This document shows positions 1 through 64,000 of a stretch of DNA of 64,000 bases, piece by piece. The notes beneath the pieces were generated by a model. It did no database searches. It was given only the letters and a program-made list of their open reading frames with translations, and was not told where the DNA came from. A program made the translations under genes and the position numbers. How positions within the stretch are numbered: position 1 is the stretch's first letter; every line of letters starts with the position of its first letter. Source of the DNA: Owenia fusiformis (Eukaryota > Annelida > Polychaeta > Sabellida > Oweniidae); NCBI GenBank assembly GCA_903813345.2, contig CAIIXF020000011.1, positions 129,001-193,000 of the forward strand, read 5' to 3'.

Positions 1-3000
1 ACTTACCTAGTCCCATTGTGTGTTTGCCCTCAGTATGGCAAGCACGTAGTTGTGATACAAGTTCAGCACTATAGTATTATAAATAGGAATATAAAGATAA
101 CATAGACTTACCTAGTCCCATTGTGTGTTTGCCCTCAGTATGGCAAGCACGTAGTTGTGATACAAGTTCAGCACTGTAGTATTATAAATAGGAATATAAA
201 GATAACATAGACTTACCTAGTCCCATTGTGTGTTTGCCCTCTGTATGGCAAGCGCGTAGTTGTGATACAAGTTCAGCACTGTCATATTATTAATAGGAGT
301 ATAAAGAAAAGGTAACATAGACTTACCTAGTCCCATTGTGTGTTTGCCCTCTGTATGACAAGCACGTAGTTGTGATACATGTTCAGCACTGTCATATTAT
401 TAATAGGAGTATAAAGAAAAGGTAACATAGACTTACCTAGTCCCATTGTGTGTTTGCCCTCTGTATGGCAAGCACGTAGTTGTGATACAAGTTCAGCACT
501 GTAGTATTATAAATAGGAATATAAAGATAACATAGACTTACCTAGTCCCATTGTGTGTTTGCCCTCTGTATGGCAAGCACGTAGTTGTGATACAAGTTCA
601 GCACTGTAGTATTATAAATAGGAATATAAAGATAACATAGACTTACCTAGTCCCATTGTGTGTTTGCCCTCTGTATGGCAAGCACGTAGTTGTGATACAA
701 GTTCAGCACTGTAGTATTATAATAATTATAAATAGGAATATAAAGATAACATAGACTTACCTAGTCCCATTGTGTGTTTGCCCTCTGTATGGCAAGCACG
801 TAGTTGTGATACAAGTTCAGCACTGTAGTATTATAAATAGGAATATAAAGATAACATAGACTTACCTAGTCCCATTGTGTGTTTGCCCTCAGTATGGCAA
901 GCACGTAGTTGTGATACAAGTTCAGCACTGTAGTATTATAAATGGGAATATAAAGATAACATAGACTTACCTAGTCCCATTGTGTGTTTGCCCTCTGTAT
1001 GGCAAGCGCGTAGTTGTGATACAAGTTCAGCACTGTAGTATTATAAATGGGAATATAAAGATAACATAGACTTACCTAGTCCCATTGTGTGTTTGCCCTC
1101 TGTATGGCAAGCACGTAGTTGTGATACAAGTTCAGCACTGTAGTATTATAAATAGGAATATAAAGATAACATAGACTTACCTAGTCCCATTGTGTGTTTG
1201 CCCTCTGTATGGCAAGCACGTAGTTGTGATACAAGTTCAGCACTGTAGTATTATAAATAGGAATATAAAGATAACATAGACTTACCTAGTCCCATTGTGT
1301 GTTTGCCCTCTGTATGGCAAGCACGTAGTTGTGATACAAGTTCAGCACTGTAGTATTATAAATGGGAATATAAAGATAACATAGACTTACCTAGTCCCAT
1401 TGTGTGTTTGCCCTCTGTATGGCAAGCACGTAGTTGTGATACAAGTTCAGCACTGTAGTATTATAAATGGGAATATAAAGATAACATAGACTTACCTAGT
1501 CCCATTGTGTGTTTGCCCTCTGTATGGCAAGCACGTAGTTGTGATACAAGTTCAGCACTGTAGTATTATAAATAGGAATATAAAGATAACATAGACTTAC
1601 CTAGTCCCATTGTGTGTTTGCCCTCTGTATGGCAAGCACGTAGTTGTGATACAAGTTCAGCACTGTAGTATTATAAATAGGAATATAAAGATAACATAGA
1701 CTTACCTAGTCCCATTGTGTGTTTGCCCTCTGTATGGCAAGCACGTAGTTGTGATACAAGTTCAGCACTGTAGTATTATAAATAGGAATATAAAGATAAC
1801 ATAGACTTACCTAGTCCCATTGTGTGTTTGCCCTCAGTATGGCAAGCACGTAGTTGTGATACAAGTTCAGCACTGTAGTATTATAAATGGGAATATAAAG
1901 ATAACATAGACTTACCTAGTCCCATTGTGTGTTTGCCCTCTGTATGGCAAGCACGTAGTTGTGATACAAGTTCAGCACTGTAGTATTATAAATGGGAATA
2001 TAAAGATAACATAGTCTTACCTAGTCCCATTGTGTGTTTGCCCTCAGTATGGCAAGCACGTAGTTGTGATACAAGTTCAGCACTATAGTATTATAAATAG
2101 GAATATAAAGATAACATAGACTTACCTAGTCCCATTGTGTGTTTGCCCTCTGTATGGCAAGCGCGTAGTTGTGATACAAGTTCAGCACTGTAGTATTATA
2201 AATAGGAATATAAAGATAACATAGACTTACCTAGTCCCATTGTGTGTTTGCCCTCTGTATGGCAAGCACGTAGTTGTGATACAAGTTCAGCACCGTAGTA
2301 TTATAAATGGGAATATAAAGATAACATAGACTTACCTAGTCCCATTGTATGTTTGCCCTCAGTATGGCAAGCACGTAGTTGTGATACAAGTTCAGCACTG
2401 TAGTATTATAAATGGGAATATAAAGATAACATAGACTTACCTAGTCCCATTGTGTGTTTGCCCTCTGTATGGCAAGCACATAGTTGTGATACAAGTCCAG
2501 CACTGTAGTATTATAAATAGGAATATAAAGATAACATAGACTTACCTAGTCCCATTGTGTGTTTGCCCTCTGTATGGCAAGCACGTAGTTGTGATACAAG
2601 TTCAGCACTGTAGTATTATAAATAGGAATATAAAGATAACATAGACTTACCTAGTCCCATTGTGTGTTTGCCCTCTGTATGGCAAGCACGTAGTTGTGAT
2701 ACAAGTCCAGCACTGTAGTATTATAAATGGGAATATAAAGATAACATAGTCTTACCTAGTCCCATTGTGTGTTTGCCCTCTGTATGGCAAGCACGTAGTT
2801 GTGATACAAGTTCAGCACTGTAGTATTATAAATGGGAATATAAAGATAACATAGACTTACCTAGTCCCATTGTGTGTTTGCCCTCAGTATGGCAAGCACG
2901 TAGTTGTGATACAAGTTCAGCACTGTAGTATTATAAATGGGAATATAAAGATAACATAGTCTTACCTAGTCCCATTGTGTGTTTGCCCTCTGTATGGCAA

Positions 3001-4618
3001 GCACGTAGTTGTGATACAAGTTCAGCACTGTAGTATTATAAATGGGAATATAAAGATAACATAGACTTACCTAGTCACATTGTGTGTTTGCCCTCAGTAT
3101 GGCAAGCACGTAGTTGTGATACAAGTTCAGCACTGTAGTATTATAAATGGGAATATAAAGATAACATAGACTTACCTAGTCCCATTGTGTGTTTGCCCTC
3201 TGTATGGCAAGCACGTAGTTGTGATACAAGTTCAGCACTGTAGTATTATAAATGGGAATATAAAGATAACATAGACTTACCTAGTCCCATTGTGTGTTTG
3301 CCCTCTGTATGGCAAGCACGTAGTTGTGATACAAGTTCAGCACTGTAGTATTAAAAATGGGAATATAAAGATAACATAGACTTACCTAGTCCCATTGTGT
3401 GTTTGCCCTCTGTATGGCAAGCACATAGTTGTGATACAAGTCCAGCACTGTAGTATTATAAATAGGAATATAAAGATAACATAGACTTACCTAGTCCCAT
3501 TGTGTGTTTGCCCTCTGTATGGCAAGCACGTAGTTGTGATACAAGTTCAGCACTGTAGTATTATAATAATTATAAATAGGAATATAAAGATAACATAGAC
3601 TTACCTAGTCCCATTGTGTGTTTGCCCTCTGTATGGCAAGCACGTAGTTGTGATACAAGTTCAGCACTGTAGTATTATAAATAGGAATATAAAGATAACA
3701 TAGACTTACCTAGTCCCATTGTGTGTTTGCCCTCTGTATGGCAAGCACGTAGTTGTGATACAAGTTCAGCACTGTAGTATTATAAATAGGAATATAAAGA
3801 TAACATAGACTTACCTAGTCCCATTGTGTGTTTGCCCTCTGTATGGCAAGCACGTAGTTGTGATACAAGTTCAGCACTGTAGTATTATAAATGGGAATAT
3901 AAAGATAACATAGTCTTACCTAGTCCCATTGTGTGTTTGCCCTCTGTATGGCAAGCACGTAGTTGTGATACAAGTTCAGCACTGTAGTATTATAAATGGG
4001 AATATAAAGATAACATAGACTTACCTAGTCCCATTGTGTGTTTGCCCTCTGTATGGCAAGCGCGTAGTTGTGATACAAGTTCAGCACTGTAGTATTATAA
4101 ATAGGAATATAAAGATAACATAGACTTACCTAGTCCCATTGTGTGTTTGCCCTCTGTATGGCAAGCACGTAGTTGTGATACAAGTTCAGCACTGTAGTAT
4201 TATAAATGGGAATATAAAGATAACATAGTCTTACCTAGTCCCATTGTGTGTTTGCCCTCTGTATGGCAAGCGCGTAGTTGTGATACAAGTTCAGCACTGT
4301 AGTATTATAAATAGGAATATAAAGATAACATAGACTTACCTAGTCCCATTGTGTGTTTGCCCTCTGTATGGCAAGCACGTAGTTGTGATACAAGTTCAGC
4401 ACTGTAGTATTAAAAATGGGAATATAAAGATAACATAGACTTACCTAGTCCCATTGTGTGTTTGCCCTCTGTATGGCAAGCACGTAGTTGTGATACAAGT
4501 TCAGCACTGTCGTATTATAAATGGGAATATAAAGATAACATAGACTTACCTAGTCCCATTGTGTGTTTGCCCTCAGTATGGCAAGCACGTAGTTGTGATA
4601 CAAGTTCAGCACTGTCAT
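1..4618 (-). repeat. 105-bp tandem array copied from the end of CCT2 exon 12 plus its 5' splice site
   Basis: About 43 copies of a 105-bp unit (starts at 1, 106, 211 and so on) run from the window edge to the real exon at 4550-4649. Read on the minus strand each unit holds the last 62 nt of the exon (coding [20 protein letters not shown]), the donor GTAAGT, and about 36 nt of intron. Most intron parts end in CTACAG, so each copy looks like a short exon with both an AG acceptor and a GT donor. The array lies inside the intron after exon 12 and continues beyond the window. Many differences between copies are silent, such as ACT/ACA for Thr and CGT/CGC for Arg, but some change residues and one makes a stop. 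Confidence 0.97.
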
Positions 4619-7600
4619 AACCTGCATTGTCTGCGATTATGGTAGGTAACTGCAAGTAAAAATAGTACCTTATAGTTCAAAACTCTGGTTTCTAAAAAAG
4701 GCACAAGTAGAAGATCTAGGACCATTGATTTATATACTACTGCAGACTAAGATGACATGTATATGAGCTAAAGTTCAGAAGAATAACAGTTTTATTTTCA
4801 TTTTGTCTAAAAATGCCCAACCCCTTTATGAAATAAAATTCATTTTTTCACAATGTTTACATCTGGTTTGCACCCTCCAAGAATCAGGTCAACTGGACCA
4901 ATGTAGTAATTGTTTCATGTATACATTTTCAATGATTTTCAGCTTTACTCAGTAGTTACACATACTTGTCTAAGTGCTCTGGCATATGCGTCCATGGCAA
5001 CTGCTTCTTTGCCAGATGTTTTACTTGAAAGCTTAGAGACGGCATCAGCCATCAACATCTCACTGCTACCTAACAACAATAAAATAAAGGGTTTAGTTGC
5101 CTAGCAACAAAAGTATATGAGTTTTATCAGTCTAGCAACAGTAACTGATTCGCACAGCAACAGTAGAATATGGAACTAATTTACTTATTTTGGCTGATAG
5201 GGGATCAAAAATGGGATCTGATACAGGATTGTTTCATGGGATCCAATATGGGATCTGATACGGGATTGTTTGAATATCAACTCTATTTCCTATTTATTTC
5301 CCAGAGAAAACATGTTATTATGGAATAAATGAGATTAATTCAACTTGCAACAGTAATACACATGATTTTTATAGATTACCATAAAAAGAAATTGCCTTTG
5401 AATAGTTCAGAAGGAAAATATTAAAAACACTAAGGTTGCATTTTTGAACTGCCCACAGCACAGGCAAATTGTGCAGCACTTAATGAGCTTTCCCCGCAGT
5501 ATCACAAAAAAGATCAATAAGCCCCACGGAGCTCATCCAAGCTCACATATACAATCACATATACAATGCCTAATAACACTGGGTTAATCTTATCAAGCAC
5601 ACCTGCCCTGCCTAGTCACTAGTGCACCACATGGGTTCCATTAAAATAAAACATGAATTATGTGAATTAATTGTGCTTTGATGCGACATTTTTGTTGAAA
5701 ACATGTGACCATGCAATTTGCGAGGCCCATTGATTCCTCTCGTGACACCCGCGAGGAAAATTCATTAAACACCACGCAATTCACCCGATCCACAGGCAGT
5801 TCAAAATCACAGCCTAAGATAAACAATGTAGTGCATTTAATATGTAATTATTTTCAAAGATCTTACCTCCACCAAACACAGTTCTAGTTTCTTTGACAGT
5901 CTGTTGTAATACACAAAGAGCATCATGCATGGACCTTTCTGCTTCATCTAAGATTTGTTGTGTGGCCCCACGTAATATAATAGTACAAGCCTCTCCTAAC
6001 TTAACACCTACAATGTAATATATTATTTCAATATTAGATGCGTCTAGGATTTGTTGTGTGGCCCCACGTAATATAATAGTACAAACCTCTCCTAACTTAA
6101 CACCTACAATGTAATATATTATTTCAAGATTAGATGCATCTAGGATTTGTTGTGTGGCCCCACATAATAAAATAGTACAAGCCTCTCCTAACTTAACACC
6201 TACAATGTAATATATTATTTCAAGATTAGATGCATCTAGGATTTGTTGTGTGGCCCCACGTAATATAATAGTACAAGCCTCTCCTAACTTAACACCTACA
6301 ATGTAATATATTATTCCAAGATTAGATGCGTCTAGGATTTGTTGCATCACCCATGTTATATTTCACCCAAGGGTGTAGAAGAAATACAGACAAACTGAGA
6401 ATAAGCTTTTTTTGGAAAAAATGTCACAAATTTTCAATACTTTTTGGCTTTCATCATTCCATGTCAGGTCTATTTTCTAAAAGTTAATAAAAAAAACTGA
6501 CTTTATATCACTAGTTTTTTACTTCAAATAGAGCTCCATTTCTTACACTCATGCCTTTGTTTGCCCAATTTATAACTTACCAGAAAATTTTAGAAGTTTA
6601 TCTTCGCCAATCATTATTTCTTCTATAAGATCACAGGTTCCTATTTTAGTGGCCTCAGGACAGTCAAATGTGGATACTATTTCCCCACCTAAAAATCACG
6701 TATTAAAAATGCTTTAAATGTGAAAATTTTAGAATCTGTTCATAGTATCAATATTATTTCATGTTTTTCTGGGACACTTTGTATTTTTGTTATTTCATTT
6801 TAATAACTAAATAGATCTATTGCTTCATAGCACATACTCACCAGTAACAAGTGCTAATCTTTCTACACCCTCAAAGTCTGCATGCTCAATGGCCATAACA
6901 CCTGCATCACTAAACAGCTGTTCGGGATAATTGTAGATGAGTTGTCTAAAACAGAACAAAGGATTTTCAGCAATTTTGTTTCAATAAAACGTCATTCAAT
7001 ATCGAAAATATAAAAATTAACAGAAATCACCAGTTTTGGCTGCTGTTTCCATTTTGGCTATTTTTCATCTTGCTTGTTTTCATAATGATCTGAATGTTTT
7101 CATTTTGGCAGTTACTTAAGTTCATGCAGTGCCATCTAACGAGAAACTAACAAGAAAGAAAAGCTAAACACAACAAATGTATTTGTGTTTTTTGTTTTTT
7201 TACTACGTGTACTACTAAGAAATTAAATTGCAAAATGTATATAAGAACTGAGGTAAGACTATTATTCAAACATTCAAGAAATATGTCAATTAAAATTCTA
7301 AAATGTCAAGCCTGAAGGCAAAATTCTGTCCACACTCTAACAGAATTCTAGGAGCGATTGGTGTGATATTTAAAGTTCACTCACCTATTTATAAACACAT
7401 TCATATCATGTTTGCATATTTTTGCTACTTTTTCTTTCATCTTTTCTTTTTCTGCAAGCTCTAATTCTGCTACCTTGGAGACAGCGTCCACCTTAACTCT
7501 TGAACCAAACACCTAAAACAGATTATAAAATCATATTATATCAAGTGTATTCATTAAATGACCAATGTATGTTACTTTGACGACTTTTGTCAATGTAACA

Positions 7601-10600
7601 AAAGTGATAGTGTAAATGCCAAATTCCAAAACGAGAGGATTTCTAAAGTTTGACTATATTGTCTAACTTTGTGCCAAATTATAATCTACACCTCAACTTA
7701 AAAGAAGGTTTAAATCGAGAAAACAATAACCTCATATCCAGGAAGTTCATCCATTTTGTTACATTGACATTCCATCAGTGTAATAACTAGTTGTGGAACA
7801 GAGATTGTGACTGTACTCATTCACTTTGCTTAACTTAGGAATGTATCTTTCCTTGAGACTATTATCCCATCTTAAAACTAATATTTCCCACCTTTTGACT
7901 TAATAATATCCCACTTAAAGGAACAAAATGCGTAAATGAGGTCTCAATTTTGATCTTCAAAGTATTTCCAATGGATTATTAAGTACCCGATCTTTCATTT
8001 GACACCAAAAACAGCTCAAACAGATCATATCAGAGTTGACACTAGGTCATGAAAAAATATTTTCCATCTATCAATTTATATATTTCAAGTTTTTAGCAAT
8101 GCCATAAAAGATGGCATTGTTGTTTGCATTAATTATCCATTCATTTTTGATAGGATTTTCAACCATACGTCATCTTTCAATCTGTCAACTTTCGAGTTAT
8201 TTAAAGCATACACTAAAGTGAAAGGTGGTAATTCACTTCTTTTGATCTCTGAACTTCGAATGCTGTTTTCTATGCAAGTGATTTTTTTTCACTTCAGTAT
8301 TGACACAAATTAAAGTTTTTATCATATTTGATTGAGTAACAGTTCTCAAAAACCATTTTGTCCCTTTTCCTTCAAAAATAGGCGCATTGCCTGTTTAATA
8401 CAATATCTCATCTTTTGACTTAAAAAGTCCACAGATACTAGTTTTCTGCATGAAAAAAAAAGTCCAAATTCTGCAATCTTTTAAAACGATGAAAATTGAC
8501 GTAGAAAACGGAGAACTGCACGTCATTAGCGAACTCGCTTTAGCGAATTTAAACGTGATAGAATGTTGAATTTCACGGTGAAATCGTACTTGTACTCAAT
8601 AATGATTGATTGTTGGACATAAACAGACACTCTTCAAATACCCCGCAAAGGTAGGAGATCGTAAAATATGTAATTTCTGGAAATTCTGGTAATTCCGCGG
8701 GATTTTCATGAAAATCAGGGATTCTGCAAAAAATTTAAGTTTTGTCAAATTCCGTCCACGCCGCGGAATTACGGAATACTAGTATCTATGGACTTTATCC
8801 CATCTACATGTATATAGTCTATGCCAGATATATCAGTGTCCACTGGTGTGTATGCAATGAGTATGCCATATATACCTTTATTTTATCAGTGTCCATTGGT
8901 GTGTATGCGATGAGTATGCCATATATACCTTTATTTTATCAGTGTCCATTGGTGTGTATGCAATGAGTATGCCATATATACCTTTATTTTATCAGTGTCC
9001 ATTGGTGTGTATGCGATGAGTATGCCATATATACCTTTATTTTATCAGTGTCCACTGGTGTGTATGCAATGAGTATGCCATATATACCTTTATTTTATCA
9101 GTGTCCACTGGTGTGTATGCAATGAGTATGCCATGTTTTGAATCAAGTGTTGGGCTGGGAATGGGTATAGATATACATATTATAACGGTTACATACAGTT
9201 CAGAATAGGTTGAAGTATGTAGAAGAGTTTTTGGAAGAAATCGATTGAAATTTGTGACCAAATATATTGGTCACAGATTCAGATGTTCGAGGGAAGAGAT
9301 TTATGTTTATTCCACATATTCATAATCATTGTTCACAATATTAGTGGTATTTTTGTATGTTATTGAGTGTTTGTATCAGATCTAATTCATCTTGAAATAT
9401 GGTATTATCAAAAATAATATAAAGATTTTCAAAACTTGCGCCTATTTCTTATTAAACAGATAATCTATTTAGGATTTCATATTATCCGATTAAAGAATGA
9501 TAATTCTAAGAAGTCACCTTCATAAAATTAAGCAATAAAAAATATTCTAAATAATATGAATATCAAATAATATTTTGATACTTATTCATACATGATATAA
9601 TACACTTTGCATGCATGTGTTCAAATATAATCCAATTAAGTTCAAAATGGAAAAGAAATTAACAGATTAAAGTTCCCTTATTAATTTTCTCTGAATGCAT
9701 AAGCTAAATTAATTGTTTGATTCATTTGTTGAAAAGTTACTGTTTTAATTATATTCATTTATATATATGTATTACAAAAAAAGTTGAGAACAAGCCCTTC
9801 AAACACTTCAAAGGTAATCCAAGTTAAAACAAAATGCTTTGCTTAATCCATTAAGAAAAAATGTCTTCTAAATTCAGAAAAAATATTGAGGCACATTATA
9901 ACATTAAACATTTTGACACAGACTCAATTTGTTTTCTTATATGCACCCATAATACAGAAAATAAACGTGGGTACGAGTTGTCTTGGGTACCAGTTGACTT
10001 GGGTACGAGTTGTCTTGGGTACAAGTTGTCTTGGGTACGAGTTGTCTTGGGTACGAGTTGACTAGGAAGCTGCAATGAGTATGCCATATATACCTTTATT
10101 TTATCAGTGTCCATTGGTGTGTATGCAATGAGTATGCCATATATACCTTTATTTTATCAGTGTCCACTGGTGTGTATGCAATGAGTATGCCATATATACC
10201 TTTATTTTATCAGTGTCCACTGGTGTGTATGCAATGAGTATGCCATATATACCTTTATTTTATCAGTGTCCACTGGTGTGTATGCAATGAGTATGGCATA
10301 TATACCTTTATTTTATCAGTGTCCATTGGTGTGTTGGCAATGAGTATGCCATATATACCTTTATTTTATCAGTGTCCACTGGTGTGTATGCAATGAGTAT
10401 GCCATATATACCTTTATTTTATCAGTGTCCATTGGTGTGTTGGCAATGAGTATGCCATATATACCTTTATTTTATCAGTGTCCTTTGGTGTGTTGGCAAT
10501 GAGTATGCCATATATACCTTTATTTTATCAGTGTCCACTGGTGTGTATGCAATGAGTATGCCATATATACCTTTATTTTATCAGTGTCCATTGGTGTGTT

Positions 10601-13600
10601 GGCAATGAGTATGCCATATATACCTTTATTTTATCAGTGTCCACTGGTGTGTATGCAATGAGTATGCCATATATACCTTTATCTTATCAGTGTCCACTGG
10701 TGTGTATGCAATGAGTATGCCATATATACCTTTATTTTATCAGTGTCCACTGGTGTGTATGCAATGAGTATGCCATATATACCTTTATTTTATCAGTGTC
10801 CACTGGTGTGTATGCAATGAGTATGCCATATATACCTTTATTTTATCAGTGTCCACTGGTGTGTATGCAATGAGTATGGCATATATACCTTTATTTTATC
10901 AGTGTCCACTGGTGTGTATGCAATGAGTATGCCATATATACCTTTATTTTATCAGTGCCTATTGGTGTGTATGCAATGAGTATGCCATATATACCTTTAT
11001 TTTATCAGTGTCTATTGGTGTGTATGCAATGAGTATGCCATATATACCTTTATTTTATCAGTGTCCATTGGTGTGTATGCAATGAGTATGCCATATATAC
11101 CTTTATCTTATCAGTGTCCATTGGTGTGTTGGCAATGAGTATTTTAGCATTCTCTACTCTCTTAGGCTGATTGACTCCTACACGTTTATCAAGTAGGAAA
11201 CCCTCATCAAGGTATGAGTCTTTTAATCCTCCACCTAGCTTCTTAATTATCTGAATGGCATCTAGGTTACCACTACCCTGTAATCATTTAAAAATAGAAT
11301 TATATCAATATCAGATTGTGATTGGTCAAATCATGTCACATGATCTGCAATATCAGATTGCGATTGGTCAAAACATGTCACATAATTTAGAATACTAGTT
11401 TATGATTGGTCAAATCATGTCATATGATCTACAATATCAGATTGTGATTGGTCAAATCATGTCACAGGATCAAGAATACAAATTTGTTATTGGTCAAATC
11501 ATGTGAGGGGTGATGTGAAAAGTGGGTTCACACCAGTTGGATTTATAACATTTCAATTGGTCATTACATAAATGACCTACAAGACAGACAGGCTCTAGCA
11601 TATTATCACTGCTTGCAGCTGGAAGTTATCTGGACAGCAACCTATTTAGGATGTGTGAATATATGACAAAGTATGCATTTTGAAAACAGGGAATATTATT
11701 GTTCACTGTGACACTGCCATGAAAAGATATGTGGCCATTATCTTGATATATTTCAAACTTATTTTAGCATATCACTTACTTCAAGCAAGAACTAACTTTT
11801 TTGCACACTGACTGTTTTAGCAAGTACTTACTTTGAGACGTAAAATGGCATCAACCGCAAGATTTGAGAAATAATCCTTCTGTTCTGTGAGAATCTTAGA
11901 GCTGAGAGTTGTTCTTGCAATATTCATGAGATCTTCTCTGAACTTTACTGGATCAGACCTAAAATATGTCACAACCACAACACTGGTTTGTAATTGGTCA
12001 AATTATGTAACATAATCTACAATATAAGTTTGTGGTTGGTCATCATACAGACTTTTATTTGGTGATCAGTCAAATCATTAATTAAAGAGGGGTCGATGTG
12101 AATTCTGCAAACATCCAATTCTGTAATTTTTTTATTTTCAATACTCTCAATTTTGAGAATATGCTTTATTTTCTTCATTTTGAGTTGGGTGCAACAATCC
12201 TTTCCAAAATCTTGAGTGGATGTTGCCACTGAGATTGCTTTCAAACTGGGAAATCAATTATGATCATGTCTAATGGCATTAAAATGATAAGAGATGAAAA
12301 GAATGTAATCAGCAAGGAATAAACAACACAAAACTTTCATGATCCAAGAGGTACTTACCCATGATCCCTTGCAAAACTTGTGAGTGCCTCTCTGGCTACA
12401 TCTGTTGCTTTACGCCACCCAGCAATGATGGTCTGTGGGTGCATCTTCTGCTCAATCAGCTGCTCAGCCTCCTGGGAAATAAAGATGGGGCTGGTTAGGA
12501 TATAGTGTCACAAGAAAAAGATTAATATAATAGTTGCACAATAGAATATATTGTGTTCAAAAGTCATCCTTTTTGATCAATCACAGGAGATGTCAATTTT
12601 ATTCAGTTTTTAGTTTCACCGGCAAGTACTCACCTTTAGCAGTTCATAGGCAAGTACTCACCTCTAGCATTTCACAGGCAGGTACTCACCTTTAGCATTC
12701 CACAGGCAAGTACTCACTTTTAGCAATTCAAAGGCAAACACTCACTTTTAGCAATTCACAGGCAAGTATTGTGACTATCCTCTAGCATTTCACAGGCAAG
12801 TACTCACATTTAGCAATTCACAGGCAAGTACTCACATTTAGCAATTCGCAGGCAAGTACTAACATTTAGCAATTCACAGGCAAGTCTTTCTCATTTCACG
12901 GGCAAATACTCACCTCTAGCAATTCACAGGCAAGTACTCACATTTAGCAATTCACAGGCAAGTACTCACAATTAGCAATTCACAGGCAAGTTTATATTGT
13001 GACTTTATCAATTCACAGGCAAGAACTCGCATTTAGCAATTCACGGGCAAGAATTGTGACTTACCTTTAGCATTTCACAGGCAAGTACTGTAACTGAAGT
13101 TGTTCCATCTCCAACTTCATCATCTTGAACTTTTGAGATCTCTGAAATATAAATAATTTTTTTTATGTCAAATGATCTCTTATACTCTTAAATCTTGTCA
13201 CATGATCATGAACATTACTTTGTGATTGGCCAAGTCATGTCTTCTAGGAATGTCCTAGCAGTTATGTCTCTTGAATATACAGTATCACTAATGTTGTGAC
13301 TTACAAGTATGAATGATAAATATCAGGTGTTAAGATGCAATAATTCTAGAAACTCCTATCTGACTCACCTACTAGCACTTTAGCAGCTGGGTTGTCTACT
13401 CCAATAGACCGCAAGATGGTGGCGCCATCATTTGTCACCTGGATTCCTCCATTTACAGGGTTACTGCTCTGTAGGATCTTGTCCATACCCTTTGGTCCTA
13501 AAGTACTCTTAATGAGCTCTCCAATTGCAATTGCTCCAACAAAAGAGGACATGCGAGCAAACTCAGACTTTTCCTCTTCACCTCCTGCTTTCAGGATGGA

Positions 13601-15414
13601 AATGGGAGCTAACGACACCTGATAAATGAACAAAATCGGAAAATCTAAATTTTAACAAATTCTGCTAAAGATCAATATCGGTATGTTGTTGCCTTCACTG
13701 TTGTGTTTGGCTGAGTTCTACAATGTAACCTCGGACTAGAGATGACATGGAACATACTAGTAAGTAGATACATGGTTAAAACATCACATCATTACCTGGT
13801 TTTTACCATATGAATTTCTACCAAACATTATAAATTTTATCAAAATAACCACTAATTCAGCTTATTTACAACCCCTAGATTTCAATACACCAGTGTGTCA
13901 GATAAGGATTTTTTTCGGCTAGCCATTTTGGCCACTAGATTTCAGATACCACTGGCCAAACAGATTTGGCACTAGCCAGTACAAAATTACGCTAACATCG
14001 CAATTATTATTAATAAAATCATTTATTATATCTAAAAAGTAAAGAATCAGCAATTTGTCAAACTTGTGCATCCAACTATATCAAAGTATCATTTAATTGC
14101 CTAATAATAACACTTAAGTATGATATGATGATGATTAAAAATGTATCATGGGCTCCAGAAAATTATTGATATTTACAACCTCTCTTGTGCAAACTGAGCA
14201 TGATATTCCTCATAAAAGTCAAGTTTTAGCCCCTACATATAGATCTTCACAGAAAAATTAATCAAGAACAAAAAATACACGTGGCTTAGTAACAGTAATC
14301 GCTGTCTTTAGCGCCAACCCCCTAATAACCATTCACCCGCTTCACAAAGTTCAAGAATTATCAAGGAATAACTTAACTATTAATACACAGCAAAAATAAT
14401 TTCCGAAAAAGTCAGCCAGCGATAATAGAGTACTTCATCATTTTTTATACTAAAATGTGGAAAAAGTGGCGCATTTTGTAATTCAGTGCATCATCAATAT
14501 GAATATCTATCATTTGATGCTTTCCACATAATACTAAACCATTATTTTGATGAATGAAGAAGGAAATGTCCATGTTTGAAAATATTTTTTCGGCAATAGC
14601 TTCTGCGCAGTTTTGATGTGCATCTGATCCCTTCGACCAATCAGAACTCTCGAATAAAGAAATCCAGAGCACGGCCAATCAGAATCCAAGATAGAAAACG
14701 TTTCGGGATCGATCAAGAAGGAATATCCGGATGTTCTCGATTTTCGATCTCGGTGAGTTCCTTGGCAGAAATATGCCATTATCTTCGGGTTTTCAAGTCT
14801 GATTTGCATCCAGATCGCCGATATGGCAAGTGCTCAAAACTGTTCGCCAGATGTATTTTCTGATGGCATTTGGCGAATAGCAACCGCTTATCCGACACAC
14901 TGTACACAAGTGGTTGTGGGGGTGATTTGAAAAATCAACACCACATTTATTGGTGTAGAGTCTTGTCTATTGATAAATGAACAAAATCGGATTGTTTATA
15001 AGTTTGATAGATTGGGAGCTAATGGCACATGATAAATGATTTGTCTGATAGTGTAATTAAGAATCTTAAAGAAACTCTTTACCATAGGATAGCACAATCA
15101 GGACCCACCTGGACTTTTTTACATATTGAGTTTAACCACATATTCACCTATCTATTTTAAATTTACAAATGAAGAAGTCCCAAATCTCCCGCTTTCAAAA
15201 ATCCTCCTGTTATCTGATTGGTTGTGAAATTTGTTTATCATGAAACTGATTGGCTGTCTGGTTAAAGGCGTGTGAGGGTGCTTGTGTGACTCGACACGGA
15301 TTCCCCTACCGCGTAATCAATTGTGTTTAATTCTGAATGTCGGTTGTTTTTAATTCAATATATCGGCAATAATATCATAAGCTATTCTCAAGATTTACTC
15401 ACTTCGACAGCCAT
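4550..15414 (-). CDS. CCT2: T-complex protein 1 subunit beta (CCT2), 12 exons, 3' end outside window
   Basis: This is the beta subunit of the cytosolic group II chaperonin TRiC/CCT, which folds actin, tubulin and other proteins using ATP. Exons, in transcript order: 15403-15414, 13369-13618, 13065-13141, 12359-12471, 11832-11958, 11101-11277, 7385-7512, 6842-6945, 6581-6688, 5867-6007, 4966-5069, 4550-4649. All junctions are GT/AG and the frame is kept for 480 codons of a family length near 535. Seen are GPKGMDKIL (residues 45-53), VTNDGATIL (65-73), [11 protein letters not shown] (98-108, nucleotide-binding loop), MDTDKIK (end of exon 6), the HDALC aspartate of the ATPase site (about residue 394) and FGGGSSEM. 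The start exon encodes only MAVE before the donor GTGAGT; it was chosen because it joins in frame to [13 protein letters not shown]. The last exon or exons (the family's DMREGTIGDM onward) lie left of base 1. Four introns carry arrays copied from the adjacent exon edge. Start exon is less certain than the rest. Confidence 0.95.
5096..5108. promoter_or_regulatory. RFX X-box-like palindrome in CCT2 intron
   Basis: GTTGCCTAGCAAC fits the imperfect palindrome bound by RFX factors (GTNRCC, 0-3 bases, RGYAAC). It lies in the intron just upstream, in transcript sense, of CCT2 exon 11. Only the motif supports it, and about half a match is expected by chance in a window of this size. Confidence 0.25.
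5109..5866. other. CCT2 intron 10, no gene seen
   Basis: Between exons 11 and 10 the intron holds a short doubled phrase (GGGATCTGATACRGGATTGTT, at about 5212-5235 and 5249-5272) and otherwise no repeat or coding sequence that I recognise. Confidence 0.6.
6008..6350 (-). repeat. 96-bp tandem array copied from the 3' splice site and start of CCT2 exon 10
   Basis: Just upstream (in transcript sense) of exon 10 there are three and a half more copies of its start: acceptor ATTGTAG, then GTGTTAAG and on through the codons for [20 protein letters not shown], then about 35 nt of intron-like sequence. The period is 96 bp, exactly 32 codons, and the frame stays open through every copy into exon 10. 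This gives an apparent 178-codon reading frame (5814-6350) that is part real exon and part repeat. An upstream acceptor choice would therefore add 32-residue cassettes without a frameshift or stop. Confidence 0.93.
7513..8790. other. CCT2 intron 6, unique part
   Basis: No exon was found here. A small inverted pair, TGTCAATGTAACAAAA at about 7589-7604 and its complement at about 7754-7769, may mark a short foldback element. A GC-rich inverted pair around AATTCCGCGG lies at about 8691 and 8762. Confidence 0.4.
8792..9135 (-). repeat. 53-bp array from CCT2 exon 6 edge, distal block
   Basis: About six copies of the same 53-bp unit as at 10066-11100. On the minus strand each copy carries the exon 6 end (codons like TPVDTDKIK) followed by the donor GTATATATGG and intron. 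It is cut off from the main block by about 0.93 kb of other sequence, so the array was split by an insertion or grew in two places. Confidence 0.9.
9136..10065. other. Unique segment splitting the exon 6-derived array, with a small 16-17 bp minisatellite
   Basis: The 53-bp repeats stop at about 9135 and resume at 10066. The segment between is AT-rich with no coding region recognised. Near its right end, 9969-10062, there are about six copies of a unit like GGGTACGAGTTGTCTT. I found no clear terminal repeats or target duplication, so its origin is unknown. Confidence 0.6.
10066..11100 (-). repeat. 53-bp tandem array copied from CCT2 exon 6 end plus 5' splice site
   Basis: About 20 copies of a 53-bp unit abut the real exon 6 end at 11101. 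On the minus strand each unit reads as the last codons of the exon ([10 protein letters not shown] and variants), the donor GTATAT and about 20 nt of intron. The period is not a multiple of three, and reading past the donor hits a stop within one unit. A distal block of the same family is at 8792-9135. Confidence 0.95.
11300..11510. repeat. About 50-bp repeat with ATTGGTCAAATCATGTCA core
   Basis: Four diverged copies of a unit with the core GTGATTGGTCAAATCATGTC lie in CCT2 intron 5. Single diverged relatives occur in other introns of the same gene at about 11985-12045 and 13190-13250. This looks like a short dispersed repeat that was locally duplicated. The inverted CCAAT box it contains (ATTGG) may be incidental. 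Confidence 0.7.
12615..13064 (-). repeat. About 28-bp array copied from CCT2 exon 3 end plus 5' splice site
   Basis: About 16 copies of a unit like ACTCACCTTTAGCATTTCAC plus AGGCAAGT precede the real exon 3 edge at 13065. On the minus strand this is the exon end (codons for LACEMLK), the donor GTGAGT or GTAAGT, and nothing else, so nearly the whole unit is exon plus splice site. Several copies keep GTGAG as a perfect-looking donor. Reading through gives a TGA within the first unit. Confidence 0.93.
13891..14902. mobile_element. Non-autonomous DNA transposon, TIR CAGTGTGTCRGATAAG, 5-bp target duplication
   Basis: The left end CAGTGTGTCAGATAAG and the right end CTTATCCGACACACTG form terminal inverted repeats. 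They are flanked by TACAC at 13886-13890 and 14903-14907. The element is 1012 bp, lies in CCT2 intron 1, and has no transposase that I can recognise. The CAG-type ends suggest the hAT superfamily, but the 5-bp duplication is short for typical hAT, so the superfamily is unsettled. Confidence 0.75.
14961..15040 (-). repeat. Decayed copy of the CCT2 exon 2 acceptor region
   Basis: The phrase GATAAATGAACAAAATCGGA occurs next to the real exon 2 acceptor (13621-13640) and again at about 14970. A little further on, TGGGAGCTAATGGCACATGATAAATG matches the exon 2 start plus acceptor (TGGGAGCTAACGACACCTGATAAATG) with a few changes. It looks like an old tandem duplication of the exon 2 edge that was later split by the transposon at 13891-14902. 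Confidence 0.7.
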
Positions 15415-15583
15415 GTTAGATTTTGAAACTTATGCCTCTCCAACGGAGAAACGGACAGCTGAATAATAGTGACCTTTGAAACTAAATTAAGTTGATCCGC
15501 GGCTTACTTTTGTTCTCTAACTATGTCATACATCATTATCATCCTTCAGTGCAATTATTGGAGCGCGGAAGTACTTCCTTTTC

Positions 15584-15812
15584 GATAAAGACTTGTAATT
15601 GTTAGTCGAGTGAATGTTTTTTCTGCCAAATTCCAATATGGCGTTTTCTGCCCAGACATTTTCGTAAATCTTTGGAGGTTGTCCGAACCTAACTCATTCT
15701 CAAAATTCATTTCGTTCGTTGCATATCTCGCTCCTAGCAAACCGCCATATTGGAAATGGGTCACAAAAACATTCACTCGATGAACAATTTAAAAGTCTTG
15801 ATCGAGAAAGAA
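15584..15812. mobile_element. Foldback (long inverted repeat) element upstream of CCT2
   Basis: Two arms of about 65 bp, sharing TCGAGTGAATGTTTTT and CCAATATGGCG in opposite orientation (about 15584-15646 and 15739-15812), surround some 90 bp. This is the structure of a small inverted-repeat transposon. It sits about 170 bp upstream of the CCT2 start codon. Confidence 0.65.
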
Positions 15813-16126
15813 ATTTTTAAGATTTTCGACATCTGAAAAGTCACTCTACTTTTTTGTGATTTTGAATCACAGAAAGCATTCTGAAGTTTCAAATTGGGGC
15901 CACGTTTAATTTTTGGCATCCGCCTAATGTATACCACTTACCTTTTGTTGATTCTTTCATAAACTCAGTTTGACCGGAGGTATCTTTGTTGCCGCTCGAT
16001 TTTTAATAAAAAAAATGTCCCTTTTCTAATCACCCGGATATGCTGTTTACTTAGACTCGCCCAAAACGAGGGGTGTCAAACGCAAGATGATAGAGATGCA
16101 GACATGTTGCCACTCTCAGAGAATCT

Positions 16127-16998
16127 TAACCAAACCCTTCTGGCCCAGTTATCTACTCCTGACGTCCTAGATCTGGGCCAGACTCGATCCAATGCAAAAA
16201 ATGGGGTATTTACTCCGGAAAACACACACTGGTTTTTCAATGTATAATACGTGCTGATAAATGAATAAACATCATAAAAATCACTTACGTGTTCGTTCCT
16301 TGTATCAAACTTTGTATTTATATTAGGTTTCCATCGCTGGATGACGGCTAATAAATAAGAACGAAACGTCTAAACGCAGCAAAAAGAAACATTCTTCTGC
16401 AATCTGTTCGTGATCTCGTAGAATATCGAGAAGTCTCGGCTGCTTATTTCGTTCAGTACTACATTCCGTCAGTTCAACAAATTGAAAAATCGTATTTAAT
16501 GTCCACCATATTTCTTTCCAGTTTAAATACAACACAGACACGTCTGTTTTATAAAGTTATCTACGTTTTGATAACAAATCTGCTGAACAAATCGTAATAT
16601 TTGGAATGTATTGACTCCCGGGAAATGTATTTTCGTTCCATGAAAGTTTAAAAATTATCGGGTCACACTCGTGTTACGTCACATCATGTGACTTTATTCG
16701 GTGCGGAGAACTGACGAAATATTGACGAAATGTTGTGCCCATTTCAACATCAATATAACAAACAAAACACCACATTTATGCGTAAGTTATGTTCTCTTTA
16801 TTTCAAATAAATACTTGGGTTTACATGGTACCCGATGTTTTGGTTGGATGGCTAATAGGGAATGAATAATAAGTGATGATTCAGCAGTGTGTTTTTTCCG
16901 GAGTAAATACCCCCTTTTTTGCATTGGACCTTGTCTGGCCCTAGATCTATGACAATTCAGAATCTGGAGAAGATTACTGGGCCAGACGGGTTTGGTTA
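16127..16998. mobile_element. Mutator-like non-autonomous transposon with 9-bp target duplication
   Basis: The 872-bp element begins TAACCAAACCCTTCTGGCCC and ends with its inverted copy. The arms are about 110-125 bp and share GCATTGG/CCAATGC and GGAGTAAATACC blocks with small indels. It is flanked by identical AGAGAATCT at 16118-16126 and 16999-17007. Long terminal inverted repeats plus a 9-bp duplication are the hallmarks of MULE/MuDR elements. No transposase is present. Confidence 0.85.
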
Positions 16999-18311
16999 AG
17001 AGAATCTATTCCATAATTTCAACATTACTACGCGGTTTTACAAGCGAAAAGGATAAGGGCAGGTTGTATATAGGACTGGACAAGATGAAAATAAATATTC
17101 TAAATAGATGACACCCCTTTCGAAATAAGATGAACTGAACCTATCACATCAACGATTTCTTAGAAGAAATTACGTCAGAAAAACAAAAGCTCCGTAGAGA
17201 ATTTTAGCTTGAAATGTTGAAAAGCAAGCCCAGTTTTCTATGGGAATATACGGTAATTAATAGTTACGTGTACAATATTACCGAGTTCGATGGTGCATAA
17301 GTTAGGCGGTGGATCATTTTGTAAGAACGACAATGTGAATTCATGCGACTGTTACTTTTTGGAAGGTTTTTTGCAAAAAAGTCGAGTGACTTTTTTTAGA
17401 TGTCGAAAATCTTAGTCTAGCTTTCGCAGGAAGTAACTCAAGTCTTGAGAACAACAATAATGGGACATCATTGATTGTCCGGGAGAAAAACCTATAGTAT
17501 ACTGCATCTCTAGGTATGTTGTGACTGTGAAGAATTTAAATTCCAGAATTGTTTGCTGTTTGTTTGCAGCTTTTTGAATATTTTGATTTGAAATTGAACA
17601 TCAAAATTTACAATCAAGAATAGAGCTTCCAAGCGGCTGAAACCATAATGATACGAGTCAAATCAGATGTTAAGCATATAAAGTATAAGAAAACTTAAAA
17701 TCCATTAAGATACATACCATATTTGTGCGATAAATTGGCTAATTCTTCTGGAATATTCTGCACGTTTTTCCCTGTCAAAATCCAATATGGCCTAATCTCG
17801 CCAATTCTCGCAATATCTCCACGTTCTCAGAGTAAACAACATGGCGGTCACAACCTGACAACAGTGGAAATTTGAGATAAAATCACTCAAATACGTAGCA
17901 AGAATAGCATATAGAGAAATAACTGTGTGATGTATTTTGATTCAATATGGTTCCAATCAATTCAATTGCATTCAAGTCTATAATGATCTCGCAAATATTA
18001 TTTTTGCTGTTTTCAAAGTCATTTTAAATTTTTATGATTTTCCATTTTCACCATCAGAATAGGCCGAAGCTAATCTAGGCCTAATCAGTGAGTAAATAGG
18101 TTCAACATTTTGAAAAAATGTTGACATGGGGTCTCATCTACATCTACATCAATAATACATAATTCTTTGAATGAAAACCATTGTATTTAGAATTACCTGG
18201 CAAACTGCACACATTGGACCTTCAGCCCTGTCAACCCTCACGCATTAGGCGTGATTGTCACGCATTTGCTGGAAAAATAGAAACCACGCATCAATTTAGT
18301 GTGTATATAGG

Positions 18312-18455
18312 GGTTATGCACTGGGAGGTTTTGGATACAGGGAATATCCCGAGGGATATACAATATATCTTCCCGAGGGACCGAAGGGACCGAGGGAAGC
18401 TGTATTGTATATCCCAAGGGATATGCCATGTATCCAAACCGACCGTGCATAACTG
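18312..18455. mobile_element. Small foldback element
   Basis: Arms of about 60 bp with TTATGCAC, GGATAC and GGGATATACAATA in opposite orientation form a near-complete hairpin. It lies directly beside the inverted-repeat element at 18458-18799. The reading frames across it are by-products of the hairpin. Confidence 0.6.
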
Positions 18456-18457
18456 GT

Positions 18458-18799
18458 GTATCTCATACTTGAGTGGGTTTAGGGTAGATATAACCTTTTC
18501 CACCTTTTTCAAATGACAAGATATTTATATTTAACATTTTCGTAATATTCTTTTTGTTCAATACAATGAAATTGTAACATTTAAACTTAAAAAAATTAAA
18601 TTTTAAAATTAAAAAATTAAAACTTTTGATATTTAAACTTTTTTAAACTTTTGAAAAATTCCCGGGAGCGGGATGGATATATTATATCTGCCCACATTTG
18701 GCCTGGAGCGGGACATATACAATATATCCTGCCCGCTCCTCAGATACGATATATATTCCCGGGTGATATCTACCCCAAACCCACTCTAGTATGAGATAC
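18458..18799. mobile_element. Short inverted-repeat transposon (MITE)
   Basis: GTATCTCATACTTGAGTGGG at the left end matches, in inverted form, CCCACTCTAGTATGAGATAC at the right end. The arms are 34 bp with about three mismatches. The 342-bp body has no coding sequence. No convincing target duplication was seen. Confidence 0.75.
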
Positions 18800-19084
18800 G
18801 ATCAAATATCACGCAAATCATGCATTTCGTTGATATTTTAAAAATCATTTTTTTGTGAAATGCCGATACGGTAAAATATCGAACGGGGAAAAAAAGCGAA
18901 CGCATTCTGTTCGGTCTTTGCTTGCGATTGCCGTTTATGTCACGCATTCGGTATAAAATATGTGTATATATCACGCACTTGTTCCGAAAATATTTACATC
19001 TAACTCTGCATATTTGCTCAAAGGAGCCTATTAATTAGCTTTCTAAAATCAAATTCAATTCCATTGTAGCACTGAAAATAAAAT

Positions 19085-22000
19085 ATGGGGAAGAAGAAGG
19101 GTAAAAAGAGTGGTGCAAAGAGCACCAGCGGGAAAAAGAAAGGAAAGAGAGGGAAGAAGACGGCAGAACCACAAATAACTGCACAAGAAGCAATATTAGC
19201 CTACCAGTAAGTAGAAAATACAATATTAACCTAACAGTAAATACAAGAGACAATATTAGCTTACCAGTAAATACTAGGTGCAATATTAGTCTACCAATAT
19301 TGAGTAAATATAAGACCCACTATTGGGCTACCAGTAAGTGCAAGAAGTATCATTTGGCTACCAGTGTACAGGAGGCAATATTAGCCTTGTAACCCTAATG
19401 TACCAAAGAATATTATATTAGCCTCCAGTAAATGGTGTCGGTGTCACAGATGACTCAAAAGGAAAATGAGGAATCTCAAATAAAATATACATCATCATAG
19501 GTATAATGTCATTATAGGTATGCATTACAGGCCCGTAGCCAGAATTTTCCAAGGGTGGGTTCACTTTTCCCAAAAATTCTAGGGGTTCACTTTGGCAAAT
19601 TTGGCCAAAAATCACTCAAAAAATAGTCAGAATGGTGAAAAACTGCATGATTTTCAGAGAAATTTTGGCCATGGTGGGGGGTTCGCCTGGCTACGGGCCT
19701 GCATTAGTCATCTTATCATCATAGGTATATATAAATCATCATTAATATTTATCATCATTATTCATAGGTGTATTATCATCATAGGTATGTTTTAGTCAAC
19801 TTATCATTATAGGTATATTGTCATCAAAGGTGTGTATTAGTCATCTTATCATCACAGGTTTATTGTCATCATAAGTATGTATTAGTCATCTTATCATCAT
19901 AGGTATATTGTCATCATAGGTGTGTTAGTCATCTTATCATCATAGGTATACTGTCATCATTGGTGTGTATTAGTCATTTTATCATCATAGCTATATTGTC
20001 ATCATAGTTGTGCATTAGTCATCTTATCATCAGAGGTATATTGTCATCATAGGTGTGCATTAGTCATCTTATCATCATCAGGTATATTGTCATCAAAGGT
20101 GTGTATAAGTCATCTTATGATCATAGGTATATTGTCATCATATGTGTGTATTAGTCATTTTATCATCATAGGTATATTGTCATCATATGTGTGTATTAGT
20201 CATCTTATCATCATAGGTATATTGTCATCACAGGTGTGTATTAGTCATTTTATCATCACAGGTATATTGTCATCATAGGTGTGTATTAGTCATCTTATCA
20301 TCATAGGTATATTGTCATCATAGGTATGTATTAGTCATCTTATCATCATAGGTATATTGTCATCATAGGTGTGTATTAGTCATCTTATTATCATAGGTAT
20401 ATTATCATCATAGGTGTGAATTAGTCATCTTATCATCATAGGTATATTGTCATCATATGTGTGTATTAGTCATCTTATCATCATAGGTATATTGTCATCA
20501 CAGGTGTGTATTAGTCATTTTATCATCACAGGTATATTGTCATCATAGGTGTGTATTAGTCATCTTATCATCATAGGTATATTGTACTCATAGGTGTGTA
20601 TTAGTCATCTTATCATCATAGGTATATTGTCATCATAGGTGTGTATTAGTCATCTTATTATCATAGGTATATTGTCATCATATGTATGTATTAGTCATCT
20701 TATCATTGTGGCGAAGTTGAGTCTCTCTATCTTTTACAAAACATGAAAACAAATATAGTTAAAAATATTAATTTATTAAAGAAAAGCCAAAGTCCAAAAA
20801 TATCATTTCAATCAGTTTTTGGTTAGTCCCGAGTTCACACAACGAGGTTCTGAGGTTCCACATGCCAAAAATGCCTCTTTTATATCTTAATTTTGAGGTG
20901 GGCAGAGCCGAAATAAGAGGTCTTATCCAATAAAATATTAGGAAATCCCATTAACTAAAATTGGCCTAAAAATGAATGTTTAATTTTATAAAATGTCAAT
21001 AAGAAATAGTGATGATTTTCTGCCCACGAATCTTGAATGTTTACCGAAAGTTTGAGAATTTGGCAGAATTTGGTGGGAAAGGAATGTCTAGACAAAACCT
21101 CTGAGCCTTGTCTCATGAACTCTGGATGTTTAATCTAATTATCCAATTTAGTTCATTATCTAATTTATGTCCTAAACACATATTCATAGGTAAATTTTTC
21201 CCCTAAAAAGTATACAATTATTCGTAAAATGTGATGTAGAATATAAAGGTATAAACATTTGCAAAGTATATACAGCAGTATTGATGTTTTGGTCAGTTGT
21301 ACTCTGGGTCGTTAGGTTTAATCGCTTTTTACTTTGTTTATCAGAAATTTGCAGTCTTCAATATGATGCCAAAAACTATCGAAACTTATAAACATCTTAA
21401 CTAAACATTGCAAAATTTCCCATCAGTTGACTTCATTTATCATTGTCTGTCACTCATATCTCAAGATTAATTCTTTCATTTGATTGGCTCTAGATATAGT
21501 TCATGCCTAAAAACTGCTCTAACATGATGATAAAACATTAGAAATTAAACTGTTGATATTGTGAAATATCACACTGAGTTCAAAGATCCCCAAAACAACT
21601 GTTATAATACAAATATAAACTTATCAAAAATACGCAATAATTATAAACATGAGTAACAGAAAAAGATCATCATGACATCAACTGATGTGAAGTGAAATAA
21701 GTAGACTGACCAACGAGGTCAGCTATGACTTCATCACATCATCACAGGTATATTGTCATTATAAGTGTGTATTAGTCATCCTATCATCATAGTCATCATA
21801 GGTGTGTTAGTCATCTTATCATCATAGGTATATTGTCATCATAGGTGTGTATTAGTTATTTTATCATCATAGCTATATTGCCATCATAGGTGTGTATTAG
21901 TCATCTTATCATCGTAGGTATATTGTCATCATAGGTGTGTATTAGTCATCTTATCATCATAGGTATATTGTCATCATAGGTATGTATTAGTCCTCTTATC

Positions 22001-25000
22001 ATCATAGGTATATTGTCATCATAGGTGTGTATTAGTCATCTTATCATCATAAGTATATTGTAATCATATGTATGTATTAGTCATCTTATCATAATAGGTA
22101 TATTGTCATCATAGGTGTGTATTAGTCATCTTATTATCATAGGTATATTGTCATCGTAGATATGTAGTAGTCATCTTATCATCATTGGTATATTGTCATC
22201 ATAGGTATATTATCGTCATAGGTGTGTATTAGTCATCTTATCATCATAGGTATATTGTCATCATAGGTGTGTATTAGTCATCTTATTATCATAGTTATAT
22301 TGTCATCATATGTGTGTATTAGTCATCTTATCACCATAGGTATATTGTCATCATAGGTGTGTATTAGTCATTTTATTATCATAGGTATATTGTCATCATA
22401 GGTATGTATTAGTCATCTTATCATCATAGGTATATTGTCATCATAGGTGTGTATTAGTCATCTTATCACCATAGGTATATTGTCATCATAGGTATGTATT
22501 AGTCATCTTATCATCATAGGTATATTGTCATCATAGGTGTGTATTAGTCATCTTATCATCATAGGTATATTGTCATCATAGGTGTGTATTAGTCATCTTA
22601 TCATCATAGGTATATTGTCATCATAGGTGTGTATTAGTCATCTTATCATCATAAGTATATTGTAATCATATGTATGTATTAGTCATCTTATCATCATAGG
22701 TATATTGTCATCATAGGTGTGTATTAGTCATCTTATCATCATAGATATATATAAATCATCATTAATATTTGTCATCATTATTCATAGGTGTATTATCATC
22801 ATAGGTGTGTATTAGTCATCTTATGATCATAGGTATATTGTCATCATATGTGTGTATTAGTCATCGTATCATCATAGGTATATTGTCATCATAGGTGTGT
22901 ATTAGAAATCTTATTAACATAGGTATATTGTCATCATAGCTTCTTTTATATATTTATTATTGTAGGTATTAATCATCTTTTATATTTATATTTATCATCT
23001 TAGGTACATGTGTTAATTGTGTCTTTTAAGATTAACATCAACGAGAAACAGATGGATGATTACATGTGTTATTGTGTCTTTTAGGATTAATATCAAAGAG
23101 AAACAGATGGAGGATTATATGTGTTATTGTGTCTTTTAGGATTAATATCAAAGAGAAACAGATGGAGGATTATATGTGTTATTGTGTCTTTTAGGATTAA
23201 TATCAAAGGGGAACAGATGGAGGATTATATGTGTTATTGTGTCTTTTAGGAATAATATCAGAGAAACAGATGGAGGATTATATGTGTTATTGTGTCTTTT
23301 AGGAATAATATCAAAGAGAAACAGATGGAGGATTATATGTGTTATTGTGTCTTTTAGGATTAATATCAAAGAGAAACAGATGGACGATTATATGTGTTAT
23401 TGTGTCTTTTAGGATTAATATCAGAGAAACAGATGGAGGATTATATGTGTTATTGTGTCTTTTAGGAATAATATCAAAGAGAAACAGATGGAGGATTACA
23501 TGTGTTATTGTGTCTTTTAGGATTAATATCAAAGAGAAACAGATGGAGGATTATATGTTTGAGATAAAAAGCCTTGAGGAGAAAAAACAAAGACACCAAG
23601 GAAGAGTAAGTATTAATTAGGGAACCTTGTGCTGCCATCTATATTTGCACTCTTTAAACTAGAGCTGACTCTGAAATGAGGCTACATTTAATCAAAATGT
23701 TTAGGAAATTCATCCAGTTTTAAATCAAATGCTAATAAAATTTAGAAAAAACATTTGAAATGAGTAAGATCTTATTGAAATCTGAGAGTAAAATATCTAA
23801 ACTGATTATTATTTTATGTTAGTCTCAATTGAAATGAAGATTGTAAAATGATTTGTATGAAATCAGAGGGCAGTTTAGTGAACTATTATATAGAATCTGG
23901 GTTGAATAAATCAATTGAAAAACACAGAATTTTGTGTGTAATTTTCTATTAAAATAACAACTTTAATTTGCACAGTTAGAATGTTAAAAATCGTTCAAAG
24001 TTCTTTTAGTCTTCTAAAGATCACAATTTTTAATGTTTAAATACAATTTGCGTGTCAACATGGTCAACAAGATCACACAGTTCCATTAAAATGGCACCTG
24101 GTACAGTATTAATGTTAAATTTGTAGAATAATCGCCTAAAAGAAGAACAGGGTCAGTACTTGAAGACACTGTTAAAGCAGGCCAGAGAGTATGAGAAGAA
24201 GCTGGATGGGTTGGACCCCATACAAAAAGATGCGGTGATCACAATTATGATGGACAAATGGGAGTCAGAGAGGCAAGAGAAGAAGAATTTACAAGGTAAA
24301 TTACGATTGTTTTATCAAAATTGCTTGTTTTTAGAAATTTTGCATTCTTAATGTTGACCGTTTAAAATTATTATGAAGCGTCAAGGGCAACAATTAAGCA
24401 TTACAATTCATTATAAGTGTTAATTGTTTTAGAGTTACGCAGTGAGATCAAAAAACTAGACTCAAGTATTGAGGGAATGAAGAAAGAAGTAACCTGTTGG
24501 AAGGAATACAAAGACAGGGGACATCAATCGCACAAGACACAGATTACTTTGCTAGAAAAAGAGCTAATTGACATGAATATCAGTTTTGAAGAGATGTCAG
24601 GTAAACTAACATATTTGATGTCATATAGATTTTATATACGAGTATAGTGTCAGGTAGATAAGATATTTGATGTCAGATAAATTTGAATATTTGATGTTAT
24701 ATGAATAAGAAATAGTTGATGTCATGTATAAAAGCATAACTATTTTTAAGGGATGTGCCTCTTTATACCCATTGCTTATAGGGGCTGTGCCTCTTTAACA
24801 ATTTTACTTATATATTTTAGGTCACTTGGAAAAAACTCAGGAAAAAGCTCGGAACGAAATACAGGAATATACAGACACAACATTAGATAAACAGAAACAT
24901 TTGGCCACAGAGGTATGTTTGAAAATGTAAAAGCAGGAGAAGTAAGACATTTGAGAGGTTAAGCTGACATTTTTAAGAACTTGTACATGAACATGTGAAA

Positions 25001-28000
25001 TTATGACCTCCCCTTTTAAGAGTACATGTACATGAACATGTGAAATTATGACCTCCCCATTAGAGAACTTGTACATGAACATGTGAAATTATGACCTCCC
25101 CTATAAGAGAACTTGTACATGAACCTGTAAAACTATGACCTCCCTCATATAAGGAGAACTTGTACATGAACATGTGAAATTATGACCTGCCCCATAAGAC
25201 AACTTGTACATGAACATGTGAAATTATGACCTCCCCCATAAGAGAACTTGTACATGAACATGTGAAATGATGACCTCCCCATTTAAGAGAACTTGTACAT
25301 GAACATGTGAAATTATGACCTCCCCCATAAGACAACTTGTACATGAACATGTGAAATGATGACCTCCCCATTTAAGAGAACTTGTACATGAACATGTGAA
25401 ATTATGACCTCCCCTTTTAAGAGTACATGTACATGAACATGTGAAATTATGACCTCCCCCATAAGAGAACTTGTACATGAACATGTGAAATTATGACCTC
25501 CACCATTATAGAGAACTTGTACATGAACATGTGAAATTATGACCTCCCCTATAAGAGAACTTGTACATGAACATGTGAAATTATGACCTCCCCCATAAGA
25601 CAACTTGTACATGAACATGTGAAATGATGACCTCCCCATTTAAGAGAACTTGTACATGAACATGTGAAATTATGACCTCCCCTTTTAAGAGTACATGTAC
25701 ATGAACATGTGAAATTATGACCTCCCCCATAAGAGAACTTGTACATGAACATGTGAAATTATGACCTCCCCTATAAGAGAACTTGTACATGAACATGTGA
25801 AATTATGACCTCCCCCATAAGACAACTTGTACATGAACATGTGAAATTATGACCTCCCCATTAAAGAGAACTTGTACATGGACATGTGAAATTTTGACCT
25901 GCCCTCATAAGATTTCATGTACATGAACATGTGAAATTATGACCTGCCCTCATAAGAGTTCATGTACATGAACATGTGAAATTATGACCTCCCCCATAAG
26001 ACAACTTGTACATGAACATGTGAAATTATGACCTCCCCTTTTAAGAGTACTTGTACATGAACATGTCAAATTATGACCTCCCCCATAAGAGAACTTGTAC
26101 ATGTGAAATTATGAACTCCCCATAAGAGAACTTGTACATGAACACATGAAATTATGACCTCCCCCATAAGACAACTTGTACATGAACATGTGAAATTATG
26201 ACCTGCCCCATAAGACAACTTGTACATGAACATGTGAAATTATGACCTGCCCCATAAGACAACTTGTACATGAACATGTGAAATTATGACCTCCCCCATA
26301 AGACAACTTGAACATGAACATGTGAAATTATGACCTCCCCATAAGACAACTTGTACATGGACATGTGAAATTATGACCTGCCCCATAAGACAACTTGTAC
26401 ATGAACATGTAAAATTATGACCTCCCAATAAGACAACTTGTACATGAACACGTGAAATTATGACCTCCCCCATAAGACAACTTGTACATGAACATGTGAA
26501 ATTATGACCTCCCCATAAGAGAACTTGTACATGAACATGTGAAATTATGACCTCCCCATAAGAGAACTTGTACATGTACATGAACATGTTGAATTATGAC
26601 CTCCCCAATATGAGAACTTGTACATGAAAGTGTCAAATTATGACCTCCCCCATAAGACAGTTTGTACATGAACATGTGAAATTATGACCTCCCCCATAAG
26701 ACAACTTGTACATGGACATGTGAAATTATGACCTGCCCCATAAGAGAACTTGTACATGTACATGAACCTGTTGAATTATGACCTCCCCCATATGAGAACT
26801 TGTACATGAACATGTGAAATTATGACCTCCCCATAAGAGTACATGTACATGAACATGTGAAATTATGACCTCCCCATAAGAGAACTTGTACATGAACATG
26901 TGAAATTATGACCTCCACCATTATAGAGAACTTGTACATGAACATGTGAAATTATGACCTTCCCCATAAGAGAACTTGTACATGAACGTGTGAAATTATG
27001 ACCTCCCCATAAGAGAACTTGTACATGAACATGTGAAATTATGACCTCCCCGCTCCCCCATAAGAGAACTTGTACATGAACATGTGAAATTATGACCTCC
27101 CCATAAGAGAACTTGTACATGAACATGTGAAATTATGACCTCCCCATAAGAGAACAGTCCCCCTCTCAATTGGTTTTCCTGGGACCTTATTTGAAAACAT
27201 GCATACAACAATTAGTTATGAAAATAAATTATAGCAGGGACTCAATTTTTTTTTTTTTGAATAAAGATAGGAAAATAACTTAAAAACACTGATATATTTG
27301 AATTTTCTTTGGAAAGAACTCTAATTTTTATTTAAATGTTGATCTTCCAAGCTTGAACAATCAAAATGTAAGTGATTTAATATGAGCAAAAATATATGAG
27401 AATGTTCCACCTATCTTAGCCCACTCTGTATATAATTAATTTCAAAAAATCTATCATTGTAATATTTAAATAAAAGAGGGCACTGGAAACATTGGATGAT
27501 TTTACTTGGAGTGAGGCAGTTGAAAATCACACAATGAAAGAAGAGGTAAGGTCAAGGTCCCAAAAAGTGGGTTAGGTGCCACGAAAAATTTGTAATTGGT
27601 TACCATGGCAACAACAACCCATTCATCAGATAGAAATGATCAAAAGAATTTAGCCAGATTGACCCAACCTTGTTGAACCCAACTCCATATTAGTGTACCA
27701 AATCTGACACAACCCTACCAAACCCAGCCCAATATGACCCAACTCTACCTGACCCACTTATGCGAAATTGCCCAATTACTGGATATAGAAGTTAAAATTT
27801 GTTTACACTGCATGCATGTGTTTAATATAGGAACCACAATTCAAAAATGGTTGATTGTGAAGAAATATATTTTTGCATTTCTATACATGTTGTTTCTAGA
27901 GAAGATATTCTAGAATGCCCAATTGCCCATGAGAAGATTTTTGTTCCACAGTTGCAATCATTGCTTTCATTTGAAAAATGTCCAGTCGGAACCAAAGAAA

Positions 28001-31000
28001 TATTACAGTCATTGAAACAATCAATTTTGAAATGGTATTTTTGAAGATGTTAATCCAATAGATGGCACACTGATCATATAGCGCCACCTATTGATTCAAC
28101 ACATATGAGTGTTGTGCAAGTTGGGCTAATCGATAGATGGCATATAGATCAGCCTTGTTGCTATTGTAGTGTCACCTATTGGCTGAACACCTGAGTTTAT
28201 TCTGCACATAATGTAGATGTCCTCCAGTTAATAGATGTGTGTTGTTATATTTTCTGTAGCGTGCCATGGGAACTATGGACAAATATGACAGACAGGCTGT
28301 GTTGGACAATGAATGGATCAAACAAGAGGTAGGAGAATTTAGGTGTGATGTCATTTCCTCAGGGGAATGGGTTGGGTAGTGGGGTATGTATAAGGGTTGA
28401 GTAGAGGGGTACGGGGTGATATATACTATGACAAATATGATAGACAGGCTGTGTTGGACAATGAATGGATCAAACAAGAGGTAGGAGAATCTAGTTGTGA
28501 TGTCATTTCCTCAGGGGAATGGGTTGGGTAGAAGGGGTAGGTATAAGGGTTGAGTAGAAGGGGTAGGGGGTGATATATACTATGACAAATATGATAGACA
28601 GGCTGTGTTGGACAATGAATGGATCAAACAAGAGGTAGGAGAATCTAGTTGTGATGTCATTTCCTCAAGGGAATGGGTTGGGTAGAAGGGTATGTATAAA
28701 GGTTAAGTAGAAGGGGTAGGGGGTGATATATACTATGACAAATATGATAGACAGGCTGTGTTGGACAATGAATGGATCAAACAAGAGGTAGGAGAATCTA
28801 GTTGTGATGTCATTTCCTCAGGGGAATGGGTTGGGTAGAAGGGGTAGGTATAAGGGTTGAGTAGAAGGGGTAGGGGGTGATATAGCCTATGACAAATATG
28901 ATAGACAGGCTGTGTTGGACAATGAATGGATCAAACAAGAGGTAGGAGAATCTAGTTGTGATGTCATTTCCTCAAGGGAATGGGTTGGGTAGAGGGGTAT
29001 GTATAAGGGTTGAGTAGGGGGTGATATATACTATGGACAAATATGATAGACAGGCTGTGTTGGACAATGAATGGATCAAACAAGAGGTAGGAGAATCTAG
29101 TTGTGATGTCATTTCCTCAAGGGAATGGGTTGGGTAGAGGGGGTAGGGGGTGATATAGACTATGGACAAATATGATAGACACGCTGTGTTGGACAATGAA
29201 TGGATCAAACAAGAGGTAGGAGAATCTAGTTGTGATGTCATTTCCTCAAGGGAATGGGTTGGGTAGAAGGGTATGTATAAAGGTTAAGTAGTAGGGGTAG
29301 GGGGTGATATAGACTATGGACAAATATGATAGACAGGCTGTGTTGGACAATGAATGGATCAAACAAGAGGTAGGAGAATCTAGTTGTGATGTCATTTCCT
29401 CAAGGGAATGGGTTGGGTAGAAGGGTATGTATAAAGGTTAAGTAGAAGGGGTAGGGGGTGATATATACTATGACAAATATGATAGACAGGCTGTGTTGGA
29501 CAATCAATGGATCAAACAAGAGGTAGGAGAATCTAGTTGTGATGTCATTTCCTCAGGGGAATGGGTTGGGTAGAGGGGGTAGGTATAAAGGTTGAGTAGT
29601 AGGGGTAGGGGTTGATATAGACTATGGACAAATATGACAGACAGGCTGTGTTGGACAATGAATGGATCAAACAAGAGGTAGGAGAATCTAGTTGTGATGT
29701 CATTTCCTCAAGGGAATGGGTTGGGTAGAAGGGGTAGGGGGTGATATAGACTATGGACAAATATGATAGACAGGCTGTGTTGGACAATCAATGGATCAAA
29801 CAAGAGGTAGGAGAATCTAGTTGTGATGTCATTTCCTCAAGGGAATGGGTTGGGTAGAGGGGTGGGTATAAAGGTTGAGCAGAAGGGGTAGGCCTATGCC
29901 ATATATGGTTTGGGAAGATGAACACAGTCTACATGATCTTGAGGGAATGGGTTGGGTAGAGGGGTAGGTATAAAGGCTGAGTAGAAGGGGTAGGCCTATG
30001 CCATATATGGTTTGGGAAGATGAACACAGTCTACATGATCTTGAGGGAATGGGTTGGGTAGAGGGGTAGGTATAAAGGCTGAGTAGAAGGGGTAGGCCTA
30101 TGCCATATATGGTTTGGGAAGATAAACACAGTCTACATAATCTTGAGTTCATTTTGGGGGATGTAAGGAACTTTATTGTTTTATTAGATGCATTATGTTT
30201 GATTCCAGTAGTAGCCTGTATATTTACACTAGTTCTGAGTTAGATATTATATATTTTAAATACAACTTGTTATTCAACTAAATAAAAAGTTAGAAGATGA
30301 AAAATGCGTTCTTTTTTGCTGTTCATAACCAGAATTGAAATTTATTAGATCATTTTTTGTGAATCAATTTAGGAATCCTATATTTTAGACATAAATAGTG
30401 TTTTTATACTCTTTAATGGCACATGACAACAGTATGAATGATATTAAACAAATACTGGAAAAAAATACTAGGCTCCGCTTCGCCTCGCCTAGTATTTTTT
30501 CCTCGGATAGGTATTCTGGCATATCCACCTCATGGTCATCCAGTATTTATTTTATTATGCACCTCCCTTGAAGAATACTTTATTTTAAAGAAAGGGTCCA
30601 CTAAAACAGAAGCTGAGCCTAGTAATTTTTTGCGAGGATAGGTATTCTGGCATACGGGATGGTTGGAGATCTCGTTGCTTCAATACTGGATAGAACGAGA
30701 TCTTGCTGCCACGTATGGCAATAGACCCTGCAGCTCTTAACCAATTAGATTTGAGTATTTTAATGAGGTGCATAATAAAATGATATAATTGATGACTACG
30801 ATATTACCAAAGACCTGCTACCTTAGTTGATGTCAAGGCATTTTATTCTAGCTTGATATAGACTTAGATCAATGATGTAAATTGTAATGCATATTATATC
30901 ATTTTATTCTAGCTTGATAAGACTTAGATCAATGATGTAAATTGTAATGCATATTTTTATTTTATAAATTGTTTACTTTATTGGATTCATCTTGATGTGT

Positions 31001-34000
31001 ATATTTATTGATATTAATTTTGAAAGTGTAGATAAAAGAAATCATTTTTATGTCACCACCAAAACGTGGTGACATATTGTAATGGTCTCCGTTTTTTGGA
31101 CGGCAGTTGGTGGTTGGCGGTTGGTGATCGGTGTCTGTAACAAATTCTTACAACTTCCAATAACTTAACAAATACTGTTTAGACTGACTTCAATTTTTTT
31201 CCAAAATCATATACATGTTCTTAGAAGTTCAAAGCTGACTTTATATTTAAAAAAGGTCAAAAAGGTCTTGCTTCAAATTGACCTTTTTTCAAAATCATCT
31301 ACAAGTTCTCAACAGTTCAAATCTGACTATAGATTTGACCTTCAATGACATTCTCAAGGTCAAAAAGGTCTTTTTTCATCTTGCTTCAAATTGACCAATT
31401 TTTTTAAAAATCATCTACATATTCTCAGAAGTTCAAATCTGACTTTAGATTTGACCTTCAATGACATTTTCAAGGTCAAAAAGGTCTTTTTTCATCTTGC
31501 TTCAAATTGACCAATTTTTTTAAAAATCATCTACATGTTCTCAGAAGTTCAAATCTGACTTTAGATTTGAGGTCTCACCTTCAATGACCTTCTCAGTGTC
31601 AAAAAATTGACTTCAAATTGACCAGTTTATTTTTTCAAAAATATCTACAAGTTCTCAGAAATTCAAATCAGACTTAAGATTGAACTCATAATAGTGTAAG
31701 CTACAAGGTGGTGACATTTTGTCATGTTAATGCCTTGTATGTGTTGCTTTTGTAGGTTGCTATACATCATAAAGATGCAAAGACAATGGTAGAAGTGTTG
31801 AAGAAATGATTTTTTATGTTGCTTTTGTAGGTTGCTATACATCATAAAGATGCAAAGACAATGGTTGGAGTTGTTGAAGAAATGATTTTACATGTTGCTT
31901 TTGTAGGTTGCTATACATCATAAAGATGCAAAGACAATGGTAGAGTTGTTGAAGAAATGATTTTACATGTTGCTTTTGTAGGTTGCTATACATCATAAAG
32001 ATGCAAAGACAATGGTAGGAGTTGTTGAAGAAATGATTTTATATGTTGCTTTTGTAGGTTGCTATACATCATAAAGATGCAAAGACAATGGTAGAGTTGT
32101 TGAAGAAATGATTTTATATGTTGCTTTTGTAGGTTGCTATACATCATAAAGATGCAAAGACAATGGTAGGAGTTGTTGAAGAAATGGAAAAGGAGAATTT
32201 AGAGATAATGTGTGATCTCTTTGAGTGCAATGTGGATGACTTAAAAATATCAAGGTACAAGTCTAAAAAAAAAATTTTCTTATTTCTTATAAAATGATGT
32301 GTTTTTATCACAATTTGAAAAGGTGCTATATTATTATCCTCTTATGCTGATGGGCGTGCATGTGTCTAGCCAAGGGTCTGCCAAAATCTTTTCATCAAAA
32401 TCCCAGGAAAACAACTTACCTGTTAGAGTTTTTCAAGTTTTTACATATGTGTGAACCTTGAGAAGGTAACATTCATGTATATGACAATATGACATGTTAA
32501 GAGATGTTTTGGATTTGGTTTATTTAAAGAGGGATGGATATTTTACCAAGGACTTGGAAGATCTGAGGTACATTAACATATTGATTCTTTTAGGAATTTT
32601 TACTTAACACAATTTGAAGACAATGAGAACTTAGATGAGACTGGAAATATTCTTGAGATAGATCTAAGCCGTGTATCTCTTAGTCACAGAAATGAGACCC
32701 CGTCCCCTCCACTAGTTAGTGATGGTAAGTTGACTTGACTTATATTTCAAACAAATCAAAAAATAAGTTTGATATAACATGTATATAAGAGTGACAAAAT
32801 AAAACAAATATTTCATTCTATTTTGATAAAAATATCATTAACATTAATTTTTTATATTATCTAAGAAATATAGACCTCAGAGCAGGGGTAATATCGTCGA
32901 ATACACCCCGCAGGACTAGGCACAATCGTTTCCTGTACTCCGAATGACCAAAGGGAGTAAGGGGTTCGAAAGCTTTTGTGCCTAGCCCTAAGGGGTGTAT
33001 TCGACGATATTACCCCTGCTCTGAGGTCTATATTACGATTCGAACATGAAAATTCACCAAAATGTTTATGGTCTGCCATTACTACGGTCCGCCGTTATGA
33101 CGTCACACATTACACGTATTACCAGGGGCATTGTTCGCGAATATACCCCGGGTGGAATGTTGACTTTGTTTACAGTTTATAGAAGGCGTGAATACAGTCA
33201 TGTTCGAATATCAAATATTAAGTATTTGTTGCACTTTTAGTAATTTTTCAACATTTATTCTTTTAGCTTATTCGGTTTTCCCCAGAATGAAATGTTAAAT
33301 CGTATCTTTGAATTATTTTTGCTTTGTAGTACCCAGAAAGCCTCGGCCGAAGAGTGCTGCATTGAAAGCAATTGAGGAGAAAGTAGCAGCTGTAACTGCC
33401 CAGCATGCAGTGGAACATGGCTATGATATTGACATCAACAGTGACTGTAAGTAGAACAGTATTATTTGGTTTTCTAACTTCACAAACGACAAATTGCTTA
33501 AGTAATAGACTGTGGCACTGGACTGTAAAACTAGACTGATGCACTAGACTGTTGCACTAGACTGATAAAGGACTGATGCACTAGACTGATGCACTAGACT
33601 GTTGCAATAGACTGTTGTACTCGACTGATGTACTAGACTGTTTCACTAGACTGATGCACTAAACTGATGCACTAGACTGTTGCACTTGACTGTTGCACTA
33701 GACTGATGCACTAGACTGTTTCACTAGACTGATTTTTTTTTATTGTTATCAATTTATTACTAATATAAACATTTACATTCAATTACAATAATTACTAATT
33801 GCCAACGTTTTTCAACATTAGCGGCAATTTAATATATATATATATATTATATATGCATGTAGATATTAAATATTGAAATAGGAAAAATTTGTTTAGGTTA
33901 TTTCAAAATACCTGAAGGTTATCCCATGGCCCGGGATGTTAACGGAACTTGAAAAATAAGTCGGTCATTGCAGAAAAAAGGACTTGTCAAATTACTACTA

Positions 34001-37000
34001 GATAGATAATAAAACAAGACTTGTATGTATATAATAGCTAACAATATGAATTAAAGCTTCATTCATAGTAGCATCCAGGTTAGTGCTTCCAAACAGTAAA
34101 AATTGTAATTTGTCGTTCAAGTTGTAATTATTGAACAAGTCACTTAAATTGTAAGTACGAAGGCCTGCAATGAGGTTGTTTCTTTCATTCTGTAGCAGTG
34201 GGCATTTTAAAAGAAAATGCATGGTTGTCATTGGTACACCACAATGGCACAAAGGATCAGTAATGTCTTTGAAGTTGTGAGCATAAAGGTGTGATTTTAA
34301 TAAGAGGCCAGATCTTAGTCTATTAAGTTTTATTTCGAGATGTCTAGACTGATGCACTAGACTGTTGCACTTGACTGATGCACTAGACTGTTTCACTAGA
34401 CTGATGCACTAGACTGATGCACTAGACTGTTGCACTTGACTGTTGCACTAGACTGATGCACTAGACTGTTTCACTAGACTGATGCACTAGACTGATGCAC
34501 TAGACTGTTGCACTAGACTGTTTCACGAGACTGATGCACTAGACTGTTGCACTTGACTGTTGCACTTGACTGATGCACTAGACTGTTTCACTAGACTGAT
34601 GCACTAGACTGTTTCACTAGACTGATGCACAAGACTGATGCACTAGACTGTTGCACTAGACTGATGCACTAGACTGTTGCACTAGACTAATGCTCTAGAC
34701 TGTTGCAATAGACTGTTGCACTAGACTGATGCACTAGACTGTTGCACTAGACTAATGCTCTAGACTGATGCATTAGACTGTTGCACACGACTGTTTCACT
34801 ATACTGATGCACTAGACTGATGCACTAGACTGTTGCACTATACTGATGCACAAGACTAATGCACTAGACTGTTGCACTAGACTGTTGCACTAGACTGATG
34901 CACTAGACTGATGCACTAGACTGTTGCACTAGACTGATGCACTGGACTGTTTCACTATACTGATGCACTAGACTGTTGCACTAGACTGATGTACTAGACT
35001 GTTTCACTATACTGATGCACTAGACTGTTTCACTAGACTGATGCTCACGACTGATGCACTACACTTGTACAAGTCTGATGCACGAGATTGTTGGCGAATT
35101 TTACTAAGTAGACCTACTACTGTGTCATTTTAGTCAATGACACGCTGCACATTAACCTCTATTACATCGTAATTTTGGGGTTAATTTGATCAAATAAGCC
35201 ACCGTAACAAACATTGTTACTTAGAACCCCATTTTTCGCCTAATAACACTTGACAAACATTTACAAAACATGAAATACAATGAAGTCCCATGTAATAACA
35301 AATTCCACAAATCCCCGGGGATTTAATTGACAATTTCACACCAATCATTGTCATATAAATGGTCATTGTGCATGTATTGTCATATAAATGGTCATTGTAC
35401 ATGTACTGCCATATAAATGGTCATTGTACATGTATTATCATATAAATGGTCATTGTACATGTATTGTCATATAAAAGGTCATTGTACATGTATTGTTATA
35501 TAAATGGTTATTGTAAATGTATTGTCGTATAAATGGTCATTGTACATGTACTGTAATATAAATGGTCAGTGTGCATGTGTTGTCATATAAATATTCATTG
35601 TACATGTATTGTCATATAAATGGTCATTGTACATGTATTGTCATATAAATGGTCATTGTAAATGTATTGTCATATAAATGGTCATTGTACATGTACTGTC
35701 ATATAAATCGTCATTGTGCATGTATTGTCATATAAATATTCATTGTACATGTATTGTCATATAAATGGTCATTGTGCATGTATTGTCATATAAATGGTCA
35801 TTGTGCATGTATTGTCATATAAATATTCATTGTACATGTATTGTCATATAAATGGTCATTGTGCATGTATTGTCATATAAATGGTCATTGTACATGTATT
35901 GTCATATAAATGGTCAATGTAAATGTATAGTCATATAAATGATCATTGTACATGTATTGTCGTATAAATGGTCATTGTACATGTACTGTCATATAAATGG
36001 TCATTGTGCATGTATTGTCATATAAATATTCATTGTACATGTATTGTCATATAAATGGTCATTGTGCATGTATTGTCATATAAATGGTCATTGTGCATGT
36101 ATTGTCATATAAATATTCATTGTACATGTATTGTCATATAAATGGTCATTGTGCATGTATTGTCATATAAATGGTCATTGTACATGTATTGTCATATAAA
36201 TGGTCAATGTAAATGTATAGTCATATAAATGATCATTGTACATGTATTGTCGTATAAATGGTCATTGTACATGTACTGTCATATAAATGGTCATTGTGCA
36301 TGTATTGTCATATAAATATTCATTGTACATGTATTGTCATATAAATGGTCATTGTGCATGTATTGTCATATAAATATTCATTGTACATGTATTGTCATAT
36401 AAATGGTCATTGTGCATGTATTGTCATATAAATATTCATTGTACATGTATTGTCATATAAATATTCATTGTACATGTATTGTCATAATAATGGTCATTGT
36501 GCATGTATTGTCATATAAATGGTCATTGTACATGTATTGTCATATAAATGGTCAATGTAAATGTATTGTCATATAAATGGTCATTGTACATGTATTGTCA
36601 TATAAATGGTCACTGTACATGTACTGTCATATAAATGGTCATTGTGCATGTATTGTCATATAAATATTCATTGTACATGTATTGTCATATAAATGGTCAT
36701 TGTGCATGTATTATCATATAAATAGTCATTGTGCATGCATTGCCATATAAATGGTCATAGTACATGTATTGTCATATAAATGGTCATTGTGCATGTATTG
36801 TCATATAAATGGTCATTGTGCATGTATTGCCATATAAATGGTCATTGTACATGTATTGTAATATAAATGGTCATTGTGTTTATGATTTCTAGTCTTCGAT
36901 TTACCAGGTGAATTTTCTTTTTTTTCAGATGACAATGACAGTATAGGTGGCGATAGTATGCAAGAAGACCCCTTCAACAATTACTTCAACTTTGACGATG

Positions 37001-37613
37001 AAGATTTTGAGGTAAGTTTTATGTCATACATATACACTGTATGCTGATCAAACAAACTTTTTGCAACTATTTAACATTTCTCAATTTTTAATTGACGAAA
37101 AGTAAAAATAAATAGTTAAACGCCAGAAAATTAACAGGAATTAATATTTGCAGTCAGTAATTATTTAATTGGTTATGGGCTTTCAAACTTTCCTTTGAAA
37201 GCCCATGATCAATGAGTTGATCATTCCTGAATACAAAAGTTCAGACTTCATCCACTCTTGGATATATTTGTAAAATGTAAGATAAAATTGCTGTAACTAA
37301 TTTGTTGTGTATGTAATGTATTGAAGGGCAGTTATTTAATTTACATTGATTTGCACATACATCTGAACTTGCACACAAATGAGGATGTAAATATGAATGA
37401 ATGAATTTTCAGGAATATCTTAAACTAGGACCGCTGGAACTGAAGTTGCTAAATGTCACAGGAAATCAAATGACTCTGAATAAACAAAAGACTCTCACTG
37501 AAGAGGAAATACGATCGAAGGACTTCCGACCAGATGAGTGGCCAGTCACACAACCAATGTTACAAGAAGCTTTGGGTGGCGATAAGGGGTCTCCAAGAAC
37601 CCCTCGAACATAA
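19085..37613 (+). CDS. CCDC83: Coiled-coil domain-containing protein 83 (CCDC83), 12 exons
   Basis: Exons: 19085-19206, 23521-23605, 24127-24295, 24433-24600, 24821-24912, 27477-27545, 28260-28328, 32133-32254, 32594-32724, 33330-33446, 36929-37011, 37413-37613. All have GT/AG borders and the frame is kept to TAA at 37611. The product is 475 residues if every exon is used, 452 if only one of the two homologous 69-bp exons (6 or 7) is included. It starts with a Lys-rich tail (MGKKKGKKSGAKS), then EAILAYQ, a long charged coiled coil (EDYMFEIKSLEEKK, MDKWESERQEKKNL, VAIHHKDAKTM, FYLTQFED), an acidic stretch, and a C-terminal EYLKLGPLELKLL block. Human CCDC83, as I remember it, has the same order, including YVNLGPLGVKLM near the C-terminus. 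The protein's function is poorly known. Exon edges 1, 2, 7 and 8 have been amplified into tandem arrays, and 79 percent or more of the gene is intron. Confidence 0.9.
19190..19440 (+). repeat. About 30-bp array from the CCDC83 exon 1 end plus 5' splice site
   Basis: The exon end and donor, CAATATTAGCCTACCAGTAA, recur about eight times with increasing decay (for example at 19222, 19252 and 19282). Each copy keeps something like CTACCAGTAA, a copied donor. A first-copy read-through gives Y-Q-stop at once. Confidence 0.85.
19528..19701. mobile_element. MITE with TIR CAGGCCCGTAGCCAG and CATTA target duplication
   Basis: The 174-bp element starts CAGGCCCGTAGCCAG and ends CTGGCTACGGGCCTG. It is flanked by CATTA at 19523-19527 and 19702-19706. 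It has inserted at the edge of the 45-bp array. CAGGCCCGTAGCC ends are known to me from hAT-like elements of invertebrates; the 5-bp duplication is the same length as that of the element at 13891. Confidence 0.85.
19702..22945. repeat. 45-bp array in CCDC83 intron 1
   Basis: About 48 copies of a unit near GTGTGTATTAGTCATCTTAT plus CATCATAGGTATATTGTCATCATAG fill the intron, interrupted by a 1.03-kb insertion at 20707-21738. There is no visible exon content. The unit is built of two half-units sharing TCATCATAGGT. Confidence 0.95.
20707..21738. mobile_element. Inserted element with TG...CA ends, possibly a solo LTR fossil
   Basis: The 1032-bp segment breaks the 45-bp array. It begins TGTGGCGAAGT and ends ACTTCATCACA, a short imperfect inverted repeat with TG and CA tips, and is bracketed by TCAT on both sides, though that word is also part of the array. 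No gene is seen. A solo LTR is one reading; an unrelated non-autonomous DNA element is the other. Confidence 0.4.
23030..23520 (+). repeat. 55-bp array from the 3' splice site and start of CCDC83 exon 2
   Basis: Nine copies (55 bp, some 52 bp) of CTTTTAG followed by GATTAATATCAAAGAGAAAC and more exon codons (INIKEKQMEDYM), then 16 nt of TGTTATTGTGTC, lead into the real exon at 23521. Each copy keeps a good pyrimidine tract plus AG. Use of any copy upstream gives an in-frame stop at the TAG of the next acceptor. Confidence 0.95.
24975..27155. repeat. About 43-bp array in CCDC83 intron 5
   Basis: About 50 copies of a unit with TTGTACATGAACATGTGAAA and TTATGACCTCCCCCATAAGAGAAC. The core TGTACATGAACATGTG is nearly palindromic. 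Minus-strand reading frames such as MFMYKFSYGG come only from the repeat. No exon content was found, although the array begins about 60 bp after exon 5. Confidence 0.95.
27599..27612. promoter_or_regulatory. RFX X-box palindrome in CCDC83 intron 6
   Basis: GTTACCATGGCAAC is a perfect fit to the RFX X-box (GTNRCC, 2 bases, RGYAAC). RFX factors drive ciliary and testis genes, and CCDC83 is a coiled-coil protein that could belong to that set, but the site is in an intron rather than at the promoter. Motif evidence only. Confidence 0.35.
28427..29830 (+). repeat. About 150-bp array of CCDC83 exon 7 with its 5' splice site
   Basis: About ten copies, 125-160 bp each, follow exon 7. Each contains the last 54-57 nt of the exon (MDKYDRQAVLDNEWIKQE), the donor GTAGGA, and G-rich intron sequence such as GGGTTGGGTAGAAGGGGTAG. 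Exon parts are almost unchanged between copies. Some copies read GATATAG directly before ACTATGGAC, so an AG precedes a 57-nt in-frame segment, but no pyrimidine tract supports it as an acceptor. Confidence 0.95.
29887..30150. repeat. About 102-bp array, three copies
   Basis: Three copies of a unit with GGCCTATGCCATATATGGTT and GAACACAGTCTACATGATCT extend the exon 7 array. The GGGTTGGGTAGAGGGGTAGG part is shared with the 150-bp units but the exon part is gone, so this is a secondary expansion of the array's edge. Confidence 0.85.
30549..30781. mobile_element. MITE-like inverted-repeat element
   Basis: ATTTTATTATGCACCTC at 30549-30565 and its exact complement at 30765-30781 bound 233 bp. Just upstream, 30467-30498, is a hairpin with TACTAGGC and GCCTAGTA arms, and the phrase GAGGATAGGTATTCTGGCAT recurs on both sides of the left arm (about 30502 and 30632), so the insertion may lie within an older repeat. 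Confidence 0.65.
30837..30960. repeat. 62-bp tandem duplication
   Basis: CATTTTATTCTAGCTTGATA and the following 40 bp, ending GTAAATTGTAATGCATAT, occur twice in a row in CCDC83 intron 7. Confidence 0.8.
31050..31717. mobile_element. Inverted-repeat element ATGTCACCACC...GGTGGTGACAT with internal 115-bp repeats
   Basis: The ends ATGTCACCACC and GGTGGTGACAT are exact complements. The left end is itself a palindrome around CCAAAACGTGG. Inside are four or five copies of a roughly 115-bp unit with AAGGTCAAAAAGGTCTTTTT and TTCAAATCTGAC. The 668-bp body has no coding region. Flanks are T-rich, so the target duplication cannot be read. Confidence 0.7.
31746..32132 (+). repeat. About 76-bp array from the 3' splice site and start of CCDC83 exon 8
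   Basis: Five copies of TTGCTTTTGTAG, GTTGCTATACATCATAAAGA and the next 35 nt precede the real exon 8 at 32133. Each copy carries a strong acceptor and the codons VAIHHKDAKTMV. Copies alternate between AATGGTAGAG and AATGGTAGGAG forms. Using an upstream copy gives a stop (TGA) within about 18 codons. Confidence 0.95.
32868..33033. mobile_element. Foldback element with perfect 42-bp arms
   Basis: ATATAGACCTCAGAGCAGGG at the left and its full complement at the right are part of arms (32868-32909 and 32992-33033) that match without a mismatch, and further inward CTAGGCACAA pairs with TTGTGCCTAG. Perfect arms suggest a recent insertion or gene conversion between arms. It lies in CCDC83 intron 9. 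Confidence 0.8.
33038..33209. mobile_element. MITE with ATTCGAACATGA ends, copy 1
   Basis: ATTCGAACATGA and its complement bound 172 bp that include a TGACGTCA site. A relative with ATTCAAACATGA ends lies at 40494-40716. It is immediately next to the foldback element at 32868-33033, so the two may be one composite element. Confidence 0.6.
33510..35091. repeat. 13/26-bp array in CCDC83 intron 10
   Basis: Many copies of ACTGATGCACTAG and ACTGTTGCACTAG, often alternating as a 26-bp double unit, run through the intron. A LINE fragment (33733-34342) splits it. It starts about 65 bp after exon 10 and has no exon content. Confidence 0.95.
33733..34342 (-). mobile_element. 5'-truncated LINE fragment (ORF2 C-terminus and 3' UTR)
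   Basis: On the minus strand this reads HLEIKLNRLRSGLLLKSHLY, then CHCGVPMTTMHFLLKCPLL, a zinc-binding motif found after the reverse transcriptase in many LINE ORF2 proteins, then a stop, a 3' UTR with a TA run and an A tail (T run at 33732-33740). Only the last 0.6 kb of the element was copied. Target duplication cannot be told from the surrounding array, which offers CTAGACTGA on both sides. It differs from the LINE at 42062-46942. Confidence 0.85.
35345..36871. repeat. 29-bp array in CCDC83 intron 10
   Basis: About 52 copies of a unit like GTCATATAAATGGTCATTGT plus ACATGTATT, with a few recurring variants (AAATATTCATTG, GTGCATGT). Blocks of the same variant order recur at about 35800-35990 and 36090-36290, so longer pieces were duplicated too. 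It stops about 60 bp before exon 11. Confidence 0.95.
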
Positions 37614-37774
37614 CTTCATCTATAGTATTTTTATAGAATCAAAAGTAGGAAAGTGGAGAAAGTATTGCTTTTTAAACATTCCAGAATACTTAAGCTAATA
37701 CTCTCTAATTTAGAGATTCATAATTCACAATATTTCTAGATTTTATTGTAATGATTTATAGTGTGGAATGACCG

Positions 37775-37780
37775 AATAAA
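37775..37780 (+). terminator. Candidate poly(A) signal of CCDC83
   Basis: AATAAA lies 162 bp after the CCDC83 stop codon, the first such hexamer on this strand after the gene. Confidence 0.45.
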
Positions 37781-37890
37781 ACGAGTGTAAAAAAGCCACA
37801 TGAACACATAATTGGGTGAATAATGTGACATTTGGGTGAAATGTATATGCACATATGGGTGAATAATGTGACATTTGGGTGAAATGTATA

Positions 37891-38386
37891 CTGTAGATTG
37901 GGTTAATTTGGCGCCCGCTTTAATTTGGCGAATTTGGCGAAATTGAAAAATTCGCCAATATAAATCTTCGCCAAAATTTAGAATGAATCCCCGGGAATTA
38001 TCTAGGGTATTTCGTCCAGTGTATTTAGGTCACTTCAGGTTAAGTTTTTTCCAAAAATATGAAAAAGTGTCTCTCATAAATTGGCTCAGAACTGTTCAGT
38101 CACTCATTAATACTCAGAGAAAAACTAGAAAGGAAAAGCGCGGTATAGTAGCAGCATCGATCGGGGTGCAAAATGTAAAGGATGATCTCACAAAAATGTA
38201 CAAACGTGGTGAATATCGCCAGTGGTCCTCAAAAGAAAAAATGAACATAGCTAAACATGCCCATTTACATGGTACAGCGTGTAAGTTTAACATTTTTTTG
38301 CATATCCGTCAAATTAAATAGCCGCCAATATGCCAAAAATAACAAAATCGCCAAATTAAGTAGCGCCAAATTAACCCAATCTACAG
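37891..38386. mobile_element. MITE with TA target site and CTGTAGATTGGGTTAATTTG ends
   Basis: The left end CTGTAGATTGGGTTAATTTG and the right end are exact complements for about 24 bp (to GGCGC), flanked by TA at 37889-37890 and 38387-38388. A TA target points to the Tc1/mariner group. It has landed in a small repeat of GTGACATTTGGGTGAAATGT copies (37800-37890 and 38395-38455). Unusually it has a 112-codon open frame, 37983-38321, described separately. Confidence 0.85.
37983..38321 (+). CDS. Open frame inside a MITE, possible helix-turn-helix remnant
   Basis: 112 codons inside the 496-bp inverted-repeat element. The segment YKRGEYRQWSSKEKMNIAKH resembles helix-turn-helix pieces I remember from invertebrate transposon-linked proteins (pattern GEY.xxSxEEKxxIxKxAxxxG). 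The start of the frame is taken at the first ATG only. It may be a fragment of a parent transposase or a captured host exon; it may also be spurious. Confidence 0.3.
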   Translation: MNPRELSRVFRPVYLGHFRLSFFQKYEKVSLINWLRTVQSLINTQRKTRKEKRGIVAASIGVQNVKDDLTKMYKRGEYRQWSSKEKMNIAKHAHLHGTACKFNIFLHIRQIK

Positions 38387-38771
38387 TATTCACATATGGG
38401 TGAATAATGTGACATTTGGGTGAAATGTATATTCACATATGGGTGAAACGTATAAATGTTCAAAACATGATTGTAACTAGGCAAGGCAACTGACTCACAG
38501 ACATTTTTAGATATTTATCGAACAATTTTTCTTCTAAAATATTGAAAAAATTAAGCCTAAGATAGTAGAAACATCCCTTTACAGGCGTAATTTGCTTCGT
38601 CTATTGATTTCTGCCTTGCCTTATTACTTTAGATCCTTCCTACACCCAATACAATACAATTATAACAATGTAAATATGAAATAAAGTAATAAACATATAC
38701 ATTTAAGTAATGAAAAACATTTTATTTGTGCATCTGCAGACTTTTAAACTATAATCCGGTTGCTGTTAAAA

Positions 38772-39842
38772 TTGTATTTATGAATATTTGCCCAAAGTTC
38801 AAGTTGAAATTGTATTTATGAAGATTTGTCCAAAGTTCAAGTTGAAATTGTACTTATGAGGATTTGTCCAAAGTTCAAGTTGAAATTGTATTTATCAGGA
38901 TTTGCCCAAAGTTCAAGTTGAAATTGTATTTATGAAGATTTGACCAAAGTTCAAGTTGAAATTGTACTTATGAGGATTTGTCCAAAGTTCAAGTTGAAAT
39001 TTTATTTATCAGGATTTTCCCAAAGTTCAAGTTCAAATTGTATTTATGAGGATTTGCCCAAAGTTCAAGTTGAAATTGTATTTATGAATATTTGCCCAAA
39101 GTTCAAGTTGAAATTGAATTTATGAAGATTTGACCAAAGTTCAAGTTGAAATTGTACTTATGAGGATTTGTCCAAAGTTCAAGTTGAAATTGTATTTATC
39201 AGGATTTTCCAAAAGTTCAAGTTGAAATTGTATTTATGAGGATTTGCCCAAAGTTCAAGTTGAAATTGTACTTATGAGGATTTGTCCAAAGTTCAAGTTG
39301 AAATTGTATTTATCAGGATTTTCCCAAAGTTCAAGTTGAAATTGTATTTATGAATATTTGCCAAAAGTTCAAGTTGAAATTGTATTTATGAGGATTTGCC
39401 CAAAGTTTAAGTTGAAATTGTATTTATGAGGATTTGACATAAGTTCAAGTTGAAATTGTATTTATGAATATTTGCCCAAAGTTCAAGTTGAAATTGTATT
39501 TATGAGGATTTGCCCAAAGTTCAAGTTGAAATTGTATTTATGAATATTTGCCAAAAGTTCAAGTTGAAATTGTATTTATGAATAGTTGCCAAAAGTTCAA
39601 GTTGAAATTGTATTTATGAGGATTTGTTCAAAGTTCAAGTTGAAATTGTATTTATGAATATTTGCCAAAAGTTTAAGTTGAAATTGTATTAATGAGGATT
39701 TGCCAAAAGTTCAAGTTGTAATTGTATTTATGAATATTTGCCAAAAGTTCAAGTTGAAAATGTATTTATGAGGATTTGCCAAAAGTTCAAGTTGGAATTG
39801 TATTTATGAGGATTTGACCAAAGTTTGACAAAAGTTCAAGTT
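38772..39842. repeat. 38-bp array downstream of CCDC83
   Basis: About 28 copies of a unit near GAGGATTTGCCCAAAGTTCA plus AGTTGAAATTGTATTTAT lie in the intergenic region. No exon content was seen, and this is one of the few arrays outside a gene. Confidence 0.95.
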
Positions 39843-41301
39843 GATTTAATTGGCCAGAGAAACAGTGATCAAACCCCATTACATGATAAATGGTAGAAAA
39901 GCATCCTTATTATCACCCTATACAGACTGTGCTATAAGAAAATGGTGCGGATATCATGTGCACACGGTGCGGACTTGAACAGTCATTTTTGAATTTGTGA
40001 TATTTCATACACTAAGGCATGTCGGATACTCAATTATACCCACCCATTTGTAGAAGATATCTAATAAAAGAGAAAGTCTATGGATGTGTAATTCACTCTT
40101 TAACAACGCAGTATTCATCCTTTCTCCAAAGCAATGATTTTGAAATTGCTGCTTCAATAAACCATTTACAGCCTTCATTCAGTATTGCTGATCGAGATGA
40201 CCAATCAATATAAATTATTTTTGCATTTTGAAAGTCATAAACTTACTGTGTGCATAGTTGAAACTTGGCATGATGCTATTCGTAATTGTTACATGGTACC
40301 ATGTCACTATTAGTTGAGAGGTGGCAACATGCCAATTTGAAAATGTGACATGGCAGAATGTGACTTGCTAACTTGGTCCAGATGCTGGGCAATGTGTGTA
40401 TTTTGTACTTGACAAAGATGCTAATTGTACTTGGTGCACATGGCATATTGAAGCACATGGCATATTGAATGGCCAGAGTGATTATTTATTCCGATTCAAA
40501 CATGAAAACATTGTTCAGAGAATTGGGGATTGGAGCTCCATAAAATAACCAAACTGTTATTTTTGCCATTCATAGGTGTGACGTCACAATATATACATAC
40601 CCAGATGATTGAGTAGAGCACGGCCGTGCATCTATGGAGGAATAGAGAACATTCATTATTGACTATGCTGCAATCTGATTGGTTAAGAAATTCAATTAGA
40701 GCAGTCATGTTTGAATTTGTCTGAAATTACAATTAATCATCTGGAATATTTTGTGTTTTCATTTCTTTCTTTTGAATGGCGCAGCCATGATAAATTTGTG
40801 ATGGGGTTTTGATGATGTGATTTGTGATGGATACTTTGACATACATATAAAACTGTATTTGAGTTATTTCCTTGACAGATGGATGAACAGACGAATGAAC
40901 TGTTTGGCTCTCTGTATCTCTCATGAACTGAGCACACAAGGATAATAACTTGAAAAATGATATCTTTTATATATATTTTCTGACTATTCACAGTTAGCAG
41001 ATATTTATTATTGCTAATACAGTATAACCAAATGCTACACTTCACAATTCAGGGAACTATTGAAAAAGACACATGTAAACAAGGAGGACTGACTCCCAGC
41101 ATCCATCTAAACAAAGAGGACTAGCTCCCAGCAGTCCTTGCCGATTCTCTGACATCAGAGAGTCCATGACCTTGTGGTCGCAAGATAAAAATGCGACAGC
41201 TCGTAAAATGGCATAAAGAACCAATTTGGTAATAATATTACCATAATTGTCATATATCGAGTTTCCTTTTAGGCAAATGAATAATACCATTCATCTATGC
41301 A
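39843..41301. other. Intergenic stretch, no gene recognised
   Basis: It contains the MITE at 40494-40716 and short imperfect repeats of CACATGGCATATTGAA around 40437-40470. A hairpin GACTCTCTGATGTCAGAGAATC lies near 41140-41163. No coding exon with family similarity was found. Confidence 0.5.
40494..40716. mobile_element. MITE with ATTCAAACATGA ends, copy 2
   Basis: ATTCAAACATGA and its complement bound 223 bp that also hold a TGACGTCA site, as does the related copy at 33038-33209. No coding sequence. Confidence 0.6.
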
Positions 41302-42114
41302 TATATCACCCATTCTCAATAAGAATGCAAAATAGGTGACCCAGGGCTCAATCTCAGCATTTACATTACCAACATCACTTTTTGTTGTATATATAAATAG
41401 TATATATGACCCTCTACCTAGCACGTTTGTAATATATGATTTCTCAGTTACACATATTTTATTATATGTACTAGAATAGGGCTATTCATCAGTTACGTGA
41501 CTGTCGCCATATCAAAAATCAGGATTGTATGGTGCCATTAGAGAATTTTTCATGCATAACATCCCATATAAAGTGGTGTATTATACACAAGACGGTCCCA
41601 GCTTCTGGTTAAATGACAGAAACTATCATTTTGACATTTTTACCATGTTGAAACTGTTCCTTGACCAATGTCGCCAGACTTTTTTATATCAACCCCCCTG
41701 TGCTATAAATCATATAAAAACTGGTGAAAAATTGATGTTTCATATGTGCCATATACGTATCTGGATTCCAATTTGAATACTTAATAGAAAGTCGTAAAAG
41801 TTGATATTTGAAACGTTGAGATTTTGGGGCCAGAAAATTATAATTCCCGTTTTTCATGAAGTTATAGATAAGAAAATCATTTACGTGATCATAGTTTTCA
41901 CAGGCAATAAGTGTCTGAGCAAATTAATGTTAAATCACCTTATTGTATGGTAGGAGTGATCCTTGTTGATCAGTATTTTTAACTAAATTGACATTGTTTG
42001 AATATAATACAGCCAGCAAAAGGGTATTTGCATCATTTACGACACCATCATTTACGATACTTTTTTTTTTTTTTTTTTTTTTATTCCAAATAACATATAT
42101 ACAATACATAATAT

Positions 42115-45100
42115 TTACAATCTAAGAGCTTTTTCGCTCTCATAAAAAAACAATAAATTTCCCTCACAGTTCTTATATTTGAAATCATGAATAGTTTTCT
42201 TAATAACAAGGGTTTCGTAAAATAACTCTGGCTTCATTTCAGCCAGTCCTAACTTTTCGTTATTGTTTAACTGGCTACCTTGCCATAAAATACTTATAGA
42301 GGGACAAGTAACGAAAAAATGTAAGTTATCATCTCTTGCATTGCATTGTTTGCATAAATCACTTGTTTCTATTTTACATTTTTTTAGATAAACACCATTA
42401 GGGTATATGTTATGGAAAATCTTCCATTGTATAACTAACAGTGATGCTTCTTTTGTACAATGAAAAAGGGATTTCCATATTCCTTCAGATATATTTATCC
42501 CATCATATTTGATTTTGCATGTTCTTTTTAGAACAAGTGACTCTCTAATGTTTTGTGATGACACTTTCTTGATGTTAATATTGTTAAAATACAATGTGTC
42601 ATCAGTGTTATTTAATTCATACAAATCCTGTTTTATGCAAGCTTTCAGCATATTATATTGTAACAAAGTTTGACCAGTTTTTCCGATTTTACATGTCATT
42701 TCCTCATAAGTACATAGTCTACCATTTTTAATAACATCATTTATAAATATTATTCCTCTATTTATCCAATTATAAAAAACCAAAGAGTGACCACTCCATG
42801 TAATGTTACAATTATTCCATAGGATGTTATTATTTCTATGCCTATTATGCTGCATCCATATTTTAAGTACAGATTTATAAAAATTGTTGAAATGCTCACA
42901 TCCTTTAAGTTTATTAAATTCAATGTTACTATTCAAGACACTGAAATTATTTCCAACCTTATTAAACATATACAATGGAATACACTTCCAATGACCTTTA
43001 CTTTCATCTTGTAATCGTTTGATCCATTGAATTGCAAAGGCTGATTGCAAATCAAAACAATTTATCATTTTTAGGCCACCATGTTTAAAATCTTGAACTA
43101 AAATATCACGCTTAAGTTTATCAGGGACCCTTTTAAGATCCTCCTCTTTATATTTGCCCTTTGACCACAAAAATTTAAAAAGTAGCGTATTAATTCTATT
43201 TAGTAAGTTGTCTGGTAAAATAAAGGCCTGCATGATATATGAAAATTGAGATATAATGAGTGATTTGGCTAAAATTACCTTTCCCATAATGGTAAGATAT
43301 CTGCCTGACCACGATTTAATAATATTCATACATTTCCTAAACTTTGGCTCAAAATTTACGTCATTTCTCACAACATTTAATGTAGTGCTAAATGTTATAC
43401 CAAGTACTTTTATACTATTTTCTTGACCAAGTTTCCATTTGACGTCTCCTAATGTGTCATTTCTATGCTTCCATTTCCCTAGCCACATTGCCTCAGTTTT
43501 ATGTACATTCATTTTAAGACCAGATATATTTGAAAAAGCTTCAAAATCATCTATACATTTTAAAAATGATTGCTCATCTTTAACAAAAATAGTAGAATCA
43601 TCTGCATATTGGAGCAGCTTAACATCTTCATTACAACCTGGTAATTCTATTCCATGAACATCATGGTTGCTTCGTAATCTGCATGCCAACAGTTCACATG
43701 CAATTATATACAGTAAAGGTGAAAGGGGATATTACCTACAATCCAGCCATTGTGAAAAATATGACTTTGGCTATTTTTGTTCAAAGTTTCAATCCATTTG
43801 GTCAAAGTGTCACCAAAGCCAAAAAAATTAAGAGAATACAACATAAATTCCTTTGATATGGAATCAAAGGCTTTAGAGTAATCAATAGCCAACATGATAC
43901 CCTGCAAATTATTTGTGTTAAGATATACAATAATGTCATCAATTGCTCTTAAAATCTGAGCTGCAGTTCTGGATTTGATATAACCACATTGGTCCTCATG
44001 AACAATATTACAAATTACACCTTTTATTCTAGTAGCAATAACTTTAGCAGCAATTTTATAGTCAACATTTGTAAGGGTCAATGGTCTCCAGTTTTTTAAT
44101 TCATTCCGATCCATATCCTTTTTTGGAATAAGTACCATTAAACCTTTTTTCTGGGTATGTGATAATTCACCTTTCGTGTAAGCCTTATTAATTGAAAGTA
44201 CAACCAGTTTACCTATTTTTGTGAAAAACATCTTATAAAAAGCAACTGTAATTCCGTCTAAACCAGGGCTTGAATCATTTTTCATTGAGTTAATTGCTAA
44301 TTTACATTCATTAAGTGTAATTTCACCTTCACAGCTACTGCTTTGTTCATATGTTAATTTTGGTACATATACATCCCTCATAAAATCATCCAATACAGCA
44401 GGTCTGAAAAACCTATTAATTTCATTAATAATATGATCCTGATTTTTTACAATGTCACCATTACTAAGTTTTAAAGATGAAATACATTTGTGTTTAGCTC
44501 TTGCTTTCTCAAGTTGTAAAAAGTACTTTGTGTTCATTTCACCCTGATCACACCACTCAACCTTTGATCTCACCTGAGCACCTCGAGCCTCATTAATAGC
44601 ACATACATCATATAATTGTTTATAGTCATTAACTTTATTTTTTAAAGTTATATTGTTAACATCTTTAGCAAGAGCTTTACATGCATTCTCTAGATTCATT
44701 TTCACCCTTTTCATATCATCCCTTCGTGCCTTTGCCATTTGCTTGCCATAGCTCATAGAAAAATCTTTGATCTTAGATTTACAATTATCCCAAAGTACAT
44801 CTGCACCTAAATTGTATTCATTTAAATTTACATTATCTAATATAGCATTCATTTCTCTAACAAAATCTATATCTTTGAGCATGCTGTTATTAAATTTCCA
44901 GTATGATGGACCTTGCGCATGAGTTTCACTTGAAAAATTAGCAATAACACCTCTATGATCAGATCCAGGCATGTCTATGATATCTGAAAAGCAAACCTTG
45001 TCAAAAGCTACTTCATTCATAAAAATATAGTCAATTCTCCTTACAATATTATTTGACTTATGTCTCCAAGTAAAATCTTTTACATCAACATGGTGGAGAC

Positions 45101-45566
45101 GCCAAGTATCAATCAAATCACAGTTACCAATCAATTTTTTGAAAGAATCAATCTCAAGTTTTGGATGTTTTGCACCTGATAAATTATCAGCTTGAGAATC
45201 TATACAGCAATTAAAATCACCACATAAAATGAAGTTACTGTTATTAACATATACGTCATTAATTTTCTTCATTATAGTCTTAAAGAATTCTGTTTTTTCA
45301 ACTGTTTTATTTGGTGCATATATATTAAAGCAAGTATATTGCTCACCTTCATAATCAAATTTAACTACAATAGTTCTATCATATTTACTCACAATAATAT
45401 TTTCACAGTCAAAAGACTTGTTTATTAACACTAATTCACCTTTACTATGAACTGTTCCAGAATTATGAATAACTGTTCCACCCCATTCTCTTTTCCATGT
45501 TTCTATAACATCATCAGTTACATAAGTTTCCTGTAAACAGGCAATATCCACTTTTGTTTTCTTCAC
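42115..45566 (-). pseudogene. LINE ORF2, endonuclease and reverse transcriptase, broken once
   Basis: The first part (45566-43704) has the endonuclease with LQET, GDFN, RRIDYIF and SDHR motifs, then reverse transcriptase blocks LIPKKDMDRNELKNWRPLTL, GYIKSRTAA and AIDYSKAFDS. The second part (ending at 42115) has PLSPLLYIIACELL, YADDSTIF, LGITFS and a C-terminal zinc-like CKQCNARDDNLHFFVTC. Between NGWIVGN and PLSPLLY the family's R-G-x-R-Q-G-D segment is missing and the frame changes, so a deletion of some 25-30 nt at about 43703 disables this copy. Otherwise about 1150 codons are open. Confidence 0.9.
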
Positions 45567-45623
45567 GTACGTTTCCAGTGTAAATGTTTACCATAAAAGT
45601 GTCGGAAAAGTTAAAGGAAAATA

Positions 45624-46862
45624 TTAGTCTTTGTCATCTGGGGAAGCATTCACCATTTCTCGTTTGTTGACACTGCTTGTTTCAGCATTATTATGGCTGA
45701 CAGGTAGATCATCAATCATAATAGGGGATCCAAGTCTATGCTTCTTATCATTGTCATTTACAAGTGGACTTCTATCCTTTCTCTTGTGAGACAAAAGAGA
45801 CATTGATGGGGACTTCTTCTTTTTCCCTGCTTGAAGGCCAACTGAGGGCCCTTGGATAGACTCTGTGTCATCATCATTGCTGGGAAGTAAATCAGGAGTC
45901 AAATTATTTGAAGCAAAAGAAGCATCATTGGGCATGCTGGCTTGGTGACACGATGCCAGGAATTTGTTGGCCATCTCAATGACATTTGGAGATTCCTCAC
46001 CAGTTGGGTCTAGTGCATGGGTAAGCAGCTTCTCAGCAACTAGAATTCCAACATTTTCAGGGCATTCTTGCCTACGGTGCCCAGTCTGGCCACATTTCCA
46101 GCAGCTGATAGCACTACTAGACTGATTTGGATGATTAGCCTGGCACTGAGATTTTCTGTGGCCTTCCAAACCGCAACCAAAACATTTCACAACACGTTTT
46201 TCGGGGCAATGTTCAATATGATGGTCTTTCTTGCAAATACGACAGTTTATTTGCTGATCGGAATGGTAAATCGTAACATCTATGTCCGTGAGCATTTCAC
46301 CAATTAATGGATCACATATGGAATATGCTACATATCTGGGTTGGGGATTGTTGATTTTACGAGCATAGCAAAATCTATGTCCAGTCAATATATCAATAGA
46401 TGGTTCAGAGTCGTTTTTAGAGCTACGTACATGGTACTTTACATCTGTTACACGCTCGGCAAAAGAGTCCACCCACTGTGCAATTTCAGAATTGGGTACA
46501 TGAAGTGGGATTCCGTGTATGGAAATCCGAATATCTCTACGGTGTCTATATGACAGAGTTTCCTTTTGTAAATAATAGTCACTAAGGCTAAATTGTCTGT
46601 TGTTGATTGTGACACTTCCTAGGGAAAGAAGTTTGGCTTTTGAAACTTCACTGTCAGAGTATACTATGTAGGCTTTCTGATATAATTGAATGCCTAGAAT
46701 ATTACTTGGGCTAAATGCTTCATTATCAAAGTTTTCCTTCATATTTCGAATAATAGCACCAGCTATTTCCGTCTCAGATATGCGTCCAATTCCTTTTGAT
46801 TCCATTTTGATCCACAATTTTGTGTTTTTTAACAAATTGGTTTTCTCCTCAATACCATCCAT
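45624..46862 (-). CDS. LINE ORF1, nucleic-acid-binding protein with CCHC knuckles
   Basis: 412 codons, intact. ORF1 proteins coat the element RNA and act as chaperones. The middle of the protein has three zinc-knuckle-like motifs: CRICKKDHHIEHC, CFGCGLEGHRKSQC and CWKCGQTGHRRQEC (about residues 208-270). The last two fit CX2CX4HX4C exactly. The N-terminal part (IGRISETEIAGAI, then KETLSYRHRRDIRISIHGIP) is plausibly an RNA-recognition-type fold. The C-terminal third is acidic and low in complexity with a basic KKKKSP stretch. ORF2 follows after 57 bp. Confidence 0.9.
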   Translation of the reverse strand: MDGIEEKTNLLKNTKLWIKMESKGIGRISETEIAGAIIRNMKENFDNEAFSPSNILGIQLYQKAYIVYSDSEVSKAKLLSLGSVTINNRQFSLSDYYLQKETLSYRHRRDIRISIHGIPLHVPNSEIAQWVDSFAERVTDVKYHVRSSKNDSEPSIDILTGHRFCYARKINNPQPRYVAYSICDPLIGEMLTDIDVTIYHSDQQINCRICKKDHHIEHCPEKRVVKCFGCGLEGHRKSQCQANHPNQSSSAISCWKCGQTGHRRQECPENVGILVAEKLLTHALDPTGEESPNVIEMANKFLASCHQASMPNDASFASNNLTPDLLPSNDDDTESIQGPSVGLQAGKKKKSPSMSLLSHKRKDRSPLVNDNDKKHRLGSPIMIDDLPVSHNNAETSSVNKREMVNASPDDKD

Positions 46863-47264
46863 TTTGACTTTTGAGATGGTCCCTCAAATATATTGCACAG
46901 CACCTCACATGAATTTCCAAAACTAGGTCAGTTTTATACAGAATTTACGATACTTAGTAATACGAAAATGACGGTTACCATACTCCTAGCTCTGAATAAA
47001 GTTTATAAAGCGGGAAATTTGAGTATTCATATTCATTTGAATCTGAATAAAGAAACACTTCCACCTTTGTAGAGTAAATCCACACAATTTAAGGTATATA
47101 TCACACCTAATATAGTATCTCTCTTGTAAAACGAAGATGTAGTGTTAATTTGATGTTATCTATGGCATAAAGACAGTCAGTATAAATGTGAAAATGAATA
47201 TAAAAACACTTTTCTATCATTCAATTTGAATTGAAGCTATAGTCTTGCGTTTTCTATGTCATAA

Positions 47265-47289
47265 ATTACGTTACCATAGGTAACGTAAT
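47265..47289. promoter_or_regulatory. Perfect X-box palindrome upstream of the relic gene
   Basis: ATTACGTTACCATA continues into its own complement to give a 25-bp palindrome around one central base pair triplet. It contains GTTACCATAGGTAAC, an ideal RFX X-box, and lies 82 bp before the relic ATG. It may instead be one of the transposon's own TTACGT motifs arranged in a head-to-head pair. Confidence 0.4.
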
Positions 47290-47370
47290 TGATAAATTCT
47301 ATTGCACACATTTTCTGTCGTCAAATCTTTACAGGTATGTTCATTTATCAACTTGTATACTTTTCGTAGA

Positions 47371-48010
47371 TGGGAAAGCATCCTGCTGAAATTCAAAAAG
47401 ACTATAGTGATAGGAAAAAGCACCAAAAAGAGCGTGCTCGGGTTCATAAATGCATTGTCTCAATAGCTGAGTGCACTATCTGAAAAAGATAAAGACCATA
47501 AAAGAAAAAATTATGTCATTGCGCCCGAGACATGTTATGTTAGTCTCAGATAGCGTAATAATACAGGAGACAAATCAAAAAGGAAAGAGAGACTGTTAGC
47601 AATGACCCAAGTAATGCCGATAACAATGATTGTGACCGTGTTTATGGCAGTGGTACAAGTAACACACAATTAATAGTTCATATAAATTTTGCCTGGAATT
47701 TTGCAAGAGGACATGCATGGCTCTTAAGAAAACGGATAAGTAGAACTTGGGGACGTACGTACCCATAAGAGAACAAAGCTCCCTGAACATAGATAAACAT
47801 GGAAAAAACAATCACAAATCATTCCAAAGGATCTTACAGAAGCAGAGAAAAATAGAACCAAGGGTCCAAGCACGCCAAAAACACCAAAGAGTGCAGGGGT
47901 GATGCGATGCAAACTTTAACATAGTGATATCCCTAGAGTTGAGGAGAAGATTAGTACGAGGAAAACACGTAGTTGAAGAGTTGAAGCAGACGCAACATGA
48001 CTGGCGGGGA
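47371..48010 (+). pseudogene. Relic gene of the DNA transposon, family not identified
   Basis: ATG at 47371 opens MGKHPAEIQKDYSDRKKHQK, a basic start that looks like the N-terminus of large uncharacterised proteins linked to invertebrate transposons, as far as I recall. Further right, a GPSTPKTPKSAG-like stretch (about 47857-47893) agrees with the same family in another frame. There are many stops and shifts. The relic may run on to about 48600, where single frames stay open only for 60-75 codons (for example 48961-49185). Function of the family is unknown to me. Confidence 0.4.
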
Positions 48011-49777
48011 AATGCCTGAAAGAGTGTTCAAGTCTAGTTGATATAATATGACTAAAGGCGATGGAAGGTGATACAAGCTTAATGGCCTTGCTTGGCTGGA
48101 CAAAAATTAAATGAGTACTCGACGTTTACCACAAGCAAAGGAATATAAATTTGTTGAAGCAAATAAACAGTGTTAAAAGCGCCCCGCACAAAAGTGAAAC
48201 AAACCAGGAATGACATACAAGAAGAGACAACATAGCTATCCAAGAGTAATCTGACAGGGCCATCATGCAGACTGAGAGATGAGATAAAGAGCTACATCTT
48301 GGCGATTTTTTCACTGCAGTTTACAATTACTGTTGGTATGTCGAAAAGGCACTGCATGTAGATACTGATGATAATAAATACTATTTTTTAAGAAAAGAAG
48401 AATCTCCAATGGTCTCTAGAATGTTACGTTATTTGGCTGAGAGTCTCAGATTTTGAGTGTGTAGTAGAGGAGTCAATTCCAACAGGGAAGTTTAAAGGGC
48501 TATTTAAACTCTAGATCTGTGTCCTGAGATTAAAACTCGTGTTCTATGGGATTTATATGTCCAAGCTAGGATTAAGGAACGTTTTCAGGAGTTCATATGT
48601 ACCTATGATATTAGAGGAGACACTGAATGTTGTTACTTTTTGACGATAATCACAAATTATATAGTATAGTTTTGATCTTGCGATTGTAAGTTTTGTAATC
48701 ACTTACGTTACAAAGGATTTAGCATTACAAATGTGTGAAGAAAGACTAAGTCCCTTTAATCCTGTATATATTCATTCCAACATATAGCGTATGTGACAAT
48801 ATATTAATTCATTACGTGTTTTGTGCATAAATAATGTTTGTGTTAGCTTTAATGTTTCTATTGCAAAAGTTAGTTAATTTCTCCATCATTTACGTTACTT
48901 GATAGTCCACTGAACTATGTTTGTTTTAAATGTTACTATTGGTTAAAATGCAGTGTAAACATGATAAAAGAAGCACCAGTTGATGGTTTAACCATGATCA
49001 CATATGATATGACTTATTCTACGATGTTACTATTTTTGGATCATATACGTTACCAAGGGTGTAAAGATATACAAATTTCAAATAAATTTTGTATGGCATA
49101 TCAAACACCAAGATATGGCTATCAATTGATTCTGAACACTATTTCTAATCAGAAAAGAAAGATAAATTTAATGTTAACAGACTGATTTTCTATAAAATTG
49201 GAATGACATGTAGCACTTAAGTTTTGTTTCTGAAAAGGAATAATAAGTCACATGTAATTGTTGACTTCAATGTGAATTCTTTCCACTTATGTCTCTTCAA
49301 AATGCCTGATGTATGATTTAGTATTAAGACAAAATATATCGTTATTGTTAGGAACAAATACAGACATGAGAATAATATGTTGAATGAAAATATAGGTCTC
49401 TTGCTACGACAACCCTCTATAACGTAAATGACAGAGACTTACTTTTTTAAATAAACACTAGATAAGCTTCAACATGTGACTTTTCCATGAAGGGGTATGA
49501 GATTGATATTTTGACTTTAGATACTTAACATATATTCAAACAAAAATACATCAACTTTAAACCATTCAAAGCTACTTTAATTTTCGTCAGATTCATACCT
49601 GGAATTTGCATTCTTATTGAGAATGGATGATATACTGTATACAACATGTACCTAGGTATTCAAAGGTGATATATGACAAATACACAGCTAGGGTTTACCT
49701 CCAAAGCTGTCTCTTCATAAATACTAGAAAAGTACACAGATATGTCTCAAAATACACTTATACTTTTACATTTAGAC

Positions 49778-49871
49778 TATAGCCTTGCCCAAGTCGGTCT
49801 CTTTTACTTATTTTGATTGGTAATATTTCAAGATCAGATAATAAAAAAATACTGACTTGGGCAAGGCTATA
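49778..49871. mobile_element. 94-bp hairpin MITE with TAGAC target duplication
   Basis: TATAGCCTTGCCCAAGTC and its exact complement form the ends, flanked by TAGAC at 49773-49777 and 49872-49876. Third element in the window with a 5-bp duplication. Confidence 0.8.
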
Positions 49872-49904
49872 TAGACATGTACATTTTTTTAAATTGACAG
49901 CCTT

Positions 49905-50090
49905 CATAAATAGACAACTATATGTTTACAAATATATAGACCATTATATTTTTATAAAGACAGCTATGTTTTTATAAATAGATGGCTATATTTCATAAAT
50001 AGACAGCTATATGTTTACAAAGACCACTATAGACAGTTATGTTTTTATAAACAAACAGCTATATTTTATAAATAGACAGCTTTATTTTTA
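49905..50090. repeat. About 22-bp degenerate array
   Basis: Roughly eight copies of a unit like ATAGACAGCTATATTTTTAT AA, strongly diverged, in the MPC1-CCDC83 intergenic region. Confidence 0.75.
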
Positions 50091-50689
50091 CAAGTATACA
50101 TCCATGTCTTTATGGCCTTGTTTAAGCTATAGACAGTTGCATATCAATTCATGGCACTATAAGCAAAGATGCAAAACACCGTACATGTATACATGAAATA
50201 ACATGAGTTGCCAGGCAAGGCAACCAAACTTTCACTATTCAAATAAGGCCAATTTTCATCAGATATACTTCCTGAATAAATAACAGTCTCATGCTTATGT
50301 CTTTTGTTTAATCATTCTGGGGCATAGCAAGAATCTAAAACAAAGTGAGGCTTATTTAAATGGAAGGAAGCAGTGTTTTACTAAAAATGATTACATAATT
50401 CAGTGTAGCTTCCTAGATTCTCAGATCTAATACACTTTTACAATACAATGACTCTTATAATTTATTGACTTGATAATACTCAGATATTCATTTCAATATC
50501 ATTCTAGGCTATTTTATTATTGTTATTATTGTGAGATACTTTAAAAAATGGCTACAATGGGCAATACAAAGAGAGCCTTATAACAAGAAATTATTCAAAA
50601 ACATTTTTGTGTTGTTTGAAGAGGAGTCTCACTCATGCTGAATATGAATGTAAAATCAACAATTATTCAGACATAAAAGGGAAATAAGT

Positions 50690-50820
50690 GCCATCTTGGT
50701 ACTCAAATAATGACCCATGTGCTATCTTAGTACTCAAATAATGACCCATGTGCTATCTTAGTACTCAAATAATGACCCATGTGCCACCTTAGCACTCAAA
50801 TAATGACCCATGTGCCATAC
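50690..50820. repeat. 36-bp array, four copies
   Basis: TAGTACTCAAATAATGACCC ATGTGCTATCTTAG repeats four times, about 670 bp downstream of the MPC1 stop codon in transcript sense. Confidence 0.85.
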
Positions 50821-51344
50821 TGCAAGAATATCTTGACTTGACATTGAGCTTCTAAAAAGCTGGTAGCTAAAATAACATTTTAACACAAACATTTATTTCT
50901 GATTGCAATTTACGGCTTTCACACCCAGAACTGGAAATCCCAAATCATGAACCATTCAAACTTGAAGCTTGGACTACTTTACAGTAGATTCAAGTTCTTG
51001 GTTTTTCCGACATGTACTAGTAATTGCTGGATCACGCTTTCTTAAGATCATATGACAATTAATTTAACTTTAATCAGTTTTATGTTTTTTCCAATGGTCA
51101 AATAATGTTTCAATATTTTAATTTGTGAGATAAGTTCTGATTCTTGTCAGCACTGGTGCAGAATTCCTATTCTGATATCATATTTTTACCACTTGTTTTA
51201 GGCACAATAGAAAAGAGCATGAAACTATGTTTCAATATATAAGTGCCTGGGAGACAATGATGAAATAATAACCTCAAAACCAGGTTGTCATGGATACAAA
51301 TAAAACACTGAACAACTAAGCAAAAATGAAAGTTACCAATTACA

Positions 51345-51430
51345 TATAGTCAAATCTGTAATACAGCATACAGTCAAATCTGTAATACAGCATACAGTCA
51401 AATCTGTAAACAGCATACAGTCAAATCTGT
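51345..51430. repeat. About 24-bp array, four copies
   Basis: ACAGTCAAATCTGTAATACA GCAT repeats four times just after the MPC1 coding end, probably in its 3' UTR. Confidence 0.85.
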
Positions 51431-51487
51431 AATACGAGCAGTAAATTGCATTCAGAATTAATCCATAAAACCTATTATTCGGTATCA

Positions 51488-54400
51488 TTATTGAGCCTGC
51501 GCCGCAAGTTTTTGAGCTTGCTTTTTGGCTTCTTTTTCTAATTTTTCTTTTAGTTCTTTCTGTTTAAAAAAGTCCCTTGTTGCTTCTTGTTCTTCTTCAG
51601 ATGAGAGGTAACTGAAAGCAGAATAAGACAACATTGAAGTTTAAATCAAAATATTACATTAAACAGCACAACCTGTCATTGTACATGTATATCTCTGAAT
51701 AACTCTCAAGTCTCAACAATTCTCAATGTGATGTTTCTTCCAGTCCCATTTTTTAGTTTCATGTTAAACAAACTTGAACTGTAAACACAGGGCACCTGTA
51801 AATCAGAACAAACAATGTAATTCAGATTAAACAGGTTTTAGAAATCATTCAACTTTAGGGAGTTTATAAACCTACGTAAAGCCCTGTTTAAATTGTGCAT
51901 AATAATAAGAAAAATATTGTAACTTACTAATATTTGATAAACCTAGAGCCCTGTGTTAGTTGTGCGCATTCATTGGAAAAATGGCACGCAAATAGTAGTA
52001 AATTCCTTGGCTGTACTTTCCAGGCAAATCTCATGAATAACATGGAGTAAATTGAGAGAGCTGAAAATATAAAATAATCGTTTGTACGTGCCAAAACATT
52101 TGTCATTTATATGTGTATTTTTAACCATATTCTCTGCAATTAGGACCTAGGGTGATTAGAAAATTGAAAATACATCCTTCAGACCAATATATAAGGGTTT
52201 GCGCTTATATAAAAGAAGTAAAAATCCCCCGGAATTTCATGTATGCCAATTTTTCAACAATTTAAAATCAATATTAAAAAATTGTACATTGTTTCTAAAT
52301 CTCAGAAATGATACTTTATAACAATGTTTCATATTTGTAACAGATACCTGCCAATTACCATATGTCAAAAATGACACCAGTCAATTACCTGAAGTCAAAA
52401 ATGATACCTGCTAATTACCCAAATTCAAAAATGATGCCTGCCAATTACCTTAAGTCAAGAATAATACCTGCCAATTACCTAAAGTCAAAAATGATGCCTG
52501 CCAATTACCTTAAGTCAAGAATAATACCTGCCAATTACCTAAAGTCAAAAATGATACCTGCCAACTACTCAAAGTCAACAATGATACCTGCCAATTACCT
52601 TAAGTCAAGAATAATACCTGCCAATTACCCAAACTCAAAAATGATATCTGCCAATTACTTAAAGTCAGAAACGGTACCTGTCAACTACCCAAAGTCAAAA
52701 ATGATACCCGCCAATTACCTAAAGTCATTTTTCCACTTATCATTTCTGGATTCCTTTTAGTGTCTGCTATTGCTGCTAGGGGGAGCCCCCAGTTGGCCAC
52801 AGGACCCCAGAAATGCTGAAAATACAATGTTAGATAAGATGTAGATAATGGATAGATATATACCATTGGATGGCTACATATCATTGAGAATATATACCAT
52901 TGGATGGCTAGATATCATTGAATTAATGAATAAACATAATTATAAACATGGTTATGACATGTTTTATGTTTTTTTCTTGAAGTCAATATGAGACCCTTTT
53001 AATTAGAAATTTGTCATCTAAACAATTTTTAGTAAATTCAAAATTATCAAACTCATTTGTTTAATTAAAAAAGGCATAATATAACTCTCCGACAAAATCT
53101 ACTTAAAGTATATTTCAAGTAAATCTCATTTATAGTGTTTGATATGGTGCTAGTTTCTTTGATATTTGAATTTTAATTATCTGAAGTGAATGCTGTCAGT
53201 ATTTTAGAATGACTAGTATTTATGAAATCCCTAGTATTTATGAAATTAATCAAGTTGAAAAGCTGAATTTAATTTTGATGAACATTATGTTGATAAGTTG
53301 ACTTAACTCAGTTCAATTCCCCATATCAGTTCCACTATCTACCAATGTCATTTGTGGGCAAGATGAGCACATTAATGAGATTATAGAGGAGGGAAAACCC
53401 CAGGGTTCAGAGAGGACATTGTATTATAATGGAATTTTTTATTGAGAAGAAACCGTCGCTGATTGGTCAAATCGACAGACAAATGACATCATTCAATGGC
53501 GGTTTGAAAATATTCTAAAAATGCTTTGAATAATATAATGTTAATTTCTGGCATATTATTATTTTATCAAGATTTAAAGAAAAATGTACAGAATATGCAA
53601 ACAAAAATTAAAACATCACAACAACGATGTGTGGTTTTCAGAAACTTGCTGGATAAAATTCGAACAAAGTCAAACAAAGGTGGTAAGCAAGAGATGTAAT
53701 TACATATATCTCTGTTATCTCTAAGCTGTGCTCAGGGATTTTCCCTCCTCTTTGAGATTATTAAACAGATGTCAAAAATAACAAAAGTGACAGTGAAATG
53801 TAAGTAGTACTTACAGTGCTGTTAATGTCGATGTTGTTTGTTGATGTTGTTTGTTTTCAATGACAGGATTGTTTGCAGGCAATTGGATTGATTGTTTGTT
53901 GATTGTTCATCATTACATGAATCATCAGATTGTTTGTTCATCGCAACATCAATTGTAGGTTGTTTGTTCATCATTACATCATTCATCAAGTTGTTCGTTC
54001 ATCGCAACATCAATTGTTCATTGTTCGTTTATCATTTATCAGGTTGTTTGTTCATCGCAACATCAATTGTAGGTTTTTGTTCATCAAAGCGGCAATCATC
54101 GGTGTTTTTAAGAAAAAGAGAAAGACATACAGTATAAATAATATGATTATGCCAAATCATTATAAATTCTGGAAGTTTTGATACACTTTACTTTGAGCAC
54201 ATGTTAGTACCGTTAGTAACTATGTTTTTTCATATAGATGGCAATGCAATCTTTATTTATGAGAGATTAGAATCATACCTACATGTACCACTCATTAGGC
54301 ATTTAGATATGATACCTCTGTGTGTGTCTGAGAATATATATGCACAGTAAAGTAAAGTAACGATAAATTTCTGGAATATCGCAAAAATTTACTCAAAATT

Positions 54401-55835
54401 AAGGTGACTGTTAACTTAATCGATTTTCAGAAAAAATTGAAAATTTCACAATCTTGAAATTTTCAAACTCTTCCTGAGAAGTCGTTTTTATTATTTCACA
54501 TATGCTTGTGCAATGTAATCATTACAAAGACATCAAAGAAGTTTGAGAAAGTTTGAGAAAAAAAGTGCCCTTTAAAGAATTTGAGAAGATTTTTTTCTAG
54601 GAGTAGCCCGTGAAAAACCGCTGATTCAAAATATCTGAACATTTCAGAAAATATACTTCAAACATATATCAAAAACGAAGGAGCAACGGAAATTTGAAAA
54701 ATTACCCGATAAAAAAATTGGGATCAAAATAAGGAAAAAAGTACACTTCTCAAATTGTTTTTTTCTATTTTTTTTTAATTTGTATGAGAGATTTCAAAAT
54801 TCTAAAGCTCCTTCCATTTTGGGCTATATCAAAGGGATGTTTCAGAGAAATTAGAAAAAAAAATGTTCAGGGACCTTTGCCGTGCTACTCTTTTTGTCAA
54901 TTTTTCTGTCACATTTTCAGAGGAATCAAATTCCCATTCCAAAATGTTTACTGTCTATATTTGCATTACCACAGTGAGCCTGGTTATATAAATGATAAGT
55001 GGAACTAAAAAATTGAGAGAAAATCCAACCAAAAGACAGTTAATTTTGATGGTCAGATTATACTCAAATGCCATGTGCTTCCTGGTTTCGGCCATCTTGG
55101 ATTTTTTGATTAAGTTATAAGTTACCTTAAGGGGATCGCATAATTGCTTGAATTTTTTAGGCATAATTGGGGTGGAGTTCGCTCAAAACCCTCCGAACCC
55201 ACTATCCCTATTGCCCTGTTCCATAGTCTATGTGCTGATGGGTAGTTGGAAGTTCAATACAATAAGTAGATCTATACATAAATATCAGGTTACATGACAG
55301 CCTGTATGACTGCCAAATGTCAGAAATTATGATAAAGATGTGTATTATCCATTTGAAAAACATCAATATTTCTGATTAAAAGATTCCGCATTTGTACCTC
55401 GTTCAATAGATCTAATATGCAGGAAATTCTGTTCACTGTCATGTCAGACTGCTTGCTGATATTCATGAATGTAAACTAAATTCTGGAAGACCAAATCTCC
55501 TGCATACCTGAATCAACTGATATATTTTTGCTACTGATCAATCTGGAAGACAGACCACGTATTCTATTACTAGATCTAGTATATATGGTCTGTCTCCCAG
55601 GCTTGCCAATAGATGTCAGGATAGCCTTCCTGCACTTTTCCCAAGAAAAATTCTGCCATCTGTGATACAGACTGTAGTTTGGTCATGTCTATCGTTGCTA
55701 TTGATGTCTGTTTTTATCGCAGATGATATAAGAATATATAAATTATATCAAACTTAAAATATACCTGCACAAATACTGTCTAAACTCCTTACTTCCAACA
55801 TATTTGAAAAACTTTCCGAAACTGTTGGCAGCCAT
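51488..55835 (-). CDS. MPC1: Mitochondrial pyruvate carrier 1 (MPC1), 5 exons with a 4-nt microexon
   Basis: MPC1 pairs with MPC2 in the inner mitochondrial membrane to import pyruvate. Exons: 55765-55835, 53815-53818 (microexon CACT), 52719-52815, 51928-52060, 51488-51611, with stop TAA at 51488-51490. The 142-residue product has [53 protein letters not shown], and [18 protein letters not shown], all strongly like the family. Without the microexon the frame breaks between YLC and HFWGP. Three hydrophobic segments are visible. After GSRFIKYYY the C-terminus is longer than in human, a highly charged tail rich in Lys, Glu and Gln (about 40 residues), which I infer is helical and exposed. It lies head to head with CSTF2. 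Confidence 0.93.
52346..52718 (-). repeat. 30-bp array from MPC1 exon 3 end plus 5' splice site
   Basis: Twelve copies of a unit that on the minus strand reads GACTTTAG, donor GTAATTGGC, then AGGTATCATTTTT, adjoin the exon end AAATGACTTTAG at 52719. The unit is exon edge plus donor plus 16 nt of intron. Reading through the donor meets a stop in the next copy. Confidence 0.92.
53385..53753. mobile_element. hAT-like MITE with GAGATTAT 8-bp duplication
   Basis: GAGGAGGGAAAACCCC at the left pairs with GGGATTTTCCCTCCTC at the right. GAGATTAT flanks it at 53377-53384 and 53754-53761. The ends differ by two bases in the A run, so the exact tip is uncertain. It lies 60 bp from the microexon. Confidence 0.7.
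53815..53818 (-). other. MPC1: Predicted 4-nt microexon of MPC1
   Basis: On the minus strand the sequence reads ATTAACAG, then CACT, then GTAAGTAC. Exon 1 ends ...TGC AG and exon 3 begins CAT TTC TGG, so frames do not meet directly. Inserting CACT gives TGC AGC ACT CAT TTC TGG (C-S-T-H-F-W), the residues conserved in MPC1 (human YLMSTHFWGP). Both splice sites look strong. The match to two conserved residues and to the frame makes chance unlikely in a 3-kb intron. Confidence 0.8.
53880..54085. repeat. Degenerate array of GTTTGTTCATCGCAACATCA units
   Basis: Five or six diverged copies of about 30-60 bp, in MPC1 intron 1, without exon content. Confidence 0.75.
54403..55126. mobile_element. TTAA-targeting MITE
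   Basis: TTAA at 54399-54402 and 55127-55130 flanks a 724-bp element with ends GGTGACTGTTAACTTAATCG and, inverted, GGTAACTTATAACTTAATCA. TTAA targets are typical of piggyBac and Kolobok elements. Its body is unusually rich in GAAATTT/AAATTTC words. No transposase seen. Confidence 0.7.
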
Positions 55836-55893
55836 CTTTGGAACGAGACTTAAAACCGGACGCGAAGTCAAACGAGATTTTAAAATTTACAAA
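55836..55893. promoter_or_regulatory. Bidirectional start region of MPC1 and CSTF2
   Basis: Only 58 bp separate the two start codons, too few for two full promoters and leaders. The transcription starts must overlap each other's first exons or use this shared core. No TATA box is seen; the segment has ACGCGAAGT and CGTTCC. Confidence 0.7.
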
Positions 55894-58800
55894 ATGCAGG
55901 GCCAACAAAACATGCCGATGCCCCCGGGCAGTGATTTTGGTCTCCAGGCGGCAAGAGAAAGAGCACTGCGATCTGTCTTCGGTATGTTGAATATTACATT
56001 TACTCAAAAAATCACTTTTGCACAGTTTTGTGCTGTAGATTCAGAGTTTCACATCATAAAGTATTGAAAAATATTCCATTGATTTGAAAACAAGAAAATT
56101 GGAGTCGGGGCAATCTGCGCGAGATTCGGTTTTTACTTGGTTCGGTTTTTCATTAAAGAAAGTATTTCACTCCCATGATTCAAAGTGCTTTTCTGCCATC
56201 GGTTCGGTTTAAGTTTGTACAACACACGTCTACAAATCCGGGGCAGGTTGATATTATGTCATTACATTTGTTTTGGGTGTATTCTTTTTGTTTTGGCACA
56301 AAACAAAAATATTCCCACAATATATGGTGCATTATGGGTAGGGACTGCTGTGAAATAATGAATGGAAGTGACATCTACCTCAAATTAAATGTTCTTATTA
56401 AGTTATTAATCGCGCATGATTGATTATAATTTGAACCAATTAAATTGCTGGATTTAGTGCGCATGCGCTAAAAACCGAACCTAAAAATGGAATCTCGCGC
56501 AGATTGCCTCTAGTGGAAAATTGCAGCAAACTCCCCGTAAAGCTCACAGACCTCTGCCAGATTACCTCCTGTGTCTAGGCTCAATAAATATACTCAAGGA
56601 CTAAAGCCACACATCCAAGAAAGCGTCTGTTGTTAAAATCATAAAATAAGCGATCGTATATCTTCGGCGGCTATATCCATTGTTCAAATGATTATTCCCG
56701 AAGTCAAATGCCTTTTCTGAGAATGTGACGCCACTCCGGATGACGTCACATCAGAGATTACCGAGAAGTCCCATGACGTTTCTTTAAACTCCTGTAGAAA
56801 CAATAACAACGGTTTGGCTACGGGATCCTTTACTTTCATTGGCTGTTTGTGATGTGACGTAATTTGATAGACGAACAACATCGGGTACCGCCAGAAATTA
56901 CCGAATCACTCCATTATCTTTATGCTCTGAAAATTTGAAACAAATGTCCCAGGAAAATTCGAATTACAGCGTCAATGGATATCGTGCAACCATTCAAGCT
57001 AATACATAAAGAAGAGATAACAGGGTAAATATCGATCAATCTATGTCTGACAGATGGAAAAAATAAAGGTCAGTACATATTTTTGGATGGTCATTTTTTG
57101 ATGTACCATTTTTTGCTTGAGTCTCATCTTCCCATATGTCCTTTGAGCCTACTACCAATAGGGGCTGGATCTGGCTCCGGATCTGTGGTAAGGCTAGCCT
57201 AGTCCTGGTCACCAGGACCTTGTATCAACTCCTGACATATATTGGCCAACCAAGAAGACAGAGATGTAACCTTATTACAAGGACTATCATATCCTGCTGA
57301 ACAAAAATCACCACTCCCAAAATAAAAGTTCGAAGTATGTTAGCCTATAGTCTCTAGCAGTATAAGGGGTTACTTAGGTCCAAAGCCTTCTCTATATTCC
57401 GGCTTTGAGTGATTGTTACAGCTGACTAAATCAATATTTGTAAATCATGGTGACATACGCACATTTGTAACGGTATACTTAAATAAAACATACCTTTATG
57501 CATACATTTGCAGAATATCAGCTCATATCCCCATCTTAAGGTAATGGTAAAGTTAATAAAAAGTACAAAAAATGGCAGCCATATTTTTTTGATAAGTCAC
57601 AAGATTTTGTATTCTGTTTTCCTTATATATGAATGCATTTCCTGACTAAAGAGACATGTCAAAGAAAACTTCACATTTAAACACATTTTTTATAACTATG
57701 AATTGGAGGTGCTTGGGTCCCTAAAGCTAGCAAGGAGACAGTGAAATGAGGATAACTTTTCAAAATTTCAAGGAGTGGGATTGCGATGGAGACATATTTG
57801 TAAGACTCCAAAATTTCCACAAATCATCTTACCTTGCCAAGGAACATCAAAACATCAACTTTAGCATGAAAATGTGTACTTCTTGCATTGTTAGAGTAGA
57901 ATAAAGCTCAAACCATTGTGAATTCTAAATATTTCATGTCCACTATTTTTTTGCTTGGACTATTTTCTAGTCCAAAGTAATCCTCACTCATGTATCCATT
58001 GTTTAATCATTTATAAAACCTCAATTATGTATCTATCATGAGTATTATACTTAGATAAAATATACTAGTAATAATCCATGCCACTTGGTGAAGTCACAAA
58101 AACTTGTATGAGGATTAATAAGAAAAATATAGAAGTTAGAGCTGGCATCGAATAGGATTTTAATGTCGACATGTCGGAGCTCTTGATCGACAACGATATC
58201 GACATTGTCAGGTCCAATGATATTCGAAAAATGAAAAAAATTTTGAAGAAAGACCGTCTGAATTTTAGATTTTCTAGGCTTGTAATTAGCAATACGATGC
58301 ACAATAGTCATCCTCAGTTGTATGTTTTATATTTAACTTACAGGTAAACCATGTTCAAGTATCAGACTTTGACGAAAACGCAATAAATAGACATAAAACT
58401 ACGATTTCTGTTGTTATTTCCGGGCAGCCATTGAAAATAAATCTCGAGGGTAAATCTCGAGGGGCACCGAGACCTAATTCGAGAGCAGGAAGTCGATCAA
58501 AACAAAAAAGAAAATTTGAAAATGTAGGCAGTAAACTTCACTAAAATACACCATACAGCAGGTATTAACAAAGATTTTAATTCATAGGGAAATAGCTTAT
58601 TATGTTGTGAGTTCTGACTGTCGATCAAGAGACGTTGTGTCGACATGGGTGTCGCAGAGAGCATTCGACTGACAATCGACCATTCCGACATTTGATGCCA
58701 GCTCTAATAGAAGTAGTTCCGGCAAACAAAATGGTGGACATGAAACTATGGTTTGAGCTTTATCATACTCTAACAATGCAAGAAGTGCACATTTTCATGC

Positions 58801-61800
58801 TAAATTTGATGTTCCTTGGCAAGGTAAGATTATTTGTGGAAATTTTGGATTCTTGCAAATGTGTGACTTGCAAGGCTATACTCCTTGAAACTTTCAAAAA
58901 TTAACCTAATTTCACGGTCTTCATGCTAGCTTTGGGGACCCATGCACCTCCAATTCATAGTTAAAAAAATGCATTTAAATGTGAAGTTTTCTTTGACATA
59001 GTCAGGAAATGCATTCATATATAAGGAAAACCGATACAAAATTTTGTGACTTTACCAAAAAAATATGGCTGCCATTTTTTTGTACTTTAGAATAACTTTA
59101 CCATTACCTTAATCGATTGTTATATATATTTTAATTTAGCCAACTGAAGTGGGATTTCATTTCAAAATGGCCTCCATTTTTCTGCCGAGTGAGCTGTATT
59201 AATGGCAGGTCCTTGAGTTTGAGGCAGACCCTAAGATTCGGAATATTTGATACAAGTCCTTTGGACTTGTAAGTCAAAAATTTACAAGTCCATCCAAAAA
59301 ATACAAGCCAAAAAGGACTTTTAAATCTGAACGTTACAAGTCCAATAAATCACTTACCATATTCTTTAGGGGCGCTTAGAAAAATCAGAATAATAGAGTT
59401 GTCCAACTGAGCTCTATATGTACTTGGTCCTGAAGACCCCCTCCCCCACCAACCATCTGTGTTTTTAATGTGCCCATATATGAAAGAAGAAAAACAGGAA
59501 TTTCATGAGGCTAGTAAAGTTTTCTTGCCAAAAATCAGAAACATCAGAACGGGGTATGAGCATATCTCTGCAATAATGGCATGGATTGTTATTGGAGAGT
59601 TTACCGTAAAGATCGCTAAATGAACCAAGAATCAATTGCAAAAATTCCCAATAGAGCCCTGCGAATTGAATGAAGAGTTTTCCCGGATTATCTTTATCAT
59701 TTCCGCAAAAGATCGTCGGATATTTATCTAGTGTTATACCTCAAGATCCCACTCAAGTTAACTGTAAAAGTCTTAAGAATATCGAGAAATGTTAAAAAGA
59801 GAAAGAAAATTTTATTCTAAAGTTCATGACCTTGACCGTCAAGTTCACATGCGCAAACGGCAGCAAATTTAATTGGTTATTGCGAGCTGAAGTTAGGCAT
59901 ATAAGCCATTGAGATCACGCCTTACTTACGTGTGCGAGCGGAAGTAAGCAGATTTATAAATTTGAACCAATGAGGATGCGACTTACTTACCTGTTTGGAT
60001 CGGCATCCACGGAAAAACAAAATGAAAAATGAAATTGAAGTTTCAAACTTTTATTCATATTACCGCGGATCAAGGAAACCATGACCAATTATGACGTATA
60101 TAGTCAAACAAGGTAAGCTCATAGGTCGTTTTGAAATACGCCAGGGGGACTTGTATTTTGTGACGAAGCACGCCAGCCACTAAAACTAGACTCGGGTAAA
60201 TAAGGGGTATTCTCTGCCATAGGAATTTCCCACAGATGGCAGAATTTTTCTTGGGAAATACCTCCTAAAGAAAGCAAATCCTGATATCTGTGGAATTTCC
60301 GAACAGACCCTTGGCATCAGGTGAAAATCTGGGGCATTGCCACCTGATCAGTTACCGTTTACGTTAGCATGACCATATCGATAAAAGGATATGTCTAATT
60401 TGAAGTTTCAATAAAGAAATCGTATAAAACAAAAATATTGAAGATCGCCACTCTCTTTCATGTCTGTATCTGGCTTGTTACACCATGGCTCCCTTGAGGC
60501 GCCATCAGGGGAGTGCCAGATTCATTGATATAATTCCTCAGTTTTGTGAAGTGGAACTTTTAAAATGGTAACAATCTGCACACACTTTCTGGGGTTTCAA
60601 TAACAGCCGACAAAACGCCGCTTTAAATCCCTGTTACGCCGGTTTAAATTTTGAGAAAAAAAAATTGAAAAATAAAGTTTTACTGTGGAGGACGGGTTTG
60701 AAGAGTTCCATCAAATTATTACTGTGGGGGATGGGTTTGAAGAGTTCCACCAAATTATTATTGTGGAGGATGGGATTGAAGAGTTCTACCAAATTATTAC
60801 TGTAGAGGATGGGTTTGAAGAGTTCTACCAAATTATTACTGTGGGGGATGGGGTTTGAAGAGTTACACCAAATTATTACTGTGGGGGATGGGTTTGAAGA
60901 GTTCCACCAAATTATTATTGTGGAGGATGGGATTGAAGAGTTCTACCAAATTATTACTGTAGAGTATGGGTTTGAAGAGTTACACCAAATTATTACTGTG
61001 GGGGATGGGTTTGAAGAGTTCCACCAAATTATTATTGTGGAGATGGGTTTGAAGAATTACACCAAATTATTACTGTGGGGATGTGATTAAAGAGTTCCAC
61101 CAAATTATTACTGTCAGTGGAGGATGGGTTTGAAGAGTTCCAAAAATTATTACTGTAGAGGATTGGTTGAAGAATTCCACCAAATTATTACTGTGGGGGA
61201 TGGGGTTTGAAGAGTTACACCAAATTATTACTGTGGAGGATGGGTTTGAAGAGTTCCACCAAATTATTACTGTGGATGATGGGTTTGAAGAGTTCCACCA
61301 AATTATTACTGTGGAGGATGGGTTTGAAGAGTTCCACCAAATTATTACTGTGGAGGATGGGTTTGAAGAGTTCCACCAAATTATTACTGTGGAGGATGGG
61401 TTTGAAGAGTTCCACCAAATTATTACTGTGGAGGATGGGTTTGAAGAGTTCCACCAAATTATTACTGTGGAGGATAGGTTTGAAGAGTTCCACCAAATTA
61501 TTACTGTGGAGGATGGGTTTGAAGAGTTCCACCAAATTATTACTGTGGAGGATGGGTTTGAAGAGTTCCACCAAATTATTACTGTGGAGGATGGGTTTGA
61601 AGAGTTCCACCAAATTATTACTGTGGAGGATGGGTTTGAAGAGTTACACCAAATTATTACTGTAGAGGATGGGTTTGAAGAGTTCCACCAAATTATTACT
61701 GTGGAGGATGGGTTTGAAGAGTTACACCAAATTATTACTGTGGAGAATGGGTTTGAAGAGTTCCACCAAATTATTACTGTGGAGGATGGGTTTGAAGAGT

Positions 61801-63741
61801 TCCACCAAATTATTACTGTGGAGGATGGGTTTGAAGAGTTCCACCAAATTATTACTGTGGAGGATGGGTTTGAAGAGTTCCACCAAATTATTACTGTGGA
61901 GATGGGTTTGAAGAATTACACCAAATTATTACTGTGGAGGATGGGTTTGAAGAGTTCCACCAAATTATGACTGTGGAGGATGGGTTTGAAGAATTCCACC
62001 AAATTATTACTGTGGGGGATGGGGTTTGAAGAGTTCCACCAAATTATTACTGTGGAGGATGGGTTTGAAGAGTTCCACCAAATTATTACTATTAGATGAT
62101 CTTTCTGCATTTCAGTGGGGAACATTTCTTACGACACAACTGAGGAACAATTGAGGGAAATATTCAGCCAAGTTGGACCAGTCATTAGCTTCAGGTAAAT
62201 TTGTGCTTCATTAAACAATGGGTGCTTCATTTCTGAATGTGTGCTCTATTAGATGGGTGCTTCATTTCTGAATGTGTGCTCTATGGTTTGAATGTGTCAT
62301 TACTGAATGTTCGCTCTTAAATGCTCGCTTAATTATTGAATTGGTGCTTTATTGTATGTGCGATTTATTACTGAATCTGTGCTTTATCAATTGCTGGATT
62401 TCAGTATATGCTAAGGTGCTCAAACCAATATACTAGCAATATTTTTGTTCTTTTTCTGTAGGCTGGTATATGACCGAGAAACTGGGAAACCAAAAGGTTA
62501 TGGATTCTGTGAATATGAAGACGTTGAAACTGCACAGAGTGCTATGAGGAACCTCAACAACTTTGACCTGAGTGGACGTCCTCTGAGAGTTGGCGTGGCT
62601 GCAGGGGAACAGACAGCCAAAGAGGAGAGTCGGGCAATGCAGCAAGCTCTTGGCGGAGTAGCACTTGAGGTCAGTAGGGGGAGTAGCACTTGAGGTCAGT
62701 AGGGGGAGTAGCACTTGAGGTCAGTAGGGGGAGTAGCACTTGAGGTCAGTAGGGGGAGTAGCACTTAAGGTCAGTAGGGGGAGTAGCACTTAAGCTCAGT
62801 AGGGGGAGTAGCACTTAAGCTCAGTAGGGGGAGTAGCACTTGAGGTCAGTAGGGGGAGTAGCACTTAAGCTCAGTAGGGGGAGTAGCACTTAAGCTCAGT
62901 AGGGGGAGTAGCACTTAAGCTCAGTAGGGGGAGTAGCACTTGAGGTCAGTAGGGGAGTAACAATTGAGATAATAGGGGGAGATCACTTTGATATTTGAAA
63001 TTTTCCAGGTTTAAATTAGTGATGAATGCCATGTTGTGTAACTAACTACCAAGAAGTTGTAATAATTCTTATTCTTATAGTTAACTCTTGTGAACCATTT
63101 GGGATTATACAATCAGCTTCTTAATCAAATACAACTTTTCTAACTTTTTGCAAGCTGTGACTCTCTTCATTCACATCCACACTTTGCCATCTGAATTAAA
63201 TATGCTTTTTGACTTGATATTATGAAATAAATCTTTCCAAATATGTTTTAGAATCTCCTATAGCTACCAGGGTTGAATTTGAACATTTTAAACTGACCAT
63301 AAATAAAACTTAAATTTTTCTAAATTTTTATTTCAGAGTCCATATGGAGAAGAGGTTGAGCCTGAAAAAGCCCCAGAAGCCATATCTAAAGCTGTGGCCA
63401 GTTTACCACCAGAGCAAATGTTTGAGCTCATGAAACAAATGAAGGTATTCTGATACTATTCAAAAATTGAACTTATGTATTATATCAAATTAAAATTTAT
63501 TTCACCATTTCACATATCAATGGGTTAAAAGTCATGACACTAAGTTGATGAAAGATATTGTGTTTCATTTGTTTAACATATTTTACTTGTCTTAACATTC
63601 ATTTAATGCTGTTTGTTGTAGTTGTGTATCCAAAACAACCCAAGTGAGGCCCGCAACATGCTCCTGCAGAACCCACAACTTGCCTATGCTCTGCTACAAG
63701 CTCAGATTGTAATGAAGATTGTTGATCCTCATGTTGCCATG
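55894..63741 (+). CDS. CSTF2: Cleavage stimulation factor subunit 2 (CstF-64), first 5 exons
   Basis: CstF-64 binds the GU-rich element downstream of poly(A) sites during 3' end processing of pre-mRNA. Exons: 55894-55981, 62116-62194, 62462-62669, 63337-63444, 63622-63741, frame kept throughout, continuing past the window. The RRM has RNP2 VFVGNI (split between exons 1 and 2) and RNP1 KGYGFCEY (exon 3). Exon 4 and 5 give the hinge that binds CstF-77 and symplekin: [33 protein letters not shown] and [18 protein letters not shown], almost as in human. The N-terminal leader [16 protein letters not shown] is longer than human, which I take as lineage-specific. The frame is open further up to an ATG at 55804 inside MPC1 exon 1, but the ATG at 55894 is preferred. 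The Gly/Met-rich C-terminal half is outside. Confidence 0.95.
56102..56515. mobile_element. hAT-type MITE with GAAAATTG 8-bp duplication
   Basis: The right end, inverted, reads CACTAGAGGCAATCTGCGCG; the left end GAGTCGGGGCAATCTGCGCG. Arms of about 45 bp share GCAATCTGCGCGAGATT and TTCGGTTTTT. GAAAATTG flanks at 56094-56101 and 56516-56523. It is 414 bp and lies in CSTF2 intron 1. Confidence 0.85.
57540..59108. mobile_element. TTAA element with about 400-bp terminal inverted repeats
   Basis: TTAA at 57536-57539 and 59109-59112 flanks a 1569-bp element that begins GGTAATGGTAAAGTTA and ends with its complement. The arms match, with some divergence, for about 400 bp each (57540-57950 and 58715-59108), sharing AAAATGGCAGCCATA, GGAGGTGC and CAAGGAACATCAAA words. 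A smaller hAT MITE is nested between the arms. No transposase seen. Confidence 0.85.
58137..58706. mobile_element. hAT MITE nested in the TTAA element, ATAGAAGT duplication
   Basis: TAGAGCTGGCATC at the left and GATGCCAGCTCTA at the right, flanked by ATAGAAGT at 58129-58136 and 58707-58714. The 8-bp duplication and TAGAG tip are typical of hAT. 570 bp, no transposase. Confidence 0.88.
59113..60679. other. CSTF2 intron 1, mixed repeat remains
   Basis: Contains a segment with ACAAGTCCTTTGGACTTGTA palindromes (59253-59345) and, at about 60228-60300, an inverted relative of 55612-55670 sharing CCCAAGAAAAATTCTGCCAT. Both pairs look like remnants of short dispersed elements. No exon seen. Confidence 0.5.
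60680..62092 (+). repeat. 39-bp array in CSTF2 intron 1
   Basis: About 36 copies of TTATTACTGTGGAGGATGGG plus TTTGAAGAGTTCCACCAAA. The period is 13 codons, so long frames stay open on both strands (for example 61167-61970, 267 codons), but the strict periodicity and lack of a start or a splice context argue against coding. It ends 24 bp before the exon 2 acceptor. Central copies (61240-61640) are nearly identical, marking recent expansion. Confidence 0.95.
62200..62400. repeat. Degenerate GTGCTTCATTTCTGAATGTG array in CSTF2 intron 2
   Basis: Five or so decayed copies of roughly 25-45 bp fill most of this short intron between exons 2 and 3. Confidence 0.65.
62670..62965 (+). repeat. 25-bp array from CSTF2 exon 3 end plus 5' splice site
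   Basis: Twelve copies of GTCAGTAGGGGGAGTAGCAC TTGAG follow the exon. AGTAGCACTTGAG is the exon end (codons GVALE) and GTCAGT the donor. Reading past the donor gives a TGA in one unit. TTGAG and TTAAG forms alternate in a pattern that suggests block duplication. Confidence 0.95.
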
Positions 63742-64000
63742 GTGAGTAGATATTACTATGGTAGCAGTCATTATTGTTGTCATAGTGATTTGTTGTTATA
63801 CAGATTATGGTCAATGCTGCCTAATCTAGAACACATTGACTGGAAAAAAGGTGCTTAAAAGGTGCGAATTTGGTGATTTTTTCTGTACTTGCAGAGAAAA
63901 AATATGAAAATAACATGTCATTGCATTTCTGACTTAATCTAAAATAAAGGAATTGGCACTCATCATTAAAATGAATCCATTCCAAAATTCTGTGCTGAAC

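What the first reader, a model, noticed from the sequence alone, without database searches (positions are those of the whole stretch)
1..62965. Minisatellites seeded on splice junctions in all four genes
Ten tandem arrays in this window carry a copy of the neighbouring exon edge and its splice site in every unit: CCT2 exons 12, 6 and 3 (donor) and 10 (acceptor); CCDC83 exons 1 and 7 (donor), 2 and 8 (acceptor); MPC1 exon 3 (donor); CSTF2 exon 3 (donor). The array always begins exactly at the real junction and extends into the intron. With about 60 splice junctions in the window, ten is far too many for random placement of arrays. Unit lengths differ (25 to 150 bp), so this is not one repeat family; the shared feature is the junction itself. 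Inference: either the duplication process favours exon-intron borders, or duplications seeded there are tolerated because the true site stays outermost. Known background: the tandem-duplication model of intron gain uses AGGT words. I know of no description of such systematic arrays.
Basis: partly seen in the sequence, partly recalled or inferred. Interest (0 to 1): 0.95.

Follow-up and report, generated by a model that had tools for sequence, protein, structure and literature searches.

The report
Minisatellites spanning exon–intron junctions ("mirages")
In this animal genome segment ten of the borders between coding pieces and introns have been copied head-to-tail into the neighbouring intron, splice site included; the phenomenon was named "mirages" in lancelets, but the density here is striking and hints that duplication, or its survival, favours such borders.

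Summary
Rebuilt models of CCT2, CCDC83, MPC1 and CSTF2 give 57 junctions. A scan that ignores the repeat finder recovers these ten, plus one isolated match 1.4 kb away. Two points fail: arrays start 9–66 bp inside the exon, and the kind is already described, as amphioxus "mirages". Placement is non-random in this window: 10 of 31 array intervals cross one junction, against 2.2–2.6 in shuffles (0 of 2000 reach 10) and 2.9–4.9 of 23 families under uniform seeding in repeat-collapsed introns (P 8e-5 to 0.011). Raw junction coverage is not raised (10 against 20.5). Arrays fill 49% of intron, 8% of intergenic DNA. Most likely: junction-spanning duplications are tolerated because splicing takes the exon-proximal site, and they grow as ordinary minisatellites; a further 2–4.6-fold junction excess is unexplained. 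Host unidentified; no RNA or relatives available.

The parts
1..4615 (-). Array at CCT2 exon 12 donor: 105-bp unit = last 66 bp of exon 12 + AG|GTAAG donor + rest intron; 44 donor sites (the real exon ends at 4550), cut by the window edge
4550..4649 (-). CCT2 exon 12
5945..6344 (-). Array at CCT2 exon 10 acceptor: 96-bp unit with TTGTAG|GT + first 63 bp of exon 10; 4 acceptors; reading frame open throughout
10071..11142 (-). Array at CCT2 exon 6 donor, proximal block (53-bp unit, 20 copies, AAG|GTATAT)
8831..9134 (-). Same exon 6 donor unit, distal block (5.7 copies), separated from the first by 936 bp
12615..13089 (-). Array at CCT2 exon 3 donor (28-bp unit, about 17 copies; GT intact in 13 of 16)
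19183..19296 (+). Array at CCDC83 exon 1 donor (30-bp unit, CCA|GTAAGT, degenerate, 3.8 copies)
19085..19206 (+). CCDC83 exon 1 (coding part)
23008..23558 (+). Array at CCDC83 exon 2 acceptor (55-bp unit, 10 copies; AG intact in 9 of 10)
28272..30147 (+). Array at CCDC83 exon 7 donor (about 154-bp unit, 11 GT-bearing sites including the real one) running into a 102-bp derivative at 29840-30147
31738..32186 (+). Array at CCDC83 exon 8 acceptor (75-76-bp unit, 6 acceptors)
52343..52727 (-). Array at MPC1 exon 3 donor (30-bp unit, 9 bp exonic, GT intact in 13 of 13)
62655..62988 (+). Array at CSTF2 exon 3 donor (25-bp unit, 13 copies, GT intact in 7 of 13; a GT-to-CT subclass recurs inside the array)
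24976..27155 (+). Contrast: intronic array without a junction (44-bp unit), 63 bp after the CCDC83 exon 5 donor
60680..62090 (+). Contrast: intronic array without a junction (39-bp unit), 25 bp before the CSTF2 exon 2 acceptor

Best explanation
These are junction-spanning minisatellites of the kind called mirages. A short tandem duplication arises whose segment happens to span a splice junction (shown: units hold exon edge plus splice site). It is tolerated because the exon body stays joined to only one copy, the exon-proximal one, and splicing by exon definition takes the site that makes the shortest exon, so the mRNA is unchanged (inferred; no RNA data). The array then grows and is homogenised like any minisatellite by slippage or unequal exchange (inferred from near-identical inner copies and variant subclasses that recur inside arrays), while the real exon copy is kept by selection on the protein (suggested by one array: the real exon 12 copy has an Asp codon where 40 of 44 copies have Tyr). 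The genome has very active minisatellite growth in introns. On top of that, junctions are hit about 2 to 4.6 times more often than the nulls predict; a seeding preference near exon borders fits best, but is not proven.
For: Ten junctions with exon edge and splice site in the units. Splice dinucleotides intact in 124 of 134 copies (real ones included) counted over ten array blocks, CCDC83 exon 7 not included, so decoys are not purged. All 44 exon 12 donor sites found keep GTAAG, and the 72 bp around them match the real one at 69-72 positions. Asp codon GAC in 4 of 44 copies (1, 2, 41, 42), TAC or TAT in 40. Of 113 decoys found by pattern in nine arrays (MPC1 not examined) 4 would give an in-frame, stop-free exon (CSTF2 redone), so the exon-proximal site is probably the one mainly used. 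Excess over chance. Arrays cover 48.8% of intron and 8.0% of intergenic DNA. The 13 arrays that cross no junction also lie nearer to junctions than uniform (median KS p 0.001, four distances set by hand).
Against: No transcript data: use of the exon-proximal site is inferred from intact reading frames. The excess falls to P = 0.011 if introns are assumed short when seeded, and the test was made on the window that prompted it. Collapsed intron lengths include possible later insertions, which inflates the excess. In the repeat-finder-free scan junctions recur at 19% against 11.5% for intergenic windows and 50% for intron interiors, so junctions are not repeat-rich as such. Exon 10 acceptor decoys (3 of 3) would be in-frame and open, so altered proteins are not excluded there.
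Confidence: 0.65

Rival explanations
1. Seeding is mechanistically targeted: something about exon borders (for example stalled transcription or R-loops at splice sites, or short homology between donor and exon words) makes tandem duplications start there, so mirages are a product of a junction-linked mutation process rather than of a generally repeat-prone genome.
For: 10 of 31 array intervals cross one junction against 2.2-2.6 in shuffles and 2.9 of 23 families expected under uniform seeding. Arrays that miss junctions still sit close to them. Arrays concentrate in introns over intergenic DNA, 48.8% against 8.0%. Junction arrays are not older by identity than the others (median 94.0% against 89.25%, ten against ten, p 0.26).
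Against: Exonic start points scatter from 9 to 66 bp inside the exon, no fixed offset. Shared words at duplication ends were not tested systematically. One window only.
Confidence: 0.35
2. Survival refuge: duplications seed anywhere, but arrays at or near junctions last longer because deletions that would remove them tend to cut the exon and are selected against.
For: Would explain both the spanning and the near-junction excess.
Against: Predicts that junction arrays are older and more diverged; if anything they are more uniform (94.0% against 89.25%, not significant). Arrays can shrink internally without harm.
Confidence: 0.2
3. Plain chance plus tolerance: introns here are half minisatellite, so some arrays will include an edge; no bias is needed.
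For: With collapsed intron length capped at 500 bp, 4.9 of 23 are expected and P = 0.011. Plain coverage of junctions is below a shuffle (10 against 20.5).
Against: 0 of 2000 shuffles reach ten single-junction arrays, with or without barring placements that swallow an exon.
Confidence: 0.2
4. The decoy sites are functional, for example regulating splice choice or adding repeated peptides.
For: Decoys keep their sites (124 of 134 copies). The exon 10 acceptor array is open in frame: 3 of 3 decoys give an in-frame, stop-free exon, which by the 96-bp unit would add multiples of 32 residues.
Against: 109 of 113 decoys examined would shift the frame or hit a stop. Intact sites are expected anyway in young arrays.
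Confidence: 0.04
5. Remnants of intron gain by tandem duplication (AGGT model): the intron itself arose between two copies.
For: Units contain AG|GT words at several junctions; PMC3087553 proposes mirages as a source of new introns.
Against: Where the opposite junction of the same intron lies in the window it has no copy of the unit: the opposite ends of five introns do not recur, and in CCDC83 introns 1 and 7, where both ends carry arrays, the units differ. The opposite end of CCT2 intron 12 lies outside the window.
Confidence: 0.03

Closest known systems
Amphioxus 'mirages' (Adh3, globins BflGb6 and BflGb9, troponin C, PGBD5)
   Same: [quoted passage not shown] inner copies homogenised and cluster boundaries excluded (PMC3087553: passages from abstract, section 16 and figure legends; PMC3902484: one passage)
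   Different: Here ten junctions in four of four genes within 64 kb, one with at least 44 copies; the cases in the passages read are one or a few per gene with few units. Host species here not identified, so it is not known whether this is a cephalochordate. Length and somatic instability not testable here.
Intron gain by tandem genomic duplication (Rogers model, cited in PMC3087553; potato RdRp case PMC4974935, search listing only)
   Same: Tandem duplication carrying AG|GT words at an exon
   Different: There the duplication creates an intron between two exonic copies; here only one border of an intron is multiplied by a given unit
Ordinary intronic minisatellites / VNTRs
   Same: Unit sizes, homogenisation; 13 of the 23 intronic array families counted are of this sort
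   Different: Units do not include a working splice junction

Membership tests
Amphioxus-type mirages | Tandem units that each span an exon-intron boundary | tested here: met
   Ten junctions, (CCDC83 exon 1 the weakest)
Amphioxus-type mirages | Both 5' and 3' boundaries can be affected | tested here: met
   7 donors, 3 acceptors
Amphioxus-type mirages | Splice signals kept in many but not all units | tested here: met
   124 of 134 copies intact in ten blocks; 7 of 13 in CSTF2
Amphioxus-type mirages | Inner copies homogenised, end copies less so | tested here: inconclusive
   Examined for one array only: GAC variant in copies 1, 2, 41 and 42 of 44 and lost in the middle, but the last copies 43 and 44 carry TAC/TAT
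Amphioxus-type mirages | Regular splicing not disturbed | not testable with these tools
   No RNA held; open spliced frames are indirect
Amphioxus-type mirages | Length polymorphism and somatic instability | not testable with these tools
   One haplotype only
Amphioxus-type mirages | Cephalochordate host | not testable with these tools
   No genome held, no animal collection on hand; species not identified
Intron gain by tandem duplication | Both ends of the intron derive from copies of one duplicated exon segment | tested here: not met
   For nine of the ten junctions the opposite junction carries no copy of the unit, or an array of another unit; for CCT2 intron 12 it lies outside the window

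The most novel reading that the evidence does not exclude
In this lineage tandem duplication is directed to exon-intron borders by a process tied to transcription or splicing, so that a large share of genes (four of four here, 10 of 57 junctions) carry arrays of their own splice sites. This would be a genome-wide source of decoy splice sites and of raw material for new introns, and may lie outside lancelets.
Probability: 0.3. Interest if true: 0.85.

Novelty: new member of a known kind. Interest (0 to 1): 0.58.

Why it matters
The arrays are a natural experiment on splice-site choice: at least 43 near-identical AG|GTAAG donors follow the real one in a single intron of the housekeeping gene CCT2, yet the coding frame requires the first. 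If the excess at junctions holds genome-wide it would point to a mutation or survival process tied to exon borders, and give young examples for the proposal that such duplications feed intron gain. The phenomenon looks little studied: in the listings of the eight paper searches made here (several listings were capped) I recognised and opened two papers that describe it, both on lancelets; the other listed papers were not opened.

Tried and rejected
The first placement of CCDC83 exon 1 at 19432-19500 was rejected: in-frame stop and wrong phase for exon 2. The exon is 19085-19206, and its donor also carries an array. The 45-bp AGGT-rich arrays at 19703-22939 are therefore taken as intronic, not on a junction. 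A CCDC83 'exon 9' at 32502-32567 was dropped: the 452-aa frame is continuous without it. Exon 6 (27477-27545) was kept in the 57 junctions although the frame is open with or without it. MPC1 exon 2 was sought by pattern and not found. A search for relatives of one LINE frame in viral contigs, to identify the host, gave none. Three PDB hits to the CCDC83 product (E 0.041-0.046) were judged unspecific coiled-coil matches. CCDC83 identity rests on exon-level similarity to a recalled human sequence and a Pfam hit below its cut-off. Assembly error was judged unlikely because units carry internal variants and the spliced frames are open, but it cannot be excluded without reads. A first listing of exon 12 copies found only 8 because of the matching mode and was replaced. 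One search printed CCDC83 and CSTF2 out of frame, and CSTF2 still so, through wrong exon 1 ends; mended. Rows dropped before counts: the conservation count omits CCDC83 exon 7; the decoy count omits MPC1 and counts only sites found by pattern; TRF rows below score about 100, and some overlapping rows, were left out; one search uses 23 intronic families (20 without the two-copy ones, then 2.7-4.4 expected, P 3e-5 to 0.004), with CCT2 intron 12, which runs off the window, given an assumed length of 800 bp; array identities were typed without the two-copy arrays (ten against ten). In one search the distances of four arrays in multi-array introns were set by hand. 'Intergenic' includes CCT2 intron 1, which could not be placed; without the truncated CCT2 intron 12 the intron coverage is about 42% (arithmetic).

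Full report
What was checked. The window is animal DNA with CCT2 (minus), CCDC83 (plus), MPC1 (minus) and CSTF2 (plus). No genome is held for it. Exons were found with recalled human proteins as probes and fixed at splice sites. Pfam confirms chaperonin, MPC, RRM and CSTF2 hinge domains. CCDC83 rests on exon-level similarity to the recalled human protein and a Pfam hit below its cut-off (DUF4618, 26.5 against 34.9). Spliced CCT2 (476 aa) and CCDC83 (452 aa, start to stop) are open, CSTF2 (201 aa) too. CCT2 exon 1 and MPC1 exon 2 were not located, so CCT2 exon numbers assume one exon before the first one found.

The ten arrays. TRF and the exon table (with exon 1 of CCDC83 and CSTF2) give arrays at CCT2 exon 12, 6 and 3 donors and the exon 10 acceptor; CCDC83 exon 1 and 7 donors and exon 2 and 8 acceptors; the MPC1 exon 3 donor; the CSTF2 exon 3 donor. 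Units carry exon edge and splice site. Exonic bases within the array are 66, 42, 25, 63, 24, 38, 54, 9 and 15, and about 57 for CCDC83 exon 7 (coordinates). So arrays begin inside the exon, not exactly at the junction. A scan without TRF, asking whether 30 bp across each junction recur within 1.5 kb at 77% or more, finds 11 of 57 junctions: these ten, and the CCT2 exon 2 acceptor by a single 24-of-30 match 1.4 kb away. The CCDC83 exon 1 donor is just as weak in this scan (one copy at 80%) and rests mainly on its TRF array (3.8 copies, 77% matches). Control rates of the same scan are 11.5% of intergenic, 4.2% of exon-interior and 50% of intron-interior windows, 600 windows each.

Is it more than chance? 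Raw coverage is not: shuffled arrays would cover 20.5 junctions on average, ten are covered. The distinctive class, an array crossing exactly one junction, holds 10 of 31 array intervals against 2.2 in plain shuffles and 2.6 when placements that swallow an exon are barred; 0 of 2000 shuffles reach ten in either case. The fairer null lets one unit seed anywhere in the repeat-collapsed intron: 2.9 expected of 23 families, ten seen, P = 8e-5; with collapsed introns capped at 800 or 500 bp, 3.8 and 4.9 expected, P = 0.0014 and 0.011. The 13 arrays that span no junction also lie nearer to junctions than uniform (median KS p 0.001, four distances in multi-array introns set by hand). Arrays occupy 48.8% of intron and 8.0% of intergenic DNA (10.5% without the LINE); 'intergenic' there includes the unplaced CCT2 intron 1, and without the truncated, array-filled CCT2 intron 12 the intron figure is about 42%. 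All of this comes from one window chosen because the pattern was seen in it.

What the copies look like. Splice dinucleotides are intact in 124 of 134 copies, real ones included, across ten array blocks (CCDC83 exon 7 is not in that count, but 11 GT-bearing sites were found there). In the exon 12 array all 44 donor sites found keep GTAAG, and their 72-bp donor regions match the real one at 69-72 positions. A codon reads Tyr in 40 of 44 copies, while the real exon, copy 2 and copies 41-42 have Asp; the last copies 43-44 have Tyr. This fits homogenisation inside with the real copy spared, in the one array examined. In CSTF2 a GT-to-CT variant recurs in the array. Using a decoy would nearly always break the protein: of 113 decoys found by pattern in nine arrays, 4 give an in-frame open exon, three of them at the CCT2 exon 10 acceptor and one at the CCDC83 exon 2 acceptor (the CSTF2 frame was corrected and recounted as 6 decoys, 0 open).

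Mechanism. A tandem duplication of a segment spanning a junction leaves the exon attached to one copy only, so the real site is always exon-proximal; that geometry is not evidence of anything further. Exon definition favours the nearest site (established knowledge; not tested here), so such duplications are nearly invisible to selection and can grow like other minisatellites. That accounts for tolerance. The 2-4.6-fold excess needs more: biased seeding near exon borders, or longer survival there. Identity does not show junction arrays to be older (median 94.0% against 89.25%, ten against ten, p 0.26), which leans against survival but decides nothing.

Known or new. PMC3087553 (passages from abstract, section 16 and figure legends; [quoted passage not shown] PMC3902484 (one passage) adds PGBD5 and cites Adh and troponin C. 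The original Adh3 paper is not held. So the kind is known; what I did not meet in those passages is the density and a test of excess at junctions. Whether this animal is a lancelet could not be settled: GC is 34% and CpG observed/expected 0.55 outside the main arrays, and no animal relatives could be fetched.

Verdict. Observation confirmed with corrections; interpretation partly supported; a dense new case of a known, apparently little-studied phenomenon.

Noticed in passing
27477-27545 and 28260-28328: CCDC83 exons 6 and 7 are both 69 nt, both phase 0, similar in sequence (RALETLDDF... / RAMGTMDKY...), and both align to one stretch of recalled human CCDC83; the protein stays open with either or both. 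They look like duplicated, possibly mutually exclusive exons.
   Followed up: partly
42118-46883: A LINE on the minus strand: ORF1 with CCHC zinc knuckle, ORF2 with endonuclease and reverse transcriptase, split between two frames at about 43.7 kb.
   Followed up: partly
55835-55894: MPC1 and CSTF2 lie head to head with start codons about 60 bp apart, suggesting a shared bidirectional promoter.
   Followed up: no
19703-22939: A 45-bp array in CCDC83 intron 1 carries two ATAGGT words per unit though it is not on a modelled junction, and is interrupted by about 1 kb of other sequence (20707-21730).
   Followed up: partly
9135-10070: 936 bp of other sequence, including a 16-bp repeat array, splits the CCT2 exon 6 donor array into two blocks; origin not determined.
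   Followed up: no
1-64000: Tandem arrays make up about half of intron DNA but under a tenth of intergenic DNA.
   Followed up: yes
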